Source: a virus
IMG/VR virus record: IMGVR_UViG_3300020185_000037
Span: 1-64,000 of that record
Strand: one strand, 5' to 3'
Length of the DNA: 64,000 nt
This document shows, piece after piece, positions 1 to 64,000 of this stretch. The notes below the pieces were generated by a model that was not told the DNA's origin, searched no databases, and was given only the letters and a program-made list of their open reading frames with translations. Numbering within the stretch: the stretch's first letter is position 1; each line of letters opens with the position of its first letter. A program made the position numbers and the translations under genes.

Positions 1-307
1 TATAAGCCTTTAAATCTGGACCATTTTTTAATAAACCTTTTACTTTTTCAAAATAATCTTCACCAGCTTTAAATCCCATATCTTCTAATTTAGATAAAGA
101 ATAATTTGCTTCAGTAACTACAGATTCTTTAACACCATAAGCGGCTGCATTATCTACAAAACCTTGTGTGAATCCCTTTTTATAAGCCTTTAAATCTGGA
201 CCATTTTTTAATAAACCTTTTACTTTTTCAAAATAATCTTCACCAGCTTTAAATCCCATATCTTCTAATTTAGATAAAGAATAATTTGCTTCAGTAACTA
301 CAGATTC
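1..307 (-). repeat. 180-bp in-frame tandem repeat
   Basis: Bases 1-127 and 181-307 appear identical when read by eye, giving a period of 180 bp (60 codons). The second copy continues past the window edge, so copy number is unknown. The near-perfect DNA identity implies very recent duplication or active homogenisation; an assembly error at a repeat is the alternative. Confidence 0.9.
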
Positions 308-979
308 ATTTTGTGATTTCATATATATTTCTACCACTGGATCGCCACCGTTTGTGTTACCACTAACTACCACATTGCCTTTTCCATATTCTTTTTCAAG
401 AGTCTTCATATCCTTTTTAATAGTAGACCATGTGATTGTATCACCGTCAGGTGTGCTGTTTGACTGTACCCATTTTGGGAATTTACCCGTACTAGTATTA
501 CCTAATGGTTTTTTTGGATTGCTAAACATATAAGATAATACATCTTCTCTACTTGCTTCTTTATCACCTATCATGTACTGAGCCTTAGCTTCATTAATAA
601 CTGATTCAGAGAAAGCACCTTGCTTAGGGTCTGACTTTATCTTAGTAGTAAACTTGTGTCTTTTCCAGTTAAAATTTTTGTCTCTTGTTAATGCTGGGTA
701 TAAAACTTTTTTATCATTACCGAAATAAAGGTCAATACCTATATCTCTACCTGTTTCATCATTCATTTCAGCCATTAACTCAAAAAAGTCTTTACCACCA
801 AAGACGCCGTAACCTTCATAGTTTTCTTCATGCCATTTGTTTCCTTTATCGTCAAACATGTAAATATCAGCACCTGACATTGCGCTAATTGCTTTATTAT
901 CACCTAAAGTTTTAAATGAAAACATACCTTCGTTTAAAGGCATGCTGTTGTTTATAAAATTGTTAAAAGATTCAAACAT
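1..979 (-). CDS. Tagged internal virion protein with tandem repeat (3' end outside window)
   Basis: The reading frame opens at an ATG at 979 and runs without a stop to the window edge, so the C-terminus is missing. The N-terminus (MFESFNNFINN, then MPLNEG) is a shortened form of the tag shared by many proteins here. Sites SESVINEA and, twice, ESVVTEA look like prohead-protease sites (hydrophobic-x-E before A or G). The last visible part is a 60-residue unit repeated in tandem and in frame, each copy beginning at an ESVVTEA site. This resembles a polyprotein of units separated by processing sites. I do not recognise the unit. Function is inferred to be a capsid internal protein; enzymatic activity is unknown. 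Confidence 0.8.
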   Translation of the reverse strand, partial: MFESFNNFINNSMPLNEGMFSFKTLGDNKAISAMSGADIYMFDDKGNKWHEENYEGYGVFGGKDFFELMAEMNDETGRDIGIDLYFGNDKKVLYPALTRDKNFNWKRHKFTTKIKSDPKQGAFSESVINEAKAQYMIGDKEASREDVLSYMFSNPKKPLGNTSTGKFPKWVQSNSTPDGDTITWSTIKKDMKTLEKEYGKGNVVVSGNTNGGDPVVEIYMKSQNESVVTEANYSLSKLEDMGFKAGEDYFEKVKGLLKNGPDLKAYKKGFTQGFVDNAAAYGVKESVVTEANYSLSKLEDMGFKAGEDYFEKVKGLLKNGPDLKAY

Positions 980-998
980 TTTGCTATAATTGTATTTT

Positions 999-1008
999 AT
1001 TATATATT
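999..1008 (-). promoter_or_regulatory. Late-type promoter element (variant)
   Basis: On the minus strand this reads TAATATATAA, about 20 nt before the ATG at 979. It is a variant of the GATATATA element found before other virion genes. It lies over the end of the upstream gene. Confidence 0.3.
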
Positions 1009-2838
1009 AGAAATAAACTGTTCAAATGTTAAAATAGTTTCAACATTCTCAGCAACTGCCATAGAAGCTTCAAGTCTAGACTTTAATTCGTCATACATTC
1101 CATGAATACCCTTTGGCGTTAATTTTTTAAATAGTTTCACGTCACCGTCTAACATGGCATTCCTAACTTGAGTAGCTGAAATATTATTACCAGTTCTTGG
1201 AATTTCAAAAAGTTTAAAGTCATCTCTAACGCCTAAATCTTCTCTATAAGGTTCTTTATTAACCTGGAATCCATATGTTTTCATTCTATCACTACCCGTT
1301 CCCCATAAAACTGGTTCATACTTAGGTCTCATTGCATTGAACATTGTATCAATACCACCTGTTGGTATAATAAATACATCTTCAATTGGAAGTTCTTTCT
1401 TAAGTTTATTAAGCATTTCCATTTGTGTGTCCTCATCGTAAGGGCGCTTAAATGCATCTTCCTTCTTTTTCTTCTTAGCCTTAACTAATAGTATTACAAC
1501 CGGATATCCGTTTTGTTGATGAATTGCTTTAACAACTTTAGCATGACCTAATGTAAACGGTTGAAATCTACCAACAAACATATTAACAAGTTTATTACCA
1601 TGTTCTGGATAATCTACTTTAAGTGCTTCATTCATTGATGAATTAATTGTATCCATCTTTTTATAAGTATTAAAATCTAACACATCACCTTCTTCTATTT
1701 TTGCAGATACGTGGTCGTCAATAGATTTAACAATCTCATTCATTTGATTAACCATATCTTCAGATAAAATATCTGTAGTTTTTGTTCTTTCTCTTCTAAA
1801 TGAGCTTAATGTAATTTTAAAAAGTTCACTTAAAATTTTATTATCGATAAGTTTAAGAGTTTGTTGATTTTCAATAAATTCAGTATTTAACTTAAACGCA
1901 TCTTTTTTTGCAAAATCAGCAGTTTCAAAGTTAACCCCAATAAATTTAGTAGCGTGTTCTTTAATATAAGAATTAAATACTTCAGACATAAGCTCTAAAA
2001 ATCTAAGGTCTTTTTTCTCTTTAATTAAACTGTGCTTTTTAAAATCATAATTTGATAAATACTCAATTAAATCAACAATTGTAATCTGGTAAATATCAGA
2101 TGACTTTCTTTCTGTATTTGATTCATTAACTCTTCTAAAATCTTCAATTTTAAATGGCGTCATTTTTTTACCATCTACAAAAGAAATTATAAGACCGTCA
2201 ATATCGGTATCTAAACCTTCTTGAAGTGTTGAGTTTCTAACGTTTTTATCAAATATGTTAAATAAATCTTTTGTAAATGAACGAGACTCATATGTTGTTG
2301 TAAATTCGCGGTCTGTCATTTCAAGAAGTTTAATTAAAGATTCTTTTTGATCAAATCTTAATTGACCTTCAAATACAATTGGGGGTCTTTGAACCTCTAG
2401 TTTATCAGCCCACTTATTAAGTACTTTAGTATCTCTAATAACTTTCTTAACATTTTCTGTTAGTGGATTTAGCACTTGAATATGTGTAAGCACTAAATTG
2501 TTTTTTGGAAGTAGCGAATATTCAAAGTTGGGTGTTTCACCATCAATTAAATAATCAAAACCAAACTTCCAATCTTTTGGCATCTCTTCTTTAATTTCAT
2601 TAGACAAACCTTTAAAATGCAAAATTGCAGGTTCGTAAAAACCTACAATCGTTCTATCAATAATATCAATAGGTTGAGTTTGTCCTGATTTATAATAATT
2701 ATTGTTTAAATCACCAGACTTTACATGAAATGCTGAAGCCGCTAGTTTTTCTACAACATGAACCTTTTGGTTTAATAGTTGCATAAACTGTTCTCTTGGT
2801 GTTTCTTTAAAATAATCTCTTAACTTTTGAAGTGCCAT
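1000..2838 (-). CDS. Ligase-like domain fused to NMNAT/cytidylyltransferase-like domain
   Basis: The protein has 612 residues and two nucleotidyltransferase modules. Residues about 25-235 resemble the RNA/DNA ligase fold: EKLAAS at 30-35 sits where motif I (E-K-x-D-G) belongs, DGLIIS at 214-219 fits motif IV and PFK ending at K230 fits motif V. The D-G of motif I is replaced by A-A, so covalent adenylation may be impaired, though the lysine is kept. Residues about 418-585 are a HIGH-superfamily nucleotidyltransferase with GRFQPFTLGH (T-x-G-H active site) and a late ISATQVR motif, as in NadM-type NMN adenylyltransferases and cytidylyltransferases. The C-terminal substrate cannot be read from sequence. 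It follows the tagged ligase-like gene closely and was probably co-transcribed. It lacks a clear capsid tag. Confidence 0.75.
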   Translation of the reverse strand: MALQKLRDYFKETPREQFMQLLNQKVHVVEKLAASAFHVKSGDLNNNYYKSGQTQPIDIIDRTIVGFYEPAILHFKGLSNEIKEEMPKDWKFGFDYLIDGETPNFEYSLLPKNNLVLTHIQVLNPLTENVKKVIRDTKVLNKWADKLEVQRPPIVFEGQLRFDQKESLIKLLEMTDREFTTTYESRSFTKDLFNIFDKNVRNSTLQEGLDTDIDGLIISFVDGKKMTPFKIEDFRRVNESNTERKSSDIYQITIVDLIEYLSNYDFKKHSLIKEKKDLRFLELMSEVFNSYIKEHATKFIGVNFETADFAKKDAFKLNTEFIENQQTLKLIDNKILSELFKITLSSFRRERTKTTDILSEDMVNQMNEIVKSIDDHVSAKIEEGDVLDFNTYKKMDTINSSMNEALKVDYPEHGNKLVNMFVGRFQPFTLGHAKVVKAIHQQNGYPVVILLVKAKKKKKEDAFKRPYDEDTQMEMLNKLKKELPIEDVFIIPTGGIDTMFNAMRPKYEPVLWGTGSDRMKTYGFQVNKEPYREDLGVRDDFKLFEIPRTGNNISATQVRNAMLDGDVKLFKKLTPKGIHGMYDELKSRLEASMAVAENVETILTFEQFISNI

Positions 2839-2843
2839 ATTAT

Positions 2844-3107
2844 TTATTTTGAAAATTCTTTTAAGAACTTTTTAATTTTTGATTTAGGGGCTGTTCCTTT
2901 AATAATGTCTCTTAACTCATACCTAGTAATTTCTTTAGTATGTGTAATTGCTCTTTTAAGGGCATCTAAATCTAAATTATGTTCTTCTTGAAACTCTGTA
3001 GCTGGAACACCGCCTACTTGATCATCTGCTAAGCGGTTCAAAGCATAGCCATCTTTAGATATGCTTGATTCATTTAAGAATTGTTCGTAAAGTTTAATGT
3101 GTTTCAT
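2844..3107 (-). CDS. Small tagged internal virion protein
   Basis: This 87-residue protein starts MKHIKLYEQFLNES, one of the cleanest copies of the N-terminal tag. Cleavage after FLNE would leave about 74 residues of mature protein, charged and lysine-rich at the C-terminus. There is no recognisable domain. It lies two bases from the next tagged gene upstream and five from the one downstream, so it is translated from the same message. The role is inferred only from the tag. Confidence 0.8.
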   Translation of the reverse strand: MKHIKLYEQFLNESSISKDGYALNRLADDQVGGVPATEFQEEHNLDLDALKRAITHTKEITRYELRDIIKGTAPKSKIKKFLKEFSK

Positions 3108-3109
3108 AA

Positions 3110-4396
3110 TTATCTACCATATTTAATGATACCCATTAGCTGATTAATTGCAGCAAAAGTACCCGTTAGTTTATATATTTTACCATTATACTTGAACACT
3201 AAACCTTCAGTCGGTATGATTGACTCAACACCACCGATTCTATTTAAACGCTCTAGCTCAGCTTCTACCTTTTCAATCTGTACAACATTATCACCTTTTC
3301 TGATTTTATCAGCTTCAGTTCTAATCTGCTTATGTAGTCTTTGCATTTCAGCATCTGGAGAAGCAGCAACAAAGTTAGAAGCATTCTTTAATATAACAGA
3401 ACCTAATTCTAAGAATAGGTCTTCAAACGGTCTAATGTTTTCTTTATACTTAGCACCTGAAATTTTATCGTAGTCTTTAATAGCCTGCATTTGCTTTGCA
3501 TCTATTGACTTTTTTAATTTAGTAAATGGTAGCGCTGATTTGTTGTCATATGCCCATCTTTGTAGCAGACCTTCTATAACATCTTGTGTTAATCCCGAGA
3601 ATGTTTTTTCAATCTCTTCTCTCCACCACATTTCGTGGTATCTTGAAACTTCATCATGACCAGCTAGCTTGTACTTCTTTTGAAGTGCATCAACCTTCTT
3701 CATAAAATAAGGCTTCTTAGCTTCAAAGTCTACATCTTTCTGTAGCTTAAGTACTTGCGGTGGTATAATATTAAATACTTTACCCATTCTTGCATTAACA
3801 GCGTCTAGTAACTTTGCAATGTCTTTAGCCGACCTTGCACCCATATCACCTGTAATGTTACCTTCACCATCAGTTTCTTTAATACCGTGGAATTGAATAA
3901 CGTCTCTATCGTAATTAATAACGTTAGGGTTTTGTGAATAGATAAGCTCCATATTCATAAAGTTTTTACCGTCGTTAAAGTACTTCATTTGATCATCAGC
4001 ACTTAACTTTGATAATGAAGATGTTAAGTCTCTAGCTGCAAATGTAAATGTATCTCTAACTAGTTCAGAACCATGGTCCTTGAACATCTTAGTAATACCA
4101 GCTAAACTTAAAGGTGCCATTAACTGTCCTTTATTTCTAGCAAAAAGAACTTCGCCATTCTTAACTGTAGCAAATACATTTTGACCGTCAGTCTTTTCCG
4201 TTGGCTCTTCATCAAAAGTCATTTCACCTTGAAGCCCTGCTTCGATAAACTTTCTAAAGTCATCAAATGTAAGTTCCTTATCATCAAATGGGTGCATCAT
4301 ATGACCTGCTGCGCCACCTTCCATAATAAGTTCACCTTCAAATAGGTTTTGTGTCTTTTCAAATAAGAACTCTTTATATGTATGGAGTAGTTTCAT
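3110..4396 (-). CDS. Tagged polynucleotide-ligase-fold protein
   Basis: The protein has 428 residues and begins MKLLHTYKEFLFEK, followed by two more candidate cleavage sites, NLFEG and LIMEG, within the first 27 residues. Ligase-superfamily motifs are visible: E67-K-T-D-G71 matches motif I with the nucleotide-accepting lysine at 68, MELIY near 150 could be motif III, EGLVFK at 397-402 matches motif IV and K409 in IYKLTG matches motif V. It resembles a phage family known as DUF6267, from memory and not checked. The catalytic set looks complete, unlike the domain in the downstream gene. Substrate (RNA, DNA or other) is unknown. The tag suggests the mature enzyme is carried inside the capsid. 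Confidence 0.75.
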   Translation of the reverse strand: MKLLHTYKEFLFEKTQNLFEGELIMEGGAAGHMMHPFDDKELTFDDFRKFIEAGLQGEMTFDEEPTEKTDGQNVFATVKNGEVLFARNKGQLMAPLSLAGITKMFKDHGSELVRDTFTFAARDLTSSLSKLSADDQMKYFNDGKNFMNMELIYSQNPNVINYDRDVIQFHGIKETDGEGNITGDMGARSAKDIAKLLDAVNARMGKVFNIIPPQVLKLQKDVDFEAKKPYFMKKVDALQKKYKLAGHDEVSRYHEMWWREEIEKTFSGLTQDVIEGLLQRWAYDNKSALPFTKLKKSIDAKQMQAIKDYDKISGAKYKENIRPFEDLFLELGSVILKNASNFVAASPDAEMQRLHKQIRTEADKIRKGDNVVQIEKVEAELERLNRIGGVESIIPTEGLVFKYNGKIYKLTGTFAAINQLMGIIKYGR

Positions 4397-4397
4397 G

Positions 4398-5252
4398 TTA
4401 TTTTACTTTAACTTTTGCTAAATACCCTTCGATTTCAGTATATTGAGATCTGAATTTAGTTTCACCAACAACTGTTCCCATTGTAAAAGAAACCATAGTT
4501 CCTTCTGGTTTTTTCATTGCAGCTTTATAAGCGTCTCTTGCAGACTGCTCATCATCATAAACACCAATAATACTTTTACTAGTTGAAGACCCCATTCTAA
4601 TAGCTCCTTCTAATCTAATAGTTTGACCATTAAAGTCTGCTTTGTTCGTAGCCATCACTAAATATTTAGTTTCATCTTTAGCCGGAGCGTCTGATGAGAA
4701 TTGACCGAATTCAGCAGGGCTAGTAAAATAGTAAGAGTTCATTATATTAGATTCATTAACTTCAGAATCGTCAGTTGAATTAAATGATTCTAGCAATCTA
4801 CGAAATTTAGAAGAACCGTCCATAAAAGAAACTACATATGCCCAAGCTTGTTCATGGTCAAAATCACCATCTGCAACACCTAAAGAGTTCCATATTTTAG
4901 CAAGTGCATTTCCTACTCCAATTTTATCAGCATCGTTCACTCTTCTGTCCATTTGCTTGAATTCACCGCCGCCATGTTGTAGGGAATACGATTCATTAAC
5001 TTCTAGACCTTCAACAAAAAGTGTTTGACCACCTTTATCTTCAACGTGAAGTTTAGCCTTTGGATATTCTTTTTGAAGAACATTAAATGATGCAGGTACA
5101 GCTTCAGGTGTATTAACAGTTTCTTGGTGAACTACATCACCATCTTCGATAACAACAATAGTTGCTGGATAATCACCAGCTTTAACTGCCTTGTGGATTT
5201 TACCACGAGATGCTTCACCAATGAAGCTTTCAAATAATCTTACTTTTTTCAT
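4398..5252 (-). CDS. Tagged internal virion protein
   Basis: The 284-residue product starts MKKVRLFESFIGEASRG, with a predicted cut after FIGE. Two later segments, LEVNES near 90 and SEVNES near 165, resemble further processing sites and would divide the protein into about three pieces. No enzymatic motif was recognised. It sits 1 base from the tagged ligase-like gene downstream and 12 bases from a small tagged gene upstream. Confidence 0.78.
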   Translation of the reverse strand: MKKVRLFESFIGEASRGKIHKAVKAGDYPATIVVIEDGDVVHQETVNTPEAVPASFNVLQKEYPKAKLHVEDKGGQTLFVEGLEVNESYSLQHGGGEFKQMDRRVNDADKIGVGNALAKIWNSLGVADGDFDHEQAWAYVVSFMDGSSKFRRLLESFNSTDDSEVNESNIMNSYYFTSPAEFGQFSSDAPAKDETKYLVMATNKADFNGQTIRLEGAIRMGSSTSKSIIGVYDDEQSARDAYKAAMKKPEGTMVSFTMGTVVGETKFRSQYTEIEGYLAKVKVK

Positions 5253-5264
5253 TTCGTTAATTTA

Positions 5265-5567
5265 TTATTTTGACCAAGGGTGGTTTCTTTTAACCATATC
5301 AAATGCGTTAATCAAACCTAATACATCTTTGTCTTTTTCTGAATGGTAGATTTTACCAGCATCTTTAAAGTACTTCCAAAGTGCTTCCTTAGAGCCTTTC
5401 TTATGACCGTACTCAACATCTTCTTTCTTATCGTATGTAACTACATTATCTTTGTCAAGCTTCTTAAAAGCGTCTACAAACTCCCTGTACTCGTATCCTA
5501 CAAGTTCATTATATGTGTTAAATACACCTTCAGATAAGAAGGCTTCAAATAGCTTTATATGTTTCAT
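5265..5567 (-). CDS. Small tagged internal virion protein
   Basis: The product is 100 residues. I place the start at the ATG giving MKHIKLFEAFLSEG rather than five codons upstream, because the tag then begins the protein as in its relatives and because the promoter -7 box lies only six bases before this ATG. Predicted cleavage is after FLSE. The rest is charged, with no known domain. The message may be leaderless. Having an early-type promoter is unusual for a supposed virion protein. Confidence 0.78.
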   Translation of the reverse strand: MKHIKLFEAFLSEGVFNTYNELVGYEYREFVDAFKKLDKDNVVTYDKKEDVEYGHKKGSKEALWKYFKDAGKIYHSEKDKDVLGLINAFDMVKRNHPWSK

Positions 5568-5573
5568 ACTGTA

Positions 5574-5602
5574 AATATACAAAAAAAGAATGACATAAAA
5601 AA
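5574..5602 (-). promoter_or_regulatory. Early-type promoter
   Basis: The minus strand reads T-run, ATGTC, 12 bases, then TATATTTAC. Spacing between TGTC and TATATT is exactly 12, as in five other copies in the window. The box ends six bases before the ATG at 5567. It overlaps the hairpin that ends the upstream gene. Confidence 0.6.
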
Positions 5603-5612
5603 ATATATGTCA
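5582..5612 (-). terminator. Rho-independent terminator
   Basis: TGACATA and TATGTCA form a perfect 7-bp stem around a T-rich loop, followed by TTCTTTTTTT on the minus strand. It lies 18 bases after the stop at 5631. Confidence 0.6.
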
Positions 5613-5630
5613 AACTTTTTTAAAACTTTT

Positions 5631-7460
5631 TTATAGTACCTCGATTAAAAATTGAGAACCGTTTTTACCACCGATATTGTACTTAAGGAATTCACCAGAC
5701 CTAACACCCATAATCATGCCGTCACCCTTTTTGATAGTATTCATTTCATCTTTAAAATCAAAGCTCATGTAATCAATTTTATGATAACCTGATGAACTTT
5801 TTTGAAGCCTACCCTCAACCTTAGATGTACCATCAAATTCAGTTGTTGTTAGCATAACCCTTTTACCTTCAGCTTTTTTGATAAATTCTGCAAATTCTTT
5901 AAGTTTTATATCATCGTATCTAGCCTCATCGACTACATCATCAGCATCTTCTTTATCTTCTGATTCATTGATTCCTAAAAAATCTTTAGCCATTGCTAAA
6001 AGATCAGCATATGTATATTTACCTGTTAGTGCTTTATTTGAAATAGTTCCTTCTTTGTCACCAATAGCATACATTGATTTATCATCAAAACCAATACCTT
6101 CAGTCCAAGGTTTGTTTGGATCAAATCCTAATTCACTTGCTAATGTTTTAGCAAGGCTAGTAGCACCTCTAAATTGATCATTATAACGTAATTTGTCGTC
6201 GCCGAATGTACTAGCATCTATAGTTTTGTTACTTTCACCTACTAAATCATCAGCAAGTTCTTCATCTTCCTTATCAACAGATTTTACTGGATAAGTTTTA
6301 CCATCAAATTCAAATTCATCTTTATCGTCAGCAATAGCTTTTAGTCTTGCCGAATTAAACGCTGAACCTTCATTGATTCTTTGCTCTAGATTATTAGCTT
6401 CTACAGCTTCACCCATAAATTTAATAAGTGCATCTCTTAGATTTGATGCAGATGAATTCTTTTTAAATCTAGACTCCATGTAAAGTGCAACAGCTTCAAT
6501 AATAGCGTAACCATTGTATTTAACACCTCTTGCGATTTCAGCACCTAATTCATATACTTTTTCCATCATCAGCTTCTTGCTAATCTGGATTGGCATACCA
6601 CCCATTTCTTTAACAAAGATAGTTGGTGCTTGAAAGTTTGCAAAGTTAATTGCTTTTGCAGCTTGATTAGCTTCTCTGTGGAAGTTAGCGTCAATCATCG
6701 CGGCTTTAAGGGCCTCTTTTAATAACCAACCGATTGTTTGGTCAGCTACTGCATTACCACTTGCAAATGCAGGGTGAGCTGTCATAAATTTATTAATAGC
6801 TGCTAAACCTCTAACCGCGTCTTTTTGAGAACGTGCATCTAGTGCTTCAGTGATTAGCGATTTAGTAAGTGATTCCATTACACCGATCGCGATATCGCCA
6901 ACTTCTCTGTCACCTTTGTCAACATACTTTTTGTTTACAATAGCGATAGGGTATTTTTCCAACCTATAGATTGGCATCATGCCTGTTGAAAAATCGTACT
7001 TGATACCTGCATCTTTAAGTGCAATACCAACGTTCATAAAGTTTGATGCATTTTTTACAGCATCTGCAACTTTATCTAGCATCTCGTCGTGCTTGCCTTC
7101 AGTAACTATTGATTCAAATGTTGACTCTTTAACAAACTCTTCAGCGTTTTCTTCGTCTTCTTTATCTACATTTTTAACCGGCATTTCTTCGTCGCCAACC
7201 TTAAACTCTTCTTCACCTTTAGCAATAGCTTCCGCTCTTGCTGCACCGAAAGCATTACCTTCTTTGGTAAGTTCAGCCATGAATGCGTCTCTATCTTCTT
7301 CGTTTAAGTCTGCAACTGATGCCGCATTGTACTTTTGTAAAAGAGCGTTAAACTCAGAAACTGTAGCGTCTCTTTTAGATGCAACTTCTTTTAATCTAGC
7401 CTCTTCTCTGATTTCATTTTGTAATTGAGAAAAACTTTTAAATGATTCAATCTTTTTCAT
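5631..7460 (-). CDS. Tagged internal virion polyprotein with duplicated domain
   Basis: The 609-residue product starts MKKIESFKSFSQLQNE. Candidate processing sites run along it: ESIVTEG, KSLITEA, QRINEG, INES and DVVDEA. A module of about 50 residues occurs twice, near 65-115 and 360-415, with pattern EGxAFxxARxxAIA, then PVKxVDKEDEE, then a V-x-E-S end. The duplicates are divergent at DNA level, so the duplication is old. I recognise no enzyme motif. The clustering of sites at module borders suggests several mature peptides. It lies between uvsW and the other tagged genes and has its own hairpin terminator. Confidence 0.8.
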   Translation of the reverse strand: MKKIESFKSFSQLQNEIREEARLKEVASKRDATVSEFNALLQKYNAASVADLNEEDRDAFMAELTKEGNAFGAARAEAIAKGEEEFKVGDEEMPVKNVDKEDEENAEEFVKESTFESIVTEGKHDEMLDKVADAVKNASNFMNVGIALKDAGIKYDFSTGMMPIYRLEKYPIAIVNKKYVDKGDREVGDIAIGVMESLTKSLITEALDARSQKDAVRGLAAINKFMTAHPAFASGNAVADQTIGWLLKEALKAAMIDANFHREANQAAKAINFANFQAPTIFVKEMGGMPIQISKKLMMEKVYELGAEIARGVKYNGYAIIEAVALYMESRFKKNSSASNLRDALIKFMGEAVEANNLEQRINEGSAFNSARLKAIADDKDEFEFDGKTYPVKSVDKEDEELADDLVGESNKTIDASTFGDDKLRYNDQFRGATSLAKTLASELGFDPNKPWTEGIGFDDKSMYAIGDKEGTISNKALTGKYTYADLLAMAKDFLGINESEDKEDADDVVDEARYDDIKLKEFAEFIKKAEGKRVMLTTTEFDGTSKVEGRLQKSSSGYHKIDYMSFDFKDEMNTIKKGDGMIMGVRSGEFLKYNIGGKNGSQFLIEVL

Positions 7461-7501
7461 TATATTATAATGTTTTATTTTGATAGTATTATATCTTATT
7501 G

Positions 7502-7511
7502 TTATATATCT
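7502..7511 (-). promoter_or_regulatory. Late-type promoter element
   Basis: The minus strand reads AGATATATAA about 42 nt before the ATG at 7460. It overlaps the last codons of uvsW. Confidence 0.4.
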
Positions 7512-9016
7512 CCTTCAAATTTAACTTTTTTGACTTTATAACTGAACTTTTCTTGCTTGTATATCTTCTTTCTAGCAACACCATGTCTATATAAATAGTT
7601 ATGCCATTCATCAAATCGAAGGTCATCAACAAAGTCTATTATATTAACAGAATCTTTAGATTCATGTTGCCTTAAACCCCTACCAATTGACTGTCTAATT
7701 ATCACTTCAGACTTGAAGGATTCTGTAAAGAAAATGTTATGTATTTTTTTAATAGAAATACCGGTTGAAAAAGTACCATATGATGCAACGATAACAACCT
7801 CATCACCGGCTTCCATTTTTGCTTTATACTCTTCACGGATATCTGTATTTGTACCACCGTCAACATAATACACACGCTTATTTGAACGCTGCCTTAATTC
7901 TTCATAAAGTCTTTTACCATGTTCAATCCTGTGAAATAGAACCAATGAATTATTTGGTATTCTTGAAATAACTTTAGTAACAAAGTTTAATCTACCCGGC
8001 GAGTTAATAACATAATTTTGTTCTAATGGAAAAACATCTTTTGACTCATACCTATTTGTCGCTAATTCCATAAAGGCTTCTTTAGCTGATTCAGGTGCGT
8101 AATCCATTTCAATAATATTAACATTACAACCAGCAATGTGACCCTCCTTTTGAAGGAATGCGGCTTTAACCTCAGTAATCAGAGGACCAGTCTGTGACAT
8201 TAGTGTTAACTTATCTAATGAATTTTCTTTAGGTATTGTACCCGATAACCCATATTTATATGTAGCATGTCTACACTTCTGTAAGATTGTTTTAATTGAA
8301 TTTGATTTAGCTTTATGTGTCTCATCAACAATTACAGCTTCAAAATCATCAAAGAATTCTTTAGGTTTTTTAACAAGTGATTGATATGTACCAATAACAA
8401 TATTACGGTTTTCTTTAATCTTTTGACCAGAATATATTTGTTGAATAAGAATCTTAACTCTATTTTCATGATTGTATTCACTAAAGTCCTCAGACGCCTG
8501 AACAACAAGTGATACGTTAGGTACAATAAATAGAATCTTCTTAGCCTTCTCTTTTTCAAGCATGTAAGCAACTGTTAAAAATGAAATAAGTGTTTTACCA
8601 GCAGATGTTGCTAATTCAGAAAGCGACCTCCTAAACTTTAAAATATTATAAGCCGCTTCAATTTGATAGTCCCTTGGTTTAATACCATCAGGATGCCCCT
8701 CAAAAAACTCATTAGCCCATTCTTCAAAACCCTCCGCTGAAATATTCTTATCAAAAAGCCTAGTAACACCGTGAATTTTTATATCGAATTTATATTGTTT
8801 ACAGACTTTCGTGACCTCTTGCCATAAACCAGCAGGGATCCATTTATCATCTTTTACATAAGAAACATAGCCGTCCCATATCCCTTTTTTAACCAAAGGA
8901 TTGAACCGCCATGCGTCTATTCTTCTTGTAAGCGAAATGTTTAACTGTTCTAATTCTAGTTCAGTGGCAACATCGATTCTTAAAAACTGATTATCTTCAG
9001 TTAACGTTAGCTCCAT
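7502..9016 (-). CDS. uvsW: UvsW-like recombination DNA/RNA helicase
   Basis: This 504-residue superfamily 2 helicase matches T4 UvsW throughout. The N-terminal domain has the family pattern WRFNPLVKKGIWDG near 36-49. ATSAGKT at 136-142 is Walker A, DETH at 231-234 is the DExH box, LSGTIP near 255 is motif III and QSIGRGLR near 440 is motif VI. UvsW unwinds branched intermediates and R-loops and drives the switch from origin- to recombination-dependent replication in T4. It lies just downstream of the uvsY-like gene, as in T4. Confidence 0.95.
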   Translation of the reverse strand: MELTLTEDNQFLRIDVATELELEQLNISLTRRIDAWRFNPLVKKGIWDGYVSYVKDDKWIPAGLWQEVTKVCKQYKFDIKIHGVTRLFDKNISAEGFEEWANEFFEGHPDGIKPRDYQIEAAYNILKFRRSLSELATSAGKTLISFLTVAYMLEKEKAKKILFIVPNVSLVVQASEDFSEYNHENRVKILIQQIYSGQKIKENRNIVIGTYQSLVKKPKEFFDDFEAVIVDETHKAKSNSIKTILQKCRHATYKYGLSGTIPKENSLDKLTLMSQTGPLITEVKAAFLQKEGHIAGCNVNIIEMDYAPESAKEAFMELATNRYESKDVFPLEQNYVINSPGRLNFVTKVISRIPNNSLVLFHRIEHGKRLYEELRQRSNKRVYYVDGGTNTDIREEYKAKMEAGDEVVIVASYGTFSTGISIKKIHNIFFTESFKSEVIIRQSIGRGLRQHESKDSVNIIDFVDDLRFDEWHNYLYRHGVARKKIYKQEKFSYKVKKVKFEGDI

Positions 9017-9042
9017 TCATAAATGAAACTTTTTTATTTTCG

Positions 9043-9468
9043 TTACAGCCCCTGTAATTGCAGCTTATTACGAACGGCCCAGCTCATATTATCCAGAGTC
9101 TTTACCGATTCACGCAAAAAATCCATCTGCGTAGTCAACAAACCTAAAATCATATTATCGTCTGACATATCAGCTTTTAAAAATGATTCCTTTTGTTTGT
9201 CTGTTAATTTATAATCGTACTCAAAATACTTGATGTACGAGTTTTTGTAGGTTTTTGACAGCTTACCCTCCTGTTGTTTAATCTTAATGTTAAGTTGTGC
9301 AATCTGCTCAATAATAATCTGCCTATAAGACGGAATCTCTACCATTGCCTGATTCAACATATCAACCTCTTTAAAACATTTAGCCAGTTCACGAATCTTT
9401 TGGGTCCACTCTTGACGTTGCTCGTTTAAATAAGTATCTATCTTTATAACTTTATTTTCAGTTGACAT
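9043..9468 (-). CDS. uvsY: UvsY-like recombination mediator
   Basis: The product is 141 residues, against 137 for T4 UvsY. The C-terminal half follows the UvsY pattern, with a basic KxxYxxSYIKYFEYDY segment, then LKADMSDDN and a helix LTTQMDFLRESVKTLD. UvsY loads the UvsX recombinase on gp32-coated single-stranded DNA. Similarity is weak in the N-terminal half, so the call leans on the C-terminal pattern and on the position next to uvsW. Confidence 0.75.
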   Translation of the reverse strand: MSTENKVIKIDTYLNEQRQEWTQKIRELAKCFKEVDMLNQAMVEIPSYRQIIIEQIAQLNIKIKQQEGKLSKTYKNSYIKYFEYDYKLTDKQKESFLKADMSDDNMILGLLTTQMDFLRESVKTLDNMSWAVRNKLQLQGL

Positions 9469-9680
9469 TAAAACAATTGGGATTTATTGTTGGATTTTGG
9501 AATCCACTTATTAGCTGTTAATTTCTTTTTCATTTTTGGCTTATCAAGTTTAAACTCCTTGCTATTGTATTGTGTATCAAGTCCTTCAAATTCTATAAGC
9601 ATCTTTAAATTTTTATGTCTTTTACTTTCTTGGTAAAATTCATCAAATTCTTCTTCAATCATTAGTTCAAAATCAATCAT
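9468..9680 (-). CDS. Small hypothetical protein
   Basis: This is a 70-residue protein with an acidic N-terminal half (IEEEFDEFYQE) and a lysine-rich C-terminal half. Its ends overlap the primase gene by four bases and the uvsY gene by one, so it is translationally coupled within the replication operon. I do not recognise it. Confidence 0.65.
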   Translation of the reverse strand: MIDFELMIEEEFDEFYQESKRHKNLKMLIEFEGLDTQYNSKEFKLDKPKMKKKLTANKWIPKSNNKSQLF

Positions 9681-10753
9681 ATGTACAAAGCATCTAATTT
9701 AGAGTTTGTAAAATAATTGCCTATATTTTTTAGGGCTGGTGACTTAAGTTCATAGCATTTCATAACTAAATCATTCAAGTCTTTTATGTCCTCTACATAT
9801 ATATTCAGTCCATTTTCCTTCATAAATTTAGACCACATAAATACAGATTTACCCCTCTTTAATTTCTCAATCATCTTCTTTTTACCAGTCTCATCATTAT
9901 CAAACATGTATCTGGTGGTCGGAATCTCATCAAGCTCTGTAGTTGAACGGCCCGCTGTTGCTAATGCCATTGAATTTGACATAAACATTGCATCAAGTGG
10001 CCCTTCAAATAAAGTTACCGGTCGTGTCATATCAACTCTCATAATATTAAAGAGTGTTGACATCTTATTAACCGATATTAATTCATCGCCTTCAAATGGG
10101 AACTCGCGGTTCATTTCACCATAGAGTTTACCCATGTCGTAAGTTAAGTATCTTGATTTATACTTACCAAGCTTTCTACTTTGACAACCCATTATTTTAC
10201 CATCGGGTGTTTTATTTAGAATCCAAAGATTCTGACCAAACGGCGAATAAAGAAATTCATCAGATTTATTGTGAAGCGCCCGGCCCTTCAAATAGAACCA
10301 GGCAAAATCACCAACTTCAATTGATTGTGCACCAAAATGTTTTTTAAAATCTGCAACTGAAATCGCGGCTTCATGTGCTTTCACATAAATACCGTGCTTC
10401 ATTGTTTCAATCTCTTTTACTTCAGTCTTACGGTTTTTAATGTATTCAATAACAGTAATTGAATCATCTCCGTGACGTAAACGTAAATCGTGGTCTCTTA
10501 ATAATTTATTAAGGTCACCATGCTCACTACAATTATAACAATGAAATTGAAGAGTATCCCAATAAAGGTTACATCTTTTGGCTAAAACATCTTTAGTAGA
10601 ATCACCACAATAAGGACATGCCAAAGTAATTCTACCAGGCATATCTTTTATCATTTGCTTAGAAGGGTGACCGTGCTCACGCACAGCCACCTCTTTTACT
10701 AAGCTTTTAATTTTACTTTTAAGTTCCTCGGTAAGATTAGATATCGAGGCCAT
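9677..10753 (-). CDS. 61: DNA primase, T4 gp61-like
   Basis: The 358-residue protein has an N-terminal zinc ribbon with CPYC at 46-49 and CYNC at 72-75. A TOPRIM-like segment follows with LFEGPLDAMF and later FDNDETG, equivalent to the EGPxDSLF and DNE parts of T4 gp61. The primase makes RNA primers on the lagging strand together with the gp41 helicase, which is not in the window. It overlaps the gp32 gene by 17 bases and is encoded with uvsY and uvsW downstream. Confidence 0.9.
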   Translation of the reverse strand: MASISNLTEELKSKIKSLVKEVAVREHGHPSKQMIKDMPGRITLACPYCGDSTKDVLAKRCNLYWDTLQFHCYNCSEHGDLNKLLRDHDLRLRHGDDSITVIEYIKNRKTEVKEIETMKHGIYVKAHEAAISVADFKKHFGAQSIEVGDFAWFYLKGRALHNKSDEFLYSPFGQNLWILNKTPDGKIMGCQSRKLGKYKSRYLTYDMGKLYGEMNREFPFEGDELISVNKMSTLFNIMRVDMTRPVTLFEGPLDAMFMSNSMALATAGRSTTELDEIPTTRYMFDNDETGKKKMIEKLKRGKSVFMWSKFMKENGLNIYVEDIKDLNDLVMKCYELKSPALKNIGNYFTNSKLDALYI

Positions 10754-11654
10754 CTAGAAATGAGTCAAGGTCATCATCACTACTTACAGTTTCCGTACTC
10801 CCACTAGGTGTTGCGTTAACATTATCTAAATCAAATGATTCAGTTGTTGCTGCTGGAGCTGCCGCTTTTGGTGCAGGTGTTGAAACCTTAGCCATTGGGC
10901 GACCTGGATTTGAGATGTACTGACCTAAAACCTGGTTTACAAAATCGCGTTGCGCGTCGTCCCATGGTTTGTACTCATATACTGACAATGAAGGTGCAGT
11001 ATCTAGTTCAGTTTTGATAGCTTGCATTGAATCAGGCGTACGCTCTGCTGGTGAATCACCAATCATAACCGCTGAAGTTGAAGCTGAGAACTTTGATTTA
11101 TCGTAGTTGTTGTACTCACCTTGACGTGTGATAATCAACTCGAAGTTTTTACCCTCAAACAAGTCAAACACTTGTGTTGGGTCACCAAATGCTGGTGAAA
11201 GTTCTTCGTCGATTTTCTCTTTGATTTTATAACCAAATTTGAAAATCATGTACTGGCCTTCCATTGAAGGATTTTGAGGGTCTTTGATAATTTTAATCAA
11301 AGAGTAGTACTGTTCACGACGCTTAAGCTTATCACTCATCTTACGGTCAACTGCTGAATCAGACTTACGTAGACGGAAGAATGCGTCTTGAATAGGACAC
11401 GCTTCACCTACCGAAGTTGGAGAATCAATTAGTCTACCTGAACCTGAAGGGTCAGTCAACCAGTGTACATACTTACGTACTAATGATTTGCGTGGGTTTT
11501 CTGGATTTGGTACGAAGCGAATAAGTGCTTTGTAAGTACCGTCTTTACCATCGTCAGCTGATGGTTTGTAGATTACATCATTTGTGTTTGATGCTGCTGC
11601 TTTGTGAGTTTCAACGTCGTTGACGCTCAAATTGAAAATGTCAAAATCTGCCAT
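10737..11654 (-). CDS. 32: Single-stranded DNA-binding protein, gp32-like
   Basis: The product is 305 residues, close to T4 gp32 (301). The OB-fold core carries FVPNPENPRKS, KYVHWL, EACPIQDAFFRLRKS and KRREQYYSLIKI, the arrangement seen in T4-like gp32. The end is a flexible A/P/T-rich linker and an acidic tail (SSDDDLDSFLDGLDI) that in gp32 contacts replication partners. A 106-nt A/T-rich leader without Shine-Dalgarno sequence precedes it and may hold a TATATAAT promoter box. Confidence 0.92.
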   Translation of the reverse strand: MADFDIFNLSVNDVETHKAAASNTNDVIYKPSADDGKDGTYKALIRFVPNPENPRKSLVRKYVHWLTDPSGSGRLIDSPTSVGEACPIQDAFFRLRKSDSAVDRKMSDKLKRREQYYSLIKIIKDPQNPSMEGQYMIFKFGYKIKEKIDEELSPAFGDPTQVFDLFEGKNFELIITRQGEYNNYDKSKFSASTSAVMIGDSPAERTPDSMQAIKTELDTAPSLSVYEYKPWDDAQRDFVNQVLGQYISNPGRPMAKVSTPAPKAAAPAATTESFDLDNVNATPSGSTETVSSDDDLDSFLDGLDI

Positions 11655-11760
11655 GTTTTCTTTAATAATTCTTTAATTTGTTAAACTTTAAATACTGTTA
11701 ATTACCTAATTAACTTCTATTATATACCTATTTTTAAAAAGGTTTCAAAAATAGTTTGTC

Positions 11761-11943
11761 TTATAGAAAAGTATAAACTGTTCCAACTGTATCAATCCAT
11801 TCATTATCTGATTGTACGGTTAGTCCTGCCTTTTCTAGAAATAGATTTCCCTCCTCTTTAGTTATCTTATTAAGATTAACCATTGATTCAACAATTCTAC
11901 TTAGCTCCATTAATTGACTTGGTGTTAGTCCTTCTCTTTTCAT
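11761..11943 (-). CDS. Small hypothetical protein
   Basis: The 60-residue ORF reads as a plausible small helical protein (MELSRIVESMVNLNKI, then KEEGNLFLEKAGL). The TATATAATATG just before the ATG could be a promoter box or an A/T-rich leader. No family was recognised. It stands alone between gp32 and the terminator of the RuvC-like gene. Confidence 0.5.
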   Translation of the reverse strand: MKREGLTPSQLMELSRIVESMVNLNKITKEEGNLFLEKAGLTVQSDNEWIDTVGTVYTFL

Positions 11944-12021
11944 ACATATTATATAAAACTATTTGTTTTTGTTTCATAATAACATACTACTTTATTATTT
12001 TTAAATATTTTTAACCATAAA

Positions 12022-12074
12022 TGAAACAAAACCCCCAATACCTTCATATAAGTTATGGTTTTATGCCTGAGGGT
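12022..12074 (-). terminator. Probable terminator after the RuvC-like gene
   Basis: On the minus strand ACCCTCA pairs with TGGGGGT (one G-U) around a 30-nt loop that may fold further, followed by TTTTGTTTC. The long loop makes it less certain than the others. Confidence 0.45.
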
Positions 12075-12084
12075 AAAATACAAT

Positions 12085-12729
12085 TTAAAGTGACCTTACA
12101 TAAGACATGATAAAATAAGCATCAACAAGGTCATCTAAGGGTTTCATAATCTTTTTATCTTCTTTGAATTCTTGACAAAAGTTCCAAAGACCCGACTCAC
12201 GATTAGACTCATCATTTATGTAAACATCCCACATTTGCATCTTACTCATATTACCTTTACCAGCATGTTTCTTTATTGTTGTAGGGGCGTAAACTTCAAG
12301 TACAGTAACATTAAAACGATCAATCAAATAAGATTTCAAGATTGAAGATGCTGAAGCTAAATCAATAAGTGAGTTTGTACCAAATCTTGAGGTCCCGTAA
12401 GAAGAACCTTCAAAATAGATTTTATATTCTTCATCTGTATTCGTATGTTCTGCAATTAAATTGCATATACCTTCAGCAATTGCACGATGTCTAAGGACTC
12501 GAGTCATTTCTTGCTTATCAACATTAGGCTCAGGTTGATTTACTAAAGTAACATCATTAAGAAGATTCATCTCCTCTTGTAGAGCTTGTTGTTTCTTTGT
12601 TCCGGATTTGGGTTTAATATAAGAAATATAATAAGGCTGTCCCTCTTTTAAAATACAGATACCCGGTGAGTTGATCGAATAATCGATTGCTATTAAATTC
12701 AAATTAAAGTTTTTTACCCAGTGAAGCAC
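12085..12729 (-). CDS. RuvC/RNase H-fold nuclease
   Basis: The 214-residue protein has the acidic layout of RuvC-like resolvases: D in LIAIDYSINSPG near residue 16, E in YFEGSSYG near 111, and the closing KPLDDLVDAYF near 196-206 with the last carboxylates. T4 resolves branched DNA with endonuclease VII instead; several distant T4-like phages encode this RuvC-type enzyme. The start gives a 26-base overlap with the gene upstream; no other ATG lies before the first catalytic residue. Confidence 0.75.
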   Translation of the reverse strand: MLHWVKNFNLNLIAIDYSINSPGICILKEGQPYYISYIKPKSGTKKQQALQEEMNLLNDVTLVNQPEPNVDKQEMTRVLRHRAIAEGICNLIAEHTNTDEEYKIYFEGSSYGTSRFGTNSLIDLASASSILKSYLIDRFNVTVLEVYAPTTIKKHAGKGNMSKMQMWDVYINDESNRESGLWNFCQEFKEDKKIMKPLDDLVDAYFIMSYVRSL

Positions 12730-13072
12730 CTAACGCAGCACCTACTAATCTAGAAGTTAATAAATCATAGAACACGCCTTTTTCAATACCCAGTACTTTA
12801 GCGACAATCTTACCAACTGATTTACCTAAAGCAAACCCTGTAAGACCACCTATAATAGAACCTAATAAACCTTCATTAGTAATTTCATTGTTAAGTTTAT
12901 CAATATTGTAAGTACCATCTTCATTTGTATACTCTATTAAAAAAGCATCAACAGCTTCATCAATTCTTTCTTCAAGCTCTGGTGTCCACTCTTGATTTAA
13001 AGATTCGTTAATAGCATTGATATCAGCCTCTGTGACATTTTGCTCTTCTAAGTATGTTAAAAATGTTTTCAT
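12704..13072 (-). CDS. Tagged protein with glycine-zipper hydrophobic segment
   Basis: The 122-residue product starts MKTFLTYLEEQNVTEA, close to the T4 internal protein tag MKTYQEFIAEA. An acidic spacer to about residue 65 ends at EITNEG, another hydrophobic-x-E-G type site. After it comes a hydrophobic glycine-rich segment (GLLGSIIGGLTGFALGKSV) and a second small one at the C-terminus. Cleavage there would free a peptide with the look of a membrane-active glycine zipper. A similar layout occurs in the tagged protein at 48201. Confidence 0.75.
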   Translation of the reverse strand: MKTFLTYLEEQNVTEADINAINESLNQEWTPELEERIDEAVDAFLIEYTNEDGTYNIDKLNNEITNEGLLGSIIGGLTGFALGKSVGKIVAKVLGIEKGVFYDLLTSRLVGAALGASLGKKL

Positions 13073-13075
13073 ATT

Positions 13076-13085
13076 GTATATATCA
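13076..13085 (-). promoter_or_regulatory. Late-type promoter element
   Basis: The minus strand reads TGATATATAC directly upstream of the ATG at 13072, within and beyond the end of the upstream gene. If transcription starts about ten bases downstream the message would be almost leaderless or begin inside the gene, so the match could be chance. Confidence 0.3.
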
Positions 13086-13634
13086 GTCTATTTCATTTAT
13101 CAGATTAAACTTATTATAAAAGAAAGAAATATCAATTGTTGAAAAGTCTGCTACGTTTTCAGCCATGTTTAAATCAAGTTCTGAAATAGAATTCATAATT
13201 GGTTTTTCAAAAACAACGGACATTACGTGAATACCCTCAGCATCTAACAATTGTAATTTTAAATCATCAACAAAAGGTTTAGTATTATCTTTATTATAAT
13301 GATATAGTAAAGTGTCTGTTAAAATCCAATAATTTATAAAGCCATCGAGTAACTGCATTTTAATTGTTAATTCTCTATTAACTAAATTTTGTATTGGTAT
13401 ATAACCTCTAGTAAATTTAGTTGTACCATCATTAAAATTTTGTTCAGATGGTGTAAAAGAAACACCTGGTATATTAATGCCTTGAATCGTATAGTTAATA
13501 AAATCTATAGGTTCTTCAATAATGTTACCCGGCATTCTATTAAGGTATGGCTTATATTTGTCAGCAACCTCTTTAGGTATAAAATTCTTAGGAAACTTAA
13601 AATTAAATAAATTACTTCTACTGTTTAGTATCAT
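13083..13634 (-). CDS. Tail-tube-fold structural protein (putative)
   Basis: This is a 183-residue protein with alternating beta segments (IPGVSFTPSEQNF, ELTIKMQLLDGFINYW, KLQLLDAEGIHVMSVVF, DFSTIDISFFYNKF). That layout resembles T4-type tail tube and baseplate tube-like proteins such as gp19, gp48 and gp54, where a receptor strand pairs with a C-terminal strand. I cannot decide which. It lies between the large structural genes and the tagged RuvC operon. A virion role is likely; the exact part is inference. Confidence 0.5.
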   Translation of the reverse strand: MILNSRSNLFNFKFPKNFIPKEVADKYKPYLNRMPGNIIEEPIDFINYTIQGINIPGVSFTPSEQNFNDGTTKFTRGYIPIQNLVNRELTIKMQLLDGFINYWILTDTLLYHYNKDNTKPFVDDLKLQLLDAEGIHVMSVVFEKPIMNSISELDLNMAENVADFSTIDISFFYNKFNLINEID

Positions 13635-13644
13635 ATCAATTTAA

Positions 13645-15813
13645 TTATCTAGGTCCAACCGTATTTATTCTACCTAAACCACTTTTTAAATTAGTTCTAG
13701 AACTTCCAGGTGCTTGCTTATTTTTGACCACTGTAGTTATACTATTATCTGCAACTTCAGTTACTATTCTTTTTATTACCTTAATAGTATTATTACCTAT
13801 GATATCATATGTACCATGGTGTATAAGCGTTTTATCAGTGCCATTATAAATAGACAACATATAAACCCTGTCATCTTCTTTTGCAATTGAATTCATTGCA
13901 CTTTCATCAATTCTAAACATAATTTCACCTTCAGCTAATTCAACGTTAGCATAGTTAAGTGAGTTTTCAATTTGAATATTACCAAAATTTAATAATACAC
14001 GTTGAACTGATTCTAGACCAATGTTTAAATAATCATCACCATCTTTTTTGGCAATCTTAAATTTAAGATAATTATCAAATGGTGATAGTGTTAAACTGCT
14101 TTCGCCGTCCGCAAAGAACGTTATTTCAGAATTATCAACAGCTTCATTATCAACAATATTTACACTAGTTGAACCTGTAACAATATTTGTTCTTTCAATA
14201 AATGAAGGTACAAATCTAGTTTGGTTATTTGGAAGTGTTGACATGTTTTGAATAATCTGATTATTCTCTAGTACATTAGGCAACGTATTATAAACCTTAA
14301 GTATTTGATTACTTGCAGGTAGATTAATATTTCTTAAACGCTTACCATACTTTCCAACATTGTATGATGTATATGATGCCTTTTTAACAATTTGAGTATT
14401 ATTGGTCTCGTTGTATATTCTAATAGATAAGTCAATATTGTATGCGGTTGCTGTTGCTGAATTTGTAATGACTGGTCTAAATGGAATTGCTTGGTCAAAA
14501 TTACTATTTTTTGACATTGACATTTCATAAGACTTATTAAAGAACGTTTGAATTTGTTCATAAACAACAATGTCATAAAATACTGTAATATCATCACTTG
14601 ATGTTTGTAGTCTATTTGTTATGTAAGTATCGAAGGAAACTATTGAACCATCTTTAGTTGCAAATAGATTAAAGAAGTCACCATCAGGCGCCTCTTCAAT
14701 AACAGCTGCGATATCTTGATATTCATCCTCACGTGGAACCGTAATCTGAACTTCTTCTGCTGTATTAATATATTCAAACCCTGAATCAACTTGCGTATCA
14801 CTAATTAGTTTAAATGAAACTTCATAATTTGACAAAGGATTTACAGCATCTGAACCAGTACCAAAGAACCAGTTGTCAAAGTCTGGATCCATATTAGCAA
14901 GTGCTGGAACTTTAATCTCAATAAATTTAGAATACATCGTCTCACCTAAAATAAAAGGCTTTGAGTTTTGTATTTCAAATGATGAAGTATTTAAGTATAC
15001 TATTGATGTTAAATAGTTTTTAACTCCAGAAACTCTAGAAGCTGCAACTTGAAATAAGAAGCCGTCATAACCCCTAGATGAAAAATCGTAACCAGATTTT
15101 AAATGTAATCTAACAGTATCGTAAGTTATAGTACCTAATGAAATATCAACAGCATCTGCTTTATCAATTGTTGTTGAAGTTGAACCTGTCCAATCTACTT
15201 TATTATCAATGTAATTATTAGTTGAATCTAAAAGCGCATATTTTGAACCCTGTTCAGCGTCAATTAAAACAGCTTGATATCTACCAGGTGACCCGGCACC
15301 CGTCTTAATATCATTACCCGTTTCTTCATCTGCTGTAGCATATAAAGGATTAGCTGTATTTTGAACAGTTATTTTACCACCGATTAAATCAGAATACTCA
15401 TAAGTATATTGACCGTTTGTAGTTGGTGTTATTGTATATGTTGTAGAAACTAATGTACCTAATTGATTTCCTGTAACATCTTTAATAATAAAGTCACCCG
15501 GCGTTGTAAGTGCTGAAACATTAAATTTATAAGTCTTACCGTTTGCAAGTGTTAAAGTTCTTGCGGCAAAGTTTTCAATTAAAACATAAGCGCCACTTTC
15601 AGTTACATCAAAATTAACTACAGCTGCACCTAATTCATGAATAAGATGTCTACTGTCAGACGCACTCGCAGTTGTATTTAAAGCAAGTGGATGTGACCCA
15701 TTATCATCAATTTCAATTTGATAATTAGGTAGCGTTGCTACAGTTTGATCATGATAGATAAACTCTAGTAAAACGTCTTGGTCTAATCTTGCATATTTTG
15801 ACGATTGTGCCAT
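13645..15813 (-). CDS. Large virion structural protein
   Basis: The 722-residue protein is beta-rich, threonine/serine/asparagine-rich and has no signal peptide or enzyme motif, the composition expected of a tail or fibre part. A segment near 85-150 (NGKTYKFNVSALTTPGDF) looks like a small beta-sandwich of the kind found in decoration domains. It ends in a basic glycine-rich tail. It sits in a string of tail genes spaced by 10-20 bases. No specific homologue recognised. Confidence 0.65.
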   Translation of the reverse strand: MAQSSKYARLDQDVLLEFIYHDQTVATLPNYQIEIDDNGSHPLALNTTASASDSRHLIHELGAAVVNFDVTESGAYVLIENFAARTLTLANGKTYKFNVSALTTPGDFIIKDVTGNQLGTLVSTTYTITPTTNGQYTYEYSDLIGGKITVQNTANPLYATADEETGNDIKTGAGSPGRYQAVLIDAEQGSKYALLDSTNNYIDNKVDWTGSTSTTIDKADAVDISLGTITYDTVRLHLKSGYDFSSRGYDGFLFQVAASRVSGVKNYLTSIVYLNTSSFEIQNSKPFILGETMYSKFIEIKVPALANMDPDFDNWFFGTGSDAVNPLSNYEVSFKLISDTQVDSGFEYINTAEEVQITVPREDEYQDIAAVIEEAPDGDFFNLFATKDGSIVSFDTYITNRLQTSSDDITVFYDIVVYEQIQTFFNKSYEMSMSKNSNFDQAIPFRPVITNSATATAYNIDLSIRIYNETNNTQIVKKASYTSYNVGKYGKRLRNINLPASNQILKVYNTLPNVLENNQIIQNMSTLPNNQTRFVPSFIERTNIVTGSTSVNIVDNEAVDNSEITFFADGESSLTLSPFDNYLKFKIAKKDGDDYLNIGLESVQRVLLNFGNIQIENSLNYANVELAEGEIMFRIDESAMNSIAKEDDRVYMLSIYNGTDKTLIHHGTYDIIGNNTIKVIKRIVTEVADNSITTVVKNKQAPGSSRTNLKSGLGRINTVGPR

Positions 15814-15829
15814 CTATTAGTTTCCTTTA

Positions 15830-16591
15830 TTAAAATTGTAACCACTTTGGTGAATAACCCAATACTACTCCAATAAATGGATTTGCGTTAAGCGTACCAC
15901 CAGCTGTGGGGTATAGACCGTAGCCAACACCAACGTTAACATTCCATCTACTTTTCTTTTTGTATATATTCAACTCATTATTGATAAGGTTTATTCCTTG
16001 AATATTCATATTATCAAAAGGGTACTTTGTACTAAGTCTCATGCTATTAACACCATCATTATTTTCAAGTACTGCCATTAGAGTTATTGTTTGTTTTATT
16101 GTAAGGTTACCTTGAACCTGACCGTCATTAATTTTACCGTCAATTTTTACAATTCTAGTGTTGTCATCACCATAATTTGCTGAATCTATAAATGTAAAAG
16201 TTGAATCAGCCTTAATGTCACTGTAAATAAGTAAACTATCTTTATTAGCTAACTGTGCAGATAATAAAGCATTAATACCTTTAAGATCTTTATTTAAATC
16301 TAAAGACTTTTTATATTTGCTTATTAGTTTTGAATAATCACCTGATAATTCTTCATTACTTGCAGCGTAAGTTTTAATCTCAGCTTCTAAATAGCCATTG
16401 TTATTAACATACAGTTCTACAGTATCCTGGGAAGCTGCATAGTTTGCGTTAGCATTCTGAACATCCATCTCAAGTACCTTCACGTCTTCTTTAAGAGAAG
16501 ACACTCTAGAACACTGACCTAATAATACAAAAGCTAAAACAGCTATCACTATAAAAGGTATCCAGTCTTTATTTATATTAATATTAATCAC
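15830..16591 (-). CDS. Membrane-anchored coiled-coil protein
   Basis: The 253-residue protein has one N-terminal transmembrane segment (WIPFIVIAVLAFVLLGQC, about 10-27) and then an acidic coiled coil from about 30 to 125. The C-terminal part is beta-rich and ends VNVGVGYGLYP to GYSPKWLQF, reminiscent of an outer-membrane beta hairpin. The topology fits an envelope-spanning protein, for example spanin-like or a small DUF6808-like family in Bacteroidota phages. The cysteine after the transmembrane segment is not in a good lipobox. It overlaps the fibre gene by one base. Confidence 0.6.
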   Translation of the reverse strand: MINININKDWIPFIVIAVLAFVLLGQCSRVSSLKEDVKVLEMDVQNANANYAASQDTVELYVNNNGYLEAEIKTYAASNEELSGDYSKLISKYKKSLDLNKDLKGINALLSAQLANKDSLLIYSDIKADSTFTFIDSANYGDDNTRIVKIDGKINDGQVQGNLTIKQTITLMAVLENNDGVNSMRLSTKYPFDNMNIQGINLINNELNIYKKKSRWNVNVGVGYGLYPTAGGTLNANPFIGVVLGYSPKWLQF

Positions 16592-17820
16592 TATGGTTGA
16601 TATGTTAAATTATTAGCTCCTAAATAAATCATATAACCAACAGTTGATGTTTGTGGTGAAAGATCTACAGTTTTAGCACCCTCGGAACTAGTTGTATTAT
16701 TACTTAAGTATGTAACGTTGTTAGCACCAGAACCACCACCAACACCATAATTAGTAGCTGGTACAGTATGTGTATGATTGTCTGCTGTTTGTACGGATGT
16801 TAAATCGGCAACACTATTAGCACCATATTTACCACTATTTAAATCCTTAGATGCCGGTGAAGCCAAACCGCTCTTTGAAAAACCTAATGGGAATCTATCT
16901 GCCATGTCAGGTACTGTGTAAGAAACACCACCGCCACTCCAAGTTCTACCATTACAATAATACCAACCGGCCCATGCGCCTTTACCCCTACCATAATACG
17001 TAGGTGAGCCTGGCAGGCTGGCAGATGGTTCCCACTCAACATATGTGTATGTTAGATTAAAGGGTGGTGTACCTGTATATGCGTTGTAAATAAATGAAGG
17101 TATCATTACAATAGTACCAATCGGTGTTTCAAAAGCAGGTGCCCATGCAGCTGTACCAGATGCATCTGATGATGTTAACACCTTACCAGTACCGGGTGTA
17201 CCCGATGTAATTTTCAAACCAGAATTAATTTCAAGGTTTGAATTAAATTGAGAAGTACCACTAGATAAAATAACTTCGTTGTTTGAATTATTTAATATAA
17301 TTCTATTACCATTAAATTTATAATCAATAGATGATGGTGAACCAAGCGTATTTGTAACAAATTGAAGTTCTCTAGTACCTGAAGTTTCAGAATAAGTTAT
17401 ATCGATATATTCAGATGACGTTTGTGTACTTAGTCTAAGTTGTCTAGCTATCGCAGGTGTTGATTTAATATTTAAAACAGAATCTGAATATCCAGTTAGT
17501 GATGCTGGATTAGTTTCTCCTAAAACTAAAGTAGTAGCAGTACCCTGTGTTGAAACACTAGGCGTGAGTGTAAAATTATTAGGTAAAACACCAACCTTGT
17601 CAAAATAATCTGTTGAAAGTCCAGTCGGACCCTGCGGTCCAGTTTGACCCTGTGCACCTTGTGCTCCAGTTGAACCAATAGCACCTGAAGCACCTTGTGA
17701 CCCTATAGATCCTACAGGACCTCCACCATTTGCAACAACTTGATCAAAATTGTAATTAATCTTTTCATTCACCTGGCTAGATGAATCAGTTGAAAGTATT
17801 TCTTTAATGTTAATAGCCAT
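16591..17820 (-). CDS. Collagen-like tail fibre with tail-collar domain
   Basis: This 409-residue protein has an N-terminal attachment region, a short collagen-like run of G-x-y triplets at about 35-67 (GSQGASGAIG, GPQGPTG), a beta region, and from about 235 a phage tail-collar type domain: GTIVMIPSF, WYYCNGRTWSGGG, VPDMADRFPLGF and the closing VGYMIYLG. The domain is found in T4 gp12 and many receptor-binding short fibres. It probably contacts the host surface. Being a trimer is family knowledge. Confidence 0.85.
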   Translation of the reverse strand: MAINIKEILSTDSSSQVNEKINYNFDQVVANGGGPVGSIGSQGASGAIGSTGAQGAQGQTGPQGPTGLSTDYFDKVGVLPNNFTLTPSVSTQGTATTLVLGETNPASLTGYSDSVLNIKSTPAIARQLRLSTQTSSEYIDITYSETSGTRELQFVTNTLGSPSSIDYKFNGNRIILNNSNNEVILSSGTSQFNSNLEINSGLKITSGTPGTGKVLTSSDASGTAAWAPAFETPIGTIVMIPSFIYNAYTGTPPFNLTYTYVEWEPSASLPGSPTYYGRGKGAWAGWYYCNGRTWSGGGVSYTVPDMADRFPLGFSKSGLASPASKDLNSGKYGANSVADLTSVQTADNHTHTVPATNYGVGGGSGANNVTYLSNNTTSSEGAKTVDLSPQTSTVGYMIYLGANNLTYQP

Positions 17821-17826
17821 CTTATG

Positions 17827-20800
17827 TTAGCTGTTTATTTTTGTATAGATATAGAACTGATGTTTGAAACCAGGCCTCTTATTATATATTACTTTTATAT
17901 TCAATGGATTTTTCACGTCATACTCTAATCTAAATGAAGTGTCTTCTACAAATCTAGAATCTAAAATATCATTTAAACTATTAATTGAAGCAACCTCACT
18001 ACTTAATATTTGCTTAGACGGTGTATTAAATAATCTAACCTCATTTATATTTAACAACTTGAGCATATTAACTTCAATATACTTTTTAATATCATCATCA
18101 AGCGTCGTTTTGTCACCATATGAATTTGATGCTAATACATATTTTTTAATATATGCACCTGCGTTGTCATCGATTAAAACATTTGTAAGTCTGTTACCTA
18201 AGTATAAATCTATATACACGTTATCATTGTCTTCAAATAAAACAACATCACCATTATAAGTACCCGTGCTTTTAATAGCTTTCATATCTGATAAACCTGT
18301 AGCTAATTTAGTATTAGGATATGAAGTAATTTCATATTGGTTTTTAGGTAGATTTAATGTTGACGCAAGAAATGCGCTTTCTTCATACGCTGAAAGTGTG
18401 CCATATACATTAATGTTTTGATTTTGAATACCATTCTTAATATAGTATTCATCCTCCCATGAAGACCTAAATACATTAACGTCTCTTTTATCAATAGCTA
18501 TTTCACTAATAAGTCTGTATACTGGTGGCGTTGTACTATTTGATAGTTTAAGAATACCGTCTGCCTTTTCAGGATTAATTTTATGGTAATTTAAGTTTTC
18601 AATTACACCCCATTTATCATGACCTTCATATTGTGCCGATCCAAATACAATACCCATTCTATTATATCTATTATAAAGTATCTTCTCTCTTGGATCTTCT
18701 ACAGTCAACACGTCACCGTCATCAAATATCTGTGAAGTTTTATAAGGTCTGTACATATCTGTAAATGAAACTACAGTCCTTGTTAATGGTGTATAATCAC
18801 CAGACATTCTAATAAGTTCAGTGGTATATGGTGTATCACGTTCATTAACAACATATCCAACTTTTCCAGCACTAACCTTAAATGTTTCAGGCTTATTAGG
18901 GTCAGATGATGTAGTTAATTTAGATTGCTTTTTAACATAATGACCATCTTCAATATTTAATATAAATCTATTATTATTAATAGTACCATCAGTTTCTACT
19001 GTAATATATTCAACTTTTTCAGTATCATTTAAATTTAATAAATCAACTATAGATTTAGTCGATATAGATTCAAATGTTGCCTTAGCAAGATTATAACCAC
19101 CACCGATATATGTAAAATCTTTACCTATACCAAAAGTTGATGGCTCTTGTGTAATTGCAAGGAAATTTGTTTTGCTTTCATTTTGTATTTTACCAGGTTG
19201 TCCATCAACCGCAATTACAGTTAATCTAGATGAATTTTCAACACTTATAACTGGTAACACCCAAGTATCATTAGCGTAATCAAATTTAATAACATTATAA
19301 CCGCCGTCTTCGTTTATTTGAATGTCTTTTATAAAATCAACACCAACACCCGTTACGTTTATGGTTTTTGGATCATTATCTAATTGAACACTAAAATCTA
19401 AATAACCATTTATTTTAGTATCTGATAAATTACCAAAACTATCAGAAAAACTTTTTAAATGATATAATAATTTTCTATTAACAAAAAGTGCATTTTGTTC
19501 GGTTGTTAAAACTTCAATATAAATTGTAATAGTTTTAAATTCTTTATTTTGAATAACTTTAATAGTTGAGTCATCTACACTTTGATTAGCTTTATAATTT
19601 AAGACAGCACTAAACTTATAGTCGTTAAACTCAGCCGTGTTAATTAAGTTTTTAGGATTAAGTTCTGTAAACTCTTTTCTTGCAAAGGCTTTAACCTTAA
19701 GACCTCTAAACATAGTTTCAGCAGGCGCATTAACAGAACCCTTTACAAAGGTAGTATATTTTTTTGTTATTACAGCTGGCGCAAACCCAACACCCGTAAT
19801 ATCAAAACCATCATATACAAATAAACTATTAAACCAATCATTATTAATATCCATTAATTTTGAAGCATCTAATTCAATGCTTAACTCTGGTTGTAAATAC
19901 GAATAATTACTTTTTATAAAATCTAAAGCGTTTGATTTTTGTAAAGGATCGGTTGCATCATAATAATTAGGGTGGCCATAAATATAGTACCACTCATGTG
20001 TCATAGCATCTGCATTAGTGCCATCAATCTTTATATTAGGTGCAAAATTAGTTTTACCAAAAGCTTCACTCATTGAAAGCATATATGGATTTTCTCTAAC
20101 GTTTACACCATCTAAATATCTCCACTTATTTATAGTAGGTATAATTCTAGAAGTTAGTGCTAATTCTTTTATATAGTTTTCTTGTAGTCTATCATATTCA
20201 GAATAAATTTTAGATACACCAGAAGATGTTATTGTAACTTCCTGTTTGATATTTTCAAGACCTTTAAAGAAATTAAACGATGGGGTATTGAAGTCATTAA
20301 GATTATCAATATAATTGGTATCTACACCCGAGTCTACATCTTCATATTGCAGTTCTTTAGGTTTTGAATGCATTGTTGAAAAGAAATCAAAATCAAAATC
20401 AACAAAATCAAAAGCTTCGAACTTACCAAACGTAACCTTGTTCTCTATCCATAAACTTAAACTAGAATCTTGTACATTTATTGAGTCAATTGATTTATCA
20501 ACACAAACTCTATATTTATTATCAAATACAGGGTCCGCAACCACTTCAATAACCTTTGCAAAAGTATTACCTGATTTAATATAAGTATCACCACTTAAAT
20601 CACCAATCTCTTCAAACTCTATTAATAAAGAATTTCCAATTGCAGAGCCACCAACCATACCGTGTATTGTATAATCAGTATCAAAACTTGGGCTTATAAA
20701 TGTTAAATCAATATCTGGGTTTAATAAGCTAGTTTCAATATTTAAATATGTGGGTACTGTAACGCCATCATTTTTAATAGCTAAAAATGCATTCCCAACA

Positions 20801-22284
20801 CGATTGCCAGAAATATAATTACTTATAATAATGTTAGTTTTATCTAAACTTATTTTAAATTCAGAATCTAAAATACTATTCATTGCATTTCTAAGTGCAA
20901 ATGTAATTTGTTCAAGTGAACCGTTGTTTGAATATTTTAAACCATCATGTGTACCAGCGGCCAACGCTGAATCCGCATATATTTTAAATAACTCAATATT
21001 ACCACTAGCTTTAACTTCGTTAGTAGCCGCTAATATAATATGTTCTGAAGAATCTGGTCTTTCAACAACTGATAATTTTATAAAGTCTCGATTATCATCA
21101 ATGATACCCGATATATTTAAAGTATCATTTTTCTTAATAAACTTGTCGGTTGAATTTACATTAAATGCAGCAACATTAAATTGACCAATTACAATACCGT
21201 CATTTGATTTAAGATTCTTAACGTGACCAAACCCATTATTAAATTTAACCCATTGTAAAATAGGTAAATCTAATTCATCATATGGCAACATATTAATAGC
21301 GGTTAGTTGCGGTGACGTTCCAGTTAAATCAAAATTAGTTTCTACAGTTGAATTATCAAAGTAGAGTACATCTTTTCTATAATCAGTATGCTTAAACGAA
21401 CCCTCTTCATGTTCATTAACATAAATTCCAATATATCTGTTTACATCATATGCGTTATCAAAATCTTCAAATAAAAATTCCAGATTAATAACATCTGCAC
21501 TAACAAGTGAATTTCTTTTAAAACCCTCTGTTATAAATTGATTGTTTAATATTTCAAGGTTATCTGTTTTAATAAAATTATCTGAAACATATTCACCCTT
21601 AGATGCGAAACCACCTTTAACTAAATCAATACCATTCCATAACGTCTTTTCATTTTTTTCAAAAGAAAATGTTAATGGTGCTATTGGTTTTTCAGTGTTG
21701 TTCGCGAATGTATTTAAATACTGTCCTACTTTGCTTTTAGGTCTAAGGTCAAATGTTTTGACAATAGTAGCATTAGACAACATATCAACTAATCTAGTAT
21801 TTATATTACTTAATTCATCAGTTAATACACTATCAGAAACAGGTTCTTCAATTCTATAGATTACAAAATATTCTGGAAGTACTTTATCGATTTTAAGCGG
21901 TGCCATAAATCTAATGTTTTCACTATAGATATTATAGCTATTTAGGCGAGCACCATAGTTATATTGTTCTTCGTATTGCTTATTGTATAGTTTATATACT
22001 GAAGTGTCTGAATCTCTCCTAAGAGGTTCATACACAAGTTCTAACGGTGTGTTTTTATAATACGCCGCAAGGTCATATGCATAATGCCCACTTGGGTCAA
22101 TAGAATATCTCTTGTACTTTTGATTACTAAGAGTTTTATTAGCGCTAAAGCTATCTAAAAAAATGTCACCCGACGAGTCAACGACGAGTTTAACATTTGA
22201 AGAAAGAGCTGGATTGGTTCTTAATATTACCTGACTCTTACCCTCAATAGAATTTTTATTAGCATCAAAGTTGATTGTAGCCAT
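17827..22284 (-). CDS. Very large virion structural protein
   Basis: The 1485-residue protein is the largest in the window. It is rich in N, D, K and aromatic residues, beta-rich in appearance, and shows no enzyme motif or signal peptide. A late-type GATATATA element lies 32-41 bases upstream. Its place between the collagen-like fibre and other long structural genes suggests a baseplate-peripheral or fibre component. No family recognised. Confidence 0.7.
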   Translation of the reverse strand: MATINFDANKNSIEGKSQVILRTNPALSSNVKLVVDSSGDIFLDSFSANKTLSNQKYKRYSIDPSGHYAYDLAAYYKNTPLELVYEPLRRDSDTSVYKLYNKQYEEQYNYGARLNSYNIYSENIRFMAPLKIDKVLPEYFVIYRIEEPVSDSVLTDELSNINTRLVDMLSNATIVKTFDLRPKSKVGQYLNTFANNTEKPIAPLTFSFEKNEKTLWNGIDLVKGGFASKGEYVSDNFIKTDNLEILNNQFITEGFKRNSLVSADVINLEFLFEDFDNAYDVNRYIGIYVNEHEEGSFKHTDYRKDVLYFDNSTVETNFDLTGTSPQLTAINMLPYDELDLPILQWVKFNNGFGHVKNLKSNDGIVIGQFNVAAFNVNSTDKFIKKNDTLNISGIIDDNRDFIKLSVVERPDSSEHIILAATNEVKASGNIELFKIYADSALAAGTHDGLKYSNNGSLEQITFALRNAMNSILDSEFKISLDKTNIIISNYISGNRVGNAFLAIKNDGVTVPTYLNIETSLLNPDIDLTFISPSFDTDYTIHGMVGGSAIGNSLLIEFEEIGDLSGDTYIKSGNTFAKVIEVVADPVFDNKYRVCVDKSIDSINVQDSSLSLWIENKVTFGKFEAFDFVDFDFDFFSTMHSKPKELQYEDVDSGVDTNYIDNLNDFNTPSFNFFKGLENIKQEVTITSSGVSKIYSEYDRLQENYIKELALTSRIIPTINKWRYLDGVNVRENPYMLSMSEAFGKTNFAPNIKIDGTNADAMTHEWYYIYGHPNYYDATDPLQKSNALDFIKSNYSYLQPELSIELDASKLMDINNDWFNSLFVYDGFDITGVGFAPAVITKKYTTFVKGSVNAPAETMFRGLKVKAFARKEFTELNPKNLINTAEFNDYKFSAVLNYKANQSVDDSTIKVIQNKEFKTITIYIEVLTTEQNALFVNRKLLYHLKSFSDSFGNLSDTKINGYLDFSVQLDNDPKTINVTGVGVDFIKDIQINEDGGYNVIKFDYANDTWVLPVISVENSSRLTVIAVDGQPGKIQNESKTNFLAITQEPSTFGIGKDFTYIGGGYNLAKATFESISTKSIVDLLNLNDTEKVEYITVETDGTINNNRFILNIEDGHYVKKQSKLTTSSDPNKPETFKVSAGKVGYVVNERDTPYTTELIRMSGDYTPLTRTVVSFTDMYRPYKTSQIFDDGDVLTVEDPREKILYNRYNRMGIVFGSAQYEGHDKWGVIENLNYHKINPEKADGILKLSNSTTPPVYRLISEIAIDKRDVNVFRSSWEDEYYIKNGIQNQNINVYGTLSAYEESAFLASTLNLPKNQYEITSYPNTKLATGLSDMKAIKSTGTYNGDVVLFEDNDNVYIDLYLGNRLTNVLIDDNAGAYIKKYVLASNSYGDKTTLDDDIKKYIEVNMLKLLNINEVRLFNTPSKQILSSEVASINSLNDILDSRFVEDTSFRLEYDVKNPLNIKVIYNKRPGFKHQFYIYTKINS

Positions 22285-22315
22285 TAATCTATGATATATT
22301 TATAAGTACTTGACT

Positions 22316-22325
22316 TATATATCTA
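22316..22325 (-). promoter_or_regulatory. Late-type promoter element
   Basis: AGATATATAA on the minus strand lies in the 48-base gap before the ATG at 22284, leaving room for a leader of about 25 bases. Confidence 0.5.
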
Positions 22326-22332
22326 GAATAAT

Positions 22333-25300
22333 TTAAGGCTTATACTTTGCAAAGACTTCTAAGTCAATTGAAAATTGATTATCATAACTGTCAAGTATAT
22401 CAATACCAATTCTTTTGGAATAAGTTAAGTTACTGTATAAACCATCTTTATTTCCACCTATATAACCAACACCTGAAACGGAGCTACCAGAATAATCCGT
22501 CATTCTATACTGGAAACTAATATCAATAGAAACACCATTACCACTACCCATGCCAATAATATATTTACCGGATGTATTATCAGCATCAACCCTTAATTGG
22601 TCAATCGATAACGGTGACATAAATAAGTAAGCACCACATGAATTACCACCTAATAAATACTGGTCATTTGGTTCAAAGGCCATTTTAACAGTTCTTTGTA
22701 ATCCCGCATCATAATAATATGCAGTTTGTTGACCGTTAACATTTAATGTTTTAGCATGCGCTATTGTTGATTTAACATCTGAATAAGCGCCATTGTGTTT
22801 ATTTAATTCAGGATGATCAATATGTAAAAGCACACTATTGTTATAATCAATAATGGAGGCATCAAAACCATTAGTATAACCAGCTTCAGGTATATACACA
22901 TTAGCTGACGGATTACTCCAAGTACCTTTAAATATGTAACCAACTGGATCAGGACCCATAATACCGTAATCGTCTAATTCCGGAATTGAATACTCATAAA
23001 TTAATTCACCAGAATCATTACTCGTATTAATATCATTAGTTACATATAATTCAGTATCATTAGCAATGTTTTTAAATCTAGAATACGCATACTGACCTCT
23101 TAGTTGGCCGGATTGGTATGGCGCTTCATTAAAATACGTTTGTGTTAAATCTGCAGATGTTGTATTTTGATATAATGTAGGTACTAAATCATATTTACCA
23201 TTAATTTTATAATATGTATCACTAGCGATAAAAGCATCTGCCACAGCATTTGGTGCAACACCAAAACCGTTATTTGTACTATCTGATGAGTTGTATGCTA
23301 CTTTATTTCTATCACCGCTAATTCTAGACACAAGCTCCAGTGGTGTTGCTTGAGAATTTTCAAGTATTAGTTTGAAAGTTTTAGTTACAATATGACCTTT
23401 CTTAACATCTAGGTTTGAAACTTCATCAGTATAGTATCCTGCAAAGATTGACTTAACCGTATTATTTTGAAGTGTTTCAGTTGTGCCATCTTCTTTTTGA
23501 AGTTTTACAACTAGTTCACCCAGTATTGTCTCAATTTTAGCTTTTAACGTATCAATCTCTAATTGCATGGCAAGAAGCTTATCATAAATAGAAATAGGCA
23601 CTTGTTCATCAGTTACAAAACCAGATGTTATAGTAGTGGCTGTGTGTGCAAAATATTTGTCGCCAACCGAAAAAGAATCATTTACGTGTTTGTATATACC
23701 AACACTTTGTAATTCCTCTATAAGTTTAACCTTAGCAACCTCAGATGTATTTGAATCAACTAAGTTAACGACTGAATTAGTTGACACTAAACCATTAGGG
23801 AATGGTACCCTTACAATTTTAGACCATTCTGATTCTAATGGATTTGATGGCCAACCAGCCTCAGAAATAGATTTAACTCTAAACTCAACAGTTTCACCAG
23901 ATTGAATAGGTATGTTAAGTTGATTAATATTAATCTCTTGGCTGTTTTCAACATTTTCAGCTTCCCAAAAGTATTTACCAGTTACTGGGTCTTTTGATCT
24001 TTTTCTTACCTTACCGGCAACTTCAGTCCAATTTGAGAATGAACCTGTAACACCATCAGTACCTAATTCTATTTGTTCAGATTTAGCAGGTGTACCATCA
24101 GTTGATAAGTACCTGTATTGAACTTTAAATTGAACAATTTTTTGTGGTAAAGTATCTGCAGCTAATTTAGCATCAGGAATATTCCAGAAACCTCTTACCC
24201 TATATTTAGGTGCAATATTACTTATATTTGTTGTTTCAGCAATAGTTTTAATCTCACTAACCAATGAAGTATACAGATTTGAGTCTGTAGTTCTTTGATT
24301 AATTAAGTTTATAAGCTCATTACTATCTCTATCTTTTTCTACAGTCGACGAATATTTTTTAGTAGCAATCGCCGCTTTTTTAGATGTAATATCTTCATCA
24401 AATCTTTTAATTGAACTTTCTGCTGAAACCTTATTAGCATTAAGTGATTTGATTCTATTGAATGTTTCACTTTCAGTAAGGTGTGTATTAACCTGTGTTA
24501 CCTTGAAATTACTTGGCTCTAGAGTTGGTGCATCTGGCGTAACACCTAATGTTGAAGGTGGTATTGAATCTTCTTTAAGTGCTTTAATCATTTGACCAAA
24601 ATCAGCAACCTCATCTTTATAGAAATTAGCTAAAGTTTGAACTTCACCATCTTCTCTAGTAATGATTAAATCATTTGTATAAAAAGCAGTACCCGGTGAC
24701 CATTGTTCAGCTTCTAGGTTTGATTCAGCATCAACCGGCTTAATGAATGCAACCATTCTTTCGTCAAAGCCTACAGCAATATCAATCGCATCATATGCTT
24801 CTTTACCCTTGTATATCTTTAATTGATTAAGGCCAACCTTTACAGATTCATAACCCTCTAATAGAAGTAGCTCAACCTCAAGTGTATCTGCATTTAAAGA
24901 AACGACTCTATATTTAGTTGAGTTGTTACCAGAGTTAACTAATACTTCGTCACCTACTTTTAATGACTCTGTTTCAGTCATTGTTTTTTCAGCATCGTTA
25001 TAACTAAAAGTATTAACCGTATAAAGTTTTATTGTTTTAGTTTGAGTAACACCATCAACTGTAATATTTCTTTGAGTTGTTCTAATTTTAGAAACGTCAA
25101 ACCCGCCATTGTATTGTGACGACCTAACCGGAGCGTCAATAACTTCTTCATCAACAACATATCTAATGTTGTTTGTGGCAAAGTCAGAAAGCATTTGATT
25201 AACATCTAACGTGTCCGTACCTTTAATGTTAGTATCGAACCAGTCTACAGAGTTAGCGTCATTAGAATCAATGATGTACCTTGCTAATTTAATCTTTTCA

Positions 25301-25734
25301 GTGTTAGTTGGCACTTGACCGTTTACATCAAGTTGAACTTGAAGTAGTGGGTTTAGGAATGATTCAAAAAAGTTATTTGTTTTAGTAACAAAAGTAGTCG
25401 GCGCTGAAATTGAAGTTACAGACTTTGCAGGTGTCTTTAATTTAGATTTAGTAATTTGTCTAAATGTGCCATCTGGCATTTTAACAGTAGCATCACCTGA
25501 CGAAAGTCCAGATAAAGACTTAAAGTTTGTATCTAGTCTTTCAATCTCTCTTTTCAAATAACCAAACGCAGGCACTTGAACCGTCTTAAGGTTACCTTGC
25601 TCGTCAAATAGGTCTAATGAAACCGTCTTTTTATCAGTTGTTATTGCCTCAGAAATCTTTTCAAAGTTTTCTATAGAGTTCTGGTTCATTTCCAGAAACT
25701 GTCTGATAATTTGTGATATACTATTATTTGCCAT
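22333..25734 (-). CDS. Large virion protein with fibronectin type III-like domain
   Basis: The 1133-residue protein begins with a helical region (ISQIIRQFLEMNQNSIENFEKI). A coiled coil lies near 425-500. A fibronectin type III-like domain follows at about 520-645, with VQFKVQYRYLS, VEFRVKSISEAGWPS and a closing SEWSKIVRVPFP. The C-terminal third is beta-rich. Such a layout fits a long tail or baseplate appendage. It starts just after the stop of the 627-residue structural gene upstream. Confidence 0.7.
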   Translation of the reverse strand: MANNSISQIIRQFLEMNQNSIENFEKISEAITTDKKTVSLDLFDEQGNLKTVQVPAFGYLKREIERLDTNFKSLSGLSSGDATVKMPDGTFRQITKSKLKTPAKSVTSISAPTTFVTKTNNFFESFLNPLLQVQLDVNGQVPTNTEKIKLARYIIDSNDANSVDWFDTNIKGTDTLDVNQMLSDFATNNIRYVVDEEVIDAPVRSSQYNGGFDVSKIRTTQRNITVDGVTQTKTIKLYTVNTFSYNDAEKTMTETESLKVGDEVLVNSGNNSTKYRVVSLNADTLEVELLLLEGYESVKVGLNQLKIYKGKEAYDAIDIAVGFDERMVAFIKPVDAESNLEAEQWSPGTAFYTNDLIITREDGEVQTLANFYKDEVADFGQMIKALKEDSIPPSTLGVTPDAPTLEPSNFKVTQVNTHLTESETFNRIKSLNANKVSAESSIKRFDEDITSKKAAIATKKYSSTVEKDRDSNELINLINQRTTDSNLYTSLVSEIKTIAETTNISNIAPKYRVRGFWNIPDAKLAADTLPQKIVQFKVQYRYLSTDGTPAKSEQIELGTDGVTGSFSNWTEVAGKVRKRSKDPVTGKYFWEAENVENSQEININQLNIPIQSGETVEFRVKSISEAGWPSNPLESEWSKIVRVPFPNGLVSTNSVVNLVDSNTSEVAKVKLIEELQSVGIYKHVNDSFSVGDKYFAHTATTITSGFVTDEQVPISIYDKLLAMQLEIDTLKAKIETILGELVVKLQKEDGTTETLQNNTVKSIFAGYYTDEVSNLDVKKGHIVTKTFKLILENSQATPLELVSRISGDRNKVAYNSSDSTNNGFGVAPNAVADAFIASDTYYKINGKYDLVPTLYQNTTSADLTQTYFNEAPYQSGQLRGQYAYSRFKNIANDTELYVTNDINTSNDSGELIYEYSIPELDDYGIMGPDPVGYIFKGTWSNPSANVYIPEAGYTNGFDASIIDYNNSVLLHIDHPELNKHNGAYSDVKSTIAHAKTLNVNGQQTAYYYDAGLQRTVKMAFEPNDQYLLGGNSCGAYLFMSPLSIDQLRVDADNTSGKYIIGMGSGNGVSIDISFQYRMTDYSGSSVSGVGYIGGNKDGLYSNLTYSKRIGIDILDSYDNQFSIDLEVFAKYKP

Positions 25735-25735
25735 C

Positions 25736-27619
25736 TTATCTTAATACGTCTGCTACGAACGTTAATGTTACTTGGTTTGTACACACAAGCTCAATGTAAG
25801 GTTTACCACCTCTTAGTTCAGTATTAGCAATTTGCTTAATCTGTTTCCAACCATTGTTTTTGTTTGTATAAAAAACGATGTTATAGTCGTTCATGTCTAG
25901 AGTATTATCAAAAACCAACTTAAGTGATTGACCGTCTTTCCATGATGTCGTACTATCATCTATGTATATATTTATATTATTATTAGCTACTCCGTTTGAT
26001 AATGGCACTCTTACCATATTTTCAAATGCTTTAAGTCTAACGTAAATGCCAGTTGCTGAAGCATTAGATGCGTCATATTCAACTAGTTTATTACCTGATT
26101 CTAAATTAACATTATTCCATTCAAGCATGTTTAATAATCTGTAACCCTGAACGTCATTATTGATTTTGATTTTATTAGGCGTTGATTTATCAACTTTAGT
26201 ACCCAAGCCATCAAAGATAACGTTTGTATTGTATTGAACTTCTGTTGGTATAGTACCATTAATAATACTGTTAAGTCTTCTATTGATATCAGTAATCATA
26301 TCAAGCAGTGAAGCTTCATCAGCGTAATTTAAAGATGCATTTTGTATTTGTGTTTCAAGGTCCGCTATTGTATTAGACATTTCTTGAGCATCCTCAGAAG
26401 ATAGAATCATGTTCTCCATGATATCTAACCTATCAGCAATACCGTCATATCTTGAATTTGCTTGTAGTAATAGTTTTGTAGCATTCTCTAATACAGTAGT
26501 TGTATCAAAGAAAAGATCCATTGAGAATGTTGTAAAGTCATTGATTGTATTTTCAACACCAACATTGTCAAGAGACGTATTGTATTTAAGGTTTAGCTTT
26601 AAAGAGAACGCATTACCATTTAAACCAGTAATTGCGTTTGGCTTATACTTAATAAGCTCTCTAATATTACCATCAGTAAAGTTGTCTAATAAAAGAACAC
26701 CATATAAGTTTGTAGCTCTGTTACCTGGATTTGACTGTGAATATAAATCATAGTAAACAAGTACCGCGTTAAACTTAAAGTTACCACCTTTTTGTGAAAG
26801 GTCATGTAATGTATTAATTGATGAGTCAATATTTACAGCATAGTAGTTTGCTTCATCAAAATCAATACCAACCGCAGGTGCTGTATTTGTATTAATATCA
26901 TATACTGGATTAACACCATCAATATCATGTAGTGATGCAATACTTAAACCAGTAGGGTGTGTTGATCTACCTTCAATCGTACCACCCGGTGTTAATGTTA
27001 AACTAGTTGTATTGTAAGTATCTTCTTTTAATAATACGGTTGGCGTATAACCAACAGATGAAGGTACATTTACAAATACCTCTTGATATGTGTTTGCCGA
27101 GTAATTTTTATCATTGATAACATCAACAGTACCAACATATTTAATTACTTTTTCATAATCAGCACCGGTACCCGCTGTGTCATCTAGTTCAGTATATCTA
27201 CCGATAGATGAAACAGCTTCAGTAGATGTTGCTGTTCTAGTTCTTAAAACATCAACTGTTGATAGAAATTTAAAGAAAAGTCTTTCGGCATCACTTTGAT
27301 AAATTACAGGATCAAAGTCATCATCATTTCTAATGATTTCTTCTAGGTTAAGTGCATAATTTTGAAACGCGGTTGCCCAGTTTTGATTATCATCAATACT
27401 TGGAGTCCATGATGCGGCACCCTCATATAGTCTATCCCATTTGAAAGAATTACGTGTTGCACTTGAATTTACTTCTGGTAGGTCTAATAGTGCATAATGA
27501 GAAAACTCAAACTTTAAGTCTGGGTCTCCCTGTGCTCTAGTTAAATCTCTAGCAGCTGATGCAAAGGTGTACATTGTACCACCCTGATCTTGAACAGTTC
27601 TTACTAATGGTGTAGCCAT
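25736..27619 (-). CDS. Virion structural protein
   Basis: The 627-residue protein has an N-terminal segment (MATPLVRTVQDQGGTMYTF) followed by a beta-rich body, a short coiled coil near 400-445, and a C-terminal beta domain ending TLTFVADVLR. The composition and place among tail genes indicate a structural protein, possibly one that joins the wedge to peripheral fibres. No specific family recognised. Confidence 0.68.
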   Translation of the reverse strand: MATPLVRTVQDQGGTMYTFASAARDLTRAQGDPDLKFEFSHYALLDLPEVNSSATRNSFKWDRLYEGAASWTPSIDDNQNWATAFQNYALNLEEIIRNDDDFDPVIYQSDAERLFFKFLSTVDVLRTRTATSTEAVSSIGRYTELDDTAGTGADYEKVIKYVGTVDVINDKNYSANTYQEVFVNVPSSVGYTPTVLLKEDTYNTTSLTLTPGGTIEGRSTHPTGLSIASLHDIDGVNPVYDINTNTAPAVGIDFDEANYYAVNIDSSINTLHDLSQKGGNFKFNAVLVYYDLYSQSNPGNRATNLYGVLLLDNFTDGNIRELIKYKPNAITGLNGNAFSLKLNLKYNTSLDNVGVENTINDFTTFSMDLFFDTTTVLENATKLLLQANSRYDGIADRLDIMENMILSSEDAQEMSNTIADLETQIQNASLNYADEASLLDMITDINRRLNSIINGTIPTEVQYNTNVIFDGLGTKVDKSTPNKIKINNDVQGYRLLNMLEWNNVNLESGNKLVEYDASNASATGIYVRLKAFENMVRVPLSNGVANNNINIYIDDSTTSWKDGQSLKLVFDNTLDMNDYNIVFYTNKNNGWKQIKQIANTELRGGKPYIELVCTNQVTLTFVADVLR

Positions 27620-27639
27620 TTAATTTTTAAATCTTTTTA

Positions 27640-28197
27640 TTATACAATTGATGTGTTGAATGAGCTGATAATATACCAGCTAGATGTTGAACCTGTATTA
27701 ATGTATCTAAGTGTTAATGTACCGTTTTGTAAGATATTTATTGATGCTGTCACACCTGCAACGTCAGTTGCATTAGAAATAGTAACAGCGCCACCAAATG
27801 CTATTAGTGTAATTTCTTGACCGTCTGTTGCAGCTTTTAAATTAATTGTAGGTGTCGCTGATGAATCAATTATGTAAGTTGAACTTTGAAATGCAAGTGC
27901 GTCTGGCATTCCTGTCACACCTATTGTTTCAGTATCATACACAATACCGCCGTTAAGCGTTACTTTGCCATCAAATTGAGAATTAGCTACAAAAGTATTA
28001 CCGGTTGTTGCAATAGTACTACCACCAATAGCTGCAGAAGCAATAGTCGCAGACGTTACATCTAGTGTACTATTGTTAATACTTAATAAAGCATCAATGT
28101 CATTCAGATCAGTTGCAATAGCTGAAAAGTTGTCATTAAGTGTTTGTCTAGAAGCAGAAAGGCTGTCCGTACCTTGAATTGTTGTAATGGTTGCCAT
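27640..28197 (-). CDS. Small fibre-like structural protein
   Basis: This 185-residue protein is rich in S, T, A and I. The N-terminus (SASRQTLNDNFSAIATDLNDI) is a pattern common at the start of phage fibre and fibritin-like proteins, where a helix mounts the protein on the baseplate. The rest reads as repeated short beta strands with GTLTLRYINTGSTSSWYII at the end. It lies directly downstream of the gp7-like wedge gene. A short fibre or tip role is inferred. Confidence 0.6.
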   Translation of the reverse strand: MATITTIQGTDSLSASRQTLNDNFSAIATDLNDIDALLSINNSTLDVTSATIASAAIGGSTIATTGNTFVANSQFDGKVTLNGGIVYDTETIGVTGMPDALAFQSSTYIIDSSATPTINLKAATDGQEITLIAFGGAVTISNATDVAGVTASINILQNGTLTLRYINTGSTSSWYIISSFNTSIV

Positions 28198-28208
28198 TTT
28201 TTATGTTT

Positions 28209-30881
28209 TTATTTAATTGTTAAAGCGTTTTTAGTTATCTTATTAGTATTACCGTTAACATCCTGAACCTCAAGCTCAAGAGTGTAATCACCCTTTATAT
28301 TAAAGAGGTATGTTAACCACTTACTATTGTAGTATATATCGTCGCCATTTTGGCTGTTGTTTGTAAGTTTCCAATTATAAGATAACTTACCCGGCATCCT
28401 AGACTTATCAGCCGAGAATGTCATATGTGTTAACAGTTCAATATTTACGTGATCTTGAGCTATTCTAAGATCATTATATGTTGGGTTATTAGATTTATAG
28501 TGTGTTTCACCTTCAATAATACCATCAACTGAAACATCAAACTCAACACTTTCAAAGTCATATCTATTTGAGTATGCTTTACCTACTGCTAGAATACCTC
28601 TACATTCATCAACTGCGCCATCGTTATCTATATCTTCAAAGATACCGTTATAGTTAAACTTACTGATAATTGGATCAGTTGAGTTATTTAGGCCATCTAC
28701 CTCAGTTTGCCATGCAGCCAAGTCTAATGGATCAGACAATGTATTTGTAAATGTATATTCACCAGTAGATGTAACATTCGTAGCGACATCTAAATGAGTT
28801 ATAATCATTGTTACACCACCCTTTGCCTTTATAATCTTAAATGAAGCTGTTTGGTCCATGCCAACAATCGTTGAATCCCACCATGTGTGTTTACCATCGT
28901 TCCATGTATGTGGCTTTAAGTTTCTCCAGAAGTAAGGACCTGTAGTTTCAGCATATCCTGTTGTTGTTGAACTATCAGCATATCTTCTAACCATAGAGAA
29001 GTTAATACCATTAGATTCGTCATGTAAATAATTAGCTCTATCAAGTGATAAGTAAAGTGATGCAATCTCTTCATCAACAGTATCTTTATTTTGTTGTGGG
29101 AAATCCCAATCACCACCGGCATTACTCCATTTAAAGTTTGACTTACCCCAACTATATGTGTTTTGATCTTTCCATCTGTATACTCCATATACTTCAACTG
29201 ATTTCATTTTAACTTCAATTGAATCAAGTTCACGAACCGTCATTACGTTATTAAACAGATCAACCTGTTCGAAGACGACGCTGTATGTTCCACTGTATGG
29301 TAATGCTAAAACAATCTTTCTGTAATTATCAACATCACCAATAATAGTTTGTGAATAGTTACGTGGACCTGTAATGTACCATTTAAGTTCATAAATGTTT
29401 TGCTTCCACCAGTTTAACCAATTAATAGATGTACCGGCGTCGTCCCAAGTAAATGTAGCATCGTCCCAAGTTTCAAGGAATGATGTACATTCTAATTGAA
29501 CGGGTGCACCAATAACAACATCAGTATTGTCAGATGAAAACGTACTTCTATCGGAATTATAATAATCTTCATAGAACCCAGTTACCTCGTTATATAATGT
29601 TTCTTTATCAGCAATTGATAAAGTAGAAAAGTCTTGTGATGGTCCCGTAAATAAATCTGAAACTTTAGTTAAGTCTTCGATAAAAAGATTATCCTGTTCA
29701 ATTTTAATAGAAGCATCTATACCTGCTACAATTTCCGTAATTGGATTTTGATTGTTCCAAAAGTTTGTATTGTAAGAAGAGAAGAAATCACCCTCTCCAA
29801 TAATATCAACAATTCTAGCGTGTAGTGGTAAGTACTCTTTTTGTAATTTATTCTTAAGGCCATATAATTTAATTAAGACATCCTCAGGTGTAAAATCAAA
29901 TACTTCTTCAGTCTCGGGTTCGTCCCATTCATCAAATGTACCAGTTGGTGTATTTAACTTATAGTATAAACCAAACCTAGATGTTTTCTTATATGAAGAT
30001 GAAGGTAATGCAACATTAGCCCTTTTACTTACAAATCCTTTTTTAGAACTTGGTACCTCAATAGCTTTCATTTTACCAAACATGGGTGAACGATCATCAA
30101 TCATTAACCAATATTCTTTAATAGTAATGTTGTTATAACCAAAGAATTTAATTGCATTAATAATTGCTTTATAAGTTCCAATGAATGGTTTGATATTAGA
30201 CAACTCAAGTAAAAGCTCTTTACGCTTTCTGTTCATAAGTTTCCAATCAGTACCGGCCTCATTGATATCATGCTCTTTAAAAATGCTTTGGTCTTTAGTA
30301 GAAAGCGTTGCACCTAAGTTAGAAAGTAAGATACCAAGCCTTTCATCTTCACCAACTGCCTCACCGTATACATAAATATTTGCAACTACATGATTATTAG
30401 CTACATCGTATATTTTAAGGTACCTGTAATGACCTGCATCTACATCAGAGTGTAATGCTATAGTAAACTGAACAGCCTCTTTAGAAGCAACACCTGTAAC
30501 CGTGTGAATACCGTCAGACGTTGATGTAATTACAGCATTAGATTCAAGGTCCAATAAAAGATTATCTTCTTTACTAACATAAATTTCACCGTCAGCTTCC
30601 ATTGAAGCACTAAGTAAATTGATATCATTTGAAGACATATCGTCTTTAACAAATTCAACCTTAAACATAGAACCTACAGTATTAGCAATAGGCTTAACCA
30701 TTATAGGTGCACCATATTGATTAATAGCTTCTTCTAATAAAAAGATTGTAGCAGTCTCATATAAACCAGTAGACACCTCATCTAAGTGAAGTGACCCTGT
30801 GTAGATTTCATTAGTTACATCGTAATCTAATTGAATCTCCGACTTGTTACCATTAAAAAATCTAAGACCTGCGTATTTCAT
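28209..30881 (-). CDS. Baseplate wedge protein, gp7/gpI-like
   Basis: The 890-residue protein follows gp25 and gp6 relatives, the place of gp7 in T4 and gpI in P2. A segment near 230-260 (KPFIGTYKAIINAIKFFGY) matches the helical signature of gpI-type tail proteins, and EYLPLHARIVDIIGEGDFF near 345 is also typical. Downstream parts look like immunoglobulin or PKD-type beta domains, one ending with SGTYSVVFEQVD and one with KGDYTLELEVQDVNG at the C-terminus. T4 gp7 forms the wedge with gp6 and gp53. It overlaps the upstream small gene by one base. Confidence 0.72.
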   Translation of the reverse strand: MKYAGLRFFNGNKSEIQLDYDVTNEIYTGSLHLDEVSTGLYETATIFLLEEAINQYGAPIMVKPIANTVGSMFKVEFVKDDMSSNDINLLSASMEADGEIYVSKEDNLLLDLESNAVITSTSDGIHTVTGVASKEAVQFTIALHSDVDAGHYRYLKIYDVANNHVVANIYVYGEAVGEDERLGILLSNLGATLSTKDQSIFKEHDINEAGTDWKLMNRKRKELLLELSNIKPFIGTYKAIINAIKFFGYNNITIKEYWLMIDDRSPMFGKMKAIEVPSSKKGFVSKRANVALPSSSYKKTSRFGLYYKLNTPTGTFDEWDEPETEEVFDFTPEDVLIKLYGLKNKLQKEYLPLHARIVDIIGEGDFFSSYNTNFWNNQNPITEIVAGIDASIKIEQDNLFIEDLTKVSDLFTGPSQDFSTLSIADKETLYNEVTGFYEDYYNSDRSTFSSDNTDVVIGAPVQLECTSFLETWDDATFTWDDAGTSINWLNWWKQNIYELKWYITGPRNYSQTIIGDVDNYRKIVLALPYSGTYSVVFEQVDLFNNVMTVRELDSIEVKMKSVEVYGVYRWKDQNTYSWGKSNFKWSNAGGDWDFPQQNKDTVDEEIASLYLSLDRANYLHDESNGINFSMVRRYADSSTTTGYAETTGPYFWRNLKPHTWNDGKHTWWDSTIVGMDQTASFKIIKAKGGVTMIITHLDVATNVTSTGEYTFTNTLSDPLDLAAWQTEVDGLNNSTDPIISKFNYNGIFEDIDNDGAVDECRGILAVGKAYSNRYDFESVEFDVSVDGIIEGETHYKSNNPTYNDLRIAQDHVNIELLTHMTFSADKSRMPGKLSYNWKLTNNSQNGDDIYYNSKWLTYLFNIKGDYTLELEVQDVNGNTNKITKNALTIK

Positions 30882-31150
30882 TATTTAATTCTCCAGTTAT
30901 CCTTATCAACACTAAACGCTTTCCATACTTTAAGTTTAGAAACCGTTTTTACATTTTCAACAAACGTATCTTGTATAAATTCAATAAACGTATTCAGTGT
31001 TGAGTTTCTTTGAATATGTTTAGATAATGAATTCTTCAACAAATCAGTTGAATAATCACGCCCTTGATTTAGTTTTTTGTCGTTCATCGACTTTACTAAA
31101 TCATATTTCTTTTGTATTTTATACTTATATAAACCGTCAAATAAACCCAT
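30881..31150 (-). CDS. Small baseplate-operon protein
   Basis: The product is 89 residues, lysine-rich, helical in look, starting MGLFDGLYKYKIQKKYDLV. It overlaps both neighbours by one base between the gp6-like and gp7-like genes. That tight coupling suggests it takes part in wedge assembly. No family recognised. Confidence 0.65.
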   Translation of the reverse strand: MGLFDGLYKYKIQKKYDLVKSMNDKKLNQGRDYSTDLLKNSLSKHIQRNSTLNTFIEFIQDTFVENVKTVSKLKVWKAFSVDKDNWRIK

Positions 31151-32979
31151 TATATTGCTTTTCTGTTTGCCGCTTGTAGTTTAGTATAAACAGTTCTAGG
31201 TACAGGTTGTGAGAATGCAACCGATAAAGACGCCATTTGACCAATCTTTGGTTCATCTGCAACGATACCACCTGTTCTGTCAGACCAACCACCTCTAAAT
31301 AAAGCCATTTCTTCTTTTCCTAAAATAATATCACCATATGCATCAAGGCCTGTAACTTGTTCTCTAACATCGACAGGTATTCCATCAGCTTTATCAAATG
31401 TAACTGTTTTAGACGTGACCGTTTTCTTAAAGAACATCATACGGTTTTTACCGTTACCAATATCTTCAAGCACTGGAGTTTGTGGGGTGATGGTAGTCTG
31501 TGTAACTGTGTATGACCCATCTCTAAGAGCATCCTCTTGAGACTTTGATAGGAACTGCACGTTCACGGAATCAATACCATCAATGTTTTCTATAATTGCA
31601 ACAATATCAGACTTAGGTAATCTATCTCTTCTTGTAATCTTAAGAAGATATTCAGATATCTTTGCTCTAATATTATTCATCAATTGTACTTCGTCAAAAC
31701 CTTCAAAATGTCTAACCGAAATATTCATTGAATAAAGTCTTTGCTTTGGCTCAACAAAAGAAACTTCAGAAGTAACCATTTGCTGGCCTGAGTTTTCAAT
31801 AGCTGTTCTAAATGCATTTAATTCATCTTGAGAGAATACAAACTCTTCAGGTGAAACTGAAAAGTAATCTTCAGCTGACGATAATTTTTTAGAAACATCT
31901 GGTAATAAGAACATATAAATAACGTTATCGTCATCTAAGTATTGGTCCTCAGCTGTATTGTAAGCTTCAATGTGTGAGAACATGTTAAACTTAGACATAA
32001 AGTGTAAGTAATTATCAGGAGTTGCTAACACAAATGATTTAGATTGTAACGGTGCAATCATTCTAGTAAACTCAATACTTTCTTGATTTGCACCTAATTT
32101 AGGGGAAGACGTAACTTTAATTTCAACAAATTCATTAAGATCATATTCGTTTGATTGACCATCAAACCCTTTGTCTACAAAGCTAAACGTAACATCCTTA
32201 GATTCACCTAAGTTACCCGCTGCACCTTTATTCTTAATATAATCAACTGTGATAATAGCACCATTCCCTGGAATCACACCAAAGTTACCATTACCAAAGA
32301 ATAAATCAATACCACCAAGAATACCAGTTTTAACAACCACCCCTTTAGTGTCACCACTCATATCATATAATGAATCGTGTTTAGTCCAAGCTTCACCATT
32401 TACGGCTACTGTAATTTCATCATGTGCTGTTGTACCACCAGTTTGAATATTAAAAGTCTGAAAAGCTTCTCCAGTTCCAGTAAGCGTTTGTGACTCTAAA
32501 GTACCTTGTATAATTGGAATTTTAATATAGTTAAAATCAGAAGAGCTTAATGTTATAATGTCATTAGATGTACGTAATAAATAAGGAAGTCCATTCAAGT
32601 CTGAACGGATTTGACTATTTGCATTTATATAAAGTGCACTACCCGCAATATCATTTTGAGCACCTGCTTTCCATCTTACTTCAATTTCACCAATAGCCGA
32701 AAGACCCCTTGAAGGATCGTGACCTGTAAGTCTTGCTAAACCATAAATTGATTCAGGCTGTTGTGCGGTCATTATGTTTTGCTCAACTGTAGCATCTTCA
32801 ACATAATAGAAAATCATTTCAGTAAGTTCCGACATTACTTGAATGATTTGTGCAAATGGCGAAGCAGCTGTAAATAAATTACCAGCCCTACCATAAACTC
32901 TACTAATATATTTCTGCGCATCAATTTTGATTTGCGACGCTTTAACTCTAGCAGCTTGTAAAAATTTAAATTCAGCCAT
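31150..32979 (-). CDS. 6: Baseplate wedge protein gp6 (gpJ family)
   Basis: The 609-residue protein shows the gp6/gpJ signature in its C-terminal half: LPKSDIVAIIENIDGIDSV, where the domain that contacts gp25 and gp7 lies, preceded by SMNISVRHFEGFDEVQL. The N-terminal region has the usual conserved start with helix VIQVMSELTEMIFYYVED. T4 gp6 forms the ring that holds the baseplate together. The order gp25, gp6, gp7-like matches contractile tails generally. Confidence 0.88.
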   Translation of the reverse strand: MAEFKFLQAARVKASQIKIDAQKYISRVYGRAGNLFTAASPFAQIIQVMSELTEMIFYYVEDATVEQNIMTAQQPESIYGLARLTGHDPSRGLSAIGEIEVRWKAGAQNDIAGSALYINANSQIRSDLNGLPYLLRTSNDIITLSSSDFNYIKIPIIQGTLESQTLTGTGEAFQTFNIQTGGTTAHDEITVAVNGEAWTKHDSLYDMSGDTKGVVVKTGILGGIDLFFGNGNFGVIPGNGAIITVDYIKNKGAAGNLGESKDVTFSFVDKGFDGQSNEYDLNEFVEIKVTSSPKLGANQESIEFTRMIAPLQSKSFVLATPDNYLHFMSKFNMFSHIEAYNTAEDQYLDDDNVIYMFLLPDVSKKLSSAEDYFSVSPEEFVFSQDELNAFRTAIENSGQQMVTSEVSFVEPKQRLYSMNISVRHFEGFDEVQLMNNIRAKISEYLLKITRRDRLPKSDIVAIIENIDGIDSVNVQFLSKSQEDALRDGSYTVTQTTITPQTPVLEDIGNGKNRMMFFKKTVTSKTVTFDKADGIPVDVREQVTGLDAYGDIILGKEEMALFRGGWSDRTGGIVADEPKIGQMASLSVAFSQPVPRTVYTKLQAANRKAI

Positions 32980-32990
32980 TATTAGGTTCC

Positions 32991-33347
32991 TTAATTTATG
33001 TAAACACCAACTTGATATTTAGAATCAATTGTAATGTCAATTTGTGCGATGTCTCTAACTTCTCCTTTATAAAAGGCTACTGTAATTTTAACATCATATT
33101 TTTGTGCCAATGGGATGTATGCATCAAACTGGTCGTATATAATCTTTTGGATTTGCTCTTCAGTATAACCTAGTGAATACACCAAGTCTTCTAAACTAAC
33201 ACCAAAATTAGGGTCACCTAACACATCACCTCTATTTGTGAATAATGTTGTTTCAATTTGACCTATCAACTGAGCAACTTCACTCTCAGAATGTATCTGA
33301 TATGGGTCATAATTTGGGTCACCCGGTGCTTTAACGTAAAAATCCAT
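32991..33347 (-). CDS. 25: Baseplate wedge protein gp25 (gpW family)
   Basis: This 118-residue protein has the gp25 pattern: a helical segment followed by LFTNRGDVLGDPNFGVSLEDLVY, where the R-G-E/D turn and F-G are typical, and then a closing beta sheet. gp25 joins the wedge to the sheath and resembles the lysozyme-like fold family of sheath initiators. Twelve bases separate it from gp6. A late-type element directly precedes it. Confidence 0.88.
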   Translation of the reverse strand: MDFYVKAPGDPNYDPYQIHSESEVAQLIGQIETTLFTNRGDVLGDPNFGVSLEDLVYSLGYTEEQIQKIIYDQFDAYIPLAQKYDVKITVAFYKGEVRDIAQIDITIDSKYQVGVYIN

Positions 33348-33355
33348 AGTAATAT

Positions 33356-33365
33356 TATATATCTA
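33356..33365 (-). promoter_or_regulatory. Late-type promoter element
   Basis: AGATATATAA on the minus strand lies in the 20-base gap between the neck and gp25 genes. The element is only about 8 bases from the ATG, so a transcript from it would have a very short leader. Confidence 0.4.
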
Positions 33366-33367
33366 AC

Positions 33368-34225
33368 TTATGAATGCATCATCCAATCAGTACCTTCGTC
33401 TGATTTAATTTCTTCAATAACTTTATCTAATTCATCAGTACCCATACCTTGAATAATGTCAGCATTAATCGTAACGTCACCTGGTAAGTTGTAACCAAAT
33501 ATTGCTAATTTTTGTCCTAGTGAAATCATTACCTTCGCTGCAACATATCTAAAGAATATCTCATCATTAAATAAAGCACAGTCCGGAATAGTTTCATATA
33601 TTTCTAAGAACACATCTTTTTTAGGTGTTTGTCCAGTAAATTTAATTTCATGTGTTAATTGAGAGTAGTGGAATGAAATAGGATTATCTAAAATTTGTTT
33701 AGTTAATTCTAAAGCACTTTGATTAACAACGTAATACTGTAGGTTTTCCATACCCTTAGCAACCTGTGAGCCACCCGTGGACATTTGACCGTACAACATT
33801 CTTTCCATATCAAAATCACCCTCTTGAAAAGTAATTGAAGTACCAAATCCACCAGCACCAGCTTCAAATACACCGTATACTGAGAATACTTCACCGCCCT
33901 CAGTTGACACCACGGCACCACCTGGTAAAGTAATTTTACCATCGGGTAAAGTTAAAGCTCTCCTTTTTTTAAATTGTTCAGTACTAAATACTTCATTTGG
34001 AATGTATAAGAAGTTTTCAACTACAGAGTATTCATAGTTTTTATAAAACCATTTTTTTGCTCTTTTAATAATATTGATAACCTCCGACTGCGGTAGATTC
34101 ATTGGAATCATACAAGCACCTGTAACATGTGATCCGATTTCGTTTATGAAGTCGTTCCAACAATTTACGTCATATTCCGGCGGTGTTGTTAGATCATCAA
34201 GATTACCTGTAAAAATATCACTCAT
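33368..34225 (-). CDS. Neck protein, gp13-like
   Basis: The protein has 285 residues. The first part has IIKRAKKWFYKNYEYSVVENFLYIP, a pattern of phage neck/adaptor proteins in which a helix leads to a strand. The end has FFRYVAAKVMISLGQKLAIFGY, then LPGDVTINADIIQGMG, as in gp13-type neck proteins of marine T4-like phages. The neck complex of gp13 and gp14 closes the head and joins the tail. It precedes gp25 here. gp14 identity cannot be excluded. Confidence 0.65.
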   Translation of the reverse strand: MSDIFTGNLDDLTTPPEYDVNCWNDFINEIGSHVTGACMIPMNLPQSEVINIIKRAKKWFYKNYEYSVVENFLYIPNEVFSTEQFKKRRALTLPDGKITLPGGAVVSTEGGEVFSVYGVFEAGAGGFGTSITFQEGDFDMERMLYGQMSTGGSQVAKGMENLQYYVVNQSALELTKQILDNPISFHYSQLTHEIKFTGQTPKKDVFLEIYETIPDCALFNDEIFFRYVAAKVMISLGQKLAIFGYNLPGDVTINADIIQGMGTDELDKVIEEIKSDEGTDWMMHS

Positions 34226-34229
34226 TTTA

Positions 34230-35534
34230 TTATTTTATTTTTGTTGACTGTACAATTTCAGTACCATCAAATTCAGCAGTGCTTTCAGAATAGTTACCTT
34301 CCCTAAAAATACCACCTATCATTTTACCCTTAAATACACTATCTCTACCAAATACATATGAATCTTTTGCTTCACAGCTTTGGTGTACGTATGATGATTT
34401 AATTTTTGAATCAGTTAATTTAGTACCTTGATATAAGTTACAACCGTCAAGGTCAGACCCTTTAATTTTGCAGTTATAAAAATCACTGTACCTAATTTCA
34501 CCTGCAATTTCACAGTTAACCATTTCGTAATGTTCTAAATCATGTGCACCTTTAAATACACCATCTTTAATTTGAACCTTAGACCTATCAGTATCGTAGT
34601 TGATATGACCCTTAACTAAACCACCTTCAGAAATGAGTTTAATAACTCTATCTTTTATTTGATCCCAATACATGTCAATAGTCTCACCTCGATTGCCACC
34701 ATCCTCGCTTAGGTCAAATGTAAAGGTTATATCTTTAAACTTTTTAAAGTTCCTGTGGTCGCGATACAGGCTTATTACAGGACCTATCTCACGCATAATT
34801 CTTCTTAACTCTAATCTATTCAGCTCATTAAGTCCGGGTTCACTACAAATTTTATGTAATTGTGTAATCCAACCATCCATTAAATGCAAAATATCATTAG
34901 TACGCTTTTGGTAATCTTTACCGCCAAGGTATCTAAATTCTAAATAACCCATCTCCTGCTTTAAGAAGTTAACACCATAGTATTTGGTATTGGGATAATT
35001 AAATTGAGATTTATTAACAGTACGTTCATCAAAGTGGAACATTCCGTTTTTAGGTAAGATATACTTGATTGATTTAGCGTAAACTAAATCCTCTCTCTGT
35101 GGAAAATATTTATATACTTGATCTTCTTTAAACTCTAATACAAACTTAAGTGTATTCATATGAGTAATAAAGTATTTACCGTATGTTCCGTTTTGGAATG
35201 ATATGTTTAAGTGTAATCCACAACGATCGTTTGTTGAACCATTATCATCAATCCACTTAAGCATTTTAATAGCAATAAGCCTGGCATCCGTATATGGTAA
35301 AGGGCCTGTGACTAATTCAATTAGACCAGCACCACCTGACATATCAGGTTCCATTTTAAAGACTTTATCAGAAGGCTGAAAATCGGAATGAGCTTTTTCT
35401 TCTATTTGGATCTTACGATTTAATAGTTGCTCAACCGATTTAGCAGTCTCTTCTACAGATGTATTAGAATAGAATTCAAATTCAAACCCAATCTGTGAGT
35501 TTAATAATACATCTTTATTTTGTTGATTTAACAT
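34230..35534 (-). CDS. Amidoligase-like enzyme with pentapeptide-type C-terminal helix
   Basis: Residues about 12-255 resemble the ATP-grasp-related amidoligase family (Amidoligase_2): IGFEFEFYS at the start, ELVTGPLPY, CGLHLNIS and later LEFRYLGG. These enzymes join carboxyl and amino groups. Residues about 310-430 are a series of short repeats (VNCEIAG, FYNCKIKGSDLDGCNLYQG) typical of a pentapeptide-repeat right-handed helix. The target is unknown and could be cell wall, a virion protein or a small molecule. It lies among virion genes behind the neck protein. Confidence 0.65.
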   Translation of the reverse strand: MLNQQNKDVLLNSQIGFEFEFYSNTSVEETAKSVEQLLNRKIQIEEKAHSDFQPSDKVFKMEPDMSGGAGLIELVTGPLPYTDARLIAIKMLKWIDDNGSTNDRCGLHLNISFQNGTYGKYFITHMNTLKFVLEFKEDQVYKYFPQREDLVYAKSIKYILPKNGMFHFDERTVNKSQFNYPNTKYYGVNFLKQEMGYLEFRYLGGKDYQKRTNDILHLMDGWITQLHKICSEPGLNELNRLELRRIMREIGPVISLYRDHRNFKKFKDITFTFDLSEDGGNRGETIDMYWDQIKDRVIKLISEGGLVKGHINYDTDRSKVQIKDGVFKGAHDLEHYEMVNCEIAGEIRYSDFYNCKIKGSDLDGCNLYQGTKLTDSKIKSSYVHQSCEAKDSYVFGRDSVFKGKMIGGIFREGNYSESTAEFDGTEIVQSTKIK

Positions 35535-35554
35535 CGGAGGATTATATCTTGTTT

Positions 35555-35565
35555 CAATATATATC
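35555..35565 (-). promoter_or_regulatory. Late-type promoter element (variant)
   Basis: GGATATATATTG on the minus strand lies in the gap before the ATG at 35534, about 20 bases upstream. It differs from the others after GATATATA. Confidence 0.3.
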
Positions 35566-35592
35566 CACCATATATTTTAGGTTGGTTGGAAC

Positions 35593-36921
35593 CTAAGCTC
35601 CAACCACCTTTAAAAATACTTTCTTAGTGTCGTTATCGATTTTTGTAATCTCAACAGCAACATCATCACCCTTTGAAAAACGTTCAGTTAATGAAATACC
35701 TTTTTCAAATCCAGACACATGTGCCATACCAGTCACACTACCATGTAGTCCAACAAACACACCATAATCTTTTACAGAACGGATTTTACCCTCGACCAGA
35801 CTAGGAATTTGTAAGTCTTTAGTAAACTCTTCCCATGATAAATCTTCTTTAACTTCTTGTTTTTCAACTTGAGTTAATATAATCTTTTTATTAGAAACAA
35901 CCTCTTTAACTTTAAAGTCAATTGCATCACCTGGGTTAATATCCCCACCTTTATGCTTAGCAGTCCATTCTGGACTTAGGTCATTAACGTGAATCATACC
36001 TGTTAGACAACCTTCAAATTCACAGAATACACCGAACTTAGCAGAACCTGTTACAAACCCATTATGTACCACATCAAAGTCTTCTTCTATTTTTGCAATA
36101 CTCGTTGGAATCATAGCTTGTAAATAAGCCCTGTGAGACACCACAATAGTTCCACGATTTGCAGAGAATGAATCTGGTACAACATACATATCATTACCAA
36201 TAATTGATTCAAAATCAGCTAGTTTATTAATACCAGCAAGTGAACCCGGCATAAAGCATTCAATACCTTGAACCTTAACGATATAACCACCACCTGGAAT
36301 CATAGATTTAACAGTACCCATAAATGCAGTATCACCATCTTCAGCAGCCTGTCTAAGCTCATTAAAGATTGCTTGTCTAGCACCTTCAGTTATAGAAGCC
36401 GTTGCATATTCACGCGCCGCTGTTTTATCACTAAGTACTTTTACAGTGACTGAATCACCAGGTCTGTAATCTTTAATGATATCAGCATCCTCTTTATCAA
36501 GGTCAATGTAAAGCATCTCACGGTAGTTAACATTAACAGTCGCCCATTTAGTAGACATTGAATGTAACGTACCCTCAAGATAAGAGTCTACTACCAGTGA
36601 TGTAATCATATCAATTTCAAATGAAGTTGATTCGATCATGTTGTAATAATTTTGCGCTTCAACATCTTGTGAATAAACAATATGTTTGTGACTTGCAGTT
36701 TTAACCTTGTAATTAGGTCTTAACTTGTGACTGAATGCATGCTCGTAACCGTCCCAATCGAATTCTCCGTTTGGTAGAACATAGTCGTCATGCATAAAAC
36801 CACCATGTACATCTTCGTTAACTGTTACTTCTTCTTGTACATTTTCTACAGATTGTACGTCTTCTGTTTGAGCGATGGTTACCTTTTTAGCACCAATTCG
36901 TTCTCTTTTTTTGTTTTCCAT
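35593..36921 (-). CDS. S1-domain protein resembling ribosomal protein S1
   Basis: The 442-residue product carries about four S1 RNA-binding repeats at 107-176, 197-265, 285-353 and 374-440. The last two are the clearest, with KFGVFCEFEGCLTGMIHVNDLS and VKDYGVFVGLHGSVTGMAHVS motifs, the arrangement of bacterial S1. The first 100 residues are acidic and not S1-like. Host S1 has six repeats, the first two holding it on the ribosome. As Bacteroidota rarely use Shine-Dalgarno pairing, S1 matters more there. The protein may compete with or replace S1, or act in RNA decay. Its leader has no Shine-Dalgarno sequence. Confidence 0.85.
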   Translation of the reverse strand: MENKKRERIGAKKVTIAQTEDVQSVENVQEEVTVNEDVHGGFMHDDYVLPNGEFDWDGYEHAFSHKLRPNYKVKTASHKHIVYSQDVEAQNYYNMIESTSFEIDMITSLVVDSYLEGTLHSMSTKWATVNVNYREMLYIDLDKEDADIIKDYRPGDSVTVKVLSDKTAAREYATASITEGARQAIFNELRQAAEDGDTAFMGTVKSMIPGGGYIVKVQGIECFMPGSLAGINKLADFESIIGNDMYVVPDSFSANRGTIVVSHRAYLQAMIPTSIAKIEEDFDVVHNGFVTGSAKFGVFCEFEGCLTGMIHVNDLSPEWTAKHKGGDINPGDAIDFKVKEVVSNKKIILTQVEKQEVKEDLSWEEFTKDLQIPSLVEGKIRSVKDYGVFVGLHGSVTGMAHVSGFEKGISLTERFSKGDDVAVEITKIDNDTKKVFLKVVGA

Positions 36922-36992
36922 TTTTATTTAGTTAGAAAGTGAATAATATACATTATATAACCCATTTTTTTTGGGCCTTTTTTTAACTAAAT

Positions 36993-37106
36993 TTATTTAG
37001 GATTATCACCTTCCTTAGGCGTTTTAACAGCACTCCCATCATTAGCAGCGCCAACACCACCCTTGTTATTACTACTATGAGCACGGCCTTTACCAGTATT
37101 ACCTAG
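36993..37106 (-). other. In-frame coding-like extension after a stop codon
   Basis: After the TAA of the gene upstream the same frame stays open for 37 codons to a second TAA at 36993-36995. It reads as a glycine/asparagine/serine-rich tail (LGNTGKGRAHSSNN, then a charged end TPKEGDNPK) that continues the composition just before the stop (NTGGG). It does not look like random intergenic DNA in this AT-rich genome. The stop context is TAA-CTA-G. A sequencing error, recent nonsense mutation or readthrough are possible. Confidence 0.5.
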
Positions 37107-38315
37107 TTAACCGCCCCCAGTATTTTCACTATCATTACTATCCGACACTAAAATTATTGTACCGTTTTCGCCCTCTTCAAATTCACGGGCTGTTTGAGCC
37201 CATTCTTTATAACCATTCATATAATTACTAAAACTAATAATTAAGTCATGCCATGCAATATCACTATTTTGACCATTAATAGATTCAATATCTTCTGATT
37301 TTCTCTTTAATTGTAACTGCTGCACCACATTTAATGGGAAATCTGTAAATGCAATATCATATCGTTTAGATGCAATTTCCATTACAGCACTACCAGGCTT
37401 TTCAGTACCACCAGCCGGCCATGGTATTATAAACATTTTTTGGTCCGCATAGTATTTTGCACTAAATACAGCTTGTTGTTTCTTTTTAAGTTTAGCTTCA
37501 GATTTTGCAATAGCCTTGTTGTTACTTTCAACAACAGCTGAAGAACCTTTAACTGTGTTTACTAATGACTTCACCGCAGTAATTTGTTTACCAAGCTCTG
37601 TTGACATGTCTATGTTTTTAGTCCAATCAAGTTTATTTTTAAGCTCAGCTGGGTTTAACCCGGCACCTATTTCTTTTATTTTTGATCCGGTAGCTTTAGC
37701 TGCTGCCTTCTTAGCATCAATACTTTTTTTGAAATCCACAACACTACCAGTCATAGTTTCTACTAAATCTAAAATACCAATTTGCTTAAATACATCAATA
37801 AGCTTAATACCTAATAATGCTACAACATCTAATTGTCTTTTAATTTCAGTAATAGCTATAAATAATTTTAATATTATACTTAATGGGTTAGGTGCACCAA
37901 GTCCAATTGTAGTTGGCATTAGTGCTTCAGTTACTTTTTTAATAACATCAGTTGCAACTTCTTTAATTGTTTTTAATAATTTTTTAAAAGCTTCAATTAA
38001 TGTTTTATGTAGACCTTCTAAAAATTGACGACCTTCATTCATATAGTAATCAATAGTCTTTTTCTTTTCAGCGGCAATTAACTCTTTAATTTCAGCCTCT
38101 TTTTCTGACCATGCGTCACCATACTTCTCCTTATACTTATCAGTTAATTCAACCATTATTGATTTAAAACCAACAACTTCATTAGTATAAATCTCAACAA
38201 TAGTTTCATAATCTGGTATTGAAGGTATTAATATCCCTAAATTAACAAATGACTCAAGGCTTTCCTTGATACCATCTAACTCTTTTTCTATTCCAAACTT
38301 TTCCAACTTTTCCAT
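37107..38315 (-). CDS. Unknown virion-region protein, tail truncated by a stop
   Basis: The 402-residue protein is mostly helical: long amphipathic helices from 1-130, a hydrophobic segment (LSIILKLFIAITEIKRQLDVVALLGIKLIDVF) about 145-180, and an A/K-rich coiled coil near 205-275. The C-terminal 100 residues look globular. It lies downstream of the spike-like gene and is probably a baseplate hub or tail-length-related protein. An in-frame extension of 37 codons follows its stop, so the original product may have had 440 residues. Confidence 0.65.
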   Translation of the reverse strand: MEKLEKFGIEKELDGIKESLESFVNLGILIPSIPDYETIVEIYTNEVVGFKSIMVELTDKYKEKYGDAWSEKEAEIKELIAAEKKKTIDYYMNEGRQFLEGLHKTLIEAFKKLLKTIKEVATDVIKKVTEALMPTTIGLGAPNPLSIILKLFIAITEIKRQLDVVALLGIKLIDVFKQIGILDLVETMTGSVVDFKKSIDAKKAAAKATGSKIKEIGAGLNPAELKNKLDWTKNIDMSTELGKQITAVKSLVNTVKGSSAVVESNNKAIAKSEAKLKKKQQAVFSAKYYADQKMFIIPWPAGGTEKPGSAVMEIASKRYDIAFTDFPLNVVQQLQLKRKSEDIESINGQNSDIAWHDLIISFSNYMNGYKEWAQTAREFEEGENGTIILVSDSNDSENTGGG

Positions 38316-38324
38316 AATAAATTA

Positions 38325-38993
38325 TTAAGACTCTTGTTTAATTGAATCAATTGTTTGTTGCATAAGCGACAGGTCAATTACATTTAATGCATTTACGGGC
38401 CCTGCATTGACGTGTGTATGTTCTTTAATAACATTAAGCATATCACGTAACAAGTCTGTAAGTGTTTGGCCCTTTACCGCAGGTTCTGATTCATCTCCAA
38501 ATGAACTAGCAATAAAAATATCATTAGCATATAAATAAATTTTACCATCATTACTAACCCTAATTGCAGGGTCAGCTTCAACACCATTACCCGTTGATAT
38601 AATTAAACCATCTTCTTGTGTATGGTAAATCTTAACACCTTTAGTAGTATCATAAACTAATGAAGTCGTTAACTCTGGTGTACCCGTAACATCTAGCACG
38701 TCAGCTTTAAAGGCACTATCAATTCTTGGTGAGTTTTTATAAACAGGAGTATATACGTCGCCATTATCAAAATAGATTGCTACAACGTCACCAACATTTG
38801 GTACTGACATTGAACCAGTGATTTGATTATTGGCAGGGGTAGCCCACGGTATATCTTCAGTTTCAAGTAAATCAAATTTGCCATAAACTTTAATTCTACA
38901 TCTACCTTTACCATTTGGGTCTTGTACATCTACAACTTCACCTAACCAATGGGAATCCCTTAAATTATCTTTAAAAAGTTCCTTATGTTCCAT
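38325..38993 (-). CDS. 5: Baseplate spike protein, gp5/gpV OB-fold type
   Basis: The 222-residue protein starts with the gp5-type OB domain: WLGEVVDVQDPNGKGRCRIKVYG, then DIPWATPANN and VGDVVAIYFDNGDVYTPVYKN. After about 100 residues follow short beta repeats and a helical end. The lysozyme domain of T4 gp5 is absent, so the spike does not digest peptidoglycan itself. It overlaps the upstream gene by one base and belongs to the central baseplate cluster. Confidence 0.85.
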   Translation of the reverse strand: MEHKELFKDNLRDSHWLGEVVDVQDPNGKGRCRIKVYGKFDLLETEDIPWATPANNQITGSMSVPNVGDVVAIYFDNGDVYTPVYKNSPRIDSAFKADVLDVTGTPELTTSLVYDTTKGVKIYHTQEDGLIISTGNGVEADPAIRVSNDGKIYLYANDIFIASSFGDESEPAVKGQTLTDLLRDMLNVIKEHTHVNAGPVNALNVIDLSLMQQTIDSIKQES

Positions 38994-40150
38994 TATTTAT
39001 TAATGTTGCCTAAATTATTTTTATTTTTAAATAAACTAATTTGTTGAATATCTGGAAATATAGAATTGATCGAACCCTGTTTCAAAGCGGCACCTAAAGT
39101 TGAACCTGGTTCAATACCAAATATATTTGCTTTAGCACTTTTAATTAAACTTTGTACTTCATTTTCTGCAGCATTTAAACCGTCCTTAAATAAATTATTA
39201 GGTATTCTGCTAATACCACCTGCAATATCATCTAATTCACCAACGGCCCTTTGAAAAGCTTGATCAAATATTGAACCATATACATTATTTGGCCTTGTCA
39301 GTTCATTAATAGGATTAAAATTTGTAATACCATCGCTTACAGTTTGTAAAGCATCATCAAGTGCACTTAAACCCCTTTCGCTAAATGTTGGCTTTTTATC
39401 TTCAGTACCAACACCTGGACTACCATCTAGTGTTATGTCAGATATACCATTTAAATAAGTAGCATTAAACTTTATAATATCTTCGTATTTTATTCTGATT
39501 TTAGGTTGTGGGCTTGATGGCTCTGCTGAACTTAATGATGAGAAAGTTTCTTTACCAGACGTAATATCAAATTTACAAGATTTATATTTAAACATAAACA
39601 TTGGTTTTGAATCAGCTGTGATTTCATCGTTTATATTAACTTCTTTACCACTCTTATTATTTTTAACTGTTTGTATATTTCTAACTTCAGAAACAATAAC
39701 ATACATATTGAATCTTTTATAATTTTCTGGAAGAACTTGTGTCCAACCGTCTAGGTTATAAACAGCTTCTCTATACAAATCCATCAAACCTGTAATTGCA
39801 AGATTAATAGATTCATTACATTCTATTTCTAGTTTTTTATCGTCACCACCCCAATATGGTTCTAACATATCAATATCAAAAGCAGTATCTATGCCACTAA
39901 TTGATTTAAAATACCATGGCATTTCTTTATTAATTAATGTTAGTGTACTAATAAACTTTTCTAGTTGAGTAGCTTTAGTTTCTTCCTTATATTGTTCACG
40001 TAGGGATTTAACTGCAACGTCTTTATTAAATAAAGGGCTTAGCATATCAAACTTTAAAGTAAACGTTAAAAACGTAGGGTCTTGATATGGGTTTTTAGCG
40101 GATGTTCTCAACATCCCTTTAGTAAAATTATATCTAGTATTATCTGCCAT
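38993..40150 (-). CDS. Baseplate tube-like protein (putative)
   Basis: The 385-residue protein resembles the tube-initiator type of baseplate protein: N-terminal strand segment DPTFLTFTLKFD, the WTQVLPENYKRFNMYVIVSEVR pair and FMFKYKSCKFDI, as in the T4 gp48/gp54 fold. The C-terminal third is low in structure and rich in N, S and G. Assignment is by pattern and by position between hub-like and spike-like genes. Confidence 0.6.
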   Translation of the reverse strand: MADNTRYNFTKGMLRTSAKNPYQDPTFLTFTLKFDMLSPLFNKDVAVKSLREQYKEETKATQLEKFISTLTLINKEMPWYFKSISGIDTAFDIDMLEPYWGGDDKKLEIECNESINLAITGLMDLYREAVYNLDGWTQVLPENYKRFNMYVIVSEVRNIQTVKNNKSGKEVNINDEITADSKPMFMFKYKSCKFDITSGKETFSSLSSAEPSSPQPKIRIKYEDIIKFNATYLNGISDITLDGSPGVGTEDKKPTFSERGLSALDDALQTVSDGITNFNPINELTRPNNVYGSIFDQAFQRAVGELDDIAGGISRIPNNLFKDGLNAAENEVQSLIKSAKANIFGIEPGSTLGAALKQGSINSIFPDIQQISLFKNKNNLGNINK

Positions 40151-40153
40151 TAT

Positions 40154-40163
40154 TTATATATCA
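40154..40163 (-). promoter_or_regulatory. Late-type promoter element
   Basis: TGATATATAA on the minus strand lies in the 10-base gap before the ATG at 40150. As with gp25, little leader would be left, so use as a promoter is uncertain. Confidence 0.3.
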
Positions 40164-41648
40164 AATATTGTTTAATCTCGCCGGCCATTCCCTACGCCCT
40201 AATTTAAGAGTCTGTGAATAACCTAATTCAGCGTCATACAAATATTTTATACCAAGTATAATATAATGTGCTGATAAGAATTCATCTAGTGTAAATGATG
40301 ATATATCATTTTCATTAACGTCATTTTCATTTTTAGTATCATCGGCTTTAACATCAAAATCACCTTCTCGCTTTTCTTTGTTAATACTTTCAGTAACATC
40401 ACCGTTCACTTCGCCATAATTAAAAATATTTACAGGAACTTTCATATAGCGATATAAAGCCGGATTCATACCCTCAAGATGAACTTCTAAATACATCTTG
40501 TCTAACTCTATTAAATTTTGAATGTTATTAATTGCAGCAAATTTATAATTATCATGAACACTATCGCTTTGAATACCAACATATTTTTGTTTTATATGAG
40601 TATTGTATTCGTCAACTTCAGAATTTCTACGACCCTTCAAAGCTTCTTCATGATCTTTAATATTATCACCAACTAATGATTCAACATCAAATTCAATAAG
40701 GTCTTTGCCAACACTCCCGTCATAATCAAAATATTGCATCTTTCTTTTATAACCATTCTCTAAAGCTATTTTAGTAGAATTATTAATAAGATTATATCTT
40801 TCAATACTAGTGTTACCGCCACTAGCCAAATGATGATTCGTAAGTATTAATTGTGATTCAACTTCACCTGCACCAGTTGTAGGGTCTGTCCCTCTTTCGT
40901 GAAACATTTTATTAGTAATGTATTGGTGTATTTCAATATCTTCAGGTGCATTCATTATTTTTTGAATGTCAACAAAATTAATGTAATAATACGGGTCAAT
41001 CGAATATGTTTGAAATGAGTTATCATCTAAATACGAATGTAATACAGTATTCGAAAGCATTTCAAGTTTAGTTTGGTAAGCACAAAATCTACGCATTGTA
41101 TCTTTAGTTTCGCTTATATTTGTTGCAAGTCCTAATTTTAAATCAGTTGCAACCGCTTTTATATGATCAATTGAAGAACCCTCACCATATGATTTACATT
41201 CATCGGTATACATACCAGGTATTTTAGCAATACCCCTAACATTATAAATTTGACCACCTTCTACTTTTTCAGTTGATGATGTTGGTAGCCCCCTGAATTC
41301 TAAAATAGTAAAGTCCATTCTGATATCTTTATATGTACCAGCTTCGTCCAGTTGTATTCTAATATTTAATAAATCGCCATCTCTTGGAAACCTATCAACT
41401 GTAAAAAAGTTCTGGCTATCAGAAAGCATTGCACTTACTTCTGGATATTTACTATTTAAGTCTAATGTAAATTTTAATATGTCTTTTGGCGCAAATGGAT
41501 AATCATTAACTTTTATGTATGGTTCGGGACCACCACTCATGTCAGAAAAGCCATCACCTGTATGTCTTTCACCAGCACCTGGTAATTTCATCTCGTCTAG
41601 TTTAATGCTAGGTTCGAGTATTGTATATACATGACTATTTAATGCCAT
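40161..41648 (-). CDS. Baseplate hub protein, gp27/gpD-like (putative)
   Basis: The 495-residue protein has a first domain of strands ending with DIRMDFTILEFRG and YNVRGIAKIPGMY, the arrangement of the T4 gp27 or P2 gpD hub, where two tube-like domains form the central ring. A helical region follows (DHIKAVATDLKLGLATNI), and the end (YIILGIKYLYD with QTLKLGRREWP) is another tube-like strand set. It lies one gene from the spike. The hub call rests on pattern. Confidence 0.65.
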   Translation of the reverse strand: MALNSHVYTILEPSIKLDEMKLPGAGERHTGDGFSDMSGGPEPYIKVNDYPFAPKDILKFTLDLNSKYPEVSAMLSDSQNFFTVDRFPRDGDLLNIRIQLDEAGTYKDIRMDFTILEFRGLPTSSTEKVEGGQIYNVRGIAKIPGMYTDECKSYGEGSSIDHIKAVATDLKLGLATNISETKDTMRRFCAYQTKLEMLSNTVLHSYLDDNSFQTYSIDPYYYINFVDIQKIMNAPEDIEIHQYITNKMFHERGTDPTTGAGEVESQLILTNHHLASGGNTSIERYNLINNSTKIALENGYKRKMQYFDYDGSVGKDLIEFDVESLVGDNIKDHEEALKGRRNSEVDEYNTHIKQKYVGIQSDSVHDNYKFAAINNIQNLIELDKMYLEVHLEGMNPALYRYMKVPVNIFNYGEVNGDVTESINKEKREGDFDVKADDTKNENDVNENDISSFTLDEFLSAHYIILGIKYLYDAELGYSQTLKLGRREWPARLNNI

Positions 41649-41650
41649 AA

Positions 41651-42136
41651 TTAAGATTGACTAGGATTTAAATCAGTAATAACACCAGATATATCTTTAT
41701 TAGTTTGACCAGTCTTAAGTCTATTTGGTGGAAGTGCTTCAACTTGTGCGAGTGACTGTAGGAACTCAAAACGCTTCTTATCTTTTTCAGTCATTCTACG
41801 TTGCTTTAAGAACTTTTCTTTTTGAGTTTCATCATTATTCCTTTTAGGTTTAATAAACTTTTTAAATCTTTCCTGATTAACTGGAACATCAATAATGTCA
41901 CCTTTGTTTAAAGAAAATGGATTAGACACACCATTAAATTTTAAAAGCATATCGGTTAATGATTGGTCGCTATAGTACTTAAGAGCTATTAAGTCGGGTC
42001 TACCGACTTGGTCGCTATCAATAACATGTTCAACTATTGTATCAACATCTTGAAGGTCAATAAATAGCATTGTAGGTTCGGTCATTATAACTTTACCGTC
42101 AACTATATTTTTATTATGTAATGATTTAAAATCCAT
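41651..42136 (-). CDS. 53: Baseplate wedge protein gp53-like with LysM
   Basis: The 161-residue protein carries a LysM-like domain at about 42-92: GRPDLIALKYYSDQSLTDML, then LLKFNGVSNPF and LNKGDIIDVP. This is the layout of T4 gp53. The C-terminal half is basic and probably helical. gp53 clamps the wedges together. It shares one base with the gene upstream and lies two bases before the hub gene. Confidence 0.7.
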   Translation of the reverse strand: MDFKSLHNKNIVDGKVIMTEPTMLFIDLQDVDTIVEHVIDSDQVGRPDLIALKYYSDQSLTDMLLKFNGVSNPFSLNKGDIIDVPVNQERFKKFIKPKRNNDETQKEKFLKQRRMTEKDKKRFEFLQSLAQVEALPPNRLKTGQTNKDISGVITDLNPSQS

Positions 42137-43968
42137 TATCCTCCAGTCATTTTTCTATATATGTCAGCCTGTTCTGGGCTATCAGCATTACCGTATGCTG
42201 ATGTATTTGTACTGTTATTAGTGTTAACACCATTTTCAGGTGTTAGATACATTCTTTGTTTTCCACCATTAAACATTCTTTCGATATCAGCTTTATCCCT
42301 TGGTCTAGCCGGTTTAAGTGAAACTTTAACCGTAAGTTCTGTTGGGAAACCTTCATAAGATAGTTCACCACCAAATTGGAAATCAGCCTTATCACAATAT
42401 AGGTTACCAATAACTGCAATAGGGTTTAATGGATTACCAATAGTAACATGGTATTGACCGGTTGGGTCACCTGTTAAAAAAGCATTAAGTGCTTCAGAAC
42501 CCTGTGGTGTTCCGAATAATTTCATAAGACCACCACCAATAAGGTTTTTACCAAGCTTAGAACCAGTAAGACCGTTTTCTTTTATATCATTCAACATATC
42601 CCCGGCAGCACCAGCAATGTCACCAACAATTGAACCTAAGAATTCACCAAAATTACCAGACTTTAATTTACTAAAGTCACCAAACGGCCTAGACATTTTA
42701 CCAGAACCGCCAACATACCTTGATGAACCGCCCCAGAAATTACCATTATTATATGTAAGAACTAACATATTTGATAACATATCTAAGAACGCGATTTTAG
42801 GTGAAACACCCTCAAGCTGTCTTAGGCTATAATGAAATGTAAGTTCCATATCCCCTGTGAAGTTTAAACCAGCGTCACGGATAGATACCTTTTTAATAAC
42901 ATTAATAGGCCCAAAAATGTGATTTGGATAAGTACCTTTAGTTGCATCATATCCATTTTTAGCATTAGCAACACCCTGTGCATCCATACCGTTTGCAGCA
43001 CCAATAGCTGCTGATGCAAAAAAGTTACCGCCAATTGCGCTACCTAAAGCACCACCTTCACCACTACCGCTTCTTTCTTGAATTGCAGATTCAACTTCTT
43101 TCCAACTAGTACTTACATCAAACTTTAATAAATCATTTAGTTTATTACCAGTAGCTTCAGACATCCACGTTACAGCTCTTGCTAAATCAGGCATTGCATT
43201 ATCAACAATAGATTTACCATCAGGTCCTAAAACTTTAGGGTTAATAATATCATCTTCAACCGGCATAGGAAATCTCCTAAGAGTCACCATGAAGTTGTTT
43301 GATATTTTACCGTAATATTTAGCTAATGCAAAATCAGAAAATGAATATTTGTAACCAGGGTGGTCTTTTTCATTTAATGTTTGTATAATTTTTGTAGCTG
43401 TCGGGTTTCTATATTCAATTTTATCTGCGCCGGCAAATAGTGGGCCGTTGTAAGCATCCTTATCTAAATTATCAAGCGGTCCACCCTTGTAGTTCATAAG
43501 TGACCAGTGGTTGAATAAAGAAAATGGAATCTGCTTGGGACCCGGTACTAAAGTACCAGCACTATCAGTACTATTACCACTATTAGCTTTACCTATAGTT
43601 TCTATTGTATAACTTTCAGCATCACCTAAACCAGTATATATTGGGTTAATAGAACCAACAATAGGTTCAACAGATGTTGGGTTTATTGTATTTGTACTTA
43701 CAGATGTAGGCCCCTTAATAGAGGCTTTAATAGCTTTAATTTTTTCGGCAGCTTGACCTTCAACAACTTGACCGGTTAAAGCATCATAAAATCTAGTAAC
43801 ACCACCAGATGATTGATCAATAAGGTTATCAAATTGACTAGTAATATTTTTAGCATCTTTTGAATTTTTAACCGCATCTTGAGAATCCTTAACAAATTCC
43901 TTAGAATCTTCAGTCAATTGACTTATTGAATCTCCAGCATTATCCCACCAGCTCTTTTCTGAACTCAT
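42136..43968 (-). CDS. Baseplate tube cap protein, gp48/gp54-like (putative)
   Basis: The 610-residue protein has an N-terminal helical and low-complexity region, then tube-fold elements: FMVTLRRFPMP, LTFHYSLRQLEG and near the end YHVTIGNPLNPIAVIGNLYC with FPTELTVKVSLKPARPRDK. The Gly/Ala-rich middle (SAIGGNFFASAAIGAANG) is unusual and could be a hydrophobic hairpin. It lies in the central baseplate cluster. A late-type element precedes it. Confidence 0.6.
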   Translation of the reverse strand: MSSEKSWWDNAGDSISQLTEDSKEFVKDSQDAVKNSKDAKNITSQFDNLIDQSSGGVTRFYDALTGQVVEGQAAEKIKAIKASIKGPTSVSTNTINPTSVEPIVGSINPIYTGLGDAESYTIETIGKANSGNSTDSAGTLVPGPKQIPFSLFNHWSLMNYKGGPLDNLDKDAYNGPLFAGADKIEYRNPTATKIIQTLNEKDHPGYKYSFSDFALAKYYGKISNNFMVTLRRFPMPVEDDIINPKVLGPDGKSIVDNAMPDLARAVTWMSEATGNKLNDLLKFDVSTSWKEVESAIQERSGSGEGGALGSAIGGNFFASAAIGAANGMDAQGVANAKNGYDATKGTYPNHIFGPINVIKKVSIRDAGLNFTGDMELTFHYSLRQLEGVSPKIAFLDMLSNMLVLTYNNGNFWGGSSRYVGGSGKMSRPFGDFSKLKSGNFGEFLGSIVGDIAGAAGDMLNDIKENGLTGSKLGKNLIGGGLMKLFGTPQGSEALNAFLTGDPTGQYHVTIGNPLNPIAVIGNLYCDKADFQFGGELSYEGFPTELTVKVSLKPARPRDKADIERMFNGGKQRMYLTPENGVNTNNSTNTSAYGNADSPEQADIYRKMTGG

Positions 43969-43989
43969 CTATTGATATAATTATTTATA

Positions 43990-43999
43990 CTATATATCA
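43990..43999 (-). promoter_or_regulatory. Late-type promoter element
   Basis: TGATATATAG on the minus strand, about 22 bases upstream of the ATG at 43968, overlapping the end of the gene upstream. Confidence 0.4.
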
Positions 44000-44581
44000 G
44001 GCTTTAATATCATCTAAATCATTAAAAGAAGGTCTACTTAATAAATCATCTAGGTATTCTTCAGTAACATCAACTTTGCCCTTTAAGAATTTTTTAAGTG
44101 ATGTTTTAAATTCGTCTTGATTATTAAAGTGATATTTACCTGTTCTGTATTGTGCTCTAGTAGATGCGTCATAGATGTCACGTATGGACTTCTCTATTAT
44201 AAATGATTGGATAGTGTTGTACAACCTAGTGGAGTCACCAAGTGTCTTTGTACACATAACTGAATCAGCAACAAGCATATACTTATCTTTGCTCATATAT
44301 TTTTCAAACTCTTCACGGGTTTGAAATTGACTACGCTTCATTTTAAAATGAAAGTCATGTCCTGAAAAATCTTTCTGGAAGCGCTCCCCAATAAAGTGAC
44401 GTTTAATAAAGTTTAAGTCATCATAAAACTTTATAATCTTTATAAGGTATTGTGGGTTATGTTCGTCCATCTTAACGTCATAGATAAGACCTCGAACTTG
44501 AAATAAAATATTGGGGTTGGATTTTGAAGCGATTAATGCATGACAGTATTCGCCCTTAGGGAATAATCTGTGATGTATCAT
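43997..44581 (-). CDS. Hypothetical protein
   Basis: The product has 194 residues and a mix of helices and strands (QVRGLIYDVKMDEHNPQYL, then KIIKFYDDLNFI). There is no known motif. It overlaps the gene upstream by four bases, suggesting coupling. Placement in the baseplate region could mean an assembly factor, but nothing in the sequence shows it. Confidence 0.65.
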   Translation of the reverse strand: MIHHRLFPKGEYCHALIASKSNPNILFQVRGLIYDVKMDEHNPQYLIKIIKFYDDLNFIKRHFIGERFQKDFSGHDFHFKMKRSQFQTREEFEKYMSKDKYMLVADSVMCTKTLGDSTRLYNTIQSFIIEKSIRDIYDASTRAQYRTGKYHFNNQDEFKTSLKKFLKGKVDVTEEYLDDLLSRPSFNDLDDIKA

Positions 44582-44988
44582 GTGTCGATGAACTTAACCG
44601 AACCGAATTGGCTAAGTACACCTTTTGTTGGAAAGTCAGTTCTATTGATAACCGTTAGATCAATATCAATCTCATGGCTTTCCAATACATTACCAAGTGT
44701 ACTTCTCAATCCTGAAATTGTTTGTTTATTAAGGTTTTTAATTAGATACACAATAACCTTGGGGTGATTTTCAAATTTATCTAATTTAGAATTATACATT
44801 TTTAATTGACTATGAATATGAAGACCGATCAATCTGTCAGACGGTTTTCTGATAGACTTATCAGCCTTCATTAATTTATTAGAAATATCGATGTAATTTA
44901 TTGTATAGCTGGGTGCACCGTAGTTTCTCACATAGCGGTTAAATTCCATTTTACTATTACACCAAATACATTCTATTTTAATATTCAT
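44578..44988 (-). CDS. Hypothetical protein
   Basis: The 136-residue protein starts MNIKIECIWCNSKMEF, with a CxxC pair and no second pair to form a zinc site. The core has LIGLHIHSQLKMY and KVIVYLIKNL strands. It overlaps both neighbours by one to four bases. Not recognised. Confidence 0.62.
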   Translation of the reverse strand: MNIKIECIWCNSKMEFNRYVRNYGAPSYTINYIDISNKLMKADKSIRKPSDRLIGLHIHSQLKMYNSKLDKFENHPKVIVYLIKNLNKQTISGLRSTLGNVLESHEIDIDLTVINRTDFPTKGVLSQFGSVKFIDT

Positions 44989-45314
44989 TACTTAGCGTCA
45001 ACAATCTTTTGAAGGCTATCAATATTATTTTGTAATTCTTTAATAGCTTCAGTTGCCTCTTTTTTAGAAGGTGTATAATTTTCACCCCATTCACTGATAA
45101 TTTTAATTTGTTCAGCTTGTTTGGAATTACCTAAATCTACACCCATGTCTTCAGCAAGTGTCCACAATAATTCAATTTTACTGTCTATTGAATCATGTCT
45201 TTCTAAATCATAAACTGTTTTAGATTCAAACTTTTCACCGGCCCCGTTAATATTATCGTCAACAATAGTTTTGATAATACCATTATCGGCAATTTCAATA
45301 GTAATTACTTGCAT
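44988..45314 (-). CDS. Hypothetical protein
   Basis: The product is 108 residues: an N-terminal beta pair (VITIEIADNGIIKTIV) and a C-terminal helix (KKEATEAIKELQNNIDSLQK). Not recognised. It shares one base with the gene downstream. Confidence 0.62.
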   Translation of the reverse strand: MQVITIEIADNGIIKTIVDDNINGAGEKFESKTVYDLERHDSIDSKIELLWTLAEDMGVDLGNSKQAEQIKIISEWGENYTPSKKEATEAIKELQNNIDSLQKIVDAK

Positions 45315-45326
45315 AGTGTATATACC

Positions 45327-45677
45327 TTATTTCATTTGAGCCGCCTTTTGGTATAAGGCGATGGACTCTTTACGGTCGGCACGATAAGTTTCTTTGTCTT
45401 TAACAATCGTACATCTCCAAGCTTCTAATAATACTTCTACTTTTTCAGCACTGTAGCCATTAGCTTCATGTGATGCTTTAATGCTTGCTTCTTTTTGAGC
45501 AAAGTATTCAGATTGTCTTTTTTCATTAGCCTCTACATTCTGTAAATGTAATTTAGCACCTTCTTTTGCGGTCTTAGCATACCAAAGTTTACCAACTTCA
45601 GTGAACGGACCATACATGTTTTTTACACGTAACATTCCAGCAGATTTTAACTGCCATCTTCTTTGACTTCTGTTCAT
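45327..45677 (-). CDS. Hypothetical helical basic protein
   Basis: The 116-residue protein starts MNRSQRRWQLKSAGML and continues as a charged helix with many lysines, arginines and glutamates. The start is like small head- or tail-associated basic proteins, but I do not recognise a family. Confidence 0.62.
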   Translation of the reverse strand: MNRSQRRWQLKSAGMLRVKNMYGPFTEVGKLWYAKTAKEGAKLHLQNVEANEKRQSEYFAQKEASIKASHEANGYSAEKVEVLLEAWRCTIVKDKETYRADRKESIALYQKAAQMK

Positions 45678-45689
45678 TTTGTATTTAAT

Positions 45690-46244
45690 TTATGAATAAT
45701 ATTCTGATAGAAATTCGGATACATTAGCTGTAATGTATTCCTTTAGTTTATTTATCTCAATTTGTTGAAGGGCCACTTCCATGATTTCTTCATTTAAGTC
45801 CGCATCCTCCATGCCTTCAGACAACATTGCATGTAATTGTGGCGTTGGTATATTGATATTAATTTGAACAGGAACATTAACAACATTCTTTTTGCTCATT
45901 TTCATAATCATTTTACCCATAACCGTCGGTTCTTTTACCGGTTCTTGTTGTGTAACTATGGTGTCTGATGAATTTGTAGCGACTACATTTCCTTCATTTT
46001 GAATAGGACCAGTTTGAATCGGCTTTGTCTCAACATCAATAAAGCCACCTATTTTAGTTGAAGCCGGAACCTCCATTAAAAATTCACTAATTAAAGATGG
46101 ATTAATACGTGTACCGTCTGTAAAGTATAACCAATTAGTATCCGGTTGCTCTTTAGCAACTTGAACAACTTCGGTGGTTCTTTCTGATTTAACCCATTGA
46201 TACTTTTGTAGCTCTTTGTCTTTAGCCATGATTGTTTCTTCCAT
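45690..46244 (-). CDS. Hypothetical protein
   Basis: The product is 184 residues. I place the start at the ATG giving MEETIMAKDKEL, which follows the stop of the gene upstream directly (TAAAATG), rather than 25 codons earlier inside that gene. It has a WLYFTDGTRINPSLISEFLM segment, a flexible T/P/V-rich stretch and an acidic helical end. Not recognised. Confidence 0.62.
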   Translation of the reverse strand: MEETIMAKDKELQKYQWVKSERTTEVVQVAKEQPDTNWLYFTDGTRINPSLISEFLMEVPASTKIGGFIDVETKPIQTGPIQNEGNVVATNSSDTIVTQQEPVKEPTVMGKMIMKMSKKNVVNVPVQININIPTPQLHAMLSEGMEDADLNEEIMEVALQQIEINKLKEYITANVSEFLSEYYS

Positions 46245-46245
46245 T

Positions 46246-46455
46246 TTAGTTTTTGTATTTTGAGGTAATTTTCGAGAAGTCTTGACTATCGTCTTCTTGA
46301 TACGCTGTAATAAATTCATCTAATAATTGCATTGATTTTGAAGGTCCAATATAGGCATCAACTTTAATATTGTTAAGATAAAATAATTTAGGATTTGATT
46401 CTATAGATTCAATAATATCTTCTACAGGTTGCAAATATTTTTTAATGAATGACAT
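46246..46455 (-). CDS. Small hypothetical protein
   Basis: This is a 69-residue protein that overlaps the dCMP deaminase gene by 14 bases. Segment IKVDAYIGPSKSMQLLDEFI is the most structured part. Not recognised. Confidence 0.55.
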   Translation of the reverse strand: MSFIKKYLQPVEDIIESIESNPKLFYLNNIKVDAYIGPSKSMQLLDEFITAYQEDDSQDFSKITSKYKN

Positions 46456-46942
46456 TTGTTTGTATTACTTCAATGTTAGCTTTATTTAATAATTCAAGAC
46501 CACCCATATCTCGGTAGCTTTCGTTGTAATATACTTTAGTAATACCTGATTGAATGATTAATTTTGCACATTCAAAACATGGTGATGTAGTTGTGTATAA
46601 TGTAGCACCATCCGATGACAAAGTTGATTTAGCTAATTTACTCAACGCATTCGATTCAGCATGTAACACCTCAACCTTGGTTACCGTTTTACTACAGCAA
46701 TCTTCCTCACAATCATATCCCTTATCTATTAGGATTTGTAAGTGGTCTGGGTTATCTACATATCTAACCTGTTCTTCTTCACATGTGTTGTCAAAACCAT
46801 GGGGTGTTCCATTGTAACCAAACGAAACAATCTGTTCGTCTTTTACAATGACACATCCAACTTTACGTCGCTCAGCATAACTCAGTTTTGCAATTGAGTA
46901 CGCAATCTCCATGTACACTGATTCAATCTTTAATCTAGGCAT
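46442..46942 (-). CDS. cd: dCMP deaminase
   Basis: The 166-residue enzyme has the zinc site H94-A-E96 and P121-C-F-E-C125, the substrate loop GYNGTPHGF near 42-50, and the N-terminal VGCVIVKD of the family. It converts dCMP to dUMP, the precursor of dTMP, and in T4-like phages is regulated by dCTP and dTTP. A terminator hairpin ends just upstream of its ATG, so it is likely to start a new transcript or depend on readthrough. Confidence 0.93.
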   Translation of the reverse strand: MPRLKIESVYMEIAYSIAKLSYAERRKVGCVIVKDEQIVSFGYNGTPHGFDNTCEEEQVRYVDNPDHLQILIDKGYDCEEDCCSKTVTKVEVLHAESNALSKLAKSTLSSDGATLYTTTSPCFECAKLIIQSGITKVYYNESYRDMGGLELLNKANIEVIQTNVIH

Positions 46943-46944
46943 AT

Positions 46945-46983
46945 AAAATATAAAAGTCCGTGCATATTATACACGGACCTTTA
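46945..46983 (-). terminator. Rho-independent terminator
   Basis: GTCCGTG and CACGGAC form a perfect 7-bp stem, extendable by A-T pairs, with a nine-base loop, then TTTTATATTTT on the minus strand. It ends the acidic protein gene. Confidence 0.75.
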
Positions 46984-47011
46984 ATAAATGTTTCAAGAAA
47001 TTATGAATCGC

Positions 47012-47683
47012 TTACTCTTCGTCGCTTTCAACCTCTTCACCTTCAGCAGACCAAGCTTCTTTCATCTCGTCAATCTTCTTAGCGTAAGATTCTTTTAATT
47101 CATTACATGTAGCCTCGTACATTTCAAGGGTCATGTCTTCTTTCATTTCTTTCAATGTATTAACTGCCATCATAGCAACTAATGCCGCATTTTCTTTTAG
47201 GTAAGATTCAATAGTATGCTCATCGTGCATATCTTCTTCCCAAACTTTAGCTTCGTTTTTACAAGCCTTGTATGCCTCTTTAAGCATTTCAGCAACTGCT
47301 ACAACTTCTACAGAATCTCCATCGTCAGAATCGTCTTCATCTTCGTCGTCAGAATCGTCTTCATCTTCGTCGTCAGAATCCTCAGATTCAGTCATAGCTT
47401 CTTCTTCAGATGGTACTTCATCATCAGCTGAATCTACAATACCTTTGTCTTCTTCAGATGAAACTTCTTTAGTGTCTGCTTCAAGTTCTTCAGCTTCTTC
47501 ACCAGCTTCTTCACCTTCAACATTGTCTTTTACTTCAACGTTATCTTCACCTTGTTCGTCTGTAACAACTTCTTCTTCACCTTCCGCTTCCATAGGTTCA
47601 CCCATTTCAACTTCTGTGTTTTCGATTTCTTCAGCCGTGTCAATGTCAGCAACGTACTCTTCGAATGATTTTAATTTAGCCAT
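47012..47683 (-). CDS. Highly acidic protein with tag-like N-terminus
   Basis: The 223-residue protein begins MAKLKSFEEYVADIDTAEE, a looser form of the capsid tag. Residues 25-125 are almost entirely E, D, S and V, with a repeat of DSDDEDED. The last 95 residues form a helical domain with EMLKEAYKACKNEAKVW and MTLEMYEATCNELKESY. T4 prohead core protein gp67 is also small and acidic and is cut by the protease. A scaffold/core role is inference. A late-type element precedes it. Confidence 0.7.
   Translation of the reverse strand: MAKLKSFEEYVADIDTAEEIENTEVEMGEPMEAEGEEEVVTDEQGEDNVEVKDNVEGEEAGEEAEELEADTKEVSSEEDKGIVDSADDEVPSEEEAMTESEDSDDEDEDDSDDEDEDDSDDGDSVEVVAVAEMLKEAYKACKNEAKVWEEDMHDEHTIESYLKENAALVAMMAVNTLKEMKEDMTLEMYEATCNELKESYAKKIDEMKEAWSAEGEEVESDEE
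47325..47385 (-). repeat. 24-bp tandem repeat in acidic protein gene
   Basis: The plus-strand unit gtcagaatcgtcttcatctt followed by cgtc occurs twice in full plus a partial third copy, encoding DDEDEDDS. Confidence 0.8.
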
Positions 47684-47703
47684 TTTAATATGTTATTATT
47701 TTA

Positions 47704-47713
47704 TTATATATCT
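47704..47713 (-). promoter_or_regulatory. Late-type promoter element
   Basis: AGATATATAA on the minus strand, about 21 bases before the ATG at 47683, in the 39-base gap. Confidence 0.45.
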
Positions 47714-47722
47714 AATAATATT

Positions 47723-47914
47723 TTAGTCCATTTCTTCCTTAGTGGGAATTATATTATCAGTAATTCTGTTAACCGAAATATTAGTAGGCCTTCTATCCAC
47801 AACGATAACCTTGTCTTTAGACGTACCAACTGTTTTAGTTTTTTTTGATTTAATAAATTTATAATCAATGAATAAAACTGAGGCAATCGTTAATGTAATA
47901 ATTAAAAAATACAT
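47723..47914 (-). CDS. Small membrane protein
   Basis: The 63-residue product has one N-terminal transmembrane segment (MYFLIITLTIASVLFIDYKF) and then a basic cytoplasmic-type tail. The topology is common in small phage envelope proteins, including some holins, but nothing proves that. A late-type element precedes it by about 15 bases. Confidence 0.6.
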   Translation of the reverse strand: MYFLIITLTIASVLFIDYKFIKSKKTKTVGTSKDKVIVVDRRPTNISVNRITDNIIPTKEEMD

Positions 47915-47927
47915 AATATTTTATTTA

Positions 47928-47938
47928 TTTATATATCT
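47928..47938 (-). promoter_or_regulatory. Late-type promoter element
   Basis: AGATATATAA on the minus strand, about 15 bases before the ATG at 47914, in the 52-base gap after the tagged genes. Confidence 0.45.
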
Positions 47939-47966
47939 TGTAAAGATATTTATTTGTTTTTTAATT

Positions 47967-48197
47967 TTATTTAGATGAAATAACACCTTTTTTATTGAAC
48001 ATATTGTAATTAACATGAATCTTTTTACCAGACTTTATATGCTTTAATATTAGAAGTGTATCGTCTGACTCTGCAACTTCAAAATCATCACCCATATATG
48101 TAACGTTTGAACCCTTAGCAATATTCTTAAATTGATCTTTGCTAATCTCTTCACCTTGGCTTTTCGTAAAAGCTTCGAATAATCTTACTCTTTTCAT
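47967..48197 (-). CDS. Small tagged internal virion protein
   Basis: The 76-residue product begins MKRVRLFEAFTKSQGEE. The mature part is rich in K and D and reads as a small beta barrel (GSNVTYMGDDFEVAES, then DDTLLILKHI), similar in layout to small RNA- or DNA-binding domains. The identity is unknown. Three bases separate it from the next tagged gene. Confidence 0.75.
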   Translation of the reverse strand: MKRVRLFEAFTKSQGEEISKDQFKNIAKGSNVTYMGDDFEVAESDDTLLILKHIKSGKKIHVNYNMFNKKGVISSK

Positions 48198-48200
48198 AAT

Positions 48201-48791
48201 TTAATTCATTTGAACCTTAAGTTCTTTTGTTAGTTCTCTATCTTTCTTTTTATCTTGCATCGCCATTTTAGAAAGTACTTTTTTAATTTGACCGTCTGCC
48301 ATACGCATAATTTTTTCAGTTGATTGTATTCTAGAATTAAGCTTTACTTTATTAACATAAGTTTTAAGCTTGTCATTCTCTTCACCAATGATGTCCATTC
48401 TAGTTACAATATCAGCTTCAAGTTCTTGTAGTTGCTTACCTTTAAGGTCAGTCATTGAAGTTTTCTTTGTGTTTGACTTTATATCTTTAGCAGATACTGT
48501 ATCAGCATACATATCAACTTTACTTTCTAACTCTTCTTCAAACGCTTCAATGTTTTCAGCTTCAATATTAACCTTAGCAATATTAATTCTAACCTCAGTA
48601 AGCTGTTGTGCAAGTTTATCTAACTCACGTTTCTTTTTTGGGTTTGAAAATAAAGAACCTAACCATGAGAATAAACCCTCATCAAGCATACCTTGTATTT
48701 CAATGTCTGTGAGACCACCACCCATAATCGCATCAATCTCCTCGTATAAAGGATTAAGCTCAAACTGCTCAAATAATTTTATATGCTTCAT
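48201..48791 (-). CDS. Tagged coiled-coil virion protein
   Basis: The 196-residue product starts MKHIKLFEQFELNPLYEEID. A second candidate site, IQGMLDEG near 38-45, is followed by a short hydrophobic stretch (LFSWLGSLFSNP), the same order as in the tagged protein at 12704. The rest from about 60 is a long coiled coil with two or three helical stretches. Inferred internal virion protein; no enzyme motif. The gene shares a base with the next tagged gene. Confidence 0.78.
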   Translation of the reverse strand: MKHIKLFEQFELNPLYEEIDAIMGGGLTDIEIQGMLDEGLFSWLGSLFSNPKKKRELDKLAQQLTEVRINIAKVNIEAENIEAFEEELESKVDMYADTVSAKDIKSNTKKTSMTDLKGKQLQELEADIVTRMDIIGEENDKLKTYVNKVKLNSRIQSTEKIMRMADGQIKKVLSKMAMQDKKKDRELTKELKVQMN

Positions 48792-49810
48792 TAAGATTTA
48801 AGTTTTTTATCATGTCCACCGTCTCTAACTTCTTTAGCAAGGTCTTTATCAGCATCACCCCAAGTACCAGCGCCTTTAGTAAGAAATGCATTAACTCTAG
48901 CGTATCCCCATTGCTCTTGACCCGCACCCGGCCTATGACCTGTTTTCCACGCGGCCATTCCACGTCTCATTACAACTCTAATAATACCAATAGGTACACC
49001 AGTTTCTTTAGACTTTTTTGCAAGTGCCGTTTCGATATCAGCATTATCTAATTTACTTCTATCACCTTCGGCTTTTTCTTCGTTAACTTCAGATACTGGC
49101 ACACAGTTAGGTACCTGCTTACCACCTTTAGTTTTCATACCGTCTTGTCTGTAACCGTCCCAACATTCACCTACAAGTTCAGCTTCAGAAACACCATTTG
49201 TTGAATCATTACATGAAGGACATACGTCATTGTTTTTAGCCCAAGCTTTAGCAGTATTAACCTCATCACATTCTAGACATGCAATTTTAGATGCTTCAAT
49301 TATAATTGATTCGTTCTTTTCGTCACCATAAAGCTCATGGTATTTCTTAACATGCTTAGATGTTTTAACTTGACCCTTCTCTCTAGCCTCTTCGTCACCT
49401 GGCATTTCTTTATAAGCTGATGAATCATCATCATCCATTTCACGCTGCTTTTTGATTTGATCTTCTTTATCGGTTTCGTCTTCTTTATCAAGCCCAGTCA
49501 TATATTTGTCCGGACCTGGTTTAGCATCACCTTCTAATAAGTCTTCTCTATCAAGTTGCTTATAAACCTCTTTACGTGTTTTTTCCATCTTAGTAGCATA
49601 TTCAGGGTCATCATTTCTATTGAATACAATTTGTTGTGTAAGTGAAGATGAAATCTTTTTAACGTCACCGTTACGTGTATCAATTAACCACTTAGCTAAA
49701 TCCTTAACGCTTAAGTCCCTGAATCTACCATATGCATCTGGTGCATCTGAATCATGGAACTCAGGCCTTGCTTCATTAATAAAATCTTCGTATAGTTTTA
49801 AATGTTTCAT
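48791..49810 (-). CDS. Tagged multidomain internal virion protein
   Basis: The 339-residue protein starts MKHLKLYEDFINEARPEF. A site ESIIIEAS near 165 is followed by a zinc-ribbon-like pair (CLEC, CPSC) at about 174-196. A cysteine motif CWDGYRQDGMKTKGGK with PNCVP follows near 212-232; it occurs in virion proteins of other large phages, from memory. The C-terminal part (VPIGIIRVVMRRGMAAWKTG, then GYARVNAFL) resembles the DUF5824 family. The middle is acidic. It is likely cut into two or more mature pieces. Function unknown. Confidence 0.75.
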   Translation of the reverse strand: MKHLKLYEDFINEARPEFHDSDAPDAYGRFRDLSVKDLAKWLIDTRNGDVKKISSSLTQQIVFNRNDDPEYATKMEKTRKEVYKQLDREDLLEGDAKPGPDKYMTGLDKEDETDKEDQIKKQREMDDDDSSAYKEMPGDEEAREKGQVKTSKHVKKYHELYGDEKNESIIIEASKIACLECDEVNTAKAWAKNNDVCPSCNDSTNGVSEAELVGECWDGYRQDGMKTKGGKQVPNCVPVSEVNEEKAEGDRSKLDNADIETALAKKSKETGVPIGIIRVVMRRGMAAWKTGHRPGAGQEQWGYARVNAFLTKGAGTWGDADKDLAKEVRDGGHDKKLKS

Positions 49811-49814
49811 AATT

Positions 49815-50513
49815 TTAAAATGTAGGTATACCTCCTATTTGTTTTGCACGTCTTTTCCAAAGTGTAAGAATTTCTTCACGCTCTTTTCCATTTATTTCAC
49901 CAGATTGTTCTTGCGTGTCTAGATATCTATTAACAGCATCGGCCATCGACTCTTTTCTTTTTTTAGCCTCATATCTAAGACCCTGTATGTTTGCATCAAC
50001 CTCTTTAGGTAGCATGAAATATTGTGCTTTTGGTAATAGACCAATCTTAATCATTTGTCTTAACATACCATCATCTTCATTTGGTTTACCCATTCTGTAA
50101 TTACCAATAGCCTCACCGCCTTGTGTGATATGTTCAATCTCATGTCTTACAACATCTGCTAAATAAAAATAAATAGTAGACCATTCACCGGGAATCCAAT
50201 CAGGATTAACAGCGAAGTCTATAATAATATACGGGTCTTGCTCGTCACCTTCATCATCAGTTGTTCTTGAATCGGCACCTGTGCTATTAAGTATTTCAAA
50301 ACCTTTAACACGCTTGGTAACATGTAGGTTGAAATCAACATCAAATTCTAGTCTGTTTAAAACTAAGCTTTCTGTAAAGTTAAGTGTAGCTTCACCACCT
50401 TTATAACCGTTCACCCACTTCTTAAAAGTGTGCTTAACTAGTTTAGATGCAATACTATCATAAGAGCTTCTACCCTCATTAACAAAATCTGTAAAATTAA
50501 ATATGTTATTCAT
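49815..50513 (-). CDS. Tagged zinc metalloprotease-like protein
   Basis: The product is 232 residues. I use the ATG that follows the stop of the gene upstream directly, giving MNNIFNFTDFVNEG. A metalloprotease motif H124-E-I-E-H128 lies in ADVVRHEIEHITQ, and E171 in LPKEVDANIQGL could be the third zinc ligand. The tag predicts cleavage after FVNE. If packaged, it would be a peptidase delivered with the DNA or acting in the capsid. The target is unknown. T4 gp21 is a serine protease, so this is not the maturation protease family. Confidence 0.75.
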   Translation of the reverse strand: MNNIFNFTDFVNEGRSSYDSIASKLVKHTFKKWVNGYKGGEATLNFTESLVLNRLEFDVDFNLHVTKRVKGFEILNSTGADSRTTDDEGDEQDPYIIIDFAVNPDWIPGEWSTIYFYLADVVRHEIEHITQGGEAIGNYRMGKPNEDDGMLRQMIKIGLLPKAQYFMLPKEVDANIQGLRYEAKKRKESMADAVNRYLDTQEQSGEINGKEREEILTLWKRRAKQIGGIPTF

Positions 50514-50514
50514 G

Positions 50515-50865
50515 TTATTTAGCATAGCGGACCATAGTGTCCTTATACTTTAAATCTTTATTCTTAACAAAGTCAAAACCTTTATAGAACTTTTCAAGTC
50601 TAGCTACAGAAGATGCACCAAAATCTTTTGATGGTGTGAGTCTAATGTCTTTACCCTCTTTGTCTGCAAACGCAATAATACGTTCCATCGCTTCAGTCCC
50701 TACACCAGAACCCCTTAACCTTTTAGGAACTTCAATTTTACCTAATTCTAAGTGGTCACCATTATCCCATAGGTCTAGTACGATACCTAACTCATTTTCC
50801 AAGTCGGACATAATGTACTTTTCATTTACAGAAATAAATGATTCAAAGGCTTTGACGTGTTTCAT
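50515..50865 (-). CDS. Tagged GNAT acetyltransferase-like protein
   Basis: The 116-residue product begins MKHVKAFESFISVNEKY. The rest fits a GNAT fold: strand ELGKIEVPKRL, the acetyl-CoA loop R51-G-S-G-V-G56, helix TEAMERIIAFADKEG, strand DIRLTPS and SVARLEKFYKGFDF, where the ASxxxLxxFY ending is typical. Substrate is unknown. As a packaged acetyltransferase it could modify host proteins soon after infection, as Alt does by ADP-ribosylation in T4. The latter is inference. A terminator precedes it. Confidence 0.78.
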   Translation of the reverse strand: MKHVKAFESFISVNEKYIMSDLENELGIVLDLWDNGDHLELGKIEVPKRLRGSGVGTEAMERIIAFADKEGKDIRLTPSKDFGASSVARLEKFYKGFDFVKNKDLKYKDTMVRYAK

Positions 50866-50869
50866 TAGT

Positions 50870-50879
50870 TATATATTCA
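50870..50879 (-). promoter_or_regulatory. Late-type promoter element (variant)
   Basis: GAATATATAA on the minus strand lies between the terminator and the ATG at 50865, five bases before it. Weak match. Confidence 0.25.
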
Positions 50880-50880
50880 A

Positions 50881-50904
50881 TAAAAAAGAGGCCGAAGCCT
50901 CTTA
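50881..50904 (-). terminator. Rho-independent terminator with TTCG loop
   Basis: AAGAGGC, loop TTCG, GCCTCTT and T-run on the minus strand. It lies one base after the stop of the small CDS at 50905. TTCG (UUCG) loops are exceptionally stable. Confidence 0.9.
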
Positions 50905-51084
50905 TTATTTTACACCACTAGTTGAACGTAATGTACATCTCCAACATAAAACTTTTTCAGTTTTTATATCAACTTGTACAATTTCATCACACCCACCTAT
51001 AGGTGCATATTTCCACCATTTACTAGATTCAACGTGTGAGTTCATACACTTCAATTGTTTAGTACCTGTATTGTTATTTTTCAT
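50905..51084 (-). CDS. Small cysteine-containing hypothetical protein
   Basis: This 59-residue ORF reads MKNNNTGTKQLKCMNSHV and ends with VLCWRCTLRSTSGVK. C13 with H17 and C47-x-x-C50 could bind zinc. It lies between uvsE and a strong terminator, and its start has an A-rich context. The terminator directly after its stop supports it being a real gene. Not recognised. Confidence 0.6.
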   Translation of the reverse strand: MKNNNTGTKQLKCMNSHVESSKWWKYAPIGGCDEIVQVDIKTEKVLCWRCTLRSTSGVK

Positions 51085-51094
51085 ATAATATATA

Positions 51095-52009
51095 TTAACT
51101 TAAGAATTCTTTCATATATTTCTGTACTGCTAACTCTTTAGCTTTAGCTTCAATTTCAACATCAAGTGAAAGGCCATGTGTTTCAATAAAATCATAAATG
51201 TAATCTGCATGAGCACGCTTGTTTGTTTGTGTAACGTCTTCGTGTATTGTTTTACAAGATGAGAAGTGTACAAGTTGTTTAGTATTGCCCCAAGTATAAG
51301 ATGCAAGACGTAGTGCTTCTTTTTGTGTTAGAATACCAGGGTGACACCAATGGTGGTGATAGTCAAATGTAATTGGAATACCAATAGCCATATGAATTTC
51401 TTCATACAAGTCTTCGACCGCATATTGCTTTTCTTTATCATCATTTTCAACAACAAGACGGGTCTTAACAGAATCATCTAGTAATTCAAAGTTAGTGCAG
51501 AATCGCTTACAAGCTTCTTCCTTACCACCTTGCGTTGTGTTGACGTGAATATTAATCGCAGCATATGGTGTACGAGGCAAACCAATAAGGTCCATGATTT
51601 CACCATGTTGATTAAGGTCTCGTATTGTTTTTGTAACTACATTTGGATTTATAGAAGCTAACACGTCAAATGGACCAGGGTGGAATGTAAGACGTTGACC
51701 ATACTTTTTAGCTAGATTACCAACACCCTTAAGTATAGTTGAAATCTTTTTATAGTCAGGTAAGTCTTTGAGTTCGTATTCAGACATCCAAGGAAACATA
51801 TCACTAGACATACGGTACAGTTTAATACCTTTCTTTTCATTCCACTTAATAATTTCAACAAGGTCACGTACATTAGCAAGTGCAAGCTCACTAGCATATT
51901 TAATACCCTTTTCGGTAAATGTACGTTTAATCATAGAGCGACCTATATAAGTATTGCTCTCTTCTTTAAGTGTCATGTTGATACAGCAGTATCCGTAATT
52001 TGTTTGCAT
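51095..52009 (-). CDS. uvsE: UV damage endonuclease (UvdE)
   Basis: The 304-residue enzyme is a TIM-barrel nuclease of the UVDE family. I start at the ATG giving MQTNYGYCCINMTL, which follows the upstream stop (TAATATG) and matches the family start GY-x-C-I-N. Conserved parts are RMSSDMFPWMS, LTFHPGPFDVL, NIHVNTTQGGKE, LVVENDD and FDYHHHWCHPG, which supply the metal ligands. It incises beside UV photoproducts. T4 uses the DenV glycosylase instead. Confidence 0.92.
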   Translation of the reverse strand: MQTNYGYCCINMTLKEESNTYIGRSMIKRTFTEKGIKYASELALANVRDLVEIIKWNEKKGIKLYRMSSDMFPWMSEYELKDLPDYKKISTILKGVGNLAKKYGQRLTFHPGPFDVLASINPNVVTKTIRDLNQHGEIMDLIGLPRTPYAAINIHVNTTQGGKEEACKRFCTNFELLDDSVKTRLVVENDDKEKQYAVEDLYEEIHMAIGIPITFDYHHHWCHPGILTQKEALRLASYTWGNTKQLVHFSSCKTIHEDVTQTNKRAHADYIYDFIETHGLSLDVEIEAKAKELAVQKYMKEFLS

Positions 52010-52010
52010 A

Positions 52011-52238
52011 TTATCCAATGTTATTTTCTTTTCGCATTCGTATAAATTCACGTTCGGCATCTGATGCTTCTTGTAGTGTAAGTACTTGAGTGTCTTTAAA
52101 TACCTTAGTATTAGTTACCACCCAAATCTCTTCATTGACAATTTGTAAGTCTACAATAAAGTAAACATCAGACGTGTCAATATCTACGCAATGCCGCTCG
52201 TCCTGTAATCTTTCAAGTCGATGTCTATCGAGTTGCAT
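52011..52238 (-). CDS. Small hypothetical protein
   Basis: The 75-residue product has strands VYFIVDLQIVN and EIWVVTNTKVF and a helical charged end. It overlaps the gene upstream by the TAATG pattern. Not recognised. Confidence 0.6.
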   Translation of the reverse strand: MQLDRHRLERLQDERHCVDIDTSDVYFIVDLQIVNEEIWVVTNTKVFKDTQVLTLQEASDAEREFIRMRKENNIG

Positions 52239-52675
52239 TATGACCAGTCTTTTTCATAAGTGTAATAGTAATCAGCACGTGCACAATCGGCCAATGCTTT
52301 TTCTAATACAATAATGATATCCTTAGCACTCATCATTTTAATTTGAGCGTTTATCCACATTTCAGAAAGCTCACGTTGAGCTTTATATGTCCCGCCATTT
52401 ACACCAAACTTTTTAAGAGCGTATGATAAAAGACCACTAGTAAAACGACAATACACCGTATCAATACTATTAACACGTGAACCGACCGTCCATCTATCTT
52501 CAAGCATGCCCGAGTCTTGCATTTCTTGTAAAATAGTTCGACGGTCAGTCATCATGAAATGAGTCATCATAAATGCTTTAATTTTAGCTTTATTATCATC
52601 ATTAAGAATCAAAGCGCTACCACCAATGTTACCGTTACAAGTTACCTCGCTTGCGTTAAATTTTAAATTTGTCAT
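52238..52675 (-). CDS. Hypothetical protein
   Basis: The 145-residue product is helical in its second half (SEMWINAQIKMM, then IIIVLEKALADCARADYYY). There is no known motif. It lies in the block of short early-type genes, one base from the gene upstream. Confidence 0.6.
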   Translation of the reverse strand: MTNLKFNASEVTCNGNIGGSALILNDDNKAKIKAFMMTHFMMTDRRTILQEMQDSGMLEDRWTVGSRVNSIDTVYCRFTSGLLSYALKKFGVNGGTYKAQRELSEMWINAQIKMMSAKDIIIVLEKALADCARADYYYTYEKDWS

Positions 52676-52676
52676 T

Positions 52677-52859
52677 TTACTTTATGTTAAGGGTTGAGTT
52701 ATTTGTTTTGAAGCCGATTGTTGGTACATAACCAATCACTTGGTTTTTACGATTTTCAATCATTTGTTTTGTCATATTAAGAGTTTCAACATCTGACTCA
52801 GTTGCAACCCAGTCGGTAAACAAATAAGTTAATAGTTTTGATTTAAGTTTCTTTTTCAT
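52677..52859 (-). CDS. Small hypothetical protein
   Basis: The product is 60 residues with start MKKKLKSKLLTYLFTDW. An upstream in-frame ATG exists at 52922 but would place the early-type promoter inside the gene, so I use the ATG at 52859, 25 bases after the TATATT box. Not recognised. Confidence 0.6.
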   Translation of the reverse strand: MKKKLKSKLLTYLFTDWVATESDVETLNMTKQMIENRKNQVIGYVPTIGFKTNNSTLNIK

Positions 52860-52883
52860 GTGCTTGTTTTTAATTACTATACT

Positions 52884-52914
52884 AATATAGGCAAAATAAT
52901 CGACATTAAAAAGT
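52884..52914 (-). promoter_or_regulatory. Early-type promoter
   Basis: Minus strand: TTTTTAATGTC, 12 bases ending TTTGCC, then TATATTAGT. TATATT ends about 24 bases before the ATG at 52859. Confidence 0.7.
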
Positions 52915-53130
52915 TTTATCAATAAAAACTTTAATATTTTTGTACTTTTTTTTGTAATACTCTATTAAACCTTCACCACCTACACCAACATCTTCAATAA
53001 TCCATCTATGTGGAATTGGTGGTTTACGTTTAGCACTATCTAATACAACATCAACGGTAATACTACTTTTGGTAAACACTGCCATTTGAGGTTGGGATCT
53101 TTTGGTTTTTCTGAATACTACAATTGTCAT
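52906..53130 (-). CDS. Small hypothetical protein
   Basis: The 74-residue product has KSSITVDVVL and RWIIEDVG, and a basic end. It looks distantly like the product at 53600, which also has a short strand followed by WIIE and a glycine-rich turn. Its last bases overlap the early-type promoter downstream. Confidence 0.55.
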   Translation of the reverse strand: MTIVVFRKTKRSQPQMAVFTKSSITVDVVLDSAKRKPPIPHRWIIEDVGVGGEGLIEYYKKKYKNIKVFIDKTF

Positions 53131-53591
53131 TACTCTTGAATCATTTTAAATAGTTCTAAAACGCTATCCCAGTTTGGAATATCATGTGTACCAAAGTGGA
53201 TATGAGTTCCTTCAAATTCTGCGACGCCATTTTTAATACGGTCATCAACTAAGAAGTCACCTTTAAGCAAACCTTTATTATGTGATAGTATTAATCTTTT
53301 GTATGCTGAATCGCCCAAATGCTTTTCAACCCAAATACGCTTTGCTTTCCAAGATTCTGGATTATCCCAAGGTGCAGTTGATAGAATATAAACATTATGC
53401 TTGTCAGCAAGTTCACGAAATGCAGCGATTGCACCTGGTATAGGTTTTGCATCATAGAATATTTGAGGATGCATATCGATTATAGTACCAATGCCATATT
53501 TTTTAATATAATCTGGACTAAATGTTTCATTAATATATCTTTCAATATCAACAACGACCCCGTCAAGGTCAATATAAATAGTTTGTTTCAT
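53130..53591 (-). CDS. 5'-nucleotidase (deoxyribonucleotidase-like, HAD)
   Basis: The 153-residue protein is a HAD-fold phosphatase with D8-L-D-G-V-V-V-D15 carrying the nucleophile, LSTAPW near 65, and KGDFLVDDR near 110. The C1-capless layout and W motif fit 5'(3')-deoxyribonucleotidases (NT5C family). It dephosphorylates deoxynucleoside monophosphates, which could adjust pools in nucleotide metabolism. It has an early-type promoter of its own. Confidence 0.8.
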   Translation of the reverse strand: MKQTIYIDLDGVVVDIERYINETFSPDYIKKYGIGTIIDMHPQIFYDAKPIPGAIAAFRELADKHNVYILSTAPWDNPESWKAKRIWVEKHLGDSAYKRLILSHNKGLLKGDFLVDDRIKNGVAEFEGTHIHFGTHDIPNWDSVLELFKMIQE

Positions 53592-53599
53592 ATCTGTTA

Positions 53600-53803
53600 T
53601 TAAGTATTACTAGCTAATATAGTTATTTTTTTTGACAATAAAAAACTTTTGTCTACTTTTTTTACACCACCGCCTACAAATCTTTTTTTAATATCGTATT
53701 CTATAATCCAAGCTGAATTATCGTCTTTGTGTATTGTTGTATAAGATTGACCCTCGTGTATGAATACTTCAACACTGGTTGTACGCTTTTTCTTATGTGG
53801 CAT
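53600..53803 (-). CDS. Small hypothetical basic protein
   Basis: The 67-residue product begins MPHKKKRTTSVEVFIHEG and continues AWIIEYDIKKRFVGGG. A resemblance to the product at 52906 suggests an old duplication, but it is weak. The end overlaps the promoter of the nucleotidase gene. Confidence 0.55.
   Translation of the reverse strand: MPHKKKRTTSVEVFIHEGQSYTTIHKDDNSAWIIEYDIKKRFVGGGVKKVDKSFLLSKKITILASNT
53616..53646 (-). promoter_or_regulatory. Early-type promoter
   Basis: Minus strand: T-run, TTGTC, 12 bases ending ATAAC, then TATATTAGC. TATATT ends 24 bases before the ATG at 53591. Confidence 0.6.
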
Positions 53804-53804
53804 A

Positions 53805-53999
53805 TTATTCTTGCGTTGGTTCGCGTCTATCTAATTCAAACTTAGGTTCACATTTATCACACACATAAACACCATAATAACCGCTATTAGGGTCATGTCT
53901 ATGCATCTGTATATAAACGCGATTAAGCTCTTTAAACTTGAAGCTACCTATACAACGTGCACAAACAGCATCCTTTACACTTTTACTCTTCTTTGCCAT
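53805..53999 (-). CDS. Small zinc-ribbon protein
   Basis: The 64-residue product starts MAKKSKSVKDAVCARC; the longer reading from 54047 would run far into the gene upstream. CxxC pairs (CARC, CDKC) frame a 30-residue loop and form a likely zinc ribbon. It overlaps the gene upstream by 17 bases. Binding partner is unknown. Confidence 0.65.
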   Translation of the reverse strand: MAKKSKSVKDAVCARCIGSFKFKELNRVYIQMHRHDPNSGYYGVYVCDKCEPKFELDRREPTQE

Positions 54000-54135
54000 A
54001 ATCTTTTTTATGTTTATCTTTACGCGAATACTTATTGTCATCCCCATGATCTTTTTGAATCATACGACGACGAATAAGTTGACTTAAATGACGTTCACTA
54101 TAACCGTCAACTTTATTTGGTTTCTTTTTAGCCAT
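53983..54135 (-). CDS. Small basic hypothetical protein
   Basis: This 50-residue ORF starts at an ATG that overlaps the upstream stop (TAATG), reads MAKKKPNKVDGYSERHLSQL and ends KHKKDYGKEE. It is very basic, with a helix-like centre (SQLIRRRMIQKD), and could bind nucleic acid. The clean coupling to the gene before it supports it being real. Confidence 0.6.
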   Translation of the reverse strand: MAKKKPNKVDGYSERHLSQLIRRRMIQKDHGDDNKYSRKDKHKKDYGKEE

Positions 54136-54365
54136 TAGTATAAGAAGTTTTCAACTTGTTCGTAAACCAAGTCGCTATCATTATTAAGTTCATCAAGTTC
54201 TCGTTCAGTGGCTTCACGCCATTTTCCGTTTTCAAGAATACTTGCGTCTGCAATATATGCATCACAAAAATCAGGATAATCACGAGTGTCGATTCCATCA
54301 ACTTCGAGGTCAGCAACTTCTAATCCATTAAGGAAAATCTGTTTGTTTACATAAGTAATAGGCAT
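54135..54365 (-). CDS. Small acidic hypothetical protein
   Basis: The 76-residue product has a V-D-G-I-D-T-R-D-Y-P-D-F motif and acidic C-terminal helix (ERELDELNNDSDLVYEQV). The sequence D-Y-P-D-F-x-D-A-Y-I-A-D-A is of a kind I have seen in small phage proteins of unknown function. It has an early-type promoter and begins a string of coupled small genes. Confidence 0.6.
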   Translation of the reverse strand: MPITYVNKQIFLNGLEVADLEVDGIDTRDYPDFCDAYIADASILENGKWREATERELDELNNDSDLVYEQVENFLY

Positions 54366-54411
54366 AATATTTGTTTTTTAAAGGTTAATACTTTCATTTG
54401 ATTACTATGTA

Positions 54412-54442
54412 AATATAGGCAAAATAAACGACATAAAAAAAC
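54412..54442 (-). promoter_or_regulatory. Early-type promoter
   Basis: Minus strand: GTTTTTTTATGTC, 12 bases ending TTTTGCC, then TATATTTAC. TATATT ends about 46 bases before the ATG at 54365. Confidence 0.7.
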
Positions 54443-54455
54443 TTTTAGCCAATTA

Positions 54456-54495
54456 TTTTAAAATAAAAAGGGGTATACTTACGCACACCCCTTAT
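54456..54495 (-). terminator. Rho-independent terminator
   Basis: AAGGGGT pairs with ACCCCTT around a 12-base loop on the minus strand, followed by TTTATTTT. It lies 22 bases after the DUF932-like gene and directly before the next early promoter. Confidence 0.85.
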
Positions 54496-54517
54496 ATTAT
54501 ATTATGATAGCACTATA

Positions 54518-55651
54518 TTAATTAAGTACTTCACCATGTTGGTATGAATTCAAACCTTTGAAAGGTGACGCAACACGATTACCTAAGTCCCATGCACGAC
54601 CTAATAAGTTTCCAGCTCTAACCATAAGGTCAGTACCTTTGTGACTTTCAAAGCCATCAACTAAGTCTTCACCATGTGACGCAAAGTGAGTCATTGAATT
54701 TACAACACTCCAAACCGATTGGTCAGATTCTGCATTCTTAAGTTCTGCGTTATTGAAATCTTTAGTATCAATACCTGCACGTGAGTATTCAAGTAGGTTT
54801 TCGTGAAGAGGTATCCACTGACCAGCTCTATCACCAGCACCTGCACTTTTAATTGCGGAAGTTGCACGATTAAGCTCATTTAAAGAAGCTGGTGTTTTAC
54901 GTGCTTTGTTTACTAATTCATTAAATTCAGCAGGTACAAAGTTGCGACGTGTGAGTCCTTGAATGTACTCGTTGAATTGAGTAAGCGATTTTTCACTTAG
55001 GTTTGTCATGTTGTACTTATCTTCAGCAAGTGAAGTAGTAAGTCCGTTAGTACACCAAAGACGATTTACATAAGGTGAAACTTGAAATCCAGTAATAGGT
55101 GAGTTCTTCATTGTAATACCCGCGGTAAATACATCTTTTTCATCACCCGCAACTGAGAATGTTGCACCTTCTTTAATAGCATTAAGAGTTACAATACCCG
55201 TAGTTGGGTCTGTCGTCCAGTTTGTAACACCAAAGTTACCGCCATTAAGAATACGTTCTGCATTCTCAACAAAGTTTGAGTTAGAAATAAGTTCTGAAGC
55301 ATCTTTTGTGAATGCAACAATTACTTTGTTAACAGGATTAAGTACCATTGTAATGTTTGGCATGCTACCCGCGTTAGAAGCCATTGCGTTTTTCATTGTA
55401 TTAATGAATTGCGCCTTAGCTTTAGGGTTGAAGAGTTTTTCAAACTTCTTAATGAATGTTTGACTCATACCCGTCATTTTCATTAGTGATTTAAAAGCCT
55501 CACTAGTAATTTTGATTTGAGAGCCATTGTAGAAGATTGTCTTCTCGTCAATAACTTCAATTTCACGAGCCGCTACTGTTCTGCGTAGTGCTTGTGCGTT
55601 TAATGTTTCCAACTTGCGCGATTGGATTGCGTTGTTTGATAATGTTACCAT
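54518..55651 (-). CDS. DUF932-like protein
   Basis: The 377-residue protein resembles the DUF932 / phage-plasmid-like family: a central GFQVSPYVNRLWCTNGLTTS motif (R-x-x-C-x-N-G-L/M) and a helical C-terminal part with WSVVNSMTHFASH. The family is widespread in phages and plasmids and its biochemical role is unknown. It is a single transcription unit with its own early-type promoter and terminator. Confidence 0.7.
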   Translation of the reverse strand: MVTLSNNAIQSRKLETLNAQALRRTVAAREIEVIDEKTIFYNGSQIKITSEAFKSLMKMTGMSQTFIKKFEKLFNPKAKAQFINTMKNAMASNAGSMPNITMVLNPVNKVIVAFTKDASELISNSNFVENAERILNGGNFGVTNWTTDPTTGIVTLNAIKEGATFSVAGDEKDVFTAGITMKNSPITGFQVSPYVNRLWCTNGLTTSLAEDKYNMTNLSEKSLTQFNEYIQGLTRRNFVPAEFNELVNKARKTPASLNELNRATSAIKSAGAGDRAGQWIPLHENLLEYSRAGIDTKDFNNAELKNAESDQSVWSVVNSMTHFASHGEDLVDGFESHKGTDLMVRAGNLLGRAWDLGNRVASPFKGLNSYQHGEVLN

Positions 55652-55701
55652 GTTTATTAATTAAATTAAGAGAGACAGCATTGTCTCATTGTTATACTAT
55701 A

Positions 55702-55732
55702 AATATAGGCAAAGTTTACGACATAAAAAAAC
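55702..55732 (-). promoter_or_regulatory. Early-type promoter
   Basis: Minus strand: TTTTTTTATGTC, 12 bases ending TTTGCC, then TATATTTAT. The leader to the ATG at 55651 is about 45 bases and contains a small hairpin GAGACAATGCTGTCTC. Confidence 0.7.
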
Positions 55733-55760
55733 TTTTAGCCAATTATTTTCAAATTATTTT

Positions 55761-55789
55761 CAAAATAATAAAAGGACCCTAAGGTCCTA
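55761..55789 (-). terminator. Rho-independent terminator
   Basis: AGGACC, loop TTAG, GGTCCT and TTTATTATTTT on the minus strand, four bases after the stop at 55793. Confidence 0.88.
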
Positions 55790-55792
55790 ATA

Positions 55793-56032
55793 TTATAACT
55801 TTGCGTTTTTAAGAATTTCATAGTAATATACACCGTCTGAATTCATGCGTTGTACATCATGCTCTAAGTCTTTAATAAACTTATCTAAGTCTCTTTGATT
55901 AATCGACTTTTCTGCTTTTGTAAAAAATGCATCCATTGTATTTTGACCATCTGTACTTAAACGGTCATACGTCGTATCTAGTCCTTCTAGTGCGTCGATT
56001 AAGTCTGCGTCTGAAATCTTTTTCTTTGCCAT
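55793..56032 (-). CDS. Small hypothetical protein
   Basis: The 79-residue product is helical and charged (ISDADLIDALEGLDTTYDRL), and ends VYYYEILKNAKL. Its start has both an early-type promoter and a GAATATATAA variant of the late-type element, 8-18 bases apart in the leader. Not recognised. A terminator follows its stop. Confidence 0.6.
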   Translation of the reverse strand: MAKKKISDADLIDALEGLDTTYDRLSTDGQNTMDAFFTKAEKSINQRDLDKFIKDLEHDVQRMNSDGVYYYEILKNAKL

Positions 56033-56080
56033 TGTCTTTTGATTTATTTTAATTATATATTCTCAACTAATTACTATGTA

Positions 56081-56110
56081 AATATAGGCAATTAATTTGA
56101 CATAAAAAAG
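56081..56110 (-). promoter_or_regulatory. Early-type promoter
   Basis: Minus strand: TTTTTTATGTC, 12 bases ending ATTGCC, then TATATTTAC. It overlaps the last codons of the metallopeptidase gene. TATATT ends about 48 bases before the ATG at 56032. Confidence 0.7.
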
Positions 56111-56502
56111 TTTTCGGCTAAATTCTTTTCAAGTTTTTTTGCCTCAGCCTCCCATGGCCTATCATAATAATCTAAAGTAGCTAATCGTTCTGGATTATAT
56201 ACCTCACCCTTCCAATAAAACGTTTGATTCATATAGTCATGTCTAAGGTCTCCTTTTAAAGTTTGTAACACATGAACCATCTCGTGTGAAATAACCTCAC
56301 CTAACTTATCTTCAGGACAGTCTTTGAAAATACAAATGTATTGACTCCCCATAATTTCAGCGTTGAATCCATATTTATCAGGTGATGTATGTTCCATAAA
56401 ATACACGTTAACATCACACTCAATACCAAGCGCAAACGCAACAGCAGCTGCCTTCTTGTTGATATCGGATTTGTTTCTACGTTTACCTGTAACTTTAATC
56501 AT
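56092..56502 (-). CDS. Zinc metallopeptidase-like protein
   Basis: The 136-residue product starts MIKVTGKRRNKSD; I use the ATG at 56502, which overlaps the stop of the small gene upstream, rather than one 11 codons earlier. H73-E-M-V-H77 in EVISHEMVHVLQ is a zinc-peptidase motif, and E118 in YYDRPWEAEA is a good third ligand. The R-P-W-E-x-E-A ending is common in small phage metallopeptidases. Target unknown; early expression suggests action on host proteins. Confidence 0.75.
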   Translation of the reverse strand: MIKVTGKRRNKSDINKKAAAVAFALGIECDVNVYFMEHTSPDKYGFNAEIMGSQYICIFKDCPEDKLGEVISHEMVHVLQTLKGDLRHDYMNQTFYWKGEVYNPERLATLDYYDRPWEAEAKKLEKNLAENFFMSN

Positions 56503-56638
56503 TGTACTTGTATTTACCCGCATCGTGATGTGCACGCATGTTACTAATAATCTTAAGAAGCTCAGATGCTTCTTTAGTATCTCCGGTTCGGACTGCTTCT
56601 TCGTAATGAAATTGCATAACCGTTAATTCCTCTGACAT
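56495..56638 (-). CDS. Small helical hypothetical protein
   Basis: This 47-residue ORF reads MSEELTVMQFHYEEAVRTGD and has EASELLKIISNMRAHHD. It is one or two amphipathic helices. It fills the gap between dam and the peptidase and overlaps the peptidase start by eight bases, so it is translated with it. Not recognised. Confidence 0.6.
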   Translation of the reverse strand: MSEELTVMQFHYEEAVRTGDTKEASELLKIISNMRAHHDAGKYKYND

Positions 56639-56647
56639 ATTGTTTTT

Positions 56648-57538
56648 TTAAAAAAGTTCAGTTGTTGATAACTTACCCGCATTTGCGTCTGGAAGGTCTT
56701 TAAAGGCATCGCCTATGTTTGTAATAAGAACTTCAACTGTTGCATCTTCACGTTCTACACCGGTTACCCGTGAGCTCCATGCGTTGTAAGACATGTCAAT
56801 AAGATATGCGTTAAAGTTTTTTGACCACTCAATTAGATCATTATTAATAACACCCTTATGTGAAAACGTATTTGACAATATAAATTTGTAACCTTCTTTG
56901 TCTAAATTTGTAATAAATTTTAAAAGTTCAAGTTCATCGTTCTTTACCCAACCGCCGTATTGAAATTTACTCGCAATATATGGTGGGTCTAAATAAATAA
57001 TATCGTTATCCTTGTCAACTTTAGATTTGTCGATAGTGTTATACTGTGATAGTGTAACTTGAATATCTTTTTCTTTATACAATTCAACATGTAGTTTGAG
57101 TCTATCAACGTCTAATGGCTTTTCACCAAAAGATGCATTAAAACCGTTCTTACTAAATCGTATAAGTGAATTGAAAGCTATTTGAGAAAGCACATAAAGC
57201 TGGTGTACGTTTTCAGAAGTTACTCCGTTTAATAACCAGTCTTTATTGAAAGCTTCTCTGAGTGTATTGTAAGATTCTTTGTTGTGACCTGACTTGAAGT
57301 AAGTATCGTAGCAAGCTTGCATTTTATTTGGAAGCTCTGTATCTTGTAAGGCTTGGTGCATTGCAACCACAGCAGGGTCAACGTCAGTAGACATTCCACC
57401 GCCATTAGAATTATACATACAAACACCAGAACCTACAAACGGTTCATGAACCTTATTATACTTTCGTAAAACCGGTTTAAGATACGCGTTGTAGATTCTT
57501 GTTTTATTTCCGCTATATGAAAACGGTCCTTTAATCAC
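56648..57538 (-). CDS. dam: DNA adenine methylase, Dam (D12 class)
   Basis: The 296-residue enzyme carries the alpha-class motifs in order: PFSYSGNK near 5-12, FVGSG at 34-38, and DPPY at 184-187 for catalysis, followed by FILSNT. It methylates N6 of adenine, probably GATC in T4-like fashion, though specificity cannot be read from this. The start is a GTG that overlaps the TGA of the gene upstream (GTGA). Likely protection against restriction or regulation. Confidence 0.9.
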   Translation of the reverse strand: MIKGPFSYSGNKTRIYNAYLKPVLRKYNKVHEPFVGSGVCMYNSNGGGMSTDVDPAVVAMHQALQDTELPNKMQACYDTYFKSGHNKESYNTLREAFNKDWLLNGVTSENVHQLYVLSQIAFNSLIRFSKNGFNASFGEKPLDVDRLKLHVELYKEKDIQVTLSQYNTIDKSKVDKDNDIIYLDPPYIASKFQYGGWVKNDELELLKFITNLDKEGYKFILSNTFSHKGVINNDLIEWSKNFNAYLIDMSYNAWSSRVTGVEREDATVEVLITNIGDAFKDLPDANAGKLSTTELF

Positions 57539-57843
57539 AATTCACCGGGGTTAACATTGTCGGCACCATGATTGTTATAACCGTTTTGCTTGATATAATT
57601 ATCTAGTCCACCGATATAAGCCGCAGCGTCTAATAAGTTGTCTTCTCTATAGTTGTAAGAATGTCTACTAAACTTAAGAGCAATTAGCGCAGCATACATA
57701 TCAGCACCTGTAAAATCTTTACCTGTCATTCCAGATGCAATCATTGCAGCCCGGTCCATGCCTTCTTCAAAGGGTCCATACATACGTTCTTTCTCTTCAG
57801 AACGTTGATTGATAATTTTGTTAGCTTCTTCTAATATATTCAT
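57535..57843 (-). CDS. DUF6378-like protein
   Basis: The 102-residue protein starts MNILEEANKIINQRS and has ERMYGPFEEGM, ALIALKFSRHS and NLLDAAAYIGGLDNY. The R-x-x-x-Y-G and D-A-A-x-Y arrangement matches small MazG-like phage proteins of the DUF6378 type. A role as nucleotide pyrophosphohydrolase is possible. Expressed directly before dam. Confidence 0.65.
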   Translation of the reverse strand: MNILEEANKIINQRSEEKERMYGPFEEGMDRAAMIASGMTGKDFTGADMYAALIALKFSRHSYNYREDNLLDAAAYIGGLDNYIKQNGYNNHGADNVNPGEL

Positions 57844-57890
57844 GTGTTAATATTTTATTATTATACGCTTATAATATATTATTGTTTCAA

Positions 57891-57920
57891 AATAAAAAAC
57901 CCAAGACAAATGCCTCGGGT
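57891..57920 (-). terminator. Rho-independent terminator
   Basis: ACCCGAGGC pairs with GTCTTGGGT over nine positions with two G-U pairs and loop ATTT, followed by TTTTTATTTT on the minus strand. It ends the clpP-containing operon. Confidence 0.85.
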
Positions 57921-57946
57921 CCTTTAAAATTTAGAGTTTAGTATTT

Positions 57947-58612
57947 TTATCGTCTAATTACTTCATCAATAATTCCGTAGTCTAGTGCTTCATCAGCAGT
58001 TAACCAGAAATCTCGAGTAGCATCTTTAGCAACCTTTGCAGCAGTCTTACCACAATACTCACCTAATAAGATAAACAATTCTTTGTTAATCTTTTGCCAT
58101 TCTTTCCAATCCACTTCAGCATCTTGAATGTTTCCAGAGAACCCACCAGAAGATTGGTGTAACATAGTGCGAGAGTGTCTTAGTGATGCACGCTTTCCTT
58201 TGGTACCCGCACCTAAAAGTACAGAGCCCATAGAAGCCGCCATTCCAGTATTCACCGTGCGAATATCAGTTGTAATGTATTCCATAACGTCAACCATTGA
58301 TAGACCTGATTTAACAGAACCACCCGGTGAATCAATGTGCATCGTAATGTCATCTTTACTGGCGTTGTCTAAGAACATAAGTTGAGCTTGTACAACAGTT
58401 GACATGTTATCATTTACAGGACCCGCAACCCAAAGAATGCGATCACGCATCAATCTAGAGAAGATATCCATCTGTGTCATTCTCATTTCACGCTCTTCAA
58501 GAATGTAAGGCGTCATAGAACCTTCGATTTGCTTTTGGTAGTAGTCCATGTTTGATGAGCTGAGGTTGAAGTCGCTCATCGCGTATTTTTTAAATTCGTT
58601 TCCGTAGTTCAT
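57947..58612 (-). CDS. clpP: ClpP-like serine protease
   Basis: The 221-residue protein has a complete ClpP triad: S127 in GMAASMGS, H152 in MLHQSSGG and D201 in TRDFWLTADEAL, with the oxyanion strip SPGGSV at 95-100. The family body starts near residue 45; about 20 extra residues precede the usual N-terminal loop. ClpP forms two stacked heptamers and needs an unfoldase. A ClpC-like ATPase with a docking loop lies 1.2 kb upstream. They may form a phage protease. Confidence 0.92.
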   Translation of the reverse strand: MNYGNEFKKYAMSDFNLSSSNMDYYQKQIEGSMTPYILEEREMRMTQMDIFSRLMRDRILWVAGPVNDNMSTVVQAQLMFLDNASKDDITMHIDSPGGSVKSGLSMVDVMEYITTDIRTVNTGMAASMGSVLLGAGTKGKRASLRHSRTMLHQSSGGFSGNIQDAEVDWKEWQKINKELFILLGEYCGKTAAKVAKDATRDFWLTADEALDYGIIDEVIRR

Positions 58613-58613
58613 A

Positions 58614-58967
58614 TTATAATCCTTGTTCGGTTATTTTAATTAAGTCTTTAATTAGGGTACATGTTTCATATTCTTCTATTGTAGTAAAATATTCCATGCA
58701 TTTTGTAAGTGATTTAATAAAGCCATCAACCGGTAGGTCCATATCATACTCCATGCCGTTTTCATCTATTAAAATAGCAAGAGGTTCGTCGGCTGGTAAT
58801 TTATTCTCAATTACGTCAATTACATATGTTATAATTCTGCGATAAAATACGTCATGGTGAGTTACTAATTCTAATTCAACATCCTTGATAGTTTGAAAAT
58901 CTTCTATTTCAATTCGTGGAATATGACTATCATCTTCCCAATTGTCTGTATAAAATTCTGGTTCCAT
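58614..58967 (-). CDS. Hypothetical protein
   Basis: The 117-residue product is acidic. It has HHDVFYRRIITYVIDVIEN and a closing YETCTLIKDLIKIT, a small helical ending common in phage proteins of unknown function (UVR-like helical hairpin). It lies between thymidylate-synthase-family gene and clpP with almost no spacing. Not recognised. Confidence 0.62.
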   Translation of the reverse strand: MEPEFYTDNWEDDSHIPRIEIEDFQTIKDVELELVTHHDVFYRRIITYVIDVIENKLPADEPLAILIDENGMEYDMDLPVDGFIKSLTKCMEYFTTIEEYETCTLIKDLIKITEQGL

Positions 58968-59809
58968 TACGCTAGTACGTATTTGTATAATAATTCTTTA
59001 TATTGTTCCTGTGTCGCTTCAGCTTTAACTAAAGCGTTTACTTCTTTAATGTATTCATCACCAACATGTGTTATAATACATTTACTGTTTTCTATTTTGA
59101 ATAACGGTAACTTAACTCTAACCTCTGTAGGTTCAACTTCATATCTACCTTCATCTAAAATCTTATCAGCTAATTCAAAGTGACGTTCGTAGAAGTGGAT
59201 GTTATCAGCACAATGATGATAAGTACCGAAGTCTAAGTCTACGTAATCTTTTTGCAATTCCATTAGAACATGTTGATATACGAATGAAAAGAAAGGTGCA
59301 TCAAAGGTCAATCCATAAAAGATATCATTTGAGCGCATTTGTACTTTCATATTCAGCTTATTATCACGGATAAAGAAATTAAGGTACATTGTACATACAA
59401 AATCTTTATTACCTTCAAACTGGTACTTAGGTTGATTTAAGAATGCAATTGCTTGACGTGTATTCTTATCAGCTTTAAGTGAATCAATAACCCATTGCAG
59501 TTGGTCATTGAAAATTAGTGAACCATAGTTTGAATTAATTTCGTTAGTACCTGGGTTTGTGATGTGTTTCCAGAAGCCTGAAAACTTTGAGATGTAATCA
59601 ATGTCACGGTCTTTCATTAGGTACCACGCAAGTTCACCTGCAAAGTACTTGTAATTAAATGCACGTGATTTGAAATCTGCAATTGTGAATTTAGGGTCAA
59701 ACTCTCGCTGGTCAATAGTTAACTCTCTAACCTGCATATCGCGAGGTTGAGAGAGTTGACCATCTTGTTTGATATCTTTAATAATTTTTTTGAATGTATC
59801 GTTAAACAT
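58967..59809 (-). CDS. Thymidylate synthase-family enzyme, likely dCMP hydroxymethylase
   Basis: The 280-residue protein has the family nucleophile C139 in FVCTMYLNFFIRD, the R-S-N-D motif at 159-162 and D202-x-x-H205-F-Y. It is closer to T4 gp42 than to ThyA by pattern: INSNYG, MRSND, IRDNKLN. The residue that pairs with the pyrimidine (Asn177 in E. coli ThyA, Asp179 in gp42) is aligned with D170 in GLTFDAP. In the family, Asp there selects dCMP and Asn dUMP. The aligned Asp therefore suggests modification of dCMP, and thus modified cytosine in phage DNA. It could still be an unusual thymidylate synthase. Confidence 0.75.
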   Translation of the reverse strand: MFNDTFKKIIKDIKQDGQLSQPRDMQVRELTIDQREFDPKFTIADFKSRAFNYKYFAGELAWYLMKDRDIDYISKFSGFWKHITNPGTNEINSNYGSLIFNDQLQWVIDSLKADKNTRQAIAFLNQPKYQFEGNKDFVCTMYLNFFIRDNKLNMKVQMRSNDIFYGLTFDAPFFSFVYQHVLMELQKDYVDLDFGTYHHCADNIHFYERHFELADKILDEGRYEVEPTEVRVKLPLFKIENSKCIITHVGDEYIKEVNALVKAEATQEQYKELLYKYVLA

Positions 59810-59842
59810 ATTGTGTTGTTATTATAATCACTTATTATATGA

Positions 59843-61852
59843 TTATTTTACAAAAAGTTTATCAGAACCTTTCTTATATGTGATAGTATATGTGTTTCCA
59901 CTAAGAATTTTACCATCTAAAATACCATCTGCTACAATATCTTCAACGTACTTCTGTACTGCCCTTTTAAGAGGACGTGCACCGTATGCTGGGTCATATC
60001 CCTCAGTCATTAGAAACTCCTTGGCAACCTTAGTGAATTTAAGTTCAATATCTTGCTCAAGCATTCTTTCGTTAACTTGGTCTAATTCGATATCTACAAT
60101 CTTAATCATATCTTCACTTGAAAGTTGATTAAACAAAACAGTTTCGTCAAGTCTATTTAAAAACTCAGGTGTAAACTTATTCTTAAGTTCTTTATCAATG
60201 ATTGATTCAATTTTTGCGGTATCAGATGCAATAGATGATTTACTTGAGAATCCAATACCTGAACCAAACTCAGCAGCTTTCTTAGCACCTACGTTTGATG
60301 TCATTACAATAATAGTATTTGTGAAATCTACAACTCTACCTAAAGAATCCGTTAAGCGACCATCATCAAGTACCTGTAGAAGTATATTAAACGTGTCTGG
60401 GTGAGCTTTCTCAATTTCATCAAACAGGACTACAGAATAAGGCTTGCGTCTCACAGCCTCAGTTAATTGGCCACCATCTTCAAACCCAACATATCCCGGA
60501 GGCGCACCGGTTAAGCGTGCGACATTGTGTTTTTCTTGGTATTCAGACATATCAATTCTAATCATGCTATCTTCAGTACCAAACATATAGCGTGTAAGTG
60601 CTTTAACCGTTTCAGTTTTACCAACACCGGTTGGACCTAAGAACATAAACGAACCAATTGGTTTCTTATAAGATGATACACCAGCACGTGAGCGCTTAAT
60701 AACATTTGATAATACTTCAACAGCTTGGTCTTGTCCAATGATTTGCTTTTTAAGTTCAATACCTAATTGCTTAATCATTTTATGCTCATCGCCTGAAAGG
60801 CGTGAAAGTGGAATTCCAGTTTGTTGTGATAGTGTTTCTGCAATAATATCAAATGTAACTTTTTTGCGATTCTCATTAAGCGACTTTTCCCAAGCTAGAA
60901 TAGCACTATCAAGTTCTTTACGCTTTGTCATTTCTTTGTCACGAAATGTTGCTGCTTTTTCGTAGTCCTGTTCTTTAACACTGTTAAGTTTCTTTTCTTT
61001 TAGTTCTTCTGCAGCAATTTCAATCTTCTTAATAGAATTAGGGACCTTAACTTCTTCTAAGTGTAATTTAGCGCCAGCTTCATCCATTAGGTCAATGGCC
61101 TTGTCCGGTAATTCACGTGAAGTAATATAACGGTCAGTTAGCTTAGCGCATGCTTCAATGGCATCCTCAGTGTACTCAACCGCATGGTGGTCTTCATACT
61201 TGTCTTTAATGCGTTTTAGAATTTCAACAGTGTCTTCAACAGAAGGTGATTCAATGAATACTTCTTGGAAGCGGCGTGTAAGTGCACCATCATCTTCAAT
61301 ATTCTCACGGTACTCATCAAGAGTAGTTGCGCCAATACATTGTACTTGACCACGTGCTAAAGCCGGCTTGAGAATGTTTGAAGCATCTAGTGAACCTGAA
61401 ACACCGCCCGCACCAACGATTGTGTGAATTTCATCGATGAAACAAATAATGTTAGGATTAGCCTTAAGTTCATCAACGATGTTTTTCATGCGCTCTTCAA
61501 ACTCACCACGGTATTTAGTACCCGCAACAATGATTGTCATATTAAGAGATACAAGGCGCTTACCAATAAGGGTGCGTGCAACTTTACCTTCAATAATACG
61601 TTGAGCTATAGCTTCTACAATAGCGGTTTTACCAACACCGGGTTCACCTAAGATGATTGGGTTGTTTTTTTTGCGACGTGCAAGAATTTGACAAATGCGA
61701 AGAATTTCAGCGTCACGTCCAATGATGCGGTCTAATTTACCGTTCTTTGCAAGTTCCGTTAAGTCTTCACCAAACTGATCAATAAATGGAGTCTTACCTA
61801 ATTTTTTAATTGGTTTTTTACCACTATTATTATCGTAAGGATCTGGATTCAT
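59843..61852 (-). CDS. ClpC-like AAA+ unfoldase without N-domain
   Basis: The 669-residue protein has two AAA+ modules. The first has GEPGVGKT at 69-76 and DE at 140-141, the second GPTGVGKT at 406-413 and DE at 478-479, and sensor-2/C-terminal GARPLKRAVQKY. Between them is a UVR-like hairpin at about 289-308. The N-terminal Clp repeat domain is missing; the gene starts at about the linker of ClpC. I533-G-F535 lies where ClpC and ClpX carry the ClpP docking loop. This makes a ClpP partner likely. Substrate choice without N-domain adaptors must differ from that of the host. Confidence 0.9.
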   Translation of the reverse strand: MNPDPYDNNSGKKPIKKLGKTPFIDQFGEDLTELAKNGKLDRIIGRDAEILRICQILARRKKNNPIILGEPGVGKTAIVEAIAQRIIEGKVARTLIGKRLVSLNMTIIVAGTKYRGEFEERMKNIVDELKANPNIICFIDEIHTIVGAGGVSGSLDASNILKPALARGQVQCIGATTLDEYRENIEDDGALTRRFQEVFIESPSVEDTVEILKRIKDKYEDHHAVEYTEDAIEACAKLTDRYITSRELPDKAIDLMDEAGAKLHLEEVKVPNSIKKIEIAAEELKEKKLNSVKEQDYEKAATFRDKEMTKRKELDSAILAWEKSLNENRKKVTFDIIAETLSQQTGIPLSRLSGDEHKMIKQLGIELKKQIIGQDQAVEVLSNVIKRSRAGVSSYKKPIGSFMFLGPTGVGKTETVKALTRYMFGTEDSMIRIDMSEYQEKHNVARLTGAPPGYVGFEDGGQLTEAVRRKPYSVVLFDEIEKAHPDTFNILLQVLDDGRLTDSLGRVVDFTNTIIVMTSNVGAKKAAEFGSGIGFSSKSSIASDTAKIESIIDKELKNKFTPEFLNRLDETVLFNQLSSEDMIKIVDIELDQVNERMLEQDIELKFTKVAKEFLMTEGYDPAYGARPLKRAVQKYVEDIVADGILDGKILSGNTYTITYKKGSDKLFVK

Positions 61853-61904
61853 ATATGTGCTTAATTTATTTTATTATTATATGGCAAAAGCCGATTATGT
61901 TTAT

Positions 61905-62363
61905 TTATTTAACTATATTATCAGCAGCGCAAATAGCTGGTAATAATTCAGGTTTGATATTAGCCTTGATACCTAATGACTCAACATAACCACGAGCTGC
62001 TGAAACCAACTTATGTGATTTCATATTAGGGTCTGAGTTAAGGTCTAAATCTATATTGTCTACAATTATATTGTATTCTTGTAGGTATAGTGCGACTTCA
62101 ACTGAACGTTCAACTTCTCTCCATAGCCTGGTCCAGAAGTCATTTATTCTAGGTGATATACGTTCACGTTGATAGAGTACATGACAACCCGTGTTGCCAA
62201 TATGTATAACTACCGTAGTTGCGTAACTTGTCCATGACTTTTTATTTTGGCTATCACAACCAATATAAAGTCTAACATTTTCAGCACCCACTTCGTCTAT
62301 ATATTTTTTTAAATATTCGCCGAGATTTATTTGCACTGAATCTGTAAGCCTCCTAAATTTCAT
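61905..62363 (-). CDS. YkuK-like (RNase H-fold) protein
   Basis: The 152-residue protein resembles the DUF458/YkuK family: RLYIGCDSQNKKSW, then TTVVIHIGNTGCHVLYQRE, DLDLNSDP and KPELLPAICAADNIVK. The order of aspartates fits an RNase H-like fold. Function in bacteria is unknown. It lies three bases from the LOG-like gene and 52 bases before clpC. Confidence 0.75.
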   Translation of the reverse strand: MKFRRLTDSVQINLGEYLKKYIDEVGAENVRLYIGCDSQNKKSWTSYATTVVIHIGNTGCHVLYQRERISPRINDFWTRLWREVERSVEVALYLQEYNIIVDNIDLDLNSDPNMKSHKLVSAARGYVESLGIKANIKPELLPAICAADNIVK

Positions 62364-62366
62364 AGA

Positions 62367-63035
62367 TTAAAAGTTTACGCTACTTTCCGGATTGAATTTA
62401 TCATGATATTCATTAATCTTTTCAGCAGCTTCTTCAGCAGAATCCACGATTCTGAATAAATCAAAGTCTTTCAGGCTCATTCTACCAGATGCATTAACCA
62501 TATTCATTAACCAATCCATAAGACCTTCCCAATATTTCTTACCTACAAGTACAATTGGTTGCGTTTGTATATGACTGCATTGAATTAATGTAAGTGCTTC
62601 AAATAGTTCATCGAGTGTACCGAGCCCGCCTGGAAAAACTACATATCCTTGAGAATATTTCATGAACATGACTTTACGTGTAAAGAAGTATCTATTCTCC
62701 ACACCTACATTAATATAAGGATTCATCTCAGCCTCAAATGGTAGTTCAATACCCACGCCAACCGAAACACCACCAGCTTCTTGGCAGCCTTGATTAACAG
62801 CCTCCATAATTCCTGGACCACCACCTGAGATAACACCAATATTTGATTCTGCCATTAGGCCACCAAATTTACGTGCCTCTTTGTACCATTTATCTTTTTT
62901 TGAAGTTCTTGCTGAACCGAATACAGATACGCATGGTCCTAATTTATTAAAGGTATCAAAGCCTTTTGTAAATTCAGCTTGGATACGCATGATTTGCCAT
63001 GCATCCGTTGCTTTATCGGGCTTATTGAATTTCAT
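62367..63035 (-). CDS. LOG family nucleotide-binding protein
   Basis: The 222-residue protein carries the LOG signature: SGGGPGIMEAVNQG near 70-83, R-K-V-M-F near 118 and PGGLGTLDELFEA at 135-147. LOG proteins are phosphoribohydrolases that release a base from nucleoside 5'-monophosphates; PGGxGTxxE is the catalytic part. The phage version may work in nucleotide salvage or in removing modified nucleotides used as signals. The latter is inference. Confidence 0.85.
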   Translation of the reverse strand: MKFNKPDKATDAWQIMRIQAEFTKGFDTFNKLGPCVSVFGSARTSKKDKWYKEARKFGGLMAESNIGVISGGGPGIMEAVNQGCQEAGGVSVGVGIELPFEAEMNPYINVGVENRYFFTRKVMFMKYSQGYVVFPGGLGTLDELFEALTLIQCSHIQTQPIVLVGKKYWEGLMDWLMNMVNASGRMSLKDFDLFRIVDSAEEAAEKINEYHDKFNPESSVNF

Positions 63036-63253
63036 AGTATAATATTTTTAATTACTAATGTTATACGGTGAAATGTTATTTTTGTTTATAAAAAAGAAAA
63101 CCCCAACGGGTTTGGCGTTAGGGTTTTTACTTGAACAAATATTTGAACATATATTTCTTACCGAAGTGGAAACAAATTCGTTATGTTATATATCTTGTAA
63201 TATTTTAAAGTTTATTATAATATTGCGTTATGCCTCTATTGGTACTCATTTAA
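63036..63253 (-). other. Intergenic region with terminator and an unmatched late-type element
   Basis: This 218-base stretch holds a strong hairpin and an AGATATATAA element at about 63186-63195 on the minus strand. No ORF with support follows the element before the hairpin. A short or noncoding transcript is possible. I see nothing else in it. Confidence 0.5.
63091..63127 (-). terminator. Rho-independent terminator, possibly bidirectional
   Basis: AAAACCCTAACG pairs with CGTTGGGGTTTT over 12 positions with one G-U pair and a 7-base loop; T-runs flank it in both directions (CTTTTTT on minus). It ends the DUF805-like gene unit. Confidence 0.88.
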
Positions 63254-63655
63254 TTAACCTAAATGTGAATCAGGTGAAATACCAGAGTTTTTAAACAAAG
63301 CTATACTAAATACAATCAACACTAAAATATTAATAGGTATTGAAATTATAAGTTCCATGTCGTTTGTAAAACCTTGTATAATACTAAGTATCAAATATAC
63401 AATATAAAAATGTAGGTCGTTATTATCAGTGAATAATGCCCTAGCTCTTTTTCTTAATGTTGAAAATTGTAATACAATACCAACACATGCTATAAGCACG
63501 CCCAACATTGTAAGTCCCATAATTCCAGAGACAACACCATATCCGATTAAAAATCCACCCGGCCATTGTAGGATTATTGAAGAAACCCATCTGATGAGAA
63601 AATCAATACCGCTAATAGTACCTGAGAAGTTAAATAGTTTTTTTAAAAATTCCAT
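63254..63655 (-). CDS. DUF805-like membrane protein
   Basis: The 133-residue protein has four hydrophobic segments at about 20-38, 42-64, 82-97 and 103-122. The start LFNFSGTISGIDFLIRW matches the DUF805 beginning F-x-F-x-G-R-x-S-R-x-D-F, with the usual arginines changed. The function of the family is unknown. It lies downstream of the nuclease gene. Confidence 0.65.
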   Translation of the reverse strand: MEFLKKLFNFSGTISGIDFLIRWVSSIILQWPGGFLIGYGVVSGIMGLTMLGVLIACVGIVLQFSTLRKRARALFTDNNDLHFYIVYLILSIIQGFTNDMELIISIPINILVLIVFSIALFKNSGISPDSHLG

Positions 63656-63675
63656 AATTTTATTTTTTATCTTTT

Positions 63676-64000
63676 TTATCTTTTTCCACCGAAGTATGCT
63701 ACAGCCAATCCTTCTGTTATTAATAGTTCATTTAAACTAAGGAATACTGGTCGCGATTCTGAAGAGTCATCCCACGGTTTGATATCTTGATACCCTGCGT
63801 AAATAACACCCAAAGATCTACCATACTTATCTAGCCCCATTGATTTTAATATAAATTTATTATCATTAGCCTGTAATAATTCAATAAGACGGTCTTTAGC
63901 TTTTAACCCAGCTTCTTTTTCTTCAAGATCACGTGTTCTAGTTTCAGGTGTATTAATTCCATGTAATCTAATATTACAACGCTTCCACATATCAAAGCCA
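63676..64000 (-). CDS. Staphylococcal-nuclease-like protein (5' end outside window)
   Basis: The frame remains open to the window edge (GFDMWKRCNIRLHGINTPE), so the annotated ATG is not the true start. RLHGINTPE carries the SNase acidic residue and arginine, and MGLDKYGRSLGVIY is the second conserved part with K-Y-G-R. Missing at the edge is the D-G-D-T part. SNases cut RNA and DNA. A C-terminal basic end (FGGKR) follows. Confidence 0.75.
   Translation of the reverse strand, partial: GFDMWKRCNIRLHGINTPETRTRDLEEKEAGLKAKDRLIELLQANDNKFILKSMGLDKYGRSLGVIYAGYQDIKPWDDSSESRPVFLSLNELLITEGLAVAYFGGKR

Follow-up and report, generated by a model that had tools for sequence, protein, structure and literature searches.

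Within the window, i.e., the 64,000-nucleotide stretch of viral DNA analysed here, proteins with unrelated mature parts begin with a common short tag, and this tag is real in the phage to which the window belongs. Very probably it represents a capsid-targeting propeptide of the T4 type. Its first, helix-forming half with the core F/Y-x-x-F would dock the protein on the prohead scaffold core, and its second half, [ILV]-x-E, would be the cut site of an S77 prohead protease that is here part of the scaffold itself; the freed cargo would remain packed in the head and then be delivered along with the DNA. Some cargo would consist of several modules joined in a single long polypeptide, to be split at further [ILV]xE sites. 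Since the tag would suffice for packing, unrelated genes could be recruited, and because it resembles the packing signal of T4 it would mark proteins, likely anti-defence enzymes included, that are probably delivered together with the phage DNA.

The tag in the window and in related contigs

The 13 starts quoted in a sequence-only reading of the window (12 listed as tagged and a looser one at 47683) are all present, and all lie on the minus strand. They are given below together with a gene carrying a C-terminal form of the tag; scores, in bits, refer to a tag profile of 14 columns built from 140 tags of other contigs, with a pass mark of 12 bits.

1..979, minus: N-terminal part of a cargo protein, cut at the window edge; start MFESFNNFINNSMPLNE; score -34.7
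1000..2838, minus: cytidylyltransferase-like enzyme (PF01467, E 1.2e-9); no N-terminal tag, C-terminal tag without P1 Glu
1003..1029, minus: C-terminal tag TFEQFISNI, end of the 1000..2838 protein
2844..3107, minus: tagged protein, 87 aa, MKHIKLYEQFLNE; score 45.6
3110..4396, minus: tagged protein, probably an RNA-ligase-like nucleotidyltransferase (invariant motifs, model and Foldseek); score 12.9
4398..5252, minus: tagged protein, 284 aa, MKKVRLFESFIGE; score 32.1
5265..5567, minus: tagged protein, 100 aa, MKHIKLFEAFLSE; score 40.3
5631..7460, minus: multi-module protein by its homologues, 609 aa, weak tag-like start; score 0.5
12704..13072, minus: 122-aa protein, degenerate start MKTFLTYLEEQNVTE; score -8.3
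47012..47683, minus: very acidic 223-aa protein, loose tag MAKLKSFEEYV; score 6.6
47967..48197, minus: tagged protein, 76 aa, MKRVRLFEAFTKSQGE; score 15.6
48201..48791, minus: tagged protein, 196 aa, MKHIKLFEQFELNPLYE; score 27.1
48791..49810, minus: tagged protein, 339 aa, DUF5824 (PF19141, E 1.6e-17); score 41.6
49815..50513, minus: tagged protein with HExxH (read from the sequence), 232 aa, MNNIFNFTDFVNE; score 12.7
50515..50865, minus: tagged GNAT-like acetyltransferase (PF00583, E 5.2e-5, above cut-off), 116 aa, MKHVKAFESFISVNE; score 29.9

No tag of the window is inside the profile, which holds relatives of the two window proteins starting at 49810 (31/44 residues alike) and 5567 (24/44), and the pass mark is attained by nine of the 12 starts that were listed. 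To speak of twelve tagged proteins was thus generous: nine are clear, the starts at 7460 and 13072 are weak, and that at 979 fits poorly, while the looser form attributed to the acidic protein at 47683 is indeed there, below 12 bits. The start at 979 (MFESFNNFIN) is an offset variant of the tag, and the full copy of this protein in the contig G001 (70382-73609, 1,075 aa) contains several ES-V-[VI]-xEA-like segments; a homologue of the 12704..13072 protein in G004 has MKDIKTFKEYLQE near its start. The 3110..4396 protein is laid out as tag MKLLHTYKEFLFE, linker, a second site IME and then GG, and the 5631..7460 protein has the internal sites FESIVTE and AEEFVKE, as examined in its G001 copy (63901). 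Amongst the nine clear tags, three (48197, 48791 and 50865) do not have [ILV]xE in precisely the expected register, the tag at 50865 having VNE two residues past it; this counts against the reading as a cleaved propeptide. For the 49815..50513 protein, no family match was found beyond one function-unassigned PHROG (E 0.058). A segment CWxGYxQxGMK, seen by eye, is common to the 48791..49810 protein and a G031 protein (131207) with another type of leader.

The 125-kb contig G001 derives from the same phage, overlapping the window record over 71,265 bases at 99.84%. Here, 12 bits are reached at the N-terminus by 8/153 gene calls and by 0/787 internal methionines, and the tagged total rises to nine once the gene at 50515-50865, overlooked by the gene caller, is added. 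In the loci fetched with the 3110 protein, which is itself tagged, together with two contigs of that group and LR756500, the pass mark is reached by 159/2,066 non-identical genes compared to 20/8,697 internal methionines (233/2,667 and 28/11,885, respectively, with duplicates included). In a 36-kb stretch of T4, 0/133 ORFs pass; IPI is included and fails, and IPIII runs past the end of the stretch.

In bacterial and archaeal genome contigs the tag pattern occurs in 20 stretches. For 17 pattern peptides an ORF of 30 aa or more was found; seven lie among its first 12 residues, and eight were recognised by eye as the same internal stretch of a clostridial family. The tag therefore belongs mainly to viruses. 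At the DNA level, neither a megablast search with 20 kb against 50,697 phage records nor a blastn search with 1 kb behind the G001 capsid gene found a relative, records of this or very near genomes possibly being excluded in both. Judged by the helicase, the nearest relatives are huge phages.

Head genes and the probable cleavage register

The sequence-only reading had proposed to look for a gp21-type prohead protease, and an S77 protease is present in the same phage: G001:96060-98207 codes for such a protease fused to a scaffold-like part (PF03420, E 1.2e-14), with a weak match to the T4 gp21 structure 5jbl (E 5.5e-5). A gp23-type capsid gene adjoins it (PF07068, E 2.7e-45), and a T4-type portal, looked for in LR756500, gave a match at E 1.1e-71. 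Across 29 long records, 16 of them obtained via the 3110 family and 13 via the tag pattern, an S77 match was found in 19, and seven of the other ten also have no gp23 match. In one of the remaining three, G027, a protease-scaffold-like gene below detection adjoins the capsid gene, and the next ten genes have starts resembling the tag. A point against the reading is G025, where the tag is present but PF03420 gave no match and a clear capsid gene was not seen.

Amongst 192 N-terminal cores from loci obtained by means other than the tag, 63% have Glu three residues past the second aromatic one (+3), as opposed to 1-12% for other offsets, and 72% have a hydrophobic residue at +1. Internal FxxF-type cores (n = 56) also have Glu at +3 in 25%, which counts against the capsid-targeting reading. 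In T4 IPIII, residues 4 and 7 matter most for targeting, and residues 8 and 10 for processing (PMC9026906). In the IPIII start MKTYQEFIAE, the residues Y4, F7, I8 and E10 align with tag columns 7, 10, 11 and 13, so that the functional spacing of aromatic, aromatic, hydrophobic residue and Glu is present in the tag. The reading as a capsid-targeting sequence removed by a protease is hence supported by the S77 protease, the Glu register, the T4 spacing, the lack of relation between the mature parts and the presence of enzyme-like proteins amongst the cargo.

The location of the tag at gene starts might also be explained by a DNA or mRNA element, i.e., a translation enhancer or a recently copied 5' end, instead of a protein signal. 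Codon agreement at identical tag residues exceeds expectation in seven of eight sets, by 0.03-0.20 (observed and expected, respectively: G001, 0.58 and 0.55; G004, 0.60 and 0.52; G008, 0.69 and 0.60; G014, 0.85 and 0.65, n = 33; G022, 0.70 and 0.64; L103, 0.66 and 0.60; L088, which is part of G008, 0.78 and 0.59), LR756500 lying below (0.69 and 0.78). However, the agreement is little above the prediction from genome usage, which was counted for a protein-level signal, and since the excess is small in the larger sets, copied DNA would account at most for a minor part. Moreover, a C-terminal form of the tag exists, and the Glu register as well as the retention of Glu in other types of leader are features of proteins; this explanation is therefore extremely improbable. 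That the tag directs import into a phage nucleus or some other compartment of the phage, or acts in membrane targeting or secretion, would be conceivable given that the nearest helicase relatives are huge phages, but no hydrophobic signal-peptide core was seen, clustering of the N-termini in G031 sets Sec-like signals apart from the leaders ending in E, and both the head genes and the cleavage register would be left unexplained, which makes this possibility very improbable as well.

Cargo diversity and separate halves of the tag

In the collected loci at least 402 distinct tagged proteins form at least 194 clusters, 145 of them singletons (lower bounds with respect to the viral tag-pattern scan), and the mean identity over the 13 residues after the tag amounts to only 3-10%, as expected from the earlier statement that the mature sequences are unrelated. 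Pfam searches with 127 representatives yielded 35 families in all, several of them overlapping LRR families, and left most representatives without a name. Enzyme-like proteins, already noticed in the window, are also part of the cargo as a whole, which includes an Acb1-like phosphodiesterase, PNK3P, NUDIX, GNAT, CHAP and ATP-grasp proteins.

In the family of the 3110 protein, the tag is followed by 4-20 residues and then by a Glu before GG (E26-G27-G28), which is invariant in 40/40 members, as are K68, D70 and G71. With the predicted model the first 14 Foldseek matches are RNA or tRNA ligases, though weak (E at least 1.7e-3, query TM-scores 0.15-0.23), and the ligase assignment therefore rests mainly on KxDG and EG[LIV]VF, invariant in the family, which we take to be ligase motifs. 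Tagged 2H phosphoesterases match PF23474 (above cut-off in two of three scanned), and Foldseek aligned one with the FBB1 Acb1 structure 7t27 (E 1.9e-5), other 2H phosphodiesterases matching too. The two HxT motifs of this family (H60, T62, H135, T137) are invariant in 38/38 members. Its leaders vary between phages, yet Glu stands at the leader end in 33/38 aligned sequences, with I, L, V or M two residues earlier in 33/33. This cargo is likely to be a candidate anti-CBASS, i.e., anti-defence, enzyme. T4 Acb1 (gene 57B; PMC9117128) is of the same 2H/PF23474 kind, the Glu-ending leader of 33/38 homologues being the difference.

Alternatively, the tagged proteins might mainly be core or other structural parts of the prohead that are cut and kept in the head rather than delivered. 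The acidic protein at 47012..47683 is possibly a prohead core protein, a protein behind the G001 capsid gene (MKIKLNEAIKSFDMFINE) has the same look, and the many representatives without a Pfam name would be compatible with such a role. However, the cargo enzymes have no evident structural use, and the cargo sets differ strongly from each other, as the number of clusters and singletons attests. We regard a mainly structural role as unlikely, if a serious alternative to delivery.

The FxxF half and the [ILV]xE half of the tag, as judged from sequence, occur apart. At the C-terminus of the cytidylyltransferase-like family, a loose FxxF-type motif is found in 31/34 distinct homologues compared to 15.6% of control ORFs, and a strict motif in 29/34 compared to 3.7%, with P1 Glu in 0/31. 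Conversely, at the module junctions of long cargo proteins, where borders were located by homology and domain functions are mostly unassigned, a site lies near the border in 113/145 cases compared to 0.30 of random positions, the junctions not being independent, and FxxF is found in only 5/113 of these sites. In four genomes, cargo-like proteins have 6.9-10.3 [ILV]xE-type sites per 1,000 aa and other proteins 3.0-3.7.

Scaffold repeats and known packing systems

The scaffold contains 14-residue repeats with the same core as the tag, 61-fold enriched over the proteome: the motif [FY]xx[FY][ILV]xE, whose letters are the functional residues of T4, occurs 29 times in 2,628 aa of scaffold and 66 times in 363,399 aa elsewhere, in a comparison that was not blind, the likeness having been noticed by eye beforehand. 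The scaffold is top or tied top for this motif in 6/6 genomes, though that of LR756500 has only two copies and is tied with three other proteins. With a version that allows His, just 1/840 arrangements attains the count in each genome, version and control both having been chosen post hoc, after the scaffold had been seen. Under the strict tag profile the scaffold does not stand out (0-3 top matches per genome compared to 0.55-0.69 expected, and 3-5 with column-permuted profiles), a point against deriving the tag from the repeats.

Given these repeats, the tag may have arisen as a single one of them, detached from the scaffold. Cargo would enter the prohead posing as one more repeat, the scaffold-borne protease would cut both at the same Glu, and each lineage would have its own type of leader, the same defence-blocking enzyme being re-addressed with the local one; we put this forward tentatively, as a proposal somewhat short of probable. 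T4 gp22 has 0 copies of the seven-residue motif, and repeat mimicry is therefore not extended to T4 as such. If true, the proposal would make the tag a generally usable sequence mark by which injected host-takeover proteins, mostly uncharacterised, could be recognised in uncultured phages.

The aromatic core of tag and repeats could instead merely extend the recognition site of the protease, docking being achieved by other means. T4 gp23 has the motif at FGSFLTE, so that part of the role of the aromatic residues could lie in recognition by the protease, and the scaffold repeats themselves hold an [ILV]AE site. But FxxF is nearly absent from the junction sites, the C-terminal tags retain it where Glu is missing, and targeting in T4 involves residues 4 and 7, whereas processing involves residues 8 and 10 (PMC9026906); an exclusive role in cleavage thus seems quite unlikely, and docking by the aromatic core is preferred.

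We infer a system of the kind of the T4 targeting sequence, with proteins that would be packed, cut and injected. A search of titles and abstracts of open-licence PMC papers found no description of this tag system. It would widen a T4 curiosity of few proteins to a mode of packing by tag, the collected loci showing about 194 clusters of cargo, and suggests an addressable protein-delivery module outside T4. It would also allow proteins that probably enter the host as infection begins, amongst them anti-defence proteins without assigned function, to be recognised by a simple test of their sequence. For the old question of the binding partner of the T4 targeting sequence it would offer a proposal open to testing, as the core of the tag recurs in the scaffold repeats described here.

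Amongst known systems, and as far as the available parts of the cited papers go, DarB of phage P1 is similar in that an anti-restriction protein, and likewise a reporter, reaches the capsid by means of an N-terminal signal (PMC9024508); P1 seemingly has no separate scaffold. SPN3US and phiKZ share with the present system a gp21-related protease, cutting after Glu and many internal proteins (PMC10052503, PMC9026906). In SPN3US, the N-terminal propeptides are long in 6/8 proteins (111-254 residues) and 42 head proteins are uncut, and the same passages describe no common short tag for either phage. Polyvalent proteins (PMC5512222), to which the long cargo proteins may be comparable, are phage proteins of several domains for which injection and partial processing are predicted, the latter by a proposed action of built-in peptidase domains; here, in contrast, the modules are bordered by sites of the prohead-protease type and are also found as single tagged proteins.

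The closest likeness is to the internal proteins of T4 (IPI, IPII, IPIII, Alt) and gp21, with a short N-terminal propeptide, aromatic residues three apart, an [IL]xE site, an S77 protease, a gp23-type capsid and unrelated mature proteins including anti-defence ones, functions that are also on record for T-even internal proteins (PMC3012670). Compared to T4, however, tagged genes are more numerous (29/687 gene calls in LR756500 and 22/352 in G022, where the tag counts of G022, G008 and G004 are not independent of the profile, some tags being common with the training loci), the tag has three extra residues ahead of the core, and the protease is fused to a repetitive scaffold. The C-terminal form of the tag, the modules in long proteins and the second site in one family are further features of the system described here.

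The N-terminal tag in the window and in other genomes

The window, which covers 64,000 of the 72,031 bases of its IMG/VR virus record, encodes tail proteins in a T4-like module, replication proteins and numerous small proteins. Judged by the helicase, its closest phage record is LR756500 (55.8% identity), a 462-kb genome of an uncultured phage with counterparts of about 30 window genes in similar order. The contig G001 (125,503 bases) is the same phage, being 99.84% identical to the record over 71,265 bases. Within window 1-356, the first ~180 bases are tandemly repeated at the record end; G001 places both stretches at overlapping coordinates, and the repeat is probably an assembly artefact at a contig end. 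At record positions 66,500-70,200 (locus L001), several dispersed repeats of ~80-100 bases lie between small genes, possibly as shared promoter or terminator units.

With respect to the at least twelve tagged proteins claimed by the sequence-only reading, every named start was found in the window, and nine of the twelve pass a 14-column tag profile built without the window's tags (cut-off 12 bits); those at 7460 and 13072 are weak, and that at 979 is an offset variant. Scored in the same way, internal methionines of the same genome served as control.

Starts scoring at least 12 bits (genome and route to it; N-terminal; internal methionines)
G001, via the family of the tagged protein at 3110..4396 (3110 family); 8/153; 0/787
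LR756500, via tblastn; 29/687; 0/1,676
G022, via the tag pattern; 22/352; 0/1,328
G008, via pattern and 3110 family; 13/244; 1/825
G004, via the 3110 family; 10/155; 1/755
G014, via the 3110 family; 5/223; 0/922

When the tag was written as a degenerate DNA pattern, it matched at least 120 viral stretches, and 20 stretches across 84,980 species of bacteria and archaea. Of 158 pattern peptides in ORFs of the viral loci listed, 146 were N-terminal, with an offset of no more than 12, and 12 were internal. All loci collected yielded 402 distinct tagged proteins, which blastp at E 1e-3 groups into 194 clusters, 145 with a single member; close variants count apart, and kinship of short proteins may be hidden. 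A single locus, L103, holds 14 tagged genes, 12 of them within 6.8 kb. The tag is real and widespread.

Between non-homologous proteins of one genome, mean identity drops from 0.28-0.78 in the tag to 0.03-0.10 over the 13 residues behind it. At identical tag residues, codon agreement is slightly above the expectation from genome codon usage in seven of eight sets (by 0.03-0.20) and below it in LR756500. This argues against recent DNA copying or an RNA element as the main cause of the likeness.

Proposed address and cut site

With the tag taken only as far as the second aromatic residue of its core, in loci fetched via the 3110 protein together with G001, G004, G014 and LR756500, Glu stands at +3 after this residue in 63% of 192 starts (other offsets 1-12%) and a hydrophobic residue at +1 in 72%. 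Among 56 cores within proteins, which include some genuine internal tags, 25% have Glu at +3. In 40 aligned proteins of the 3110 family, 4-20 residues separate the tag from an invariant Glu before GG, and five members (L186, L208, L211, L213, L214) have Asp at the tag site while retaining the second Glu. According to PMC9026906, Asp at the T4 cut site stops processing, not targeting. In Microcystis phage Mel-JY01, the module of this family is fused to the C-terminal side of a domain resembling cytidylyltransferases and has IIAE ahead of GG.

Domains that are free and tagged in one phage occur within longer proteins of others. Of 145 distinct, partly interrelated module borders, 113 have an [ILVMF]xE site between -12 and +3 (0.30 at random positions in the same proteins); only five of these 113 sites carry an aromatic residue at both P7 and P4. 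Cargo-like proteins are also richer in [ILV]xE[ASG] than the remaining proteins (sites per 1,000 aa: G001, 10.3 vs 3.7; G004, 7.1 vs 3.4; G008, 6.9 vs 3.2; G022, 7.8 vs 3.0). The cytidylyltransferase-like enzyme at 1000-2838 (-), in turn, has no N-terminal tag, and the C-termini of its family carry a loose FxxF motif in 31 of 34 distinct proteins (15.6% of control ORFs) and a strict one in 29 of 34 (3.7%). Glu at P1 was found in none of 31 C-terminal TFxx[FY] stretches, picked by eye and nearly the same 31 as the loose-motif set. Because the two halves occur apart in this way, the address appears to reside in FxxF and the cut site in [ILV]xE, in agreement with T4 mutagenesis (PMC9026906).

Protease, scaffold and capsid

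The prohead protease that the sequence-only reading proposed to seek in the flanks is present in G001, where a 715-aa protein comprises an S77 protease domain (PF03420; T4 gp21 structure 5jbl, E 5.5e-5) and then a repetitive acidic scaffold-like part, directly followed by a gp23-type capsid gene and by:

L240:19962-20000 + L241:1-1212 = G001:99962-101212, gene directly behind the capsid gene, beginning MKIKLNEAIKSFDMFINE

In LR756500, T4-type portal, protease-scaffold and capsid genes are consecutive. An S77 match was obtained in 19 of 29 long records (16 reached via the 3110 family, 13 via the tag pattern); of the ten others, seven also have no gp23 match, and their head region may be absent from the record, while G025 is ambiguous. 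The record of G021 starts within its capsid gene. In G027, a 743-aa protease-scaffold-like gene, recognised by motif and by its repeats, adjoins the capsid gene, and on its other side lie:

L415:9062-14007 = G027:79061-84006, ten consecutive genes with tag-like starts (MKHIKLFEQF-, MIKNFNxFLNE- or similar)

Genes near the capsid gene of G004 and G014 have tag-like starts too; the one in G022 is less clear.

The motif [FY]xx[FY][ILV]xE, which takes its letters from the T4 residues, was counted in six genomes. There are 29 copies in 2,628 aa of scaffold, read from residue 200, against 66 in 363,399 aa of the remaining proteins, trimmed of their first 25 residues, which amounts to a 61-fold difference in a test that was not blind. 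The scaffold is the top or tied-top protein in all six, and copies are often exactly 14 residues apart, as in G027 (307, 321, 335, 349, 363, 377, 391, 405, 419). That the tag poses as a scaffold repeat is a possible but somewhat doubtful reading, since, besides the lack of blinding, the strict tag profile showed no likeness to the scaffold, T4 gp22 has no copy of the motif and T4 gp23 has one (FGSFLTE). Capsid targeting as such is, judged from the sequences, a highly probable role of the tag.

Probable cargo, other leaders and comparison with T4

Of the cluster representatives, 186 have a length of 85 aa or more; a Pfam scan of 127 of these returned 35 families, the 25 listed including Acb1, PNK3P, NUDIX, DUF2201 metallopeptidase, CHAP, LRR, D-Ala-D-Ala-ligase-like ATP-grasp, methyltransferase and CTP_transf. 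In LR756500 (L005, L008), several tagged proteins are leucine-rich-repeat proteins. Two of three Acb1-like proteins scanned singly exceed the PF23474 cut-off, and a model of one Acb1-like protein (pLDDT 88.9; below 50 in residues 1-15, the leader) has structural matches to phosphodiesterases of phages and to FBB1 Acb1 (7t27, E 1.9e-5). Of 62 distinct homologues, 16 carry the tag, one a weak form and 45 none; among 38 chosen for alignment, the leader ends in Glu in 33, always with I/L/V/M two residues before, and L344 and L360 start at the domain itself. T4 Acb1 (57B; L393:7953-8411) adjoins ipI, and its start, MMEFKDFSTG, resembles MKTFKEFTST of ipI.

The untagged Acb1 homologue of G031 bears the leader MIKLxxL[IL]xE. 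This leader and Sec-like signals are the two main groups into which the N-termini of this genome cluster. The same leader is found on two genes between protease and presumed capsid gene and on a protein sharing a CWxGY segment with the tagged DUF5824 protein at 48791-49810 (-). In G033 (L377-L392), 15 of 403 gene calls, or about 20 by similarity, open with a variant of MK[IL]IITE and several genes with MNLQENIxRIxxMMGxINE; both are further leader families ending in Glu.

In nearly every test applied to the sequences, the tag behaves like a T4-type capsid-targeting propeptide, and packaging and delivery of the tagged proteins are predicted. Compared with capsid targeting in T4, the system is greatly expanded here, and the C-terminal form, the module strings, the second site in one family and the scaffold with the same core are new.
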